Assembly (NCBI RefSeq): GCF_032362555.1
Contig: NC_083509.1
Coordinates: 4,611,001-4,675,000, forward strand
Reading direction: 5' to 3'
Origin: Amyelois transitella
Lineage: Eukaryota; Arthropoda; Insecta; Lepidoptera; Pyralidae
DNA: 64,000 nucleotides
Shown here piece by piece: positions 1 through 64,000 of the stretch. Under the pieces are notes generated by a model. That model had not been told where the DNA came from and searched no databases. It worked only from the letters and a program-made list of their open reading frames with translations. Position numbers and translations under genes: made by a program. Position 1 is the stretch's first letter; each line of letters begins with the position of its first letter.

Positions 1-101
1 TGGAATATGTGAAAAAAACGGCGAAAATTATTCATCCATGAGGACTTCAATGATGCCCAAAATAACTATTCCACGCGGACGAAGTCGCGGGTACAGCTAG
101 T
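1..101 (+). mobile_element. 3' end of a Helitron-like non-autonomous element
   Basis: The sequence ends in a short GC-rich stem (CGCGGACGAAGTCGCG) followed by CTAGT, the 3' end typical of lepidopteran Helitron-like elements. It matches the 3' ends of the fuller copies at 16563-16817 and 58541-58821. The 5' end lies outside the window. Confidence 0.6.
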
Positions 102-183
102 TAAATATAAACTTTTGGCTAATTCTAAACTGGATGGTTCAGAAATTAGAGAACTAAAAAACATAAACAGATCCATGTCTATG

Positions 184-189
184 TTTATT
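184..189 (-). terminator. possible poly(A) signal (AATAAA on the minus strand)
   Basis: TTTATT on the plus strand reads AATAAA on the minus strand, about 45 nt past the in-frame TAA at 231-233 of the YJU2 model. It would matter only if YJU2 ends in this exon rather than splicing to exons left of the window. Confidence 0.3.
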
Positions 190-234
190 ATAAATAAAAT
201 CATTGTGAAGTGTAAACAGCTAAGGAATTGTTAC

Positions 235-1997
235 TTGATGAACTCATCATCTTCTTTCTCCTCCCGTGCTCTCCTTTCATCGGCCGTCTCAGGTTGGTAC
301 TGTTTAAGCATTCCCTCGTAGTCAACAGCGCGTTGGCGACGGTTCAACTCCTTTAATTCTTCTAGACTTTCTAAGAGCTCTATCTCTTGTCGTGACTGCT
401 CTGTTCTGTATTCTGGAAATATAGTTCATAAGATTGATTAGGTTTGTTTGTAGCTCTTACTATATTTATTTATTGTGATATTTCTTATCACTCATTGAAG
501 AGGGTATTGGAATAGTATTGTAACATTTTTTCAATTAGTCATTTTTAGCTTCTTAGGAAAATATAGACTACTATATAGACTGTTATTGATGGAAATAGAA
601 TGTGCAAATTTAATTCTTAAAAAAAAATATTTATTTCTCTTTAGGAAATAAGGTAAGGAACTGCTTTTTTTTACTGTTTAGTAATTCAGTAGCTATTCGC
701 TTTTTTTTTTTTGGAGTTTTGACTGGCAAGCCATTGCTCCATTTACCAAGTATAATGATTAATCTTCCACAGACTATCAAAATTTTGATTTGATTCTTAC
801 ATGTCAGATTGATGAAAGCATATAAAAAATGGGCAATGTGTATACCTAACAACTTCATAGGGTTGTTAGCCTCTTCTTCCTTCTGTTCCTCTTCCTCCCG
901 CTTCGCCTGCTCCTCAGCCAACTTAAGTGCCATAAAATTTCGTGTAGCCCCTGCCTCTATTTCATAGTCTGTGTTCTTGGGATCTGTCTTAAATGATATC
1001 TCCTGCAGACATCTTGTACACTAAAATAATTATCAACAATACTGATAAATTGTAATTTGGAATATGATAACAAACACTGTATATTTTTGTATGCCACAAT
1101 CAATCATAACCAAAATTGTGTAACAAGATGATGATGATATAAGGTTCATCAGAATTATACATACATACAAATAATCATAGCTGTATGGCTTAAAGATGGA
1201 ATTGAGATTCAAATAGTGACAGGTTGTAAGACTATCACCTACAAGAACCTCAATTTTATTTATATAATATATACAATTTATAAGAATAATATTTGTGTAA
1301 ATTTAACAGATCAGCCTACAAGCAGTATAATTTGTATTATATTATTTTATCAAATTATTCAACATTCTAAACTAGATGTGGCCCACTACTTCATATCCCG
1401 TAAGTGTGTCTAAGCCAAATACATCAGCAAAAACCTCATCGAAATCAGATTCATTTTTAATTAAAGAGAGAACAAACATACTCTCTTTAAATTGAACTCA
1501 CGTTCTCAAAATCATATATTTGGCTTGTTTTGGTCATACACAGATTGGTAAAGGATATTTTTACATGGTTATGTGGTCTTAAAGACGTATAGGTATCTTG
1601 TAATTTTCGCTACCAAGAATTCAAACTAAGTAATTTCTAGCTTATTTTTAATTCAATAAAAACTAATTACCTTTATATAAAACCTATAAATTCTTATACC
1701 AAGATAGTCTTCATTTTCCACATCTTCCTTCCTAGCATTAAATTTCTTCCCTTTGTATATATATTCGCCACAAGTAGCACAACGCATGTTGAAAGGAGCC
1801 ATAAGACGTACTGTATATTGGCGATTTTTCGCCAGTTTCATGCGAGGGATTTTGGACGGATCGAAGTCCGGTGGATAGTATTTCTGGAATGCGAAACAAT
1901 GATATTAAAATAATTAAAATGCTGAAGTACATTTTTGTAATTTGACAAACATGTTTAAGGTTATGATACTTACGTTTAACACTTTTCTCTCCGACAT
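235..1997 (-). CDS. YJU2: pre-mRNA splicing factor YJU2/CCDC94 (3' part probably beyond the left edge)
   Basis: Exons, in transcript order: 1974-1997, 1671-1883, 846-1020, 235-412. The protein begins [19 protein letters not shown], continues with [20 protein letters not shown], and has a second CxxC pair (CTRC) after RFYIK. The two CxxC pairs form the zinc-binding N-terminal domain of the Cwf16/YJU2 family. Known family members join the spliceosome around step 1 and help the branch helix dock; here they would act in the nucleus. After about residue 110 the sequence becomes charged and Glu/Lys/Arg-rich, as usual. The start is the ATG at 1995-1997, and frame is continuous across all junctions (24, 213, 175, 178 nt). 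The last exon ends in EDDEFI and then CATCAA|GTAACA, where the donor overlaps an in-frame TAA. From memory of the family, usual lengths are around 300 aa, so the gene probably continues left of the window; a short form of about 197 aa is the alternative. Confidence 0.9.
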
Positions 1998-2575
1998 TGT
2001 GGATTATATTAACAGTTAAATAATTATAATAACAAATAAATATTAGAACAATACAATAATTTCTGGTAATATTAACTGGTTAATTCGATTTTTCAACTGT
2101 GTTCTTTTGGGTAGGTATTTTGCTTTGTTAGTTGGTCGTCTCATGACTTTGACATACATGACTTTTTTTTTCAATATCTTGTGGACAGGCAATGGGATCT
2201 GCGCGTACAGCCATTATCTGCCGTTTAATTTTCGAATTGATCAACAAATTTGATATTTTTCGCACACCGTGATGCGTAATAGCTGTGGGTGCTTTGTGCT
2301 GTGCAGAATAGGAACCTAAGTATTGTGTAGACTAAACTACACTTCAGATAAATATTTCACAAAGTTACTTAACTTCTTCAAACATTTATCTGAAGTTAAA
2401 GCTGTTCTAGTAGTAGTAATAGCTAGTTGACTAGTTCACAATAATCTTTGTGATTTTTATTAGTTAAGGAAATACGAATTTCACGACATATTTAGTTTCG
2501 GTATTGATGTCCATTACGAATAAAAATATACACACAATACACCTATGAGTCAAAACTAGAATATAAGGCAGCTTT
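1998..2575. other. intergenic spacer between YJU2 (5' end) and gene A (3' end)
   Basis: AT-rich with no coding signal. It must hold the YJU2 promoter. A near-perfect inverted repeat (arms around ACTTCAGATAAAT, about 2342-2357 and 2380-2396) is the only structure seen. Confidence 0.5.
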
Positions 2576-2581
2576 TTTATT
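2576..2581 (-). terminator. poly(A) signal for gene A
   Basis: AATAAA on the minus strand, about 80 nt downstream of the gene A stop codon (TGA, 2658-2660). Confidence 0.45.
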
Positions 2582-2657
2582 ATATTTTTCATAACAACTA
2601 GGCAACTGACACAAACGACACTCGAAACATGAACTTTTCGAACAAAAGCGAGACAAT

Positions 2658-5600
2658 TCAAAGTCTATGTCCAGCTAATTTGAACATTTTATATTTCTTG
2701 TCTTCTTGGAGTTTATCATGGGAAAATAATCCTAAGTTTCTAGATAAAATATTTACTTTAGGAGATATTTCTGGCATAGCACCCTTGAAAGGTTTAAAAT
2801 CCTTATCTACAGGCGACTTTCCATAAACTTTCACACCAATTTCTTTTTGTGTTTCTATACTGGTGATGGCTTTTTTACGATCAAGGTTGTCGCCAACGTA
2901 TTCATCTGCATTTGAGGCTAAATGTGGGGCGTGTTTACCAAAATGTCGAATAACTGTGTTTGTAGGTACAGATATATTTTCTGTATAAAGTGGAGGTTCT
3001 CCATCAACTCTTTCGTATGTGTTTCGATTTTTACGGTCAATGCAATTATTTATGTTTCGCATATATTCCCTGTCTTGTAAATTTGAATGTGTTTCTATAG
3101 GCATGCCGAGTTCATTCTCAAGAATTTTTATTAAATTATCTAAGTTGTCTGAGGGGGCATCTATGTCCTGCTGACGTTTTTTGCTGATATAAAATGATTC
3201 ATATTCTTGAATTTTACTTTCCAATACAGCAATTTTTTCCTGATCTTTTCTTTTTTGTGCATTGACTTTTTGTGACTGATCTTCTAAAGATAAAATAATA
3301 GTTTCCAGTTGTGATATTTGAACATTAGCTTTGTGTCTTTGGTCTTCTAGAGTAACTATTATTTTTTCGAATTCTGTTATTTGTTGTTTTCTTGTTTCTA
3401 ATGAAGTTATAAGCTTGTCTATTTCTGTATTCTTTTTTACAAGTTGTTGCTTGAGCTACAAATACAAATAAATTAAATAATATTTATTAAGCGCATTAGG
3501 TTCGCTCCGAATCTTTATAGCAAATTTTGTAAAAAAAAATTAAGAAGTACTTAGTAGAACTTACTTCAGAATCGGCGTGAGTTCTTAATTCAAGATTATT
3601 TCGTAACATATTAATGATTTTCGCCTGTTCATCATCTTGACCCGACAGCATCTTTATTATATCATTCTTCTTCTCCAATAGCAAATCTTTTTGCGCAAGG
3701 TTTTCCGTTTGGCGTTCCAATTCCAAATCTTTATTTTGCAAAAGTTGTACCAATTCCTCTTTTTGGCGACTTGCTTCTAGCAATTTTTCCTTTTGTTGAT
3801 TGACCTGTATGTAGTAGGTGATTTATTAAATTTGAGCAGCTATAATACTTACAAATATACTATCACGTCTTTATTCCTGACGGGGTAGACAAATTCAACA
3901 GTCTCGAAATTACTAAAAGGATTCAAATAGTGGCAGGTTGCTATCTAAAACACAGCTACCTAACATTCGTTTTTTAAAATTAGCATCAGATCAAAATATA
4001 AAAAATTAAGGGCCAACAAATATTACCATTTCACATAAATCACTAATATTTTCAAAATCGCCAAAATCTTCTTGTAAACGACTAAGCTGATTTCTTAAAG
4101 CTGCAAGTTGTTCTTCATACGAATTCAGTTTATACTGCCTAATAATGAAAAAAGGGTCATTAATAAATTTAAGAAACAATAAACTGATCTATCTTCTACA
4201 ACTTGATAAAGCACTTATTAACTTACTTGTCACTTATCTGTTGTTCCAATTGTATTTTATTTTGTTGTAATTCCTTAATACATTCTTCTTTGGAGATTAA
4301 ATCACTTTTCAAACTCTCTTGCAAAAGTTGTGATTCGTTATTCATTTGCTAAAAAATATTAAAAAGACCATAGTTACTTTGTTGCACGCAAAAAAATAGT
4401 ATTATCTAGCGAGTTAAATATGTCTTGCGTCAATAAATGCAGAAATACCTCTAATTCCTTTATCCTTTCGTTATATGTCTCAAGCTTGTTATGGTAATCT
4501 TCAATTTCATGTTTCGCAATATGGAGAGCGACTTGTGTAGATTCTAATTCTTCCTGCCAGTTATGAGCATTACCTAAAACATGTAAAGTTTTATTATAAG
4601 TTACAAATTTAATACAAAATAATATGGTGTGGTTCCAGAACTTTAGAATAGGACCACTCTTACTCACTCTCTTAACTAACTACGGCGCTTAGGGAATAGC
4701 CTCATTGATCTGGAACATCTTTTACCAGGATTCACTTTGGGTTTGGTTTCCCTGAAAAGGTCTAAGAGAGAAAAGAACACAGAACCTGAATTTGGAGCAA
4801 ATTCAAAACGCAACCTAGGCTCCCTTACAGAGATGTGAGGATGTAACCGGAATTTACGCAAGGAGTAAGAAGAAGTCATATAAAACCGAGATCTGGTTAA
4901 ACTTATAATTATGTCATTGATACTTACTTGACATTTCTTCATTATCTTGTATCTTTTTCTGTAAGTCTTTGCATTTCAATTCAGATTCAAGCAGCTGAGC
5001 ACATAATGATGATATCTTGTCTTCTAACTTTTTCTTTTCATTAATCTCCAGCTGGTATCTTTCATTCGTCTCAATCAATTTAATCACATTGGTATTCATT
5101 TCACTTTTCAAATTTTCTAGCGATTCATTATAATAAGCGGACAATTCTTCAATACGCTTTTCTAATTGTTCTTTTCTAAAATACAATTATTATCAAGTAA
5201 TGTAAATATTGAACGTATAATTATTTTAGGCTTCTATGATTACCTATAATAATTTAGAAAGGTTAACGATTAACCTCGTGCTGCTTCAGAGAGATGAGGA
5301 CGAATGCCAGGGGGAAATATTATTATATAATTTAGAGGTACATAATTAAATCCATCATTAACCCATACATATGCATTATGACAAAGGAACAGTCGATGGC
5401 CTCACTAACCAAATTTGTCGAATACATTTACACCAATTTAAAAGATCTCAATGGGGACATCGTACCACAATAATATAATATAATAATAAATAATGATAAT
5501 ATATATATACACATAAAATAATATATATTAAAAAAAATCATATCTATAAATATACAAACTCATATATAAATATCATAAACCATTTGCGTCATCACATCAC

Positions 5601-8600
5601 AAAAATATTGGCAACCTGGCTTGTAGATGCATCAAATAGCACACAAACCAGCAAGCTAAAGAAAAATCCATTTTACTCAAAGGAAAAAACAAACCCAACG
5701 TGAAACAAATAAAATAAATAAAAAAAAAAACCATATATATGAACATTTCAGTCTTTTTAAGAATGTACCTGTCTACCTCGTACCTAATGGATAAAGACGT
5801 GATTCTATCTTCTTCGTCTTCCGGCTATACTTCCGGTAGTATCCTCTGGAGTGGAGCCCAGGGTTAGCTCTTCACCATAGATTCTGCATTGGATGCGTCA
5901 GGTTTTTACACGAAGAGACTCCCATCTCACCTCCGTTATCTTTGCAGAGGTTATCTTTTTACCTAACTCGTATTCTCTACTCTCTGAACGTGCAGGTTTC
6001 TTCACGATATTTTCCCTCACCGTTAGAGCATCGGTTAGTAATTAAACTAATGTACATAACTCCTTACTGATTCGACCACCGACGCTCTTAAAGATGTGAT
6101 TCTATGTATGTATTTAATTAAAAGCAAATAAAGATATAATGATAAATGCACTTACTCCGCCTGAAGCTTTCCACGAGCGTCTGCTATATCCTCTAAATGG
6201 GCAGTGTTCTCTTTAATCGATTCTGTCAATTTGCTTAATTCTTTATCAAAATCAGCTTGTACCTTTTGGTTCTGTAGTTAATTGGAATATTTTATGTTTA
6301 ACTGTTTTTGGAAAGTATTTCTAAAGATTTTAAATACAGATTTTACTCTGAATAAATGTGATGTTAATCACAGCAAGACTGTTGAATGAAAACAATAATA
6401 TTCCAAAATATTCACAAAGGTGGCGAAAGTTGAAATCACTTTAAGACATTTTTGAATCTTTGAAAATGGGGTTATTCACTTATTGTTTTTGAGTAATTAC
6501 CTACATATAAATTATGTACCTGCTCGTGCAAGTGCTGTACTTTCCTCTCGAGTGTTCTATTTTGCGCCCGGGATTGCTCTAACGTGGCCTCTAGTTGGGA
6601 CGCCCTTTCTATGTTAATCTTCACCTGGCCCTCCGCTCTTAACAATCTTTCTCTCATCACCATCTTCTTACATTTTTCCTCTTTCAATTCCTTCTCTAAC
6701 TCCTAATAATAAAAAATAAAAAGTTTGTTTCCGAGAACTTTGATACCGAAAATCATGCTTTTATTGTCTGTGAAGATTTCTTATAAAATTTGGAATGGAG
6801 AGCTATTAATTATAATATACTATAACAGAAACATGGCATTTTCGGGGGCAACAGCCTGCCTCTAGCTTTAGCTATTTGCCTAGTAACCAACTTATCTGTG
6901 CAGAATTTTTAGTAGATATGTACCTAGTGATTACGCCAGGTTCATATACGCTGCTCTTAAAATAACTAAATTATTTATTCCATAGATTCTGAATGAGAAA
7001 TAAGTACGGTCGCGTTCATAATTGCAGTCATAGTTCGCAAAACTTTATAGCTTGCACCGCTGCTATCACTCACACATTCATACAAATAACACAATAAACA
7101 ACAAGCGGTGAACCGTTGGGTAACGCGCCATCAAGAAGAGGGTAGTGTAAAAAGTCGACCGCGCAGCGACCGTCGTCCGCTAATCAACACAGCGACACGC
7201 CACACAGCGGAGATCCATGGTGGAACAGTACGAAAATAATGGTTTCATACCGACCAGAATATTTGCGGAACAATTCGACACATCAGTGGTTACTGCTCGT
7301 CGAGTTTGCATCGTGAGGGCTACACCACAGACAGCCAGCAAGAAAGCCGTATTTATCCGAAATAAATAAGCAAAGACGTTTAGAATTTGCTCGGCAGTAT
7401 TTGGATTTTGACTGGAAAAAAGCGATATTTACGGACGAAAAGTTCGTTTATGTCATCACAACACGGTAGGCTTCATTTATGGCGAAGAAATGCAACTCGG
7501 TATGAAGAAAAAATATTGTGCCAAATATGGAGTCTGGACACATATCTGTAAATATGTGGGGCTGGATGAGTGCTGCTGGACCTGGGGAACAGGTGTGGAA
7601 AGCAAGACGCGCTACAGCTGCTCATTATGTGCAAGTGCTGCAAGAAACCATGTTACCAACTGTGCGGTGTATTTATCCGATTGATGATATGCCAACAATA
7701 TCATTTGTGCAAGACAATTGCCCTGTGCATCGAGTCCATATAGTGCGTGAAAGGTTCTGCCAATTTATATTAAAAGTACTAATTACTTGGATAGTATTTT
7801 AAGGACAGCTTCAATATCTTTTCTTTATGAAAACGAATAATTAAGCTGTAACCTTAATAACAGGAGATAAGTGGATAATACAATTAGTGTAATATATCAA
7901 ATATGTATAGCTTTATATAATCATCAATATCTATATGTAATTAAACTATAGGTAGGTAAACTGTTTCAATAAAATTTACTAATTTTAATTATTGAATGTT
8001 TTATTTTGCTCCCTCTTCTTTAATATTTCTTGCTGATTTCCGTGTTTGAAGACACGGGTATTGTAATTCTTAGATATCAGTTAGTTAGTTAGTCAGTCAG
8101 TTACTTAGTTCAAATGGCATCTTGAAACATTAAAAATTGTCAGTAAAAAAACAAAAAATAATCCTTGAATAACTTCGGAATCCAAGTAACGCTAGTAACT
8201 AGTAACAAGCGAGTGTGAGCAAGCGAGATTATCAAATATATCTTAGATCTCACTTGCTCACACGAAGTAATAAAATTGCTACCCAATAACTTTCAAAGGA
8301 ACCACTACCTATGTAAGGGTCGTGTGCAGACAAACTTTCAACCTTATTGAAATGACATAAGTCTTGCAGTCGCAGGCTTCCCTCTATAGGCAAATCTTAT
8401 GCAAATAATGAGAGACGACGATATCTCGATCGACAATTATCGGGGCCAGTTCGGCCATCGTTGATTACCATCTCTTTCTGTTTTGTTATGTTATATGTCA
8501 TAGAATAATAAACTGTTTTCCTTAGTAATCATTAGTATTAAAGACCGTATTCATTTGAAGGAATATTTATTCTTTTTAAATATGCATGTGTGTGTGTATC

Positions 8601-11600
8601 TAGTGGAACCACAGTGCACGCTATTTTAACCCGTAAGAATTTTAAAACTATGACTGCAGATATGAACGCGATCGTACCTACATATAGTTGAGACAAAAAT
8701 ATCGCCATCATTTTCGTTAGGGTTATCTTAGGTTAGACTACTAAAAATGATCTTAATATTTATGTCCACGACTTACTTCGACTCTATATTTATTGTGCTG
8801 AGACTTGAGATGATCGGCAGTTTGTAATTGTTTCCTCAGTTCCTCGTTCTTCGCATTCATCTCCGACAGTGCACAGATCCATTCCTCTGCCCGAAGTTGC
8901 AAAGCTATTGTCTCATTCATGCTTTTCCTGGTATGTAAAAAAAACTTTTTGTTTGTGAAAGTTAAGTATGTAGGTGCGAATATTGATGGTATAGGTACGT
9001 TTTGCCCGCAGCATCATTCTCGCTCACTTTGGCTCGCTAATATTGTCATTTATCGCAATTCCTACGAGAACAATGATTTTCTCGGAATGAGAGGTCACAA
9101 ATAAAAAAAATAATTTCCCATCTAGATAAGATTCGTACTGCTTGCCTAAATACATATATGATTTGGTTTAATGTTTATTATAATGTTTAATTACTTCTTG
9201 TATTTATGAAAATTATGAGTATCTAATGAATACGAATAATAACTAGAACTACTGGTTACGGTAAGTATTTTTCATAAATAATTTATACCTTATGATATCC
9301 ACAATTTCATTGAGTTCATTATAGAACTCAGTTTTTATTTGATTTAAGTTGCAAGAAAGCATCTCATTTTCTGCATTAAACTCGTTCAATTTCTTTGAAA
9401 GTTTGCTCATACTTATACACTGAAAATAATTAAAAATTGTCACCCAAGTCAATGCAGATGTAAAAGTAACTATAATGTTAAGGTGAGTAACGTTACGTTG
9501 AAATATTGTTAAAAATAAACTCACCTTTTCTTGTCTTCTGAGAGTCTCGAACCAATCAATAATTTCTTTTCTCTTTGTCAAAGTCTGTTCACAATTTGTC
9601 ACTAGTTTAGAGGGCAAATTGTATAATTTATTTACATTTAGTAGTGGGGTTTGAGCTAATCGTTGTACGTCTGAAAATATTTAGTAAGATAAAAGTAGAA
9701 GAAATTATTTAGTAGAAATAATTATATTTAAATATCATAATATAATTTTCGCGATCAATTTAGTGCTATTAAGCACTAAATTGATCGCGAAAATGATACG
9801 TTTTTGATTTTTTAAATCTTTCTGTGACGTAGTCGTACACTGTTGCGCGATTAAATAATATACAGTCATATTCGTCAACTCGTTTATCTTTATTTTTAAA
9901 ATTTTAAAATAACACCTAGCTGAATCCTCAGTGGTTGAAGAACATAAACACTATGATAGCGTATTCCTGATTACATTTTCTGCTCCGATATTTCACCTAA
10001 TTTAGATCCCCCAAAGATAATCTATAGTGATTGAACTTGAAAAATCCATTCCAAATAATAGGATTTTAGGAGGGCATTTGAATTGGCTTAATTCACTTGC
10101 CTTGCTCTTGGACCTGTCCATCAGAATTAGCACATAGCTGCAGCAGCTGTCCCGGAGACAAATTGGACACGTTCATGATTCGCAGGTCGTCAGCTGGAGG
10201 CAGTATTGCTTTTTGACCAAACACTGACATCTTTTGGTGGATGTCTCTCAGACATGCGTACACTTCCAAAAGATATCTCTGTTTATGAAAAAAATATACT
10301 TATAATAGGTATTCGGTTCAGTCTATATTAAACCAGCTTACCCGTAGCTTCGCCCGCGCGACCACCTACAAAAAATCGCAAATCACGCGTATTTTTTTTC
10401 TTGGGATGAAAAATACCCTATGTCCTTCTCATAATTACCTTTATATACTTACGCAAAATTTCAAGAATATCGGTTCCGCTGATTGTTTCAATAGTTAACG
10501 CGGGAAGGGACAACAAACATTACTTTCACATTAATATTAATGTAATATTAAATAGTTGAGATTGTCTGTTCAAATTTCATTTATTTTTTAACGGGAACTC
10601 AACTCGAATAGAAACCTAATCCATGGACTAAAATAATTTAAATGATGACTTTCGTATTAGCGACGTAGTAGGTTGTCCTATGTTGAGTTGTAGTTATACG
10701 ATTTAACACTTATTATTCTAAATTTAGATCTATTACTTTGCGTATGAATCAATAACAATCTAGTCTCACTAGATTAATTAGATTGTTATTTATTCATTTG
10801 ATTCACTTAAAATCTAATCTGATTTAAAGTGAATTTTTGTAAAGATTTACCTGTCGTCCCACTAGTTCAGATTTTAACTTCTCAAAATGAATAAGTTTTT
10901 CTTCCCATTTTATTTTTAATTGCATGGCCCTGTCGCTGGGAGATGTTATTGATTCTGAAAATATTTTCATTCTTGGTAACAAATAATAATTTTAAGAAAC
11001 AAACAATATCAATTACAAGCTTATGAATAATATTCAAATACCTAAGTCATCCCCATAACCGAATTCACTTTGACGTACTTCTAACTCTTCACATTTTTTT
11101 ATTGTTTCCTGAAAATCGCATTCTTTAAGTGTCTTCATAAAATAACGAATATATAGATAGTACTGTTATACAGAAATGGGTGATGCTATTATTAATTTAT
11201 ATACCTGGTCTGGAAGGTCATGGGCGTTCTTATTACTTGTCCTTCCATGTGCCTTCTGTAAATATAAATTATTATTACATACATACACGTCACATTATTA
11301 CATACATACAATCACGTCTATATCCCTCGCGGGGTAGACAGAGCCAACAGTCTTGAAAAGACTGAATGGCCACGTTCAGCTGTTTGGCTTTATGATAGAA
11401 TTGACATTCAAATAGTGACAGGTTGTTAGCCTGTCGCCTAAAAGAAGAACCCCAAGTTTATAAGCCTATCCCTTAGTCGCCTTTTACGACATCCACGGGA
11501 ACGAGATGGAGTGGTCTAATTATTTTTTTCTTGGTGCCGGGAACCAAAGCAATTAATAAATTATTATTTATGAATCATAATATCAATATTGAAAATACGT

Positions 11601-13067
11601 TTTAATAAAAGTAAAATAAATCGAACCGCAGCAACGGGAACTGTAATAATTTGTCTGGTCTTGTTTATAACAGTCTCGTTTACTCTTTTTGGTATAGTTG
11701 ACGGTCTCTGAAAGTAACATATTAAAAATGAAACAAAAAAAGCAAAAAAATATGAGCGTTCCCCCGACAAGAAGTCTACGACGATACGAGATTTCTAAAA
11801 AATATTACTTAATACATACTACGGTAGCAAGATTGAGTTTCTTTTATTATTTCTTACTTTTTTAAGGGAACTTTTTGGTCAGTGGTTTTCTTATTTATAT
11901 TTAATTTAATTTTTATTTCATTCTTTTTATAGATATATATTATTCTGTATGTTCTTGAAGCGACTCCTGATATATTTATAGATATTTATAAATATTCATG
12001 CAATAAAACCACAGGATTGCTTGGACACGAATGCCATGTAGGTATTTTCAAGATGCGCGCGCATGGGACGCCGCACCACAGATAAACAAGAAAGAGTTTG
12101 TATAACATTTCATACTTCTTTGAACATATATATCACTCTCGTCTGATCTCTCGTCAAACTTTGCCTGGGAACCTAACTCATGTTGGATCATGATGACAAA
12201 TCCAGCGCGTCAATATGCAGGTTTCCTCACGATGTTTTCCCTCACCATAAGGGCATTGGTTATCACTCAAACAGAAAAGAGTCATTAGCCGAGGTGGGAT
12301 TTGAAGCTGTGGGGGCAAATCAAAAAACACGCATTGCGTGTGTGCGCTTACATTTTAGCTGTGGCATCTTATAACCATTCGATCACCGACGCTCCTAGGA
12401 AAACCTTGATAACATACTTTAATGAAATTGGCCCAATTTCGATGAAATATTAGATCAAGAGATCAGAATTATCACTGGTCGTGGCAGGTGAAATGTTGCC
12501 GGTTTCTAAGTAGGTATGTATGTTTGTAGTATAATAATTGCTTACTTGTAACCTATCCTTTTCGAACCGCATTGTACGATGTGTAACGGCGAGAGGTTGC
12601 CTGCTGACAGTATCATCTTTTGCTCTATTGGCGGACTTCGGGCGTGGAAGCTAAAATAAAAAGCTATATAAATGTTTCATTCTGAAGTTAAATGAAAAAA
12701 ACTGAAAACAATTCAAAGGAAAATATTGAGATAGCATTTCAGATTTTATTGTGGGCGAAATGCTTTATTTATTCAGCCTAAAGTGTCTGCATTTTACACA
12801 CCTTTGCATTTAAGGGCTAACTTTTATCGAACGTAAATTACCTAGGTATCCAGTCTTTCCTTACTTTTATATGGTAGTAATTTTGAAGTCCTAATTTTCC
12901 GCAATAATTTAAGTATCTCTGCGTTGATTTATGAGTACGAGTATGAATTTAGAAACATACCGTATCATTGTTCTGAGTTTTTGTTCTGATGAGCGCTGTT
13001 TTTGTCCTATTCGGTGGAAGCCTTTGTGGTATGCGACATTTGACACCGCCTCTAGACTCTACACTAT
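2658..13067 (-). CDS. coiled-coil protein, paralog A of a three-gene cluster (5' exon not found)
   Basis: Exons in transcript order: 12961-13067, 12546-12650, 11205-11255, 11042-11108, 10851-10954, 10101-10278, 9525-9670, 9289-9419, 8777-8927, 6520-6702, 6156-6271, 4928-5175, 4449-4573, 4227-4348, 4027-4138, 3565-3804, 2658-3455. Frame is open through all 17, giving about 994 codons. A first coding exon ending in phase 1 must lie upstream of 13067. The N-terminal 80 residues are basic (many Arg/Pro/Thr); most of the rest is predicted long coiled coil (heptad-like Leu/Ile with Glu/Lys/Gln). The last exon (798 nt) is much longer than in the paralogs and adds a non-coiled tail of about 170 residues ending KLAGHRL. 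The core aligns exon by exon with C and D. The intron after 10101 has a GC donor, and the 6702-8777 intron holds a Tc1-like element. I do not recognise the family; a structural or cytoskeletal role is inference only. Confidence 0.8.
3866..3945 (+). repeat. fragment of dispersed SINE-like family 1
   Basis: TATCACGTCTTTATTCCTGA, then GGGGTAGACA, and later ATTCAAATAGTGGCAGGTTG, match the fuller copies at 11309, 33058, 43598 and 50548. Diverged and truncated, inside a gene A intron. Confidence 0.5.
5848..6090 (+). repeat. dispersed repeat family 2 (non-LTR tail or SINE-like)
   Basis: It shares TGCAGGTTTCTTCACGAT, TTTTCCCTCACC and a terminal CACCGACGCTC with 12128-12395, in the same order and orientation. 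This motif set is common in lepidopteran repeats. Both copies sit in gene A introns. Confidence 0.45.
7007..8674 (+). mobile_element. degenerate Tc1/mariner-type transposon with terminal inverted repeats
   Basis: The left end (7007-7035) and the reverse complement of the right end (8646-8674) match over about 29 bp with three or four differences; both contain CGCGTTCATA and TGCAGTCATAGTT. Each end is flanked by TA (7005-7006 and 8675-8676), the target duplication expected of this superfamily. The interior carries a broken transposase (see 7217-7770). It lies within the intron of gene A between exons 8777-8927 and 6520-6702, so it should be removed by splicing. Confidence 0.75.
7217..7770 (+). 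pseudogene. Tc1-like transposase, frameshifted and interrupted
   Basis: From the ATG at 7217 the frame reads MVEQYENNGF and an HTH-like stretch ending in TARRV. Later frames give WKKAIFTDEK (containing an Asp of the DDE/D triad), VWGWMSAAGPGE and FVQDNCPVHRV (containing the second Asp). Stops at about 7366 and 7467 and frame changes between these blocks mean no functional protein. The family is Tc1/mariner; the third acidic residue was not located. Confidence 0.7.
9745..9794. repeat. perfect 23-bp inverted repeat with 4-nt loop
   Basis: 9745-9767 is the exact reverse complement of 9772-9794; the loop is ATTA. The arms contain TCGCGATCAATTTAGTGC. The hairpin sits in the gene A intron 9671-10100, the one with the GC donor. 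It could be a miniature foldback element or a precursor-like RNA hairpin. Confidence 0.8.
10338..10510 (-). mobile_element. Helitron-like fragment
   Basis: Reverse orientation: CCCGTAGCTTCGCCCGCGCG near 10342 resembles the 3' GC-rich terminus, followed by the usual body motif ending near AACGCGGGAAGGGACAACAA. Ends are approximate. Located in a gene A intron. Confidence 0.45.
11309..11548 (+). repeat. SINE-like family 1, near full-length
   Basis: Begins with ATCACGTCTATATCCCTCG and GGGGTAGACAGAGCCAACAG, contains AAATAGTGACAGGTTGTTAG and CCCTTAGTCGCCTTTTACGA, and ends with GGTGCCGGGAACCA. At least three other long copies lie in this window, in the same orientation. Confidence 0.7.
12128..12395 (+). 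repeat. dispersed repeat family 2
   Basis: Shares TGCAGGTTTCCTCACGATG, TTTTCCCTCACC and a terminal CACCGACGCTC with the copy at 5848-6090. Lies in the gene A intron between 12546 and 11255. Confidence 0.5.
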
Positions 13068-13989
13068 CTAAACAATATAAAATTATGTTATAATGTAAAG
13101 CTACCCACTTTGGGGTATTTAAAACTAGCTTTTGCGCGGGACTTCTCTATCGTGGGAAATTTCAGAAAAAAAGAGAGGCATTTTACTTCCGATCTTTGCT
13201 AAATTTCGTGAAAACCAGTCCAGTAGTTTTTAAGTTTATTTGTTAAGTTCTAAACATACAAAAATACATTTTTTTTCTCTTTGATTAGTGATTAGGACAG
13301 AGCTACTATTGCAATGTTAAGGTTTGAGCCTAAAGTACACGTGTACACAATTATCACAGATATAAAATAAGATCAGTATAGGTAAGTACCTAATTGAATT
13401 TTAAGAATTCGTATATTTTAAAAATTATAAATTCTATATTTTTTTTTAAATCATCATTATCCTTTTGATGTGAACCTATGTTAATGAGCCTGTATTAGCG
13501 TCTGTTGTGATAAGAGTCTTAAGAGTGTGGGGGTCAGTCGGGACACGGGAATCGCTTAACATTAACATAACAACGAAAACCGTATTTGACAAAAAATATC
13601 CAATATAATTAGGTTTTATTTGTCTTATATCACTTCAAGATAACGTACAATTTGAGCAATGCTGATGTTACCTTGCATCCTTCTTTTCTCCTGGTTCTTT
13701 TTGCGACTTTAGTTAGCAGAACTTATAATTTGTCTATTTGCAAATTTAGACTGCATTAATCGTTAAAATCCATACCGATATATAGGCGATGCGATAATTT
13801 TACAATTTACTTCATTTAAAGTTCCTAAAAGTGAAAAGAAGATGCCTTATAAATATTCTGTGACACAAATGTGACGCCATATATGAAAAATATTTACTTA
13901 ATTACTTTTTAGTTAGTTGAAGACCAGTATTTTTATTCTATATCTACCTTTTTTTTTACTTTTCAATGAAATTTTCGAATAATATAATA

Positions 13990-14255
13990 CGACTATGCCC
14001 GCACTTGGTCCGCGTGGAATAGTTATTTTGGGTATCATTGAAGCCTCTCGGATGAATAATTTTCCCCGTGTTTTTCACATTTTCCATTATTTCTTCGCTC
14101 CTTATAATTGCAGCGTGATGTTATATAGCCTAACTAAAGCCTTCCTCGATAAATGGTCTATTCAACACAATAATTTTTCAATTTGAACCAGTAGTTTCTG
14201 AGATTAGCGCGTTCAAACAAACAAACCCTTCAGCTTTACGAGTATAATATTAGTA
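13990..14255 (-). mobile_element. Helitron-like element, full but diverged
   Basis: Reverse complement of the family also seen at 16563-16817 and 58541-58821. It carries the block around GGTCTATTCAACACAATAAT and the 3' GC-rich end at about 13995-14020. Confidence 0.6.
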
Positions 14256-15789
14256 TCCTACTGAATAACCTGTGAAAAGGTATCGGTGTTGTTAGAATCA
14301 TTTGATTTTATAATCTTATTTTGGAATGTTATAAAACTAGGTATTAAAATTTTATTTTACATAGGTATATTTTCTAAAACAAACAAATTGCATAAAAAGC
14401 CAAAAGCCACCCAAAGAATGGAATCAATGAGGTGGTATGTTTGTTTTATATTTTCATAATCCCTGTCGTTGTTGACATGGTTAAATTTTATTAATTTCAA
14501 ATTAGGAATCTTGGATAAGTCAGACATGTCACTCAAATAATTTTACGGGAATATAATATCAAAATTGATTACGTTATCGGCTTAACATTTTTAGAAAACT
14601 GTAATAACTTTTCCGGCAAAAGATTTGAATAATGACGAGTACTGCCAAAACACTAAAGGAAAAGCCTAGTAAGTTATATTTTGGTAAAGGAACACTACAT
14701 GTATCCCAGCATGATTTAAAAATAAATAGGTAGATAACTTGGCTACAACGAGTCTATTTATTTGCACCAGGAATACTTACAGCTTTATTCTGCAAGTTCT
14801 TCCTTTGAATCGCAAATGACTACGTTATTTCTGTAAATTCGTATTGATCAAAAGGAAGCCACGGCAATCATGCGATCGTTAACCGCATTCAGATCCTATT
14901 CAGCAAGATACTAAACAATTTAGAAAATTAGGTGGGACATCATTCGTTCAGCACCACAGTCACACTTGTTGGTTTTAGAAAAGCCCCAAGTAACTTAGAT
15001 TCTCATAGTAATGAAACCACACAAAACCCTTTCCTATTTACTTCGATAATGCCTGTAGATTTTTTTGTGTCAATATAAATATCTATCTATACTTATAATA
15101 AATCTGTAGAGAGGTCAATTCTGTACATGGAATATTTTTTCCAGGGGGTGATTAGTGATCGATACTGATGCCAAAAATGCAATCAGTAAAATTTTTGTCT
15201 GTCTGTCTGTCTGTATGTTCTTTATAGAAACAAAAACTACTTGACAGATTTTAACGAAACTTGGTACAGTTATACTTCATACTCCTGAGCAGGTTATAGT
15301 ATACTTTTCATTACGCTATAATAAATAGGAGCAGAGCAGTGAAAGGAAATGTTGGGAAAACGGGAGAAGTTACTTGATTTTTTAAGCTTCCGTCGCGTGT
15401 GCAGCTTAGTGGTTAAAGATACAGCAAAACCATGTACAACGGAAATATTCTACATAAAATTATTAAAAAAATATCCCAAGACAGCATAAGTCTATCTTTT
15501 ATGGTTGACTCACAATAACACGTGTAATTCCTAATAGTAAAAAATTCAAAAAAAAATCCTAAAAGTAGTAATTAATAATAGCAGTTCGGAGATTTCTGAT
15601 TATATTTCTTTACTCTGATGTTTATAATACCAATAACACTCACACTCATTCGTAATTCTTATAAATTAATATTACTTTTCAATAAAAAAAGAATCATCGA
15701 AATCTGTATAGAAACACCAAACTTACACGTGAAATAAAATACCCTAACAAGCCATCGCGCGTAACTACTGAATCATGATATAAGGATTA

Positions 15790-16440
15790 TTTTTGCGTAA
15801 CGGTTGCCGCCCTCGACGCGGCTAGCGGCGGCAGGGTATAAAAGGGGCAGGAGGCGAGCGCAAGCTTCATGACCAAGGCAGCCAGGGGGAGACTTCACAC
15901 AGTTCTCTCCTCCAGCCTCGCCCTGAGGACGAAGCTCGGGATCTACCAAACGTACGTCTGACCCCGCCTCACGTACACGGCCCCGGCGTGGTACGCATTC
16001 TGCTCTGAGACCAACAGGAGAAGACTCAGAAGCCCAAGAGAACCAAAGTCTCAGAGCAGTCGTCGGAGCCCCTCGCTACGTGAGGAACACGACGATTCTC
16101 AGGGACCTGAAGTGGGAGATCCTAGATATTCGAGAGGGCGGATGCGTCATCACACAGCCACCTGCGTGGCATCGCGCCGCTCTACGCCCGCACTCCGGGT
16201 CGTCGGGTGAAACCCTCCCCTCGCTGCCTTGCGGCAGATGTCGTCGACCAGTGACGACGCCGCCGCCGATGGGAACTCCCAGTAAATGAAGACGTGAAAA
16301 CCCAGGCCGTCACGGCCGCCCCATCGACCTGCCTACAGTCGTAGGCAGCGACGATGATGCCATTAAAGAGGGCCAAAAGCCCTGACCAATCTACTCCGAC
16401 TCCCTAAGGGAGTATGGGAAGACCCGACGACGGCAAGATA
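15790..16440 (+). pseudogene. 5'-truncated, decayed Jockey-like non-LTR retrotransposon (reverse transcriptase C-terminus)
   Basis: This is a GC-rich island in AT-rich surroundings. Frames give LALRTKLGIYQTYV, then RLTYTAPAWYAF, then PRYVRNTTILRDLKWEILDI. These follow the known order of the thumb/C-terminal part of Jockey-clade reverse transcriptases (YKTYIRP, LTYAAPVW, APRYVRN). Stops and frameshifts interrupt all frames. The TATAAAAGG near 15838 belongs to this dead element and is not taken as a promoter. Confidence 0.6.
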
Positions 16441-16562
16441 GTATTGCACAGGCGTTTCAACTTTATTTTCATTTCTTTTTCTTTTGTAAGTTGTAGGTAC
16501 ATATTTCTGGTTATAATTCTATTAGAATATTTTTTTTTAGTTTAAATAGGCACTTAGATTTA

Positions 16563-16817
16563 TCTATACTAATATTATAAAACTGAAGAGTTTGTTTGAA
16601 TGTGCTAATCTTAAGAACTACTGGTTCGATTTGAAAGATTATTTTTGTGTTGAATAGACCATTTATCGAGGAAGGCTTTAGGCTATATAACGTCTAGCTG
16701 CAACTATTAGGAGCGAAGAAATAATGGAAAATGTGAAAAAAATCGGGGCTTCCTTAAGGGCTTCAATGATGCCCAAAATAACTATTCCACGCGGACGAAG
16801 TCGCAGGCACAGCTAGT
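16563..16817 (+). mobile_element. Helitron-like non-autonomous element, complete
   Basis: Starts TCTATACTAATATTATAAA and ends GCACAGCTAGT after the stem-forming CGCGGACGAAGTCGC. The start with TC and end with CTAG fit known lepidopteran Helitron-like elements. It is a close relative of 58541-58821 and of the fragment at 1-101. Confidence 0.65.
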
Positions 16818-16837
16818 ATTTATTAAGTTTGACTCCA

Positions 16838-16925
16838 CTTAAAGTTCTCCGTAAGACCCAATGATTGACTGGTAGATAATGCTGCTATGTATTTTGTACA
16901 ACAAAGTTTAAGTGAATGAATATAT
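16838..16925 (+). repeat. non-LTR/SINE 3' tail, family 3
   Basis: Shares GTTCTCCG, CCAATG, GACTG and TAGATAATGCT with 31482-31598, and ends in a TGAA/TA-rich tail. Confidence 0.4.
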
Positions 16926-16949
16926 ATATATAAATGATTTATGATGATT

Positions 16950-17037
<88 letters not shown>

Positions 17038-17085
17038 ATATAATAAATCATCATAAATCATTTATATATATATATAATATAATAA
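16920..17085. repeat. (TA)n microsatellite flanked by inverted arms
   Basis: About 75 bp of alternating TA (near 16957-17031) are flanked by AAATGATTTATGATGATTTA on the left and its reverse complement on the right (to about 17064). The whole block is one large palindrome. Confidence 0.75.
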
Positions 17086-17320
17086 ATCATAAGCTCAGCC
17101 CTGTTTTTCTAAACTGCCATGGAAGAAGTGAAAATCTCATGTTCAATTAAGCTTATACCAGATTAAGAAATTTGCATGGAGATCTATTCCTCCACTGGCC
17201 CATGGCTAAACCAGATATGCGAGTTGAATAACTGGAGGGTTGGTTTAGCCATGAGTGAGAGATAATATGATGTATCAATACATACCTTGTATGATGCTTA
17301 ATGTAATTGCCTCACTCTAG

Positions 17321-20300
17321 GTATCGGAGCCCCTCGCCTGCAACCTCGGCCCACCGCAGCGTCGGCCGCGCGCGCTGCTCGCAATGCCACCAACCGCAAC
17401 CTCACACAACAACCCTCCCAGAGGCAATCTCCGGCTAGAAATACTACCTACCCTAAGGTCTGTTGATCCTAATCTATGTACATAAACAAATTGTTTGAAG
17501 CCAAAAGTCAACCAAATGGAAATAATTTTTAAAGCATCTGATATCAAAATTCTTGATATTGGAAATATTAAGAGAACATTAATAAGATGTTTACTTTTAC
17601 GAATTCATAAAGCCAATAAAAAAATCAAATTGTGACAATAATACATTGACCAGAACAAAAAAATAAGTTTGTTATATATACGAGTATTAATAGTCGGGTT
17701 TTCTCAACAGACTAAAATTCCTACTCAGCGCCCTTTGAAATCTGATTCAAAGACTGATGTAAAGGTAACTCATATATTTTTTGTCTTATGACTTATTCTA
17801 TATACTTACAGTAGGTATAAAGGTATATACAGTAGATAATGATAATGTTACAAACTCTTCTTCAGGTATACAATTATTTTTTATTAATTTCAGATAAATC
17901 CGAGTGCAGAAAGTGTGGTTGCTCCTACTTCAGATGTCTTTTCTGTAATTAAAATCCAATCATTTATTTGGCGATACTACCTTATTGCTATTCTTCAATA
18001 GCAAACGAATAATCTATTATCTGTAATTTTAGAATTCACCATCGTTTCAAGACAATACGTATCAAAATGGCCCTGAAACTATAACTGAAAATTCAAGCGA
18101 TATTGACTGTAAAAATATAAATTTGCAGAATTACGACCCTGCTACATTAGGTAAATCACACAATAAGGCAATACTATAATTAGGTACTAGGTGAATTTTT
18201 TCCTCACGTTTTTATTTCTTGTTTTTACAGAGTACTCCCATCATGAAAAAGAGACATTCGGTAAGTAAATTTTAGCTTCAGGCATCTGGTTAGGAATTAA
18301 AGGCATCAAATATATCTACACTAATATTATAAAGAGGAAAACTTTGTTTGTAATGAATAGGCTGAAAAACTACTGGACCGATTTTAAAAATTCTTTCACC
18401 ATTCGAAAGCTACATTATCCACAAGTAACATAGACTATATTTTATTTTGGAAAAAAATAGAGTTCCGTAATATATTTGGATTTTTCGGACACAAACTGAA
18501 AAAAATCAACCAAAAAGTTACTTATTTTGCGTACGCTGCCTAAACTACAAAAGATAGAACCATAAAATGTTTTAATTAATTGTAGATCTTATAAATATCT
18601 ACAAAAAAGTCCGCGACACACTATACCTATCTATGTCGAGTGAGGCACAACAACCACATTTTTATTTAAAAATCTTGAATTTTTTTTGGTCTACATTTAA
18701 ACGCGTTTTTTTTCTCATGCTATTAATCCTTATCAAAATAAATAATTTCATCAATAAGTACAGTTTATGTAGATAATATTTGGTCTTTGAATGATTAAAA
18801 TTGGGCGTTTGGTTTTGAAGTTGTGGTGAAATTAAAATATTACGATTTCTGCTGCACGGCCCGGGACTGCAGGCAGAAGTGACACTTTTGCCGGGAGTAA
18901 GACTTAGTTAGCCGCTTTGCGGGCGGTCCTTTAGTTAGTTCTAATAGAGATATATTTAGTATCGGCTGTGCATCCGTGCGAAGCTGGGGCGGGTCGCTAG
19001 TTTAATAATAAATAGATTAGATACGTAATTTGGGGAGTCTTAGAATTACCTATGTTTATATCACCGTTGAGAATAGCGTCTAGCTTTGCTAACTTTCTTG
19101 TACTATTTTAGGGCCTAGCACGATAAGTCGTCCGCAAACTCCAGTGAAATCTTCTAGCAGACCACAAACTCCAAAGAGCCGGCCCCAAACGCCACGGCCT
19201 TTCAGTCGCCCCACTACGCCGAAACCACAAGCTGGAAGTCGCCCCACCACACCCGCACCACGAACCAATAGCCGCCCTACTACCCCGCGTCTGAATGCTC
19301 CGAGTAACACCAAAACACCCTCAACCACCCTAGCTTCTAATACAAGGGGTTTAACAACATTTACGAATAACCAGACAGCACTTGTAGCAAAAGAGGATGA
19401 TGATATAAAATCGCTATACAATACCAAGCAGAGGCAATTTCATCGCATGAAAAAGGAATTGGACCTTAAGCAGGTAAGTAATGTACATTTTGTGAAATTT
19501 TCCGATGTGCCGAGCAACCGAATTATATTGCTAACTAACGTCTATGAAAGACTTAAGATTGCAATACAATATCTGTCTTAAAGCCACACAAGTTAACAGA
19601 GCTATTAAAAACAATCATAATAAAGCGAAATGCTACAGTAATTCAATTGTAATTTTCAGCAAGCAGTACTAGAATTATTTGAATGTCTTCGTGGTTTGCG
19701 AGAGCGCATGTCGCGCGAGGGTATTGTGTCCGGTGGCGGCGAGAGTTGTCAGCATCAGGAGCTGGTTGTGTTCAACGTGGCTGACTGGGCAGCCGACGAA
19801 GTTGCGCAACTGTGTCGCGACGCTACTGCCTCTTCCATGACCGACGGTGCTCTCGAAATGATCAACACTATTGCACCTATAGGTAAATGAGAAAAGAAGC
19901 ATTTAAGAAATAATTGGCAGGTTAATTTGTTGTTCTGGTTGTGTTGTTGCTTCATTGCATTAACCAAATTGCTTTTGGTGATAAAACAACAAATACGTAG
20001 ATAACTTATTAAGAAACTACTGCTATTGAATTGATATGGGATTACACCTTCCTAATCCAAAATTGATATTTTCTTTAAGTACTCGTTTTGTTTTCATTTT
20101 CATTTTACTACTTTACAAGCCGTGTTTTAAAATTCATTTTTCAGATGAAACCTCTCTAGAAGATTTGGAGGTTAAAGTGTCTAAGGTGCCTGCTCAATTA
20201 GCTGATCTATGTCTTCAGTCATTTACAGCACGTCAAGAACTAATTGACTGGGTTAAAGAACTCATCGACCGAAATGTAAGCAAATTCATCGTAACTTCAT

Positions 20301-23300
20301 TTATGAAATAATTTGATCTGTGATAGAGTTAATGTCTGCTTTTAAATACTTACTAAGACTTAAAATTCAAAGTGATTCAATCGAAAATATTTATCAAAAT
20401 TATTTTAACTCTATTGAAACCCAACAGGATATCGGAAGTAGCGAGGGTATTGAACGAATTGCTCAGTATAATGCTCAGGGGCTTGAGCTATGCGAGGCAC
20501 TACGCGAATATAAGGGCAGAGCAGACATTGCTTTGGACACACTCACACAACTTTCTAAGTACATACTTCATTATTTTCAGTATTCTATTATTTCAATTTG
20601 TAATGTTTCCTTATTTTTGCTTATCTCTCTATCATCTTATTCTCAAATTTATTTTTAATAGGCGGGCAAGTAGAGAGCGGAATATGTTGATTGCAATAGG
20701 TGAGTCCCTGGTTCGCGAGATTGCACGTTTGCGTCAAGATCTAGAATCTCGTGCAATTATTGTCAGTGAAATGCGTGAAATTAGAGCTGAAACTGATACT
20801 GCCAAATCTTTAGAGGTAAGTTGCGATGAATTTTGTATTTCTTTTTAGTACTTAATACCTATTTCTTTTTTTGTCAGTACTTTCTACATCGCAATTTTAA
20901 TGTCATCAGGAAGTACGTCGCGAGTTGGATGAAGAACGAGCTGCGAAGCAAGTAATGAAAGAAAAGCTTGCAAACTCCGAGTCACAACTCCGTCAACTTC
21001 GCATTCGTGTCACCAAAATGGACCGCCAATTACGTGAATCGGAGGCCAGCATCTCTAGCCTTACCGGGACTGTTAAAACTTTGGAAGATCAGGTAAGGAA
21101 TAATTTTTTTTATTAAATTTACTATGAAATATGATTTTAATTTAAAACGAAACTTTATTTTAGAGTCGGCAACGTGAGGTTCAACTTGAGGCTCGTGCAA
21201 GAAAACTTAAAGAATCGCTGAAGACAGGTGAACTAGCTAGTAGTCAAATAGCGCATCAACGAGATTCACTTCAAACAGAGTGCGTATATTTTTTATTTTA
21301 AGAAATGTTTTTTTTTTATAATATCGTAGAACACTAATCAATTCAGTTTTATTTTTCAGGATAGCGGAACTTAAAGAACAAATTGAAAATATGACGGCTC
21401 AACACAAATCGGCTGTACAAGAATTAAAGGAACAACTCAAAGCTATGAAACAAGCTTTAGAGGAACAGAAAAGCTTAACGCAAGCTGAAGTAGAGCAAAA
21501 AGAAGCTATTCATAGAGCTCTTGAAGAAAAAGATAGTGCTATAGAAGAATTAAAAGCTAAAATAACTGAACTAGAGGAAAAAATACCTCATCCAGGCACG
21601 AGTGTAGATGGTTTATATCTGTTTTATTCCTAATTGTTAGAACTGACACTCACATTATTTGAATGTTTTAGATTTACCAACTGAAAGAGAAATGGACTTA
21701 TGGGCGGAACTTCAAGCTACCAAAGACACGTTGAGAATCGCAGAAGAGGAAGTGGCTGCTTGTAAACGCGAAAAAGTAAAATTTTTGGAAACTCTTACGA
21801 AAATAACGGTAATGTCATTCTTATTTTTATATAAGTATTTTTAGATCTCTCATTTTTGTACTTTTTTTTTCCTTTCAGTCTCACATACCTGATGTATTTT
21901 TTACTTCGTCGGAAAGGTAATAGTAACTGACACTAGTAAACCCTGTTTCGCAGGAGTCCGAGAACAAAGTTGGCATGCAACAAAAATTGGCTGCTGAGTT
22001 ATTGAGTAAAGAAGAAATAATAGCTAAGATGCAGATTCAGACACGGGAACTGACAAAAAATATAAAACTGAAGTAATTATAGCTGATGCTTATTTAATTA
22101 TAATTCTATTGCTATTGATTATGGATAACACTAAAGAAATAAAACTATTTTTTGTAGTGAACAAAAGGTCATTCAATATGAACAATATGTTCATGATCTA
22201 CAGGCACACAATAAATCAATGGTGAAAACTCAGGATGGTAATGCAAGCTACCAAGAATTACAACAAGAGGTATATTCACTAAAATTATAGTTTTATTTTT
22301 GGTAAAAAGAATCTTTGTAACTGAAAGCAAAACTTTTATTAGATAATGAAGCTGAGAATGGGTCTTCTAGAAGCGGTTCATCAAAAAGAGGAATTAAATG
22401 AAATGCTAATGCAAAAGGAACAACAACTAGAAGAACAAGACAAGACATCACGTGCCCAGGCAAGATTTATAAAGGTTACTTTATCCTTCATAGTATCCGA
22501 TGTACTGACATTCTTTATAGTTCTTATTTTTACTTGTCCAAATTCCATTTAACTATTGCTGATAAAAGTGAACCACGACTTTAACTTGAAGGATTGTACA
22601 GGTCCGTGAAGAGCTCATCAATATGCTGAAGAATAAGGAAACTGAACAGAGTCGAGAGTTGACTGCACTCCAACAAGACCTTGAACATCGAATGAAAATT
22701 GTAGATGAAGTGAGATAGGACCCTTTTTTTTGTTCTATTATTTATTTTTTATAAATTAACAAGTACATTTATCGCTCTCAAAATGAACGAAAGACACACT
22801 GAGATGAAAATCTTATCGACATTGTATTTCTAGTTGTAATCACCGGTGTTTATCTCAGACAGCGCAGACCATACCGTGGAACGATTTCACAAGTTTGTCG
22901 GTTGGCATTTAGATGAACAAGTTTCCTGATTTTTAACAACTATAAAATCCACGAGAAATGATGGATGATCTAAATGATCTAAAAAGAAAACTTTTTCTAT
23001 TTATTATAAAAAGCAGGTAAGTACTTCATGAAATTAATGAGTGAACTTTTCTAGGTCAATAAACAAATAGCCGCGAAAGCCGACGAGATACAAGAGCTGT
23101 TCACCACATTGGAGAACAAGCAGCAGCAGATTCACCGATTGGAAAAGATCGTACTGGCATTGGAGGAGCAACAGCGACGTGCGCAGGCGCAACGGACGAG
23201 GCACGAGGAGAAAATTGCCGCACTCGAACACGAACTCGCAGCGGGTGGGAATCGACGAGAACGGTAAAAAGTTTAAGAACAAAAAGAATATTTATTTGAA

Positions 23301-23611
23301 AGAATGCATGACAACATACAAATTACTCGTACCTAATTATTTGTTCAAAGTTCTACAAGTATGATGTCTGTCAAAATATTATATAGTAGGACACTTATGA
23401 GAACTCCTTAGTAATTATTGGAATAAAAGCACGAAAACCACGAGAGAGCCCCGAATTCTTTTCACAGCAACTAAGGCTGTTACTGTCTTTCAGACTCCAA
23501 GCTTTGCTTGTGACCTGTGACAAAAAGCAAAGTCTATTTCTAAAGATTTATCATTCTCAATAAATTGACTCAATATTTATCTTTTGTTGCAGGAAATTTC
23601 TATTCTTCTGA
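17321..23611 (+). CDS. coiled-coil protein with SRP[QT]TP repeats, paralog C (first exon not found)
   Basis: Exons: 17321-17457, 17711-17764, 17894-17944, 18033-18150, 18231-18260, 19112-19473, 19660-19882, 20145-20275, 20428-20558, 20662-20815, 20910-21092, 21164-21279, 21360-21610, 21672-21808, 21954-22072, 22158-22269, 22343-22474, 22602-22709, 23055-23263, 23593-23611. Frame is continuous, about 925 codons. The first exon listed starts in phase 1, as in A and D, so a short upstream coding exon is missing. Residues of exon 19112-19473 include six SRPQTP/SRPTTP motifs, a basic Ser/Thr-Pro stretch of the kind often phosphorylated and often microtubule-binding (inference). From 19660 on the protein is largely coiled coil. 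If the 23263 donor is not used, the frame ends at TAA 23265-23267; the AATAAA at 23630 favours the last exon given. Not recognised beyond homology to A and D. Confidence 0.82.
18315..19001 (+). mobile_element. Helitron-like element, longer form
   Basis: Begins TCTACACTAATATTATAAAG and ends GGCGGGTCGCTAGT after a GC-rich stretch; internal GACCGATTTTAAAAATTC is typical of the family. Fills most of the gene C intron 18261-19111. Confidence 0.6.
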
Positions 23612-23629
23612 AAGAAATTAGCTACGAAC

Positions 23630-23635
23630 AATAAA
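23630..23635 (+). terminator. poly(A) signal for gene C
   Basis: AATAAA 19 nt after the TGA (23609-23611) of the last exon of gene C. Confidence 0.55.
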
Positions 23636-24035
23636 TTTTAAATTTGCCAGTGTAGTCTGTGTATGTAAGTGCTGTTTCTTATAACTTTTTGTGTTGGTTT
23701 TGATAAAAAGTATATACCTACACAAAAATGTACTGTACTTTCCTTTTTTCATTAATCCTATCTGGAGTGAGTGAGCTTTCTTACATCTTGGGTAGATATG
23801 ATTTCCAACCCATTGCAAAATAGGGTTAGGGAAAAGTAGGATCGACCAAAAACATCAGAAGAGAGTATGAACGTATAACAGAGGCTTAAAAAATTAAAAA
23901 ATATTAAAATGTAGGTACTGAGAACGCTACTGGGAAAATCGCCAGGGTGGACAATTGTGACAACTAGTTATAATTGTCCATCCTGTAGTAATAAAGTAAT
24001 AATGATAAATATATAAATTTGGGAATCTCCTTTTC

Positions 24036-24118
24036 CTAACAGCTGAACGTGGCCTGTCAGTCTTTCAAGATTACTGGCTCTGTCTACCCCGCAAGGGGTA
24101 ATATAGATGTGATTATAT
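24036..24118 (-). repeat. SINE-like family 1, 5' fragment
   Basis: Reverse complement of the family head: CTGTCTACCCCGCAAGGGG and AGCTGAACGTGGCC are present. Confidence 0.6.
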
Positions 24119-24209
24119 GAATGAATGAACAATTTTTTATTAGTATTTTCTTAAATTCTTAAAAATTTTAAATTCTTAAATATTTATATATAAAATAGAA
24201 ATATTATAT

Positions 24210-24740
24210 ACTAGCTGTTGCCCACGACTTCGTCCGCGTAAATTTCGAGTTGAATCTAAAAATAAAATAATTTTAATACAAAAAAAATATCTTGTTTTTG
24301 TTTGGGCTCGAACTTGGACCGCCAAAGACGCACCAACCACTGGACCATTGAGGCCGCTGCGGTGGTGTCGAAATTAAAGTAAACAAATAAACCAAAAATC
24401 TTTTTACGTGAGAATCACGCATGTTATATGCGGCAAAATCAGGATATTATCAAACTGATTTTCACTTATATTTATTTATGTTATAGTTATAATGCTGTCG
24501 TACAATGATAAATAACTTTGAATTTTAAATTTCCTTACTTATTTGCAGGCAACCTCATGCATTGAGTTCATTGAAATGACGATAACTTTTTTTTTAGTGA
24601 ACCGATTTTGGTGAAACAAACTTTAAATGTTTTTCTGAGTTAAAAAAAGCAATTGGTGAAAGTTTGAAGTAAATCGGTTCAGTACTTTCGGAAATAAGCG
24701 TGATCATATCAGACAGAAAGACAGAGACAAAAAATTAAAA
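24210..24740 (-). mobile_element. Helitron-like element with embedded tRNA-like segment
   Basis: ACTAGCTGTTGCCCACGACT at the left is the reverse of the family 3' end. At 24300-24365 the minus strand carries TGGTCCAGTGGTTGG and AGTTCGAGCCC, which resemble pol III A and B boxes. The right boundary is uncertain. Confidence 0.5.
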
Positions 24741-25667
24741 AAAAAAATTTGCTTTCTATTATTCATTCTAAGTGTATCCTCTATCCATTTCAGTCAAAAA
24801 TAATAAATGTACAGACAAAATATTTTTACTGTATAATTACTGCTTTTTGCATGAGAATGAAGGTGAGTGGGTGTATATCCAGCGTTTTTAAGCTGGTGTG
24901 TAAAGATTCAGGTATGATTTCTGTAGAAGATATCACGATAGGGACTATTTTTACTGTATCTACACGCCACTGACTTTTAAGTTCTATAGCAAGGTCTGTA
25001 TATTTTTTCTGTTTGAGTAGATGAGAGATTGTGTGTGTTTGGGATTGCTACATCCATTAAATATACTTTATAAAGTGTAATGTCCGGTATATTATAATGT
25101 CTGTTAGTATGGTCCTGTTTCCAATACCTACAGCTACAGCACTCAGGGGAATCCAGAATTACTTGAGGTTTGTATTTATGGTAAGCAATTTGTGTAATCA
25201 GGGATAATGATTGATGAATGGCTGCAACCTTATTAATATTAAAACGTGATCATTAAAACGATAGAAGGAGAAAAATAAACATGGACTTATTTTCACATTT
25301 TTAACCTACAAAATTTAACAAAACTTAATCAGTGTAAAGAAGTAATTGTTTAGCCGCTTATTAACATTACACGATTTTGTCTTATTACCGATGATTAGCT
25401 GAAAAAAACGATTTTAAAAATTAACTGTTTTAAAAATAAACTATCAAAACGCTCGCCATTTGATAGCAGAGACTTTTCGACCGACCATGAATAAGTACTC
25501 GTTTCTTGTGTCTTTAGTGTATTAGTGACTGAACGAAAAGTTGAAAAACATTTAAGTATGTAAACCATGTTACGTTAACAGGCGGCTAAAGGGGCATCTT
25601 GTTCGTAAATGCAGCTTCGTAGAAATTGTAAACAATTTAAGTTCTTCGTATTTGATTTGAATATTTT

Positions 25668-28600
25668 TTAGAAAGGCCAACTCAAATTTTTCTTCGATGA
25701 GCAATGCTCTGCTGATGATGTGTGGTGCGTTCTCAAGACCTCCCTCTCTAAGATTGCTCTGCGGCGTTCCAGTTGCGTGCGCACGCGGTCTTCTCTTTCT
25801 AGCTGGAGACTCTGTGCGAGCACAGCGCTCTCTAGGCGGAGCACCCGGGTTCGCTCGGCCTGCAGAGCTGTCCAAGTCTCCGCAGCGTTTGCACACATTG
25901 ATGACAACGATCGAGACACCTGCATAAGAAAATAACCAGTTTAAGAAAATATCAGTAACATTTAGAAATACCTAATCACATTTTCTAAAAATCGATTAGC
26001 GCATCTTGGATCTAATCTAGCTAAAGCTCCGAACTCTGAATGATTACTATACGATAAAACTGAACATAGAATCCCAACATGCGAGAATATTTTTTGTCAA
26101 CCCTATTCTGTAAAAAATAAATAAATACCAAATTATGTACAAAAATTAATATATATATATATTAAAGTATATCAATTTATATAAATATGTATGTCGGTCA
26201 CTAGGTCGATGGCAATAAAGCCTACCTCTGCATGACAACTGCCATCTAACGACGATGGTTCGGAGGCGTTTCCCTCGACCAGCGAGCTGAGGTCCCGCCT
26301 AGCCTTTAGGATTCTGGCGAACAGCGAGGCAGCCCGCTCGTGTCTCTCCAACATCAGCGCTCTTGAAGCTGCCGCCGTCACTAGTGCGTTACGCTCGCGC
26401 GATAGAGAGTCCACTTGCATGTGTAAGTCCAATAGCTGTCACACAAAAACTATTATTGACACTAGTGTACACCCGCAGCTCCGCCCGCGTTATCTCCCCC
26501 TAGAATACACAATCCAAATTCCAAGTCTCTAAACCCAGCGGTTTAGGCGGTGCGTGCGGTAATTTATCTGAATAGTCTTCAAACAGTCTATAATATAGTA
26601 TAATATAGTAGATGATGAAGATGTACAAAATTAGATTAATTTAATTTAAGTTATTTTAAACTATAACGTTTACTACTTACATTTAAAATTTGTAACATTT
26701 GGGCAATTCGATGGACTGCGAAAATTAAACCAATCCACAAATCAGAAAGATTAATTGAACAATCATGCAAGTCGGCGCTTGCCTGCGACAACGTCTGACC
26801 GCTAGACAAACAAGGTACCAAACAAAAAAGGTTGTACCTATGTTCCGCTAATATCAAATGCAAATCGTTAAAAAATATATGTCATAGGAATAACAATTTT
26901 AAAGTACCTATCAGTGATTTAAATTTTGCTACTAAAATGTTAGTAACCTATACACGAAAATTTTAATTAATTTAAAACTATTATATTATTAACACTTAAG
27001 ATTTTAATTTAGCAACATTTTCTACGAAAAAATAATAAGCAGTTAAAAAAAGCTTATTTTAAAAAAATTACTAAAAGATTATGTCTGTTATTTTTTTATG
27101 CCGCTAAGCCCACCTCTATCTGTTGTTGTCCTTTATATTAAGAAACAACATTTCCCAACTAAACAAACAATAAATAATATTTATGTCTTACTTCTGTCTG
27201 CAATTCTTGGAAGGGAATTTCTTTTGAATAACAATTATAATTTCTTAAGCGTTTGACCTCGAGCCGAAGAGATGTCAGTTGTTTTTCATAATGAGATGCA
27301 TTTTGTTGCCTGAAATGAAAATATTAAAATAAATTAAATTAACGAAATGGTTCAATGATTTTTAAAGTTAAAGGGATTTTATGACTGCCATTCCGAATTA
27401 CGACAGTCATCTATTCAGAAAGAGTCCTTTTTTTTCAATTTAATTCTCCTTTTATATATAATAGTTTAGTTTAACTCAAAAATTTTCGTTTATTTTCCTT
27501 TTCTAACTCAAATCAGTAATCATTTAACTGAAAAAACTTACATTACTTGTTCATTTTCCTTCAGCTGTTGAATTATATTCTGTAATTTAGAAATTTTCTT
27601 TTCTCGCTCTAAAAGCTCCGCAGCCATTTTATCCTGAAGTGAGTCGTCCACTTCCCCTTGCTAAAATAATAAGCAGTTTTAAAAAAAAGTAGGAAGTAAC
27701 AATCTTAAGAAGACTTATATAAGTTTTAGAATTTATACATACCGCAATTTTATTTAACGAATTGAAAAAGTTATCTTTGTCAGCTCTACATTGCTTAAGC
27801 TCATCTTCAGTGCGCGCTAAAGCTTGTCTAGTATATTGGAGTTCAGTCCAAATTTCTGTTTCTCTATCAGTGGGCTCCGACTCTTTAAAATAATTGTAGA
27901 ACAGTTAATTGTTTTCTGAAAGACTAAAATAAAAAACAATGACTTCTAATATATATTTACCTATAGACGGCAGAAACTCTACACAACGATTCCGTTCAAT
28001 GTCAACTAGTTTAGCTGATCGTTCACGATATATTTGTAACTGATTTTCTAATTCCTTTATACGAGTTTCATATTGTGGCATTCGACTCTCCGCTGCTAAC
28101 CTGTTTCTTTCCTAGAAAAGTCATATTCAATACTAAGTATTATCAAATAACCGTGAATATACTCGTATTTGGTTTATTTAAATACCGCAATTTCATACTA
28201 CCTCTGACTACATAAACACAAGTAGTACCAATAATAGTACTACTAATACATTACCTTAAATTATTTAAAATCACCAACACCTGAGATACACCTGAGAGAC
28301 CCATAAAAAAAGATGATCCAGACTTAAAAGTGTATCTATTTACATAAATCTATATAGAAATGAGAACATCGCATTATTAGCGTTGTATGGTTGTTTGAGA
28401 TCGCATTCGCACCTGCTCAGCCACCTTGGCCGCCAGAGAGTCGATCCGCGCCCGCTGTTCCGCCTCCCGCGTCGCCGCCGCCTTCTCCGCCAGGTCCCCT
28501 TGCTCGCGCAGTTCCTTCACCCTTAAAAGGTTTCGGATGTCTTTTAACTTCCAGAACTCTTGGTATAAAAATGAAACAAAAATAAATTTAAAAAACCTAA

Positions 28601-31600
28601 GCTCGAGAGCGTCACGCTGGCGAGACAAAGCCTCGATCGTCATTTCCCCAGTTTTCGACATCTCGATCAACTTCCTTGACCGGGCGTCGTAACTGGTCTC
28701 TCGATGGCGGTACTGCAAAAAAATTGTAAAGGACTTTAAATAATTATTTACATTAAATATATTAACACATCTTTTTAAGAACTATTCACGCATTTGAGTT
28801 TCTTAAAAACCTGCTCACAAAAATAATAATTCAATCCATAATTTTTTTGTTTCTATCCAGCCAAGTTACTTAACCTTCATTATATACGAAACTTTGAGAA
28901 CAGACTTAAATTGACCATGATTTCTATTATCTCCAAATGTCTTTTGGAATAAACTCTTACTCAACAATAGAGTCATGTTAGAAATGCGAGACTACCACTT
29001 TTTCTCTAAACAAAATGGAACAAGCAACGAAATACAGTAATGCGATTTCAGAATTCGATTGATCGGATTCAGATCGCAATGAAGATTGTCACTTCACTGC
29101 CTTCTGGGATTGATGTGCGTGACTGTTTACGAGTTGCTCGAGGTCTTTGTGCTTGCGGCGCGCTGCCTCCAAGTCTGCGCGCGTCTCTTTCAGCTGCCGC
29201 TCCAACGTGGCAATGCGCCCGCGCGCCACACGCAGCATGCTTTCGGCGGCCGCGACCACCTCCTTCAGTGACTCCCGCGCATTGCGCTCCTTTGTCAACT
29301 CGTCGTTCAGTTTCTGATCCAACGAAACAAAATTGCAAATAATTTTTATTTTTAAACTAACCAATTTATTTAAGCAAGCCCAAATCGAAAGATTATTTAC
29401 AGTATGATAGGTAAATGTATTAACAGTAACTAATTTTGGAAATATTACCCAAAGATTTGAACTTATTACTTTCTCCATTTTTGTTGACAACCGTGAAAAC
29501 GCCAACAAGGTTTTCTATTATTCTTCCACTTTAGAGTAATCTAATAGGTTAAATATCTACAATTATATATATATATATCATTATCTATAAGTATAAACAT
29601 ATATATCCAACAGTGGCAAATATGGTTAATAATATAATTACTTGATAACTAAGTCCTTCAGAAAGATGATCTTTAGTCCCATCAGTGGTCTCTTTTCTGT
29701 TGACGTCTTCCAGTCTATGCTGTAGCACTAAATTCTCTTTTTGCAGTCGATCTATTTTCTTTATCATCGTCTCGCGATCTAACCAAGGGATCCTTAATAA
29801 AAATAAAAGTAAAAGATATAAATATATTTAACAATAAGTCATGCTCTACTTTTTCCTGGTTTGGCTAGCAGTTTATGTTAGTGATGTGAAAGGCACATTT
29901 TCTTTGTAATTTAAGATTAGATTCCACCGTGAACCAACATATTAATTACTCGTCACTGAAAAACAGTTACATATATATAAAATACAAAAAAAAAAACATA
30001 ATACTTACTTAGCCAAGTCTATACAGTAATTAACTTTTGACTTCAAATTTTCAGCGATTCCTGCCAGTAATCTGTGAAGTTTTTCGGTTTCAGCATCCCA
30101 TTCAGCATTTTTTGCATTCTGCAAGGCAATCAATTTCTGTTTGTGTTTTTTAATACTATCAATTTTAATAATAGCTTAGCTTCTTAATAAAAGTGTAGCT
30201 ACTACTGCTGAAGAAGAAGAAGAAGAGAACGTCAGAAAGCTTGATCTTACGAGTACAATTATATACGAACATTACGGTACTTGGCTCGTATAACATTGAG
30301 AAGCTCAATTCGTCGCGCCATCAACTCTGCACCCACTCCTAACACCTCTTCAGGAATTTGATTCAATTGTGCATTCAACTGCTGTAAAATCTGTAGACCT
30401 GCAACAGAACATACATTTTAAACCGTTTAAAATCTATAGCATAAAGTTTAGCATAAGATCCAAAAAAGGGAACATTTCTACTTTTTAAACTCAAAGTCTG
30501 TTACAGTTCCATCGTATCATTTATAACATCGTTCATCTTTGCAGTTGTTCTTCCGGGAGAGAATCTCGTTTATCTTGTCCTTATTTCTTATGATAAAAAA
30601 GGTGTAGGCAACCTTCTTACCAAGGCCTCCATGCGCCTCCATTGTTTGGGAATTATTTTACCAAAAACAGTTGTTAGATAGTTTTTTTCTTCTCGTCACG
30701 CTTTTTTACTACACATGAGAAAAATTTACTAAATAAGTTTTACTTTCAGAATCCAAAAATCAAAGCTACGTACTAAAAAGGCCGTTGATATCCGGATTAA
30801 GTGGAAGGTCCAAGTCTTCTCGTATCAACAGCAGCAGGTCATGCGGAGGCCAACCCGTCACCGACACCACCCGGACTTCACCCAGAGTCTCATCTTTAGT
30901 CCCCAGACGCATCTCCATCTCCCTCAACGAAGCATAGAGTTCTAGCACAACGTTCTGGAATGCAATATACTCGTAGCTTAAATATCTAAGGGATGTGGTA
31001 TATTTTATAATTACGTGTTATTTTTTACTTCTTGATAAAGCAATGTAATAAGTTTTACGAAAAATAATTTACAGAGGCGTTCTGCTTCCCCGGGAAAGAG
31101 ACGTGATAATATGGATACATATTTTTTCCTCGGTGACGTAACTAATTGCAACTATTGTTACTGAGATATTTGTATCTTTCCTTCAAATACAAATCAGAAA
31201 GGGCCGACATGTCAACATCATAAAAGCCCTCCTAAAAATAAGAATTAAACAAAACTTTTGTTATAATATATAAAATATTTATGTGTACATACTTGCTGTG
31301 GAATTAACATTTTCTTTTGCTTAAGAAACTCTCGTTTCTTTGTAGCTACCGATCTCATCAGTTTTCCTGCCATTGCATGTATTGACGCCTTTTCTGCAAA
31401 ATTCCAAAATTATATTTGAAAATTACTTTCAACTGATTGTCATCTAGATATAACACGAAGATATTCTATTATTACCCACACCAAGGTTCTCCGCTTAACC
31501 CAATGGTAGACTGTTAGATAATGCTATTAGCATTAAGTCCGCCTATTGTACTTTACAAATTGTAATTGTTACAATAAAGAATAAATAAATAAATAAAATA

Positions 31601-33987
31601 TTCTCACCGGCACTATACAATATTTTGCACAAACCTTGGTCGAGACAAGATGCGTCGCTCATTATGCTATGAGTTTCTGGTGCAGATACACTCGATTCAG
31701 CCAACGCCATCTTATCTATTGATTTTCTTGGTGTTTCCTAAATTTGAAGAAAGTTTAATACACTGGCACTGAATGATGGTTTTGAGAGTTAAAATTAGTC
31801 AGTAAAAGAACAACTTAACAATCAACCTATAATAAGGAGAAAAGAGAAAAAATAAAAAGGCCCTATTATCTTCATTTTGGTTTGGGTTTAGTATGATAAC
31901 CCAATTAACCTCCACAAATGCTTTGACCGTTATATCAACAACCTCAGAATATTGATAACAAATACTGTCCTCGAATGAAGGTTTTCATTGTCGCCAGATA
32001 CGTGCATTTCATAGAGACCTTCCTGAATTATTCAAAAAATGTAGTAAAAAAATTTACCATTGATGGAGATAAGCTTTGACATCTTCTATCGCCAATAGTC
32101 CTTCCGCCAGGGCTCTAGAATGATAATGGTGAGCTTAAATACGTATATTTATTTAACCGGTTCCCAAATACATCTTTTGTATCAGTTAAGGCAGTACGTA
32201 ACACATGTCAAAAAAAAACAAAATGAATCATGATTTAAGATGCAGTTCTTAGAACACTGCGGGCGTGCGGAATGATTCTGGATGGTTATCTGAATGCAAT
32301 CAAAATACCATGTAATGTATACATATTACATGCGAAACAAAATAGCCGCATCTTAATTTCCACCAGATATATTATTTAATAAGATATACTTATAAAATAA
32401 TATATACTTCCTGGACTATAATTTTCCTAGTTCTAGTAGATCTAGATAGAGACTATCTAATGCACTTTATAGATTTTAAGTATTTAAAATCAGTATATCT
32501 TAGAATACATACCGGTGTTCTATTGATTGGGGGGTTCACTGAATGAGCCCTCTTGTTTAAGTTTGGCCGAACTCGCTTTTTCAATGGGGGTGCAGTGTCC
32601 GGTCCTAGACATCAGTTTTAAAGTTATATTATTCGGCATTTTTTGTTCAGTATATAATAGATATAATAAAAACGTTAATCTCTAAACCCAAATAACATTT
32701 TACTGTCGTCCTCGTTTTTATAATTTTCGGTTTCATTCATCTAACTGTCGACGAACTTATATTAAAATAGTGCGTGGAGGACGTGGATAAAGCAAAAAAA
32801 AATATGTAGAGATCCCGAAAAGTGGAAAGATTAAGACTCTGCCTGCCTGCCCGAGAGACGTGATCATGATCATAAGTGTTTATGTATTTTAAGTTATTTT
32901 CTTTGTATTCGTCGTTCTTCTGCTTGACCACAGCTCAAGTTAGGATGTTGTTCCGGTGCTCTAGGCTAGTGCTTACATTACGACATTTTAATACGATATA
33001 GAGGACTATTAGTGCAACTAGCTATATTTAATAAAATTACATACATACATACATATGATCACGTCTATATCCCTTGCGGGGTAGACAGAGCCAACAGTCT
33101 TGAAAAGACTGAATGGCCACGTTCAGCTATTTGGCTTAATGATAGAACCGAGATTCAAATAGTGACAGGTTGCTAGCCCATCGCCTAAAGGAGGAATCCT
33201 AAGTTTATAAGCCTATCCCTTAGTCGCCTTTTACGACATCCATGGGAAAGAGATGGAGTGGTCCTATTCTTTTTTGTAATAGTGCCGGGAACCACACGGC
33301 ACTAATAAAATTAGATTTAGGTATATCAAGAGCATGAACACCGTTGCGTCCGGACAAAGTAAAGTGTTTTTCCACTTGGATTATTGGTTATCATGGCCCC
33401 GCTCCCTTTATTGGCTGATATGATAAAAATAAGATTACCGCTAAACAGGTCACTATTATTACCACAGTAAAATTCTTCTTACTTACACACATCACCGACC
33501 ACATACTGTTTCACTTTAAAGATGACAAACATTACAAAGCCTTAAATAAAGAATTACATATCATCCATCAACATCCACCTCAGTTTGGTCGACTCGAAAG
33601 GTTCGACTGACAGGGAATGCCTTTTGGCATTAAGTCCACTTGTACATTTTACGTGCATAAAGTGTAAATTAATAAATAAATAAAATATCAGCTTTTGCTT
33701 GCGAAATTTCGAGGTACTCTTGACAATAAGTAGAGTTCTTAGTGACATGAAAGTGAAACATATAACAGTTTTTCTATAATAAAAACCGCATCATATGAAA
33801 ATAAGTCTTTTATAATAGTTTATTTACATTTTACATTTTGATATCTATGTGGCGCTCAAAAAGCCTCGATCCCAGATAATTATAAGAATACCTATCCTTT
33901 AAGAACGTGTAATGTACAGACAAACTTAGGCTTACCAGAACGACCAGTAGGCTGCCGTGTGGCAGGCATCAGCCCAGATCTCAACAT
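25668..33987 (-). CDS. coiled-coil protein, paralog D of the three-gene cluster (complete)
   Basis: Exons in transcript order: 33936-33987, 32513-32604, 32058-32114, 31608-31737, 31293-31393, 30774-30954, 30271-30398, 30009-30118, 29642-29792, 29131-29313, 28597-28712, 28413-28521, 27961-28111, 27743-27882, 27542-27660, 27192-27309, 26226-26435, 25668-25919. They sum to 2400 nt, so 799 aa, with frame intact throughout. The start is the ATG at 33985-33987 (MLRSGLMPATRQPTGRS). Residues 1-120 are basic and rich in Ser/Thr-Pro (RTPSPGG, SLSPSMETPRKS). From about residue 140 to the end the protein is mostly coiled coil with no membrane segment or signal peptide. It shares short blocks such as AAELLxxE and LWAEL/IWTEL with C. 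Exon 30271-30398 uses a weak donor (GTTCGT) that is fixed by homology with C. Family unknown to me; role not assigned. Confidence 0.85.
31482..31598 (+). repeat. non-LTR/SINE 3' tail, family 3
   Basis: GTTCTCCG, CCAATGGTAGACTG, GCATTAAGTCCGCCTATTG and a terminal (ATAA)n tail. Related to 33573-33690 and 16838-16925. Lies in a gene D intron. Confidence 0.5.
33058..33306 (+). repeat. SINE-like family 1, full-length copy
   Basis: Reads from ATCACGTCTATATCCCTTGC to GTGCCGGGAACCACACGGCA. This is the best-preserved copy in the window and can serve as the reference. Lies in the first intron of gene D. Confidence 0.75.
33573..33690 (+). repeat. non-LTR/SINE 3' tail, family 3
   Basis: TGCCTTTTGGCATTAAGTCC followed by a TGTACATTTT block and an (ATAA)n tail, as in 31482-31598. 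Confidence 0.5.
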
Positions 33988-36400
33988 TGTAAATTTAATT
34001 TCCCCTTTTTTTAAATAATTTTGTAATAAAGGACAAATATTTAACTTAAAATTTCTTAAATATCAATTATGTTGACATATTGACAAAAATATATAGAAGA
34101 ATGAGAAAAATGTCAATCTAATAAAAGATAAAAAATATTTTTGTTAAATGCTGAAATAAATACTTTTTTAATTTAGAAAGAAAGAAACCAAGAAATAGAT
34201 TATTTAATATTTACAATATCAAAAAGTGATAATTGTTTTTAGGGAGAGCTCCCTCTCCAGAGAGATGAAGACGCGACTGAGACTTACACGGATGACGTGA
34301 TAACTTTTCGTACCAACCTTCAGTAAGCACGAAAATGTTTACATATTATACTGATGGTTTATGTCTAATAGTACCTTGGTATTTTTTTGCCAAGAACCGT
34401 ACAAATATTAGCCAAAAAGATAGATATTGCAGACGTATTTACATGACCTCGGTTTTCGATGGCCGCCAAATCCCGGCAAAATAATCACAAGTACGTATCG
34501 ATAACAGTTTTCAGTAATATTTGCAAAACAAACCTTAAATATAAACTCGATAATGTGTGCTATTTATATGATAGTATTCTAACCGATAAGAACACCACCT
34601 AACTCCTGCGTTGCTATATAAAATCTGGCAAATGTCACTGAATTTCTACTTTACTTTGGAAACAGTACCTTATTTTGTGTTAGGTACGCTGCTAAATATG
34701 TCAATAAAGAACTTCCTTTTTTATTAAGTGGCCTTTAGCCGAAGTAGTAAAAGCCCAATATAAAATCAAACTTTCATCTAATAGAAAAGATAATACAACC
34801 ACAACGTACGATTCCAAGATGATTTTAAGACTAAAAGTATATTGATACTTCAACTTAACTCTAAACGAAAACGTTTATGGTGGTGGACTGGTAGATTATA
34901 AGATTTGATCATATGTTGATGTCATTTGTTGCAGTGCAGATCACGCCAGAAATCAGCACATATCTCTTTCATTTCACAAAAAAACATCGAATATTGCCAT
35001 AATGCATTATGAATGTTTACGATATTTGCGATGTTACTCTTTAAAATTTTGCATATTTAGAAGGACATGAGTAACTTTTTATACTATGCCATCCTTGAAA
35101 AATGGCCCATTTACTACGCTAGATATCATGACTAATGCATATTTTAGATTGATCACAAGGGAGAACTGCCGCTAAGTAATATAATTTCTATGACTTTTCG
35201 CGGCTATTTTTCCATGAGAAGGCGTGCTAAATTATTTGTGAAACGAAATTATTTTCCGTTTGTTCCAGTAGCGTTGCCAATTAGTTGCCAATTGGAAAAT
35301 ATAAGAATGTCTTACATCTTCAGCTGAAATAATAAACTTGCGTAAAAACCCCGTTGTTGTTATTGTGACAAATACTAAAGTCCCCGATTGACATGATAAT
35401 TTAATTCTTATAATCACTTTTCATGGGGTATTTAACATCATTTGTCATGTTTTAGTTGTAATTGTAATAATTTAAATTAGATATTTTTATACTATATAAA
35501 ATCTATATAATTAATAAATTTAAAACTATTGAAAGCCACTTCTTTAAAAATAAAAGAAAATATTTATCGCGCGACATAAAATATCAGCGATAACTAAGTC
35601 ACATGCGATACGAAAGAAGATTATTTTCAGAAATATGTTTTGTGAAAATAAACTTCTTTTTTAAGTTTGTACATTTAATTCGGCTTTTATGAACTTGAAG
35701 ATTCTAGTTTTTTAAAGAAATTTGTCCTTTACAAATTAAAATACATACATGCCTACTAATCATAAATTCTTGCAAATCGAGAATAGAAGAATTTCAAAGA
35801 CCGAGACCAAACACAGAATAAAAAATCCTGTACACGTTGACAAATACCAGAAAGTAACTAACAAAGATTTTATTCTGAGATTTCGTAGTCACTCCACCCG
35901 AAATAAAGCGAAGAAAGTATGTATTAAAAAGTGATTTTATCTCCACGTCTCTATCTCTGTATAGTAACGTCACTCATAAACGAGTCGTATATTGAACAGA
36001 GATATTTCGGAACTTGAGCCTACGCACATAACGCCGTTCGGCCGTGACCTTAATGAACTAGCGCCCGTTATTGGCAAAAGATTCGGAATAAAGAACAAGA
36101 TTTGGTTAAATTAATAAAAATTTATGAACTAAAAATATATAAAAGGTGTATTTTGGATAGTTTTATTTTCTAGGTAATTATATCAGCTGAGCAGTTTTTG
36201 TATATTTTCTAAATAACTATTTGGTTTGAAAGCAAAAGTGGACTTATTTTACTGATTAAAATCATAAAAAATGGGCGATAAAATACCTATTCGTTATTAG
36301 TAATTTTCCAATAAAACCAGCAGAAGAGACTTATTGTAAGCAATGCGAGTGAAGAATGGCTGCTGTGAGAACAACCGACAACCCAGCACTCACATGCTCG
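33988..36400. other. intergenic, AT-rich; promoter side of gene D
   Basis: No exon supported. Small open frames (for example 35749-35934) have low-complexity composition and no splice context. Nothing else recognisable apart from scattered repeat debris near 34250-34310. Confidence 0.5.
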
Positions 36401-36670
36401 TCGCCTAACAATTGAGCCGCTCGCTTATCGGCGGAGACTCCGTCGATAAGCCCGAGAGTGCGCGCGCGCAGCCAGTGCCGCGACGCCCGCCGCATTAGCC
36501 CACCGCACACACTGCGCCGCTCAACAGTGCACGTTTCAACACTAAATAATATTATACAACGGCTATGAGCCTGAACCGTTGCCGGCAAGTGTTTACAAAA
36601 CTTTGGTGTTGTGACCCGTTGCTTTATTTTAACCTGTGCGCTTGAACAGAAGCAAGACACTGCACATCGG
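36400..36670 (+). promoter_or_regulatory. candidate promoter and non-coding first exon of the ZnT gene
   Basis: A GC-rich island within AT-rich DNA ends in a strong plus-strand donor, ATCGG|GTAAGTCAA (exon end 36670). The next plausible partner is the acceptor TTTACCAG at 42934, 16 nt before the ZnT start codon, which implies a non-coding 5' exon somewhere upstream. The pairing is inference from orientation and splice-site quality only; no transcription start motif was seen. Confidence 0.35.
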
Positions 36671-39600
36671 GTAAGTCAATTTCAATTGAATCATTTTCAG
36701 AATGGTAACATCATTTTCAACAATAGCTAGACGAGATATAATTTGTAGGAGTTCGCACCGTTTTCGTGAGGCTATTAACCGAATTAGCGGGGCCGATGAA
36801 ACAAAACAAAAATAAACCGGCATAGCGCTGGTAGAGGCGCAGTCGTCACGAGTTCACGCGCTGCCGCCGGCATGTTTATTTGTTTATTTGCAATCGTGGA
36901 CATAGGTACTTATTTATTCTTCAGCTCTTCAGGTGCGATTGTAAAAATGTTAAAAAAAATTGCACCTTTATCTCTCCGCAGCGATTTATATGTATATGAT
37001 AGCGCTCTAGATTTTGTACTTGCATTTATTATTTACCAGCGATTAGTTACCTGGCTTCGTACAGGTAACATTTTTACATACTTATATATTCCTCTTCAAT
37101 CACTTTTTCTATTAGGAAAAACTGCATCGAAATCCGTTATGTAGTTTTAAAGACATAGGAAAGGACTCGGGCAGCGACTGTGTTTTATAATATGAGTGAT
37201 TAAAAATAGTCATAAAATCGTAGTCAAAAATACATGGACAAAATCAATAAAGTGCATATCCCAACTGAACTTCAGAGCCTGAGGATGCTATTATATAAGA
37301 TTATACAAAAATATAAGAGTGTCAAATACATAAATGAGTCACTTGTGTTGTCTCCCCAACCACAAAGAAAACGTATGGAGTAACGTAAAAGGTCTAGCTG
37401 TTGTCCACTCCGCACCACTTGTTACATGAAACTCCACAAATATACAAGTATTTGACACATGGTTACCTTTTACCATGTGTTATGTGTTTGTGTTTGGCTG
37501 CGTTGGTTTGTGACATGCGTCAACCGCGCGTGCCTACCCACAGAGGCTACCCAACCAGAAAGCATTGCACGTTTATTTTCTCTGACCTTTCTATTTTCAC
37601 TCATCTCTGTTACAATGAAAATGATATTTGTGAAATCTATGTCACAATGAACAAAATAACTTTGTAACATTTTCACCATTACAACAAATGCACCGAACGA
37701 ATCGTGGCCTAATGGGCAGACCAGGCCTAATAAAAAGAAATAAGTAGGTAACTAAGTACCTGCTTTAGATTGATTTTGTTATGGTAGAAAAGCCAATTGT
37801 ATTATTTTCACATTAATGTATATTTACAGTTATTAATAAGGTAGATAATTAAGGGTATAATTTTTTAGTTTTTCAAAATGCATAGTACTTACCTATAGGT
37901 CAGTGAACTGTGTGTCAACAACTTTCTAGTTTCCGCGGTCTCTACACTAACTTCCGACCACTAGGTGGCTTTATTATTATTTGTTTGTTACTAATTTATA
38001 TAATAACCCTTATTAAGGAAACACACAACATCATCTTACTGGCGTTAGACTCAGTTGTGTCCTCAGCTCTCCGGAGAGGACCTCGAGGTGCAGCGCCTAT
38101 GACGGTTTACATGAAGTAATTTACGTCTGACATCTGCAAACTTTGCAAAGCTTATACGCTATAAGTATACATAAACATATCGATGAATATAATAAATTGA
38201 AATAATTTACTCTCTAGGAATATCTAGGTAGACACACTACCAAATTTATGATGCTCAATGGATTCTAAACATATGTATGCATTCGTACATTCTAAAATCG
38301 AATCACTTAAATATTGTATCATAATGGGAAGTGATAAACCATTTAATGAGTTTTAGTGTTACTAACTTACCATGTCATAACACTTTCGTCAAGCATTAGA
38401 AACTTATTATATGGTAGAAAAGTTTACTTTGAACGAAGGCCATGCGTAATATTACAATAGTAAACTAGTAGTACTTACATAAGTTAATAAATACTTCGAC
38501 TGTATGTACGAAATTGGATTCTTTCTTTCATACATATGTATAGAGAGTGACATTTAGATATTCTGTTCTAGATCTTTTACCCTATTCACGAGAAGGTATA
38601 TGAATATAATTGTATAGTATATATATAGTAGATTACTTATACTCGTACGCAGATTTCAATTGTATGTCATTAGATAAAAAAAATATTATTTTTATTTTGT
38701 TCCAACCTAATATACCTTTTATTATGACAACAAAAGACAGCTGAGATTACCGGTAGAGCAACGTAATCAATTCCCATAGCAAACGTTTACTTGAAGAACA
38801 GATTTTGTAATGATAATAGTAATTATTTAGACATGTAAAATATCATACAGTTCTATTCATTCTGTTAGGACCTTTAGGACCTGTTTAGTTACCTGCGTTT
38901 TGGAACAAAAAGCTCAGAATACTATCGGATATTCGCTATCATTAATTTAACATCTCACACAAATGTTTGCATGAAGAGAGGTTTTTTATTTCAAGCACTC
39001 GTTTACATTTCTTGTTAGAAGAAGCGCGGCGTAGTTAATCAAAACAAATAAAAAAATGAGGTCAATGCTGCCTACAGATAGAATAGTGTCTTCCTCTTCT
39101 CCTGTCTGTATTTCTAGTCGATTTGGGTCATTAACAAATTCCAACAAAGTGAGGTTATTCTTTTTAGATATTTTTATTTGTTAAACATTATTACTTTATA
39201 TTTAATTAAGCCTCAAGTTAAACATTTTAGTGACCTTGTCTTGGGATATTTGTTATTTTATTTAGTAATAGACTTTTCGTTTATTTATACATATTTATAA
39301 AATTTCAGGACAGGGTCGTTTAATGAACAATTTAATCTTCAATCTCAACCAACATCCTAACCATTAAATATTAGCCACAAAATATAAGCCCCTATTAAAA
39401 ATAACTCCCCTTGGTTATTGCCCAGCAGACTAAACAACATGGCCAGCTTAACTTCTAAAGTCAAAACAATAATAGCTGTTCTGAGTCTTCGATACTGGAT
39501 GATAAAAGATGACATTAGAAATCTAGAGCTTAGCAGTGTGATGGTATTCAGTTACCAATACAATTGTATCGTTGAACCGAGCCGAGCAGTCACAAAAACA

Positions 39601-41639
39601 GCAAGTCAGATAAATAGAGCGCGAAGTTTCACTTGTAAAGAACCTACACCGTTACCTGTTTTAAGGTATATTCGTCGTTAACCGTTATAAATACAGAAGA
39701 CTAAACATAAATAAAATATTATTTTGTGAAATGAATATAAATTGCCTTGGCATACCACACAGTTACCTATATCTGAGGTTACCTAAGCTAACGCACAGAA
39801 TTCTAGCGTGCTTGAGCGTTATATATAATTATATAGCTATTAACTAAATGTTTATAATATTTTTGCATATTAAAATTAAAACCTTCTGAAAAGTGTCCAA
39901 TGTAGGAATATAAATTACAATTTGAATTTTATTTTATAACATTAAAGCGGTTCCCCAATCTTCATTAAGTCTACTTGTAGACTATCTAAGTACTTGTACT
40001 TACATATGTAGTTACATGAAAACAGGTGAAGTCGTGGGCCAAATTTGAAATCTGTGCAGACGGTATTAGGTACTTAATGTAAAAATGCATCTATGTCCAA
40101 ATACACCATTGGCTCTTGGGCCCGCCTCAATTGGCGGAGATCACCCATTAATTTCTAAGTGCTATTTTCCTCTACTGAACTCAGTACAATCATTCATCTA
40201 CAATGTATCAGACAGTTTGTAATCTCATAAATCGCCACCTTGATTCAAATTTATGCTACATATTTAGTTAATTAATATGTTAATCCAAATTTATTTATAG
40301 TGTGGCATCTTATTGACGTAAAAAGCCTTGTTTTTCCTCACAATCCCCATATAAAGCGGATTTTGATAGAAATACGCCATAGTGTCTAATTAACGAGATT
40401 CATAGCGGAGGTGTAAATAACGTAAATAACGCGATAAATTAAGGTGATTTTTGAATAGCAGAGATGAACAGTTCATGAAGTGTAATTAGCCTTTTCTTGA
40501 GTTTCTAGTGGTGGGATTAATAATAATATACATAGTAAATAAGAAAACAGTAATTAAACTTTCAATACAATTTTAAAAACTGAAATAACACTAAGTAGTA
40601 TTTACAGTTTATTTTGTTTTTTTAAGATATCTTAATGCATAGTAATAGAAAAAAATCTTCAAATTTCGATAAAGCAATAAAAACTGTAAAGTCTGAAATT
40701 TTTCAAGGAATAGCCGCTAGTGTAATCGCATACGTGATAGCACACATTTTGCAATAGCTATCAAAATAGCAGTTGTGATAACATTTAGCATAGTGAGAGA
40801 TAAGATATTGACGAATCTCTTTTCATCAGTTTATATTCTACAGTGTGTTCATGAAGTGGTTCAGTTTCCTAAATAGTTACGTTGAAAACTAAAAATTATT
40901 ACAGTCTCGATAACGGTAATACACTTTTAGAGGAATAAAAGTTTAAAGTATTTGATAACTTTATAACTTTAATATCAAACCAGACACATTTTGTCATCTA
41001 ATCATCATCATCATCTCACAATGCAGCTATGCCTACGTTTGAAGATCACGACATTACTTTTTCCCGGCCAATCGAATCTAATAAGATGGCTATATAGTAA
41101 AGACCAGACAGTTTAAATCCAAATAGAGAATAAACCAGTTGCGACTCCTACACGCCGCCACCGTTAGACACCATTCAATGGATACTGTGCGACTAACAAC
41201 TTTCCTAAAAAGCCATAGTAAACATGCTACTTTAGTAGTAGTAACTCTTTTCGAAAGCAGAGCTAGTTATACCGTCGTTGAAATACAAAGCTGCAAAGTC
41301 AATCACTAGATCGTGACAAGCTTCTTTCTAAGGAAAAAAAATTGCGGCTGCTTACTCGTTACCACCATACTTTTTTACAAACAGCGCAAACAAAATAGTA
41401 GAGGTTAATTTTAAATTTAGAGTCACAAATTACTGTCTGTTATTATTTATATGTTACCGTGTTTAGCTGTGATATTCCACAAAAACTTTTTTAAAAAGTA
41501 TCGCGTGTATTCGGCCCTTTCTCTTGAACTTGATAATAACCGTCTTATAATATTATGACTCATTTTTCATAGCACAGCGAAACCGGTTCTTACAAAAAAT
41601 CTATGTCATATGCGCGGTTTTAGACATACATACATTTAT

Positions 41640-42846
41640 TTGATGCGGGTGAAGTGTGACTTGCGATTACAACCCGAAACTATGATACATTTCTCCAGCG
41701 TATTATAATTACTTGTGAACGAGTTACATTATAAAAAGCCCTCTTGCCCATTTTATTCAGACTAGGACAAATTAAAAAGAAATATTTATAACACTAGAAT
41801 AAGAACATACTAATATAGCACCGGACTTCAGTCTTTGATCAATTCATTTGAAGTACAGCTATTGTTTGGTAGTCATATCTTATATTATCGTCACTTAAAC
41901 AATATCGATAGCTCCCTACTTAAGACTACTAATTATTAAATAACACATAATAAATAAAAAATATAACGACACACTGGCATACTTTCAAAGATCATACAGA
42001 ATTCAGAACAGGTAAAGTTTGTTCACATAATTTTTTCAACTTATAATGAACAATGTGTTTTTAAAATTTTTTTTTATTATTTACCTACATATTCATTCTA
42101 TATTATATATATTTTTATTATATATATACATATTTATATTCCTTCATAACCCTATCTTAAGCAATACTGTAAACAAAATTTATAAGGTTTTTTAAGAGTT
42201 AAATTATTTATTAAATTAAGCTTACTTTTATTAACAAGATTTTGCCCGCGACATTCTCAGAATATTTTTACGAAAATCCTGTATCAAATTTCAGCTTTCT
42301 TCGACTAATGGTTTGGGCACTACGTTGGTCAAACTGTTAGTAAATATATATCAGCAGCTCCTTTTGCGAGTTAACACTCGTATTCAGGGTTATTCTTTAT
42401 CATCTTCGTTAAACGAAATCCCGAAAAAAATATCAGCTTCTTCATGCAAAAAGTGCACGCACAAGCAAACAAAACAGCAGATTTTTTCCCAGACCCACGG
42501 TAGTTCCATAGTAAAAGTTGTTCAGTGAGATTTACTGATTCACCAAGATTTTAGTAAGGTTTAATTTAAAAGGTTTCCAATTAATTAAAAATAACCCTCT
42601 AAGTTAATAAATCTAGAGGTAAAGTAAAGACAAGACAGTTTAAATCCATAGTTATCTTATTCTAGTGTTATAAATATTTCTTTTTAATTTGTCCTAGTCT
42701 GAATAAAATGGCAAGAGGGCTTTTTATACTGTAACTCATTCACAAGTAATTATAATACGCCGGAGAAATGTATCTTAGTTTAGGGTATATATATATATAT
42801 ATATATAATTAGTTGATGCGGGTGAAGTGTGACTTGCGATTACAAC
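41640..42846. repeat. foldback structure: 134-bp inverted arms inside 34-bp direct repeats
   Basis: 41673-41806 and the reverse complement of 42652-42786 match over about 134 bp at roughly 95% by eye (shared GATACATTTCTCC, CTTGTGAA, AAAAAGCCCTCTTGCC). Outside the arms, TTGATGCGGGTGAAGTGTGA begins a 34-bp direct repeat at 41640-41673 and 42813-42846. The spacer is about 845 bp without a coding frame. Confidence 0.8.
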
Positions 42847-42877
42847 ATGTATGTATATATATATATATATATATATA

Positions 42878-42919
42878 GAGTTAAATAAATATATATATAT
42901 ATATGTATTTATTTAACTC
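42878..42919. repeat. 42-bp palindrome next to the ZnT splice acceptor
   Basis: GAGTTAAATAAATA (42878-42891) and its reverse complement (42906-42919) surround a 14-nt TA-rich loop. It ends 14 nt before the acceptor of the first coding exon, so it overlaps the region where the branch point and polypyrimidine tract are expected. Confidence 0.75.
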
Positions 42920-42950
42920 TCATCATGTTTACCAGGCATAACAAGCAAGG

Positions 42951-45900
42951 ATGGCGATGAAAGAATGGTTGCAATGGCTGCCGCCGCCGCGGTCTCTACT
43001 CGCCCTGCTGCTAGCGGTAGCCGGCTTCAGCGGGCGGCTGTTCGCGTCGCACTTCACACACTCGCCAACCCTACTCGTTGATGCTTGCCATTCCCTGTGC
43101 AGGCTCGTTGGCTTGGTCACAACCCTAATAGCTTATAAGGTATGGTTAAATTTAAACAAAGAATTTTTAAATATATCAAACAAAGATATATAGGTATGAT
43201 CTTTATGATAAAGTGATTCCGAAGATTCCGGAAACTAAAAGATTAAATGAGTAGCATTAGTAACTACTTCATTCGTTTTGATGGTCTCATTTAATACACT
43301 CGATAACCTAATGAATAAAAAAAACAGGTTTATACGAATATTATAATTTTATGTTGTTATTTGGTGGACGATTTAAATATCGTGTTCTCGTAACTTCAAA
43401 ACGCGTAATCTGGATAAAAAATATTTTTACGTGAACATTTTCAAATGTTGCCGAAAATGGAATGTTTATAAAAGAAATTAATTCTTTTATGGTAATAAAG
43501 TTCTTTCACGTACAATAATGGAATTACAAACTAGCAACTTGTCACGTGACTATATGTATGTATATATTATAGTTTGTTTGTATTCACACAAATATATAAT
43601 CACTTCTTTATCCCTTACGGGGTAGACAGAGCTGACAGTCTTGAAAAAGCTGAGAGGCCACATTCAGTTGTTTAGCCTAATGCGAGAATTGAAATTACAA
43701 TAGAGTCAGGTTACTAGCTCATCGCCTATAAAACTAATCCCAAGTTTAGAAGCCTATCCCTTAGTCGTCTTTTACGACATCCATGGGAAATATATGGAAT
43801 TGTTTTATTCTAAAGTGCCGAAAGCCACAAGGCACTATAGTCCTGGGCGATCTCGATATGAGCTAAAAAGGCAACCAAAGAAAAAAATCAGGTTCTATTC
43901 TAATCAGATCTAAAATACCCAACACGCATTTAAATAAACTACTTTTTCTACACAAATTGTTTTTTTTTTCCATTATAAAAATCAATTATAAAAATTCCCG
44001 TCGACTGGAATCATTAAACTTAGGTTTTTTATTCCCAGTACGAAAGAGCCGACGAAGGCGCCGGTAGAGAAGGCAAGCTTCGCAATACATTCGGCTGGGC
44101 GCGTATCGAGGTGGTGGGCCGTCTTTCAGTGCACGTACTGTTCGCATCATTCGCGCTAGCGCTGGTGGTGAATGCTCTGCAGCTTGGAGTCCACTCCTCA
44201 CACGGCCAACCCCCAAGATACCCGAAGGTCATCGTTGGAAGCGCCGTCATTGGCCTACTACTGTACATTATTAATTACATGCTTTTGGCTGGTAAGTGTT
44301 GTGACTGGAGGCTATTTAATCACATTATTTACTGATAAGAATCGTCGTTAATATGTATCCTTTATATAAATTATTAAGCCATCTAGCTGACTGTGACCTG
44401 AAGTCTTCTCTGGACTGTTGACTTTGTATGCCCCGGACTGTTGACTTTATACAGGGGATAAATACGTGATATATGAAGGTATGAACTGCTGAAAACACAA
44501 CAATATGAAGGACAGAAAGAGAATTATCGTTATTTACATTACGACCCAGTTGATACTTATCAACACCATAATCTTCTTAAAAACAGACCGTGACCTTTGC
44601 GTTAGCTAGATTTTGATGCGGAAATTGATATACATTTCAGAATAAATCAAAGCGAATTAATGAATTAGTGACAAAATAATAAATTAAAAATGTACATAAA
44701 ATTAGTATTTAAAAAACGTGCATGAGATAAATCTTGATTACTTGAATATTTATCTGGAAAACCTCTGGTTTTACCTTTAAAAGTTTAAAAAAGCTGATGA
44801 TAGTATCTATAATGTAATTTGTAAACATACAAGAATAGGTAAACCACCTACCCTTAGAATAATTTATCTGAATATTCTTGAGAAGAGAGAGCAATTCCGA
44901 ACAAAAACCAATAACAAAATATTGAATAATATATTTCTAATGACGATATTTTCCAACAAAAGATTGTTTAAGTAAGCATCATACTGAATTCCTATAAAGT
45001 ATGGAATTTGATACCAAGCAGGCGATTGTTTTGATATCCTATATGGATTGCGTATAGCTGGGTACCGACGGTAGCTTTCAAACAACTGGTGTTTAAAGTA
45101 CATACGAGTATAATCAGTATGCTTAACAATAATACTGCATTTCTAGGTAATCTATCATTATCTGTAAGTGTATATACAAGTACTAAAACGCACAGTGGAT
45201 AGTACTCATGTATTTTATAAAACAAGATACTTAAATTAATGAACAATAATAAGATAATAAGTACACCTACTGCAAATTGCCATTAGCCCCAAAAAAATGT
45301 AAAATTATGTGCACGCCGAAACGAACGAAATGGATATAATAGCGAGTATATTTTCAGGTCGAGAACTTAGCTACAGCCGTCGCCTCAGCATGACGGAGGG
45401 CGGGGGGGTGGTGCTGAAGACGGGCGCCGGGGAGCCTATCCTGACGCATGCTCCTACAGACATCGCTAGTAAGTACCATTCCATTAGATAAATACCAATA
45501 AAGCCTAAGAAGTTTATTGGAAACTGGAAAGACAGGCAGGGACTACCAGCCAAAGAGGCATAACATTCAGAATTTAAGAATTACGGAAGGCAAAAGGTAC
45601 ATCTGTAGGAAATAATGTTCGTCGATCACACATTCCCTGTAATATTGTTTGCAACCCATTGTTCACTTGAATCAATAGCATATTGTGAGAAAAATATAAT
45701 GAGGTACACACAATATTATCATAATGAGAGAGGATGATAACGAATATGTATTACACTTAAGTAGCAATCATATGTCAGATAATGAAAAAAAAACGCAATA
45801 TACGGCGTACGGGTACAATAATCTAAGGGTACAGTACTTATCCTTATCTATGATTGCCATAGACTATGATACCTTGAAACTTATTTTAATTACCTATCTG

Positions 45901-48900
45901 TAAGTTGTTATTTAATGCACTCTTAGTTGTTAGCAGGGTCTTTTTATCTTTATTTACATACTATTTTGTGCCAGAAATCTGTGAGATCTTAGATAAAATA
46001 ATGCTTTTAAAGCCTCCCCAAAAAAGACGGAACGGGAGAAATTCTGAAGTCGCTGTGCAGGATAATTATATAATGTTCCGTTTTGTTTCTCAGGCAGCCT
46101 ATTCGTAATTGGCGCTGGGCTGACGCTGGAGTGGGAGCCCGAGGCTGCAAAGATTGCTGACCCAGCACTGTCCGCCGTTGCTGCCATCGTCCTGGTCATC
46201 TTTAATTACCCCTTCTGTATGTCATTTGTAATCAAACCTAAAAATAACTTTTCATTTTAATAACGTTAGAGTAACATTAGAGTTAATACCAACTAACTGG
46301 GTATTTGAATTAGTTTCATATATTTTCGTAGCGTATTTATAAAACATTCAGGAACGAAATATGTACAGCACTATAAATGAATCGCGACTCTGTGCAAGTC
46401 TTTATAACGATAAACTTTTATACAGTGCGTTCAGCGGGATTGGTGCTTCTGCAAACGGTGCCTGAAGGCCTGGGCGCGTGCGAGTTGCGCGCGGCTGCGC
46501 TGCGTCTTCCCGGCGTGCTGGCCATCCACGAGCTGCACGTGTGGCAGCTACACAGAGACAGGGTCGTCGCCACGGCACATGTCGCCTACGCCTCACATAA
46601 GGTACTTTACTACCACAACTAGCCTTTAGCACGGTTGATGCTTCTACCGGAAGGTCTGGCGCTTGCGAGATGCGGGTGTGACCGCTAGGTACACCGGGAC
46701 AGGGAAGACACTTGCTCCGCCTCGCATATGGCGAATCATTTCTACAACTAGCTTTTAGCGAAGTGGGTGCTACTGAAAACGGCGCCTTAGGATCTTAGCG
46801 CATGTTAGCTGCGTTTTTCAATTCGAATTCATTCTGAGAATATAGAAGATTGCTTTGATGCGAATATAGAACCGACCGGAAATAAAGCCAGATGGATTGT
46901 GAGTATTATTTAGAAGTTATTGCGGGTATTTTAGGTATATGTACTCCAAAAGGATAGTCTGAGTAACATTGAAGTATTTCGTAATCTTATCGAAGGTACT
47001 GGTCTATAAAATTGATAACTTATAATACACGGGTTTCATTTAATTTAGGTAAATTTGGTTCTAGATATGTTATCTTGAGATATAGGTATAATTGTGAAAC
47101 ATTGTTGCGGTAATCTTTAATTAATATGCTACTGTTATTGTTTTTAATATGTCCTAATTTTGTTCTAAGGATTACCTGAAAAGTTCAAGCCTCGTTTGCG
47201 ACCTGTTCAAACGCCACGGAATCGGTCTAGTCACTCTGCAGCCAGAGTTTAACCTTGCTTCATTTGCTGGTAAGAATAATTTAAACGCGTTAGCGAGCTT
47301 TATATTCTTATCAAAATGGTCACAAAGTAGTACTTATTGCCCGTATTACAGGTATTACTTTAATGCAAAGCAATAATCACAAACGTCGCAGCTATATGAT
47401 TAGTAGAGGAAAAGGTGCAATTGTGGCCCCCTACTTTGCTTTTGAGGCTTTATAAAAAAAGTAAAGTACCTAAAAACTTGAAACACACTTTATAGGGTTC
47501 TTTAATCATTTGTTTATGCATATTTAACTATGGAATAAATAAAACTCGTACCGGATAATCAGAAATAATATTTATTGTTAAGTAATCAAATTTGGCATAA
47601 TGAGATCAAGTGATGGTTATGTGGCACCCTGGGGGGTCATATTAAATGTATTGCACAATTGAAACCTAACGGCAAAAATCACAAATATAATAGTCGCCTT
47701 CTGGACCTGCACAGGCTGTATGAGCCCATAATTCGCAACTCTGACACTGTATCCATTGCTCTCCAGGTCTGTCATTTGAATAGTTGGTTTCGCAGAACAC
47801 GCAGAGAACATCTGTATTTTCAGGAACTCTATTCAAATCTGAGCTGTCATCACCGGAATCGGTATTTTTTGCTCCACTGTCAGAGCTACTGCTGGATGTA
47901 ACATCTCTCTGGCGCCGACCAGCTTGGCTAGTGCCTCCTCCACCGCGATCACGCTGACACCATCTCCACGAGGACGTCGTCGTCCTCGTCCACGCGCTCG
48001 TCCTCGAGTCTCTGCTAAGCGCAAAGATTCAGTCAGTTGATTTTTGTAAGGCGATGATGTAATTACTTTTGCTGTTGTCGTCTTTCTACCACGATTAGAA
48101 GTCCTAGTCTTGGCCTGAGGTATTGGCTGAATGTCCTCTGGAAGAATCAAACTATTCTGCGGTTCTTGTGGCTCTGTATTTATGCTTGGTGGACATTGGC
48201 CAGCATCAAGACTTGTATCATCATTATCAGGCATAGAAGATGTTTGACCACTTCTAGATGCTTCCTCTATAAAATCGACGTCTGTGAATACTTGAGGATT
48301 GAAAGGATAGATGCCAGTTGCACGAAAACCATTAACTGCAATTTCTCCCGTCGTGCTCCTAATATATGCTCGGCCAAGAAGCTCAGCAATGTCGAATGGT
48401 TTCAGCAATCTTTCAGAATGCAAATGAAACTTCCGAATCTCCTCACTGTAATAGCATTTTACGGCGCCCATGAAAGTTTTGTCCAAAGGTTGGACCTTGT
48501 GCGTTGTATGAGGTGGGAAACTGATAATAGTGACATGGTTCTCGTGAGCTAACTCTATTATTTTTACGTTCCGAGAATGGCTGTAATGGCCGTCAAAGAT
48601 AAGTAATATAGGAGATTCCACATTTGGGTTTGTTTTATCAATGATATGCCTGAACCATTCAGTGAACAAATTCGATTGGATCCAACCAGATGGATGGACT
48701 TTACCAATCGATCCAGGTGGAGCACCTTTCTTGGTCTTACATGTAATGTGACCCCCGGGACCACAATACAACCAGTGTGAGGGGGTCGCATTATAAATAT
48801 TGATATTATCAAAACAAACATACATAACATATTTATAAAATGCTTAAATTTCATAATTACCTTTGAAATCCCGCAGAAGAATGTTCAATGAATATAACGT

Positions 48901-49585
48901 GCAAACACAAAAATACAAAATCGATAGTTTTCAATTTTTACGCAATTAAAATCACAGCAGTTAAAAACTTTTCTCACAAACGTGTTTCGACTGATTCAAA
49001 TGACGGATAAACGAAGCTACTTCTGACGGATTTGATGGGTGCTAAATATTGCTGTCACAACCAGCATTTAGTTCCACCAAAAATATGCGATATGGCGTTA
49101 TTAGAAAGTATTAATATCAATGGGGGCCAAAATACATGCGGGGGCCACAATTGCACCTTTTCCTCTACAAGTCGAAGGTGCAAATAAAAAGCGACCATAC
49201 TTGTCAAGTAATAAGGTAGGGTTTAAGTGAAAAGATCTGACTTTACTATCTATGTTACAGCTCTATGAATGGCATCTGTTTTAAAAATCTCAACTATGAG
49301 TATTTAACGCGAAAAATGTTCTTCTTTACAATCCAATAGATTACAGCGTTGTAAATATATTGGCTAAATCTAAATTAGATCTAGATGTATTCGAACCTAA
49401 ATTAAACTAATCACAGTGACGTGGATGTCAACTTATCAAAATTATCTCTTACAACAGGTACAGATGAGGAGAAAAAGGCTAGCATAGAGTTCGCAAATAT
49501 AGCCTGCTCCAGGCCTTGTGCCAAGGAGTGCACGGCGCGCCGCTGTTGCGAGCCCCCGAGGAAACCCTGTATCACGCAAGCCTAG
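42951..49585 (+). CDS. ZnT/SLC30A-family zinc transporter (ZnT1-like) with altered TM2 site
   Basis: Exons: 42951-43139, 44039-44291, 45358-45468, 46094-46216, 46426-46601, 47170-47269, 49458-49585; 1080 nt, 359 aa, frame intact. The cation diffusion facilitator family exports Zn2+ from the cytosol in exchange for H+. Six membrane segments are visible: about 14-33, 38-60, 88-110, 124-147, 178-198 and 205-225. NTFGWARIEVVG before TM3 and LHVWQL in the cytosolic C-terminal domain are family signatures. TM5 has the metal motif HAPTD (H178, D182). In TM2 the expected HxxxD is HSLCR (H47, R51). The His-rich loop between TM4 and TM5 is absent, replaced by a short Gly-rich loop. The tail is Cys-rich (7 Cys in the last 26 residues). 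The start is the first ATG after the acceptor at 42934. Its last intron carries a pogo element. Confidence 0.88.
43598..43840 (+). repeat. SINE-like family 1, diverged full-length copy
   Basis: ATCACTTCTTTATCCCTTAC, then GGGGTAGACAGAGCTGACAG, ending with GTGCCGAAAGCCACAAGGCA. Lies in the first coding intron of the ZnT gene. Confidence 0.65.
46632..46815 (+). pseudogene. two decayed tandem copies of ZnT exon 46426-46601
   Basis: Copy 2 (46632-46758) keeps TGATGCTTCT, AAGGTCTGGCGC, TGCGAG, ACACCGGGACAGGG and then CTACAACTAGCTTTTAGC, which mirrors CCACAACTAGCCTTTAGC just past the live exon. Copy 3 (46760-46815) keeps GGGTGCTACTGAAAACGGCG and GTTAGCTGCG. Stops and indels prevent translation. Confidence 0.75.
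47406..49165 (-). mobile_element. pogo-type DNA transposon, internally deleted, with perfect 26-bp TIRs
   Basis: 47406-47431 and the reverse complement of 49140-49165 are identical over 26 bp (start GAGGAAAAGGTGCAATTG). Both ends are flanked by TA (47404-47405 and 49166-49167). The interior encodes a truncated DDE transposase on the minus strand. Total 1760 bp, inside the last ZnT intron in antisense orientation. Identical TIRs suggest a fairly recent insertion. Confidence 0.85.
47833..48825 (-). CDS. Tigger/Jerky-like (pogo) transposase, N-terminally truncated, ORF intact
   Basis: 330 aa, open without stops. GAPPGS (35-40) and SGWIQSNLFTEWFRHII precede ILLIFDGHYSH (D78, the second acidic residue of the DDE triad) and PPHTTHKVQPLD (D115, the third), then AVNGFRATGIYPFNP, all typical of the DDE_1 domain of pogo-like transposases. 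The DNA-binding N-terminus and the first catalytic Asp, normally about 100 residues upstream, are missing, and only about 340 bp separate the ORF from the right TIR, so this copy cannot be autonomous. An Arg/Gly stretch (RGRARGRGRRRPRG) near residues 281-295 resembles an AT-hook. The C-terminal tail is Ser/Pro-rich. Confidence 0.8.
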   Translation of the reverse strand: MYVCFDNINIYNATPSHWLYCGPGGHITCKTKKGAPPGSIGKVHPSGWIQSNLFTEWFRHIIDKTNPNVESPILLIFDGHYSHSRNVKIIELAHENHVTIISFPPHTTHKVQPLDKTFMGAVKCYYSEEIRKFHLHSERLLKPFDIAELLGRAYIRSTTGEIAVNGFRATGIYPFNPQVFTDVDFIEEASRSGQTSSMPDNDDTSLDAGQCPPSINTEPQEPQNSLILPEDIQPIPQAKTRTSNRGRKTTTAKVITSSPYKNQLTESLRLAETRGRARGRGRRRPRGDGVSVIAVEEALAKLVGAREMLHPAVALTVEQKIPIPVMTAQI

Positions 49586-50102
49586 CTCATATTGGGAAGC
49601 ATGACGTCACTAGTTTCCCGGATATTTCAATACCACATGTGTTCCCTTACACGAAGTACTAAAAAAAGTACTTTTTTTATAAATAATATCGTAAAAATTT
49701 GTATTCAAATTAAATTTCAGGCATTTTGCTACGTGAATGTACATAGTACGACGTTCAGATGTGTGACATCGAAGCCAGGGTGCATTTTGTAAATATTATC
49801 GTATAAGTGTATTAGCCCATCCGATTATTCATCTATTTAAGCTAGGCCTAAGATAGAAACAACCAAAGAAGCAATATCCGATCGCTGCCGTTTTTCTAAT
49901 CGGGTTTAATAATGACAGCGCGTTGAACTGCAAGTGAAAGTGGATTTGTGAAGACATGGTTCGACTCACCTCGTTATGTCACTTACTGCATCGTATGGTG
50001 GTTACCTAGTTACAGAATGACGTTGAAGAGGCAAGGAACTATTGTTGTAAATGATACTTTTGCAATGCGACTATTCAGTGTGAGATCCATTGAATCCCAA
50101 CC

Positions 50103-50321
50103 AATATTATAAATGCGAACGTTTATTTGTTCATTTGTTGTCTCTTCACACGTTATCTTTTGAACTATCTGCTTGAAATTTGCGTATATATGTCTGGAGA
50201 AGGACAAAGGGTACTTTTTATCCTGGTAAAAATTACCGTACCCGGGGGATTTGCGAAAAATCTGTATTTTTTAAAGGGTAACGCTAAATTCACGCGCGCG
50301 TAGCTTCGGGTAAATACTAGG
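50103..50321 (+). mobile_element. Helitron-like element, second subfamily
   Basis: ATTATAAATGCGAACGTTTA at the start, ACTTTTTATCCTGG in the body and TAGCTTCGGGTAAATACTAG at the end fit this widespread lepidopteran non-autonomous type. Confidence 0.5.
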
Positions 50322-50547
50322 TGTTGAAAATATCTGTAGACACATTACCTAAGTGAGCTTTATCAATATCTTACATCGAGTTAATTGCCCTTTACCTGTA
50401 AAGAATATAAAGCATAAAAATAAATAGTAATTAATTATATTTAAAAAAATATTGTACATACGACTAATACGCGTAAGTGAGAATTATATCATCCTTTGTA
50501 AATATTTTGTGAAGTAAATCTTACGCAACCTTAAGATGATACATATA

Positions 50548-50873
50548 TATCATCACGTCTTTATCCCTTGCGGGGAAGACGGAGCCTTCTGTCTTGAAAA
50601 GACTGATAGACCTTGTCCAAGTGTTTAGTTAAATGATAGAATCAATTTTATTCAAATAGTGACAGGTTGTTAGCCCATCGCCTAAAAGAAGATTCCCAAG
50701 TTTATTTAGTTGTACTAACATTTGATATGGATTTTATCTGAAATAAACGATTATTATTATTATTATTATACCTAAGCCTATCCCTTAGTCGCCTTTTAGA
50801 CATCCATGGGAACGAGATGGAATGGTCCTATTCTTTTTTTTATTGGTGCCGTGAGCCACACGGTAATTTAAGA
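50548..50873 (+). repeat. SINE-like family 1 with nested insertion
   Basis: Reads like the reference copy (33058) up to CCCAAGTTTAT, is interrupted at about 50705-50770 by an unrelated segment ending in (ATT)n, then resumes with AAGCCTATCCCTTAGTCGCC. Confidence 0.65.
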
Positions 50874-51839
50874 TGATAGTCTACACAATAGCCTGTAATC
50901 GTAAAATAATTGTATGGTAAACTATATCTTACCAACAACTACATATCATGCTCTCACAATTAAAACAGTCACAATCTTCTCGAAAGGAAGATCCGAACAG
51001 GGTATTTAAAATATATAGGTTGTCCAATGATTTGCTCAAAATATTGGTAGTTTCTTATAGAAGTTACAGAAGAGTTATGCCTGCTATTTTTTAAAATAAA
51101 ATTACAAATGTTTTCATCGATATACCTACTCCATGACATAAATTTCATATTTTTCGGACGTTAAATCCGTCTAAAAAGCATTTCGGATTTTTTTGTATAA
51201 AAGTGCAATATATAAGACGTATCGTGACAACGCAATTTCAGTAGGTACAATAATTAGTAAAAAGATGAGCTGCATTTGGTTTTGATAATAACGACGAGTG
51301 GTGTACAAAGAGACTGTGATGTTCTTAGACAGTATTATCTTAGGGCAGCTAATTAGCCAGGGTCAATGTTTGTAAATTTAATATACCATTACGACAACAC
51401 ATAATGTCATTTACATTTTAAGTGTTCCTGTACAAAGTTTTGTTGACAACCAATAAGTAGTTAGGTATAGAAAAATAAATATATTTTGACAATTATAATA
51501 TCATAACGAGGTTTTTTATTTAAACTCTATCAAAAGACAAATTGTGTCTAAGACTTTATTTCCAATTCACTACCTACAAGAACATCGTCACCGAGTATAC
51601 AACAGTACCTATAGTGTTGTGATTGTGTCACATATAAAGGTAAATATTAAAAAATTAATTGTATAACTTACATCTAATTATTGAGAGAATTTCCAAAAAC
51701 TTTTTAAATCGCTACTGAACCTGTAATATAACATCTACTGATTGAAAGTCTTCTTACGTTTGAATTCTCATAAATATCACACGAAAAGCACTCGTCTAGA
51801 GTGCGTAGAGAATTCTAATGCTAAACTTCTTATTATTAT

Positions 51840-54800
51840 CTAATCTTCATCATAATTCGGCTGGTCAGTGCTAGAAAGGTCCATAGTACCAGTGGGTAGG
51901 CGGCAGTGGGCGGGGCGACAGGCGCGCGTCTTCATCAGCTTACGACAGGCTTTTCCAACCCCAGATGCCGGGCGCTGAAAAAAATCAGTCTCTTTATAGT
52001 AGTCCTTAAAATCTTCCATTCTGTTATCGACTACAGACTATTTAGCTTATTGAATGGTATTAAAAATTCCAGGGTGTAAACGAAGACGCGACTAAATCAC
52101 CTAAACAAGAACAGTGACAACTTTAAATACCTTACCTAAGATGGTTGGCAATATAACTTTGTTTGCGAATTATATACAATTTTTCACAGAAGTCCATCTA
52201 TCAACCAGCAGATAGGAATTATTAAACCCATAGGCCATATATTGATGCCACTGTAAGGGTTTGAAGACAAAAAGTAATTATGTTATAGTGACAGATTATG
52301 CATACCAGTAACAATCACAGACATTTAAACCTGCATGTTTTACCTTTCACTGCCAGGTTTACCACGAAAATAGAATCTTTGGGGATATGTAATGCCTCTC
52401 CTAATTGATAGGTACTAATCAGTGAACTAAATGTTAGTAGGTATTATATGACTGGTTTGGATCTAACAAATCAATGCACTAAAATACTGATAATATACCA
52501 AGCTTAATGAAAATCACCTTTTATTTTAAAAGAAAAAAATAAAACACAAAGACAACATTTCCGTATTGCTACCACGAGTTTTCATCACTATAAATAAATG
52601 TTCTACGGAGACGCTAGAAATCAAATCAAAACTCATGGTAACCGCCAATATATCTAAAACAGTAATTTCAAACTTACTATGATAACGGACCCTGTACCAG
52701 ACACCTCTATTAGCTACTGGACTCACCAAGACCAAACGATAGTTGAGTTTGAAAGCGTAGTCGCATTCCCCCACACAGTCGCTCCACCCGAGCCACGGGC
52801 CCGTCTCGCAATTCACGTCCTCTACTCTCAGTGAATAATTGAAAATAAACACATGTCATCAAAATAATCAATAATTTGAAATTAATACATTCAAGTCATG
52901 CACAAATAAGAGAGCGTAAATTATATAATTGTATCGTACGAGATGTAAGGTCAAAGCCTAATAAACATTAAGATGCAAACTTTTTGTTTCTCAACTTAAT
53001 CATGAGTTGATAAGTTTAACAAAAGTAAAGGTCTCATCACACATCAGGGCTGTACCCAGGATATATTTTGTTCGGAAAAAAATATTGGTAGATTCATTAT
53101 CTATCGATTGCCTCTGGCCACTGAAGCCTCGGTACGTGTGTATTTAAATCCATAGATAATGTGCGCTACGTTATTTTTTTAACTTTAGACGAAACTAATC
53201 CCGGATTCTGTTCTTTATGTGTGGGGATATACCTTAAGCGTTTCCCTTACACTCGTTAGGCAATAAACGGCCATTTAAAAGATTACGAAGAAAATTGACA
53301 GTCGAAGTTCTGAACTCTGGGTTACCTTGTACGGTCGGTATGTCATTCTGAATGACCTCGTTATTGCTCATATCAGTTGGCTTCACCGGCTTCATCTTTT
53401 TAGTTGTGGTCTCGGTTGCTGGTGTTGTCGTGCCTTGTAATATAAGATTTAGTCTTAAATTATTATTTTTTTGTATTTTGACAATGTTGCTGGTTTTACA
53501 TAAAGTTATTGTCGTCTACTCTCCACAACCCAAAGGCTTTATAAACCAGGGGCTTATTAAATTGATATTAATTAAGTATTGTGAATTTCTTCCGTAAATT
53601 GCTGAATTAATAAAATACACCTTAAAAACTACTTCGGCTTTCTAGTAGTACTAATTGTCAAAGGACAAACTGGGGTAGATATAGTTCAATGACACTCTTT
53701 AAGCCGATAGCAGACGTTATTATAGCAATATTGATAAATGTTATCATCTGTGATATGAAGTCCATTCTAAATAATCGCTTTAAAATTTATCACTCCTACA
53801 ATGTAATGAGATGGATATTTGGACATTAATCCGTGGTAATAATGTATGTTCTGAAAATATACCTGTCATTTGTCTATAGTCTCACGAGTGCATACATTTA
53901 AGTTCTCCTATAATTCAGGTTTCGAGAAACATATACATATAATATATATAAAGTTAAATAACATCTATAGTACTTCTTTTTACAAAGGTATCTATAATAA
54001 AACAATTTTAAGTGAAATTCAATAAGATTATTATTGTTTGTAGCAAAAAATCATCACATCTCCATACATCGAATTAGAAAATGACTTAAAATTTGCGAAA
54101 ATATCATTTTTTTTTACTTACTCGGCGTAGCAGTAGTAGTGATGTTGTGATTATTCTTGCATGCTTCGATACAAGACTCTCTGTCGCGGAAGTTGTTAGC
54201 GTTTCCCCCGCAGCCGGTGTAGCCGAACGGCTCGCAAGTGTTCGTGGCGGCGTCGTAGAACCAGCGCTCGCTGTAGCTGCGACACGGACCTACCATCAGC
54301 GGCAACTTGCATACCTCTGAAAATAGCACCAGCAGTGAAATGAATCAAACTAAACTGTGTACGTACTATTGATGCTCTCACGGTGATTGAAAACGTCGCG
54401 AGGAAACCTGCGCACTTGATGTGTAACCAGGATCCGTAGTTGCAAAGATCAAAGGAAACTGGCTTTGCGTAAAACCTGTCTAACCCGCTCCAGGATCTTG
54501 GCCAAAGGCGGATCCCAAGCTCCTTTCCAGGGAGGTGCAGGCGCAATCAGGTCTGTATAGCAAGTGCACAAAACAAGAGGAATTTTAAAAAAATTATGCT
54601 ATAAACAAACAGCATATGAGGGTGCAGCTAAGGTAAAAACATCAGAATGAAAACGAAATATACCCCTTTTCGAAGTCAAAACCATATGAACATATCTTTC
54701 TTTAACTTTTCTTCACCAGTAATATCTTATCCGTCTTATTATTTTGAGTCTGGGAATTTAGTTGCGAAAATACTGACTTACGGTAACATCTGGCTGAAAC

Positions 54801-57800
54801 TAAAGTTCTTTTGATTAACTGACTGACCTGGTGATACGCGACCGCAACTGCCATTTTCAGAGTCACACAAAGCCTCCTGCTGGTTCAGCGTGTATTGACA
54901 ACGAGTGATGTGCTCCTGTGCTAGCCGGGTCACTTCTGGATTCTTGACAGTTTCGTTGTCCGGAAACTCAGTCTAAAATATGAATTGGAAAAACCTGATT
55001 AATAATTATAAAACAGTAATCTACACTTTAAGATCAAAATATTTTTACTGCATTCGGAAAGTCAAACGACTTTCCTGCCCTAAGCCGCAGCGCGCGGTAC
55101 AAGGCAACCGATCAAAATATTCATTCATTCAGTATATTTTGTCGATTTAGGTTTGCAAATACATTGTGAAAAAGATTTTTTCTATGCTGGTCTATTAGTT
55201 AATGAAGAAAAAACATAGTATTTAACAGCTGCTTTCCCTCCCGCAACGATTGGGTTCCACTTATGGAGGATACGCTTGTATCCTGTAACTATCATAAATT
55301 TATCTAACTATAACTTTTGATGGTCTCGATAGTGCATCGGTATAACGCTTGCCTGGGACACCGAAGGTTTCGGGTTCGAATCCCAGCCAGGGCAAGATGA
55401 GAAATTAACTATATCTGATTGGTCTGAGTCTTGGATGTTTATCTATATAAGTATTTATTATAAATATCGTCGAGTTTTATCTAGTAACACAAGTTTACTT
55501 CGAGTTGTACTTATTTGTACTGTATATATTTATTTATAACTAAACTAACATGTTTAGTTAAACATGGTCTTCGAGCGCTGTCTACAATGTAAGAAATATA
55601 GACAAGACAGTTACAATATTCTGCAATTCATTAAACCGTCGCTGCCACGTGTTGAAGAGCAGGCGCACGATCTCCTGCTGCACGGGGAAGTCGCGCACGA
55701 GGTAGAGGCGCGTGCGCAGCCGTCGGCCGCGGCCGCAGCGCGCGGTGCACGGCGACCAATCACTCCATTGGGACACACGGCACGGGCCATGAGTTTCGTC
55801 CTATTCAACACATTATTGAATTAATGATAGAGTGATATATATCCTTCCTACTACTATTATAAAGGCGAAAGTTTGTATGGATGTTTGTTACTCTTTCACG
55901 CAAAAACTACTGAACCGATTACCATGAAATTTGGTATGTAGGTAGCTGAAGACCCAGAATAACACATAGGCTACTTTTTATCCCAGAGTTCCCGCGGGAT
56001 TGATAGGGTTTCCATGCGGACGAAGTCGCGGGCGGCCTCTAGTAATAATAAATGTATTAAAAAGCACCTAGAAATGTCAAAATGGTATCGATTGCGTTTT
56101 AATTGAATAATTGGTTTTTGATTATTGGAGTAGGTATATAAGTGATAAAATACTTAAAATAAAAAGATTTACAAAAGTGTAACAATAATTGACTTACTCT
56201 ATAAAACCAGTCTAGAATCGCAGAGGTGGTGTTAACACGAGCCGGCCTGCAACCAAAAATTTAAGGCTGTGTAAAATAAAAATAAATTCGACCATTGTTT
56301 TTGATATGCACTTTAACAAATAAGTTTAAATATCAATCTGAAATGGCATTATTCAGCCAGCTGATCAAATCAAATACAAATTTGGGTTGACTTCCTCGAT
56401 CCTCCTTCCTTCCTTGATCAACTCGCACTTAGCCGAACATAGATTACTTGTCACAAGGTCCGGCCTCGCACGGCATGGCCTGGCTGAGCACGGTCGAGGC
56501 CCGGAAGCCGATGTGGCACCGCTTGAAGGCGCGCGGCACCACGTAATGTCTGGTGCGGGCCCGCACGCCGCAGCCCTCACACGGCGACCACTCGGACCAC
56601 GTCGTCACCGCGCAAGGACCAGATGACTCTGCTGGGTCCGGCTCGTACTCCGATACGGCTCTGCAATGTAATTAAAATAATCAATCCTCTTAAATAGCTC
56701 ATAGGATTGACAGAAAGAACGTGAGTAGCAAGTAATCGAACATAGAATTGTGTTAGAATTGTGAATTAGCAAGTAATCAAACATGGAAGAAAATTTGAGA
56801 TACCTTTACTTATGTCGTCAATTTTTGTTACCAACTAATAGAAATCGGGACAAAAACTAGGAGAATGATGATTTAGTTATATCCGCCTTTACTGCGATCG
56901 TTGCGTGATCATATTGAATATTGATGACGAGTTCGCAATAACAGCAAAACTGTAATGCATCCAAACTGCAACCTTAGGCTTCGAAGTAAGCGATAGTCAC
57001 ACCTAGTGCCGCTGGACGCGCACCCGGGCCGCAAGTCACACTACAAGGACGGCTCCAAACGTGAATTAAACAAGCCTATTAATATCAGTTCTCTTTGACG
57101 GCAGCTTACCTACAGTGCAGTCTCGGGCCGTTGCAGCGGCGGTAGTCGGTGAGGCGTACACGGCAGGCCTCGGCGTAGGCCCGCGCCGGCCACACGTAGT
57201 GCCGCTGTCTCAGGGCGCGCCCGGGGCCACAAGTTACGCTGCAAGGACCCCACGGACCCCACGCGTAGGTAGCGCAAGCCCCAGCACTACCGCTTGCTTC
57301 TTTTGAGTGTTCGCTTTCTGTGTGTTGTTGTAAAATATATAATGTGTTACGAAACGAAAATACGGTGATACACGAACTTTCCACTACAAATATTTTATGT
57401 TAAATATAGCCTAGAATGTAGAACATAGCAAGTAGATAGCATTATTTAAAAAAAAAAACAAATCTTACAGCTAAGCTAAGAGTTAGAAAACACGACATCT
57501 TAACTTCACAAGGTTAACATTTAAGTGAAGATTTATTACTTGGCCCTTCCATTACACGAATAAAGGTGAAAATTAATTCATTTTTTTTTTGTTAGACAAG
57601 ACTACTTGTTCTTATTTCTTGTAACATTTTTCGGAGTTGTTCTTAAAACACACCCAAACTTACACCTACCGGTAGCATCGCAACTTTTCTCATATAGGCG
57701 AAGTCTGGTTAGCCGCAGCCGAGCGTACGGTCGCATTTCATTATTGGTGTTGAAGAAAGGAGACCTCACATCTTTCGGCCAGTCGGGACGGAGGGCGCGC

Positions 57801-60800
57801 ACCGGAGCTGCGGGAACAGTGGGCTGACGACGAGCCTAAAATATAGGAATGTCTAAAAAAAAGAAAATTGAACAAAAATACAAAGTAAATTCCACCAATA
57901 AATAAAACAAAAGTGATACAAGACAAGAACCCCAAAAATTCATGAAAAGAATCAAGATTCTGTATTATAAGCTATTGAATAAATATAATAGAACGAAAGT
58001 TACTGATGACTCAGCGGATTACACTCTTCGCTCAAAGTAAAGAACTGTGAAGGAGGCCATTGTACAACAGTACCTATTGAATAGTCATTTATTCCGTAGA
58101 AAAAGTTGATGACATAAGATTAAATATAAACAAAAAATTATAAACTTCACGTGGCTGAAATTATATAATGATGACATATCACTCACCGTATAAGTAAGGC
58201 CACTGTCTGTACCAGCATCGTACGGGTAAAGAGGTAGCGTAGCAGAATTACTCCACGTGCAGTTAGCATTGCACAGTTCCAAAGCCGACACTCCGACGAA
58301 CCAATCAGGCGACGGCGCCAGTTTCGACGCCAACGACACCAAGTGGTTCTTGGCGTCCACTCGGAACACGGCGAAGGTATTCGGGATTCCGGAGCCAGCA
58401 ACTTGTTGCCAGGATATGCCACGCGCTTTGATTATGGTTCGAATGTGATCACTCTGCAAATTCCGAAATAAGAATTGTTCTCGCTTTAATAACTTATTAT
58501 GATGTAATGATTTCTTAACAAGTGAAAGATACAATACATATCTATACTAATATAATAAAGCTGAATAGTTTGTTTGTTTATTTGTTTGAACGCGCTAATC
58601 TCAGGAACTACTGGTTCGAATTGAAAAATTATTTTTGTGTTGAATAGACCATTTATCGAGGAAGGCTTTAGGCTATATAACATGACGCTGCAACTATAAG
58701 GTGAGCGAAGAAATACCTAATGGAAAATGTGAAAAAAACGAGGAAATTTATTCGTCCTTGAGGGCTTCAATGATGCCCAAAATAACTATTCTACGCGGAC
58801 GAAGTCGCGGGCACAGCTAGTCTTCAATAAAATCTGTAATAAAATATAAGCTATATGCATGTATACATACCTACATACATACAAACATATACTCAATAAC
58901 CCTTGCGGGGTAAACAGAACCATGAGATAATTCAGCTCAAATTAGCATTTTAAATGCCGGTGTAACCGTTATGGTTTAAGTTCCATCTAGGTATTAAGTA
59001 TAATCAAGTCACTGATAAAATTATGAAGCAAATATACCTAATCTGCCGTCATCAAAACCTGATTCATAAGCGGTTACGAAAGAGAACAAAAATCCTACGT
59101 TCGAAACCAATTTTGTACCAACATTCTTTTCATAAACCTACGATTACGTACGAAAGACTTCGTACCTCAGCTTTGAGTTCTTTTTCCAGCGCAGTTGTGG
59201 CGCCATCATCAGCCAGCCTCCGCAGTCCGCTGCTGGCAACTCTGCCTTCCTGCCAAACCCTGTACTGCGCCGTGTGAGAGGCGCCGATCACGTCACCGAA
59301 ATGCGCGCGAATGTTCTCGGGCGGAAACTCTCGAGGATGCGTATTCCTTGACCACAGGCCTTCGAATACGACCTAAAATAAGCATACAACTGAAAAACTG
59401 CCAACGTCTATGAACGAAATCTTGAACTTTTTAAAATCTAAAACATCCAATCCGTTACTTAAACATATTACACGCAGATATATTTTTTTACTTACAGACA
59501 AATTGACATGCTTTTAATAAATGTTTATTCCGACTTTTAGGGTAGGCTCAAAAATCGGATTAATAAAAATTATTCAGATTTTGGTGGGCCCACACTAACC
59601 AAACTTGATACTTATGCTAAAACAAAATGCATCACTGAAGTCGAAGAACACGAAGAACTTTTTACTTACTTGAACTGTAACAATATTTAATACTTCTGAT
59701 CGCACCTCGTATTTAGCTTCATCGCAGGCGCAGCAGGGCTCCACAATGGGCGGCTGCCGCCCGAAGGAGGCGGGCGCGATGGGAGCGGGGCAGATCTTGC
59801 GCGCCAGCACCGACACCGCGCCAGAAGCGGCAGGGCCGGCACGCGCGCACAGTCGGATGCAACTCTCAGTTGCGTTGGATGGAGCACTCCAGATCACCTA
59901 CATTAGTTGTTAGTGTTTGACAATAGTACCTGTACGACGCCTAGGGTATCACGAAAAGACCCGTTAATCAGAACTATAACGCCACGTCGTGAAATTATTT
60001 GATTAATAGAAATATATTTAAACCGACCTGTACAATACTTTTTCTTTTAATTTCTTTGTTGAATACAGATTTTTCGCAAATCCTACGGGAATTATATCCT
60101 AGTCTTTGACGGGATTAAAGATAACCATGTCCTTCTCCGTGTTCCACACTATTACTTATGTAAAATTTCATGCAAACCGGTTCAGTGGTTTAACTTTGAA
60201 GAATCGCGAATGAAGACTAGTACAAGAATAATTATATGTAGAGATTTACCTGAATCTCGGTCTTAGGATGGGCAGTAGCATTGCTGACGGCAGGTTGGCA
60301 GCCTTCAAACTGCATAGTCTGAGCATCGTAAGCCTGGAAACCGCCCAGCGCCTGCGGCACTGGTGTCTTGGCGGTCGATACGTTACTCTCCGGAGTTAGT
60401 TCCTCGTCAGGTTCCGCCCATATCGTAAACCCAACGAAAGGTGTCGGCCCGTGACCCACATCTACGCCTTGTAGAGACACTATAAAATTGAGGGCGTTAA
60501 TTTGTATTTTATTAATAAGAAAATGACGGTTCATGAAAGAAAATTACTTTCTCAGAATACCTCAATTTACCAATTAATAAGTAAAAATGTACCGTAAAAA
60601 AATCCCACAATAAACAAACAATATACAAGCTATGAGGTGCTATGAAGAGGAAATTTTGATTACTACTCATAGCCGTAGCTAACCGTAGACAATGATCTGC
60701 GATGAGCTACGAATAATCGTAGGCGCTGTAAATTCGTAGCATAACGCATGATCCGTATTTAACCTAGTTTTCTACGACCGTTGCACTGTTTTCTATCAGT

Positions 60801-62490
60801 CAATATCAGCTTATAAAGCTTATTCCTTAAATTATAACTTTTTACCTTGTCACTTGTAAAGTTCGGGTGTATTTCTTTATTTGTAATTTCTTCTTCTTAA
60901 ATTTAAACTCTTGTCGATGAAATTAAGCGAATCGTTCTCCATTTACCTCTTCTATTTACAATTACATTTAAATTAAATTAAGGACAGTACAACAGATAAA
61001 GGTAAAAACGTTCAAACAATTCTAATCGCAAAGTACGGAAGTCGTGGATTAGTATTAGTGTCTCGAAAAGTTAAAATGGTGCACGTTACACCTGTTGCCT
61101 ATATAAACAGCCGGCCAAAGCTTTTTACCCACTAAGTAAACAACGCCCGCAAATGCACCCGCGTGAAACGAAAAATCCTGTCAGATTCCATTCCTATGGG
61201 AATTTTGGGAAATCGTCTGTTAGTGCACCCTTACATCACGTGAGGAACCCACAAACCTAGCAATGGGAACTATGCGTTGATAAATAAAATAATATATATT
61301 TTTCTATTCTTTAACAAATTTTGTTCAATATTACAAGGAATTTGCAACCTGGATATTTTTAGTTTAGAAAACAAAGAAGCTCTTCATTAACCATCATATG
61401 AATGGTCGGTATATTTTTAATTTTTAATTTGAGACAAAGAATAAAACAATAGTATAGCAAAGGAGAAGAAAACCCTGTTATATTCCAAAAATATTTTATT
61501 TGTTAATAACATGAGTGATGTTATTAACAAATAAAATATTTTTGGTATATGTTTAATATTATCTAGTTTAATTATATTCATAGTATGTAATTCATAAATT
61601 ACCGGTATACAGTTCTCCAGGTAGAAACAAGTCCGGTTCCCCGGCCACGGTAAGGCGGTAAGCGGTGTCGGTCGGCTGCGCGTGCGCCGGCGCCCTCTCG
61701 CACAGGGGCGTCGCAGCAGTCACTAGCGTCGACAGAACTAGCATCGTGCCTAAATTGAACGATGTCGTTAAAACGTCAAATTATCGTTTATTAAGGAATT
61801 CTTAAAAATGACACTTTACCAATGAACTAAAACAACTTATATTATCCCAATTTTTGAAAGCAACAGGGTGTGAAAAAAAATATTAATTTGAAATAGTACT
61901 TATTGTAGAAGAGAATACTTAAAATTTCTTATAACGCATAAAACGTACTAAAGGTATTTTTAAACGTTCATAAAACTGCAATTAATTAAAAACCGTTCTC
62001 TACCCTTGCACAAAGTCTCATCAGTCAAAACTAGGTCACCCGGTCAATTTGCTCTCAAATACAAGTGGCAATTTATTAGCGTAGGCTTGCAGTTCAGGTA
62101 ATCAGGTTCAGGAAATCTCAATTATTCTAACATACAATCTGTGCCAATTGAGCCAATTGTTCTTATTTAAAATTACTGATGAATTATAATGAGAATATAT
62201 TTTTTATTATTGTAGTTTAGTAAGATTTTTTTTTCAATTTGGATAATATCATAATTAGGTACTTGTTTTCAAAATTGCTTATCAATAATTAAAAAAACAA
62301 TCATATTATAATAACTTTAAATTAAAAAAATATGTAACATTAAACCTTGTCATGTAAATATCTTCTACCTATAGTTAAATTTGAATTTGCGCATCGATAC
62401 CCGTACCATAACTTGCAAATCTTTCAGTCAAAAGTAAACAAAGAAAGGTCACTAACCTAAACGGCGCATATTCATTTTGCTGTTATTCAT
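51840..62490 (-). CDS. secreted F-spondin-like protein: Reeler, Spondin_N, TSRs and a Kunitz domain
   Basis: Exons in transcript order: 62457-62490, 61603-61749, 60250-60479, 59706-59897, 59166-59372, 58187-58453, 57670-57835, 57110-57317, 56448-56660, 56198-56246, 55615-55800, 54828-54972, 54122-54316, 53326-53433, 52727-52824, 51840-51974; 2580 nt, 859 aa. A signal peptide spans the first intron (RRLGTMLVLSTLVTAATP, cleavage near residue 26). Reeler about 28-190 (FVGFTIWAE, CQPAVSNATAHPKTEIQ); Spondin_N about 202-360 (SPDWFVGV, YPYDAGTDSG); TSRs near 434-483, 515-554, 578-680 and 787-835, each with a WxxW; Kunitz 683-737 with all six Cys at canonical spacing and Arg at P1, so probably trypsin-type. 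Spondins are extracellular matrix proteins. The donor at 52727 (CTTG|GTGAGT) is preferred to a stronger-looking site at 52678 because only it keeps frame with the last exon. Confidence 0.9.
54356..54560 (-). repeat. non-LTR-like repeat fragment
   Basis: GTCGCGAGGAAACCTGC, AACCAGGATCC and CTTGGCCAAAGGCG recall the 3' regions of lepidopteran RTE-like elements. Located in the spondin intron beside the Kunitz exon. Orientation is judged from the GCAGGTTTCC motif on the minus strand. Confidence 0.35.
55050..55115 (-). pseudogene. decayed duplicate of a TSR exon
   Basis: On the minus strand the frame reads DRLPCTARCGLGQESRLTF, against DWSPCTARCGRGRRLRTRL in the live exon 55615-55800. At DNA level CGCAGCGCGCGGT is identical on the plus strand. 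The Trp of WSP is lost, and no acceptor or donor is evident. Confidence 0.65.
55320..55540 (+). repeat. tRNA-derived SINE
   Basis: The head contains a pol III A-box-like TAGTGCATCGGTATAACGC and a B box GGTTCGAATCCCAGC. It is followed by TGGTCTGAGTCTTGGATG and TATATAAGTATTTATTATAA, the body and tail of a common lepidopteran SINE. The acceptor stem does not pair, so it is not a functional tRNA gene. Confidence 0.65.
55846..56043 (+). mobile_element. Helitron-like element, complete
   Basis: Starts CTACTACTATTATAAAGGCG, has ACTTTTTATCCCAGAGTTCC in the body and ends GCGGACGAAGTCGCGG then GGCCTCTAGT. Lies in the spondin intron between 55800 and 56198. Confidence 0.65.
56976..57061 (-). pseudogene. 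decayed duplicate of the TSR1 exon
   Basis: The minus-strand frame reads WSRPCSVTCGPGARPAALG, against PWGPCSVTCGPGRALRQRH in the live exon 57110-57317, about 50 bp away. Further down CAGCGGCACTAGGTGTG parallels CAGCGGCACTACGTGTG. The frame runs into TAA and splice sites are not apparent. Confidence 0.7.
58541..58821 (+). mobile_element. Helitron-like non-autonomous element, complete
   Basis: Starts TCTATACTAATATAATAAAG and ends GCGGGCACAGCTAGT. Nearly the same sequence as 16563-16817. Located in a spondin intron. Confidence 0.65.
61485..61545. repeat. perfect 28-bp inverted repeat with 5-nt loop
   Basis: 61485-61512 is the exact reverse complement of 61518-61545; the loop is GAGTG. The arms begin CCAAAAATATTTTATTTG. 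It sits in the spondin intron just downstream of exon 61603-61749. Confidence 0.85.
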
Positions 62491-64000
62491 TAAACCAAAC
62501 AACTCAATCCGTGTTAAACACGGTATTTAATTATTGTCATATAGTTTGAAATTAAATATGATATTATTAAAATTATTTAGGGCGGTGGGTGAGACGGCCG
62601 CCCGCCCTGCGCGCCCTAGCAGACTAGCTAGGTAATAACAGGGCATGCAGGACACGGGGCTCCGATTTCCCCGCGACCCCTGCAAATACTGGAGACTGGA
62701 CACGCTCAATACTCGAGTATGCACGGTGCATCAGATGCAATCGTTATTTCACACCACTTATGAATGTAGACATATTGCACCGACACGTATGTGAGTTAGC
62801 TTTGCATGTAGGGGTGTGATCATTATCCAATCTTAGCGTGTAGAGTGAGGTATCTAATATCACTGAAATGTTTATATAAACTTTAAAGCGATGATGCATG
62901 TTGATATGAAATTAGCCCTTTACATAACGACCTACATACATGATGTAGTGGTTGCGCCGTGCGCTTGTGAGAAGAGTTAGTCTTGACTTGAATCATCTGG
63001 ATAATAAGTAAAAAAGATGATTGCGTGTTTGGGAAACGCCCCTAGATTTAAACGTCGCCGTTGAAACCGTCCACCCAACTAACAACATATGCCACTATTG
63101 TGCGAAAACTTTGATAAGAAATTCTAACATTATGGTTTGGTTATCTTATGCTCCCGCGTGTTAGAGAATGCGCCCGCTCGGTAATTGAAGAAGTAAAATT
63201 GAATGGAAAATGGTGTAGTGATCAGTCCGCCTTCGTATACTAATAGCTTATTTTATTAAATAGTATTATCTATATCTTTATATGTTGGTTTAATCTGCCG
63301 CGCTGATGGTAAGTTGACCAACAAAACGAATATTTGTTTGCTTGAGCACGACAACATACATATAATTATGTATTTACCACCTTACGGGGAAGCACGCGAC
63401 ACCAATGATAATGAATAGGAAATGAGTAATTTAATAAAAACCGAAGAATATTCATAAGAATAATTTATTGTAAGGATCCAGTATATATAATAAAGTACTT
63501 ACAAAAATTAATAACTAGATCAAAGATTGAAAATAAATATGGCAGCGATCATTTATAGATTATTATAAACAATAGTACTTCCATTTTTTATATGATTTTA
63601 TAATAAAATGTCACTCAAGTTTTTTTATTTGACAAAACAGAAAATAATTTTTAATTCGGAATCTAAATGCCTACAGACATTAAATATAGATTTTAATTAG
63701 GTACTGACATATGACTAGGATTTTGATATCTTTTTCTACACTAGCGCCCAAACATTTTAAGTAAAGTTTAACATTTACTAAAAGGCTCTTTGTTTAGAGA
63801 AAACAGGTCAAATACATCTATTAGATAATATCGATAGAATCTAATTAAATAAATAATATTATACATTACCTCGTAATCTCACTAGCATTGTACAAAATAA
63901 TATAAAAGCTTATTCTTTGAAGGGCTATAAAAAACGATTCATAAAAATAAATGAATATTTTATAAATGTTTGAAGTTTATTTTGTCGTGAATTAATTATT
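62491..64000. other. upstream region of the spondin-like gene
   Basis: AT-rich with no coding exon supported. A short GC-rich island (about 62577-62720) stands out, and CCGTGTTAAACACGG at 62508-62522 is a small palindrome 18 nt upstream of the start codon. The promoter is presumably here. Confidence 0.4.

Follow-up and report, generated by a model that had tools for sequence, protein, structure and literature searches.

Three neighbouring genes of Amyelois transitella share intron positions and common descent and probably encode long coiled-coil scaffolds

Three neighbouring genes, here called A, C and D, occupy much of the first half of a 64,000-nucleotide stretch (hereafter the window) at positions 4611001-4675000 of contig C5 of the Amyelois transitella genome and raise two questions: whether they descend from a single gene, and what kind of protein they encode. 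The original prediction, made from the sequence alone, described them as paralogous coiled-coil genes with matching exon architecture. The limits that it gave were correct, as 2658 is the stop codon of A and 33987 is the ATG of D.

We assembled the exon chains manually, working from stop-to-stop frames and splice sites and already knowing the exon lengths of the original prediction. Gene A (2658..13067, - strand) was modelled with 18 exons and 1015 codons (13067-12961, 12650-12546, 11707-11642, 11255-11205, 11108-11042, 10954-10851, 10278-10101, 9670-9525, 9419-9289, 8927-8777, 6702-6520, 6271-6156, 5175-4928, 4573-4449, 4348-4227, 4138-4027, 3804-3565, and 3455-2658, which ends in the stop). 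Gene C (18033..23267, + strand) has 15 modelled exons and 829 codons (18033-18150, which is tentative, 19112-19473, 19660-19882, 20145-20275, 20428-20558, 20662-20815, 20910-21092, 21164-21279, 21360-21610, 21672-21808, 21954-22072, 22158-22269, 22343-22474, 22602-22709, and 23055-23267 with the stop). Gene D (25668..33987, - strand) has 17 modelled exons and 777 codons (33987-33936 with the ATG, 32604-32513, 31737-31635, 31393-31293, 30954-30774, 30398-30271, 30136-30009, 29792-29642, 29313-29131, 28712-28597, 28521-28413, 28111-27961, 27882-27743, 27660-27542, 27309-27192, 26435-26226, and 25919-25668 with the stop). Exon modelling did not find the first coding exon of A or of C. Each final model contains one terminal stop, while the alternative frames contain 51 to 99 stops (85 and 99 for A, 62 and 71 for C, 59 and 51 for D).

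All introns in the final models are GT-AG, bar one GC donor in A; because exon ends were chosen by hand as GT/GC-AG sites in an open frame, these splice-site counts are true by construction and are not independent evidence. The GC donor (AAG/GCAAGT) seems to be used by the A exon at 10101-10278 (- strand), which carries the shared N-terminal region, and the donor of the A exon at 11707-11642 is weak (ACA/GTTCCC). At least four D boundaries (donors 30271, 29131 and 28597; acceptor 30136) were chosen by reference to the sister genes. A possible additional D exon of 102 bp (26681..26782, - strand, phase 0/0) leaves the frame open whether or not it is included; it was dropped from the final model because the 210-nt exon of D aligns to the 240-nt exon of A without it. 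The earlier D model, which was used for the first shuffle test, the partial-model Pfam scan, the PDB phmmer and profile searches and the window tblastn, included this exon.

Several other features were noted in the window. A YJU2/Saf4 splicing-factor gene (231-1998, - strand; outer limits read from frames) adjoins gene A, with Pfam Saf4_Yju2 matches in frames 1656-1904 and 634-1020. An intron of gene A holds an element with similar inverted ends (about 7000-8680), whose inner frames resemble, we presume, mariner transposase; the one frame of it that was scanned (7506-7799) has no Pfam match. At higher coordinates than gene D lie zinc transporter exons (42942-46619, + strand), where three frames match Cation_efflux and ZT_dimer (the match at 44024 is under the curated cut-off), a likely transposase whose open frame contains a DDE_1 endonuclease domain (47836-48843, - strand), and one or more spondin-like genes (54117-58546, - strand) with Spond_N, spondin-type TSP1 (under cut-off) and Kunitz domains. 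Positions 1-114 are a piece of a dispersed repeat, found at no fewer than 39 other genomic places at 91-96% identity and at one at 86%.

The three proteins are 25.8% (A-C), 27.4% (C-D) and 20.1% (A-D) identical. Identity of only 20-27% implies that the duplications are old or that the genes evolve fast. We compared whole-protein local alignment scores with those of 300 shuffles per pair that preserve heptad position and local composition. The observed scores were 623 (A-C), 292 (A-D) and 626 (C-D), against best shuffle scores of 276, 204 and 207, so that none of the 300 shuffles reached the observed value in any pair (z = 23.7, 10.0 and 24.3, respectively). The same test on the earlier models gave z = 21.6 (A-C), 11.5 (A-D) and 34.1 (C-D). 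Because the similarity exceeds that of heptad-preserving shuffles, it reflects homology and not coiled-coil composition. The N-terminal region alone gave z = 15.5 (A-C), 9.4 (A-D) and 4.8 (C-D); its observed score was equalled by none of 500 shuffles in A-C and A-D and by one in C-D, where the similarity in this region is accordingly weak. When ten shared exon blocks were compared singly, a test that omitted the last exon and the 178/223/181 exon, z was at least 2 in 25 of 30 comparisons. Block r1 (the 151/154/151 exon) failed in every pair, with z of 0.2-1.3, and the other two failures are block n3 in C-D (1.2) and block r4 in A-D (-0.1). One residue in the similarity that had been quoted for the three genes needs correcting: gene A reads KLLEASRQKEELV, not MLEASRQKEELV.

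The exon lengths first reported for A, C and D were all reproduced (151/154/151, 183/183/183, 116/116/116, 248/251/(109+151), 125/137/140, 122/119/119, 112/112/118 and 240/(132+108)/210), as was the agreement of intron phases along this run. The 183- and 116-nt exons are identical in size in the three genes and the 151/154/151 exon is nearly so. Gene C has one additional intron inside its counterpart of the 240-nt exon. In gene D the counterpart of the 248-nt exon is split by one additional intron, and that of the 240-nt exon measures 210 nt. Gene A ends in a longer exon than its sisters and has more exons modelled on its N-terminal side. Homology extends further upstream than had been noted, as three additional introns are shared: the two that flank the 178/223/181 exons and the one that follows the 146/131/128 exons (one exact, two within 12 columns). 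In a protein alignment blind to introns, nine introns occupy an identical column in A, C and D alike and agree in phase, and 12 have the same phase and lie no more than 12 columns apart. Random intron placement (20,000 trials) gave a mean of 0.0013 coincidences and a maximum of 1, compared with the nine observed. Two of these nine use the sister-guided D donors 29131 and 28597 and seven are free of such choice; the A-C pair alone shares the same nine introns exactly.

Could the resemblance nonetheless be an artefact of coiled-coil composition and hand-chosen exon ends? The low identity, the five dissimilar blocks and the hand-picking of ends, in D partly in view of the sisters, would fit such an artefact. 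It is, however, already contradicted by the shuffle tests, in which no shuffle matched the whole-protein score of any pair, and by the coincidence of intron columns on the intron-blind alignment, most of which holds without any sister-guided D end; its probability is next to negligible. Collinear similarity beyond composition, together with shared intron positions and phases, strongly supports the paralogy originally proposed; with the open frames, these findings show that A, C and D share a common descent.

No fourth copy was detected in the window by tblastn with the A, C and D proteins (E<=1): all 17 rows outside the exons of the query itself overlap modelled exons of a sister gene. Across the genome (327 Mb, 33 contigs), four of the five matches to the N-terminal part of C are C itself and the fifth is at chance level (E 3.09), while five of the six matches to the N-terminal part of A are A itself (sixth, E 0.92). 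These genome searches also missed the sisters within the window, so there may be more paralogues.

The -,+,- order of the genes fits local duplication with inversion, as had been suggested. Two such duplications of one intron-rich gene would account for A, C and D. Gene C is closest to both of the others and has probably departed least from the ancestral form. Genes commonly evolve in this way, by local duplication followed by divergence of the ends.

Basic, S/T-P-rich N-termini had been ascribed to C and D. The basic character holds, with a pI over the first 100 modelled residues of 10.6 in both (that of C includes the tentative exon) and 11.8 in A. The S/T-P part holds for C in the form of a repeat: the exon at 19112..19473 (+ strand) encodes a basic N-terminal tail in which the RPxTP motif occurs six times, compared with a shuffle mean of 0.05 and a maximum of 2. 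A plain S/T-P count does not bear it out in either gene, as residues 1-130 of C contain 8 sites against 6.4 in shuffles (p = 0.28) and D has only 2. The [ST]x[IL]P motif in a basic disordered region is that of EB-binding microtubule plus-end proteins; such an SxIP-like motif is not conserved here, occurring in A only, with a chance of about 15% in shuffles.

Structure was predicted for single exons, one in A and one in C. The last exon of A (2658..3455, - strand) is predicted to form a single helix over residues 2-98, with block pLDDT of 95-98 over the first 90 residues in this single-sequence prediction, followed by a tail with pLDDT below 50 from residue 142 that is predicted to be unstructured. 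The 74-residue piece encoded by the C exon of the shared N-terminal region (19660..19882, + strand) is predicted with low to moderate confidence (mean pLDDT 61.9) to form helices at 2-20 and 45-57 around a loop. When the proteins were divided into half-overlapping segments, heptad periodicity was significant (p<0.05) in 10 of 35 for A, 7 of 28 for C and 5 of 26 for D; most segments were not significant, and this patchiness means that a continuous two-stranded coil is not demonstrated. The rods of C and D probably have a break, marked by proline, near PTERE/PTDRE.

Scaffolds bound to microtubules or centrosomes are often built as a long helical rod preceded by a basic tail. To judge from their sequences, A, C and D are most likely long coiled-coil scaffolds whose N-terminus is basic and probably disordered, and are perhaps located at microtubules or centrosomes. 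They resemble long coiled-coil cytoskeletal and centrosomal scaffolds in the basic N-terminal tail, the long helical rod and the variable ends, but differ in having no Pfam family above cut-off and no significant solved homologue. Each protein would form an elongated coiled-coil rod, helical over most of its length, and would dimerise in register, since the 183- and 116-nt exons keep their exact length in the three genes at 21-45% identity. An acidic surface, most plausibly that of microtubules, would be the target of the basic tail, while partners would be held by the rod and the C-terminus; specialisation of the copies would have taken place at their ends, and they may pair with one another. 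The patchy heptad periodicity, and the fact that the sole end-binding motif is in A and near chance, count against a microtubule or centrosome role. We put the probability of the overall account, two local duplications with inversion giving rise to coiled-coil rods with basic, microtubule-binding tails, at about one half.

The original prediction could not name the family, and Pfam-A, the PDB and literature searched by topic still supply no name. None of the three proteins reaches a Pfam-A gathering cut-off, either as partial models lacking first exons or as final models. Weak matches (E 0.0009 to 0.02) to DUF745 and Pox_A_type_inc in D, and to Lectin_N, PAS_6, DUF1664 and UPF0242 in C, cover short stretches of the rod, are all under curated cut-offs and in no case are common to two of the proteins; A has no Pfam-A match, even a weak one. 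A phmmer search of the PDB, with C lacking its tentative first exon and D including the later-dropped 102-nt exon, gave no match at E<=1 for either protein. For A it gave two (E 0.22 and 0.23), both sequence versions of ATR-interacting protein; the likeness covers one stretch of about 100 residues, is not significant, is found in A only and reads as generic coiled coil. A search of the PDB with an A/C/D profile gave 41 matches at E<=10, none significant, the best of which (0.012) is a coiled-coil fragment. The excerpts of literature retrieved by topic contained no family name, and such topic searches cannot find a family of unknown name. The proteins thus match no named family in Pfam-A or the PDB, and 'unnamed' holds for those libraries alone.

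It is possible, if somewhat unlikely, that the three are homologous proteins acting in meiosis or sperm, in the synaptonemal complex, the axoneme or a flagellar accessory structure, and that their divergence is that of fast-evolving reproductive genes. Identity as low as 20-27% between neighbouring copies with open frames would agree with this, as would the unmet Pfam cut-offs and the lack of significant PDB matches; yet the PDB holds many axonemal chains, and solved axonemal chains are absent from the matches of A, C and D. A role as a membrane-traffic tether or Golgi coiled-coil protein is unlikely: a long helical rod whose ends diverge would fit it, but no Pfam trafficking domain passes its cut-off and the strongly basic N-termini would better suit microtubule association. 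The holocentric spindle and dimorphic sperm are lepidopteran traits, and we regard it as quite unlikely that A, C and D form an undescribed insect scaffold family, perhaps restricted to Lepidoptera, whose three copies hetero-oligomerise on such a lineage-specific structure.

At present, the A/C/D cluster is a well-supported yet ordinary case of local duplication and divergence. If its orthologues prove to be restricted or fast-evolving, the cluster would present one rod in three natural versions that keep much of its length constant and leave the ends free to vary, and would be suited to asking how coiled-coil scaffolds specialise.
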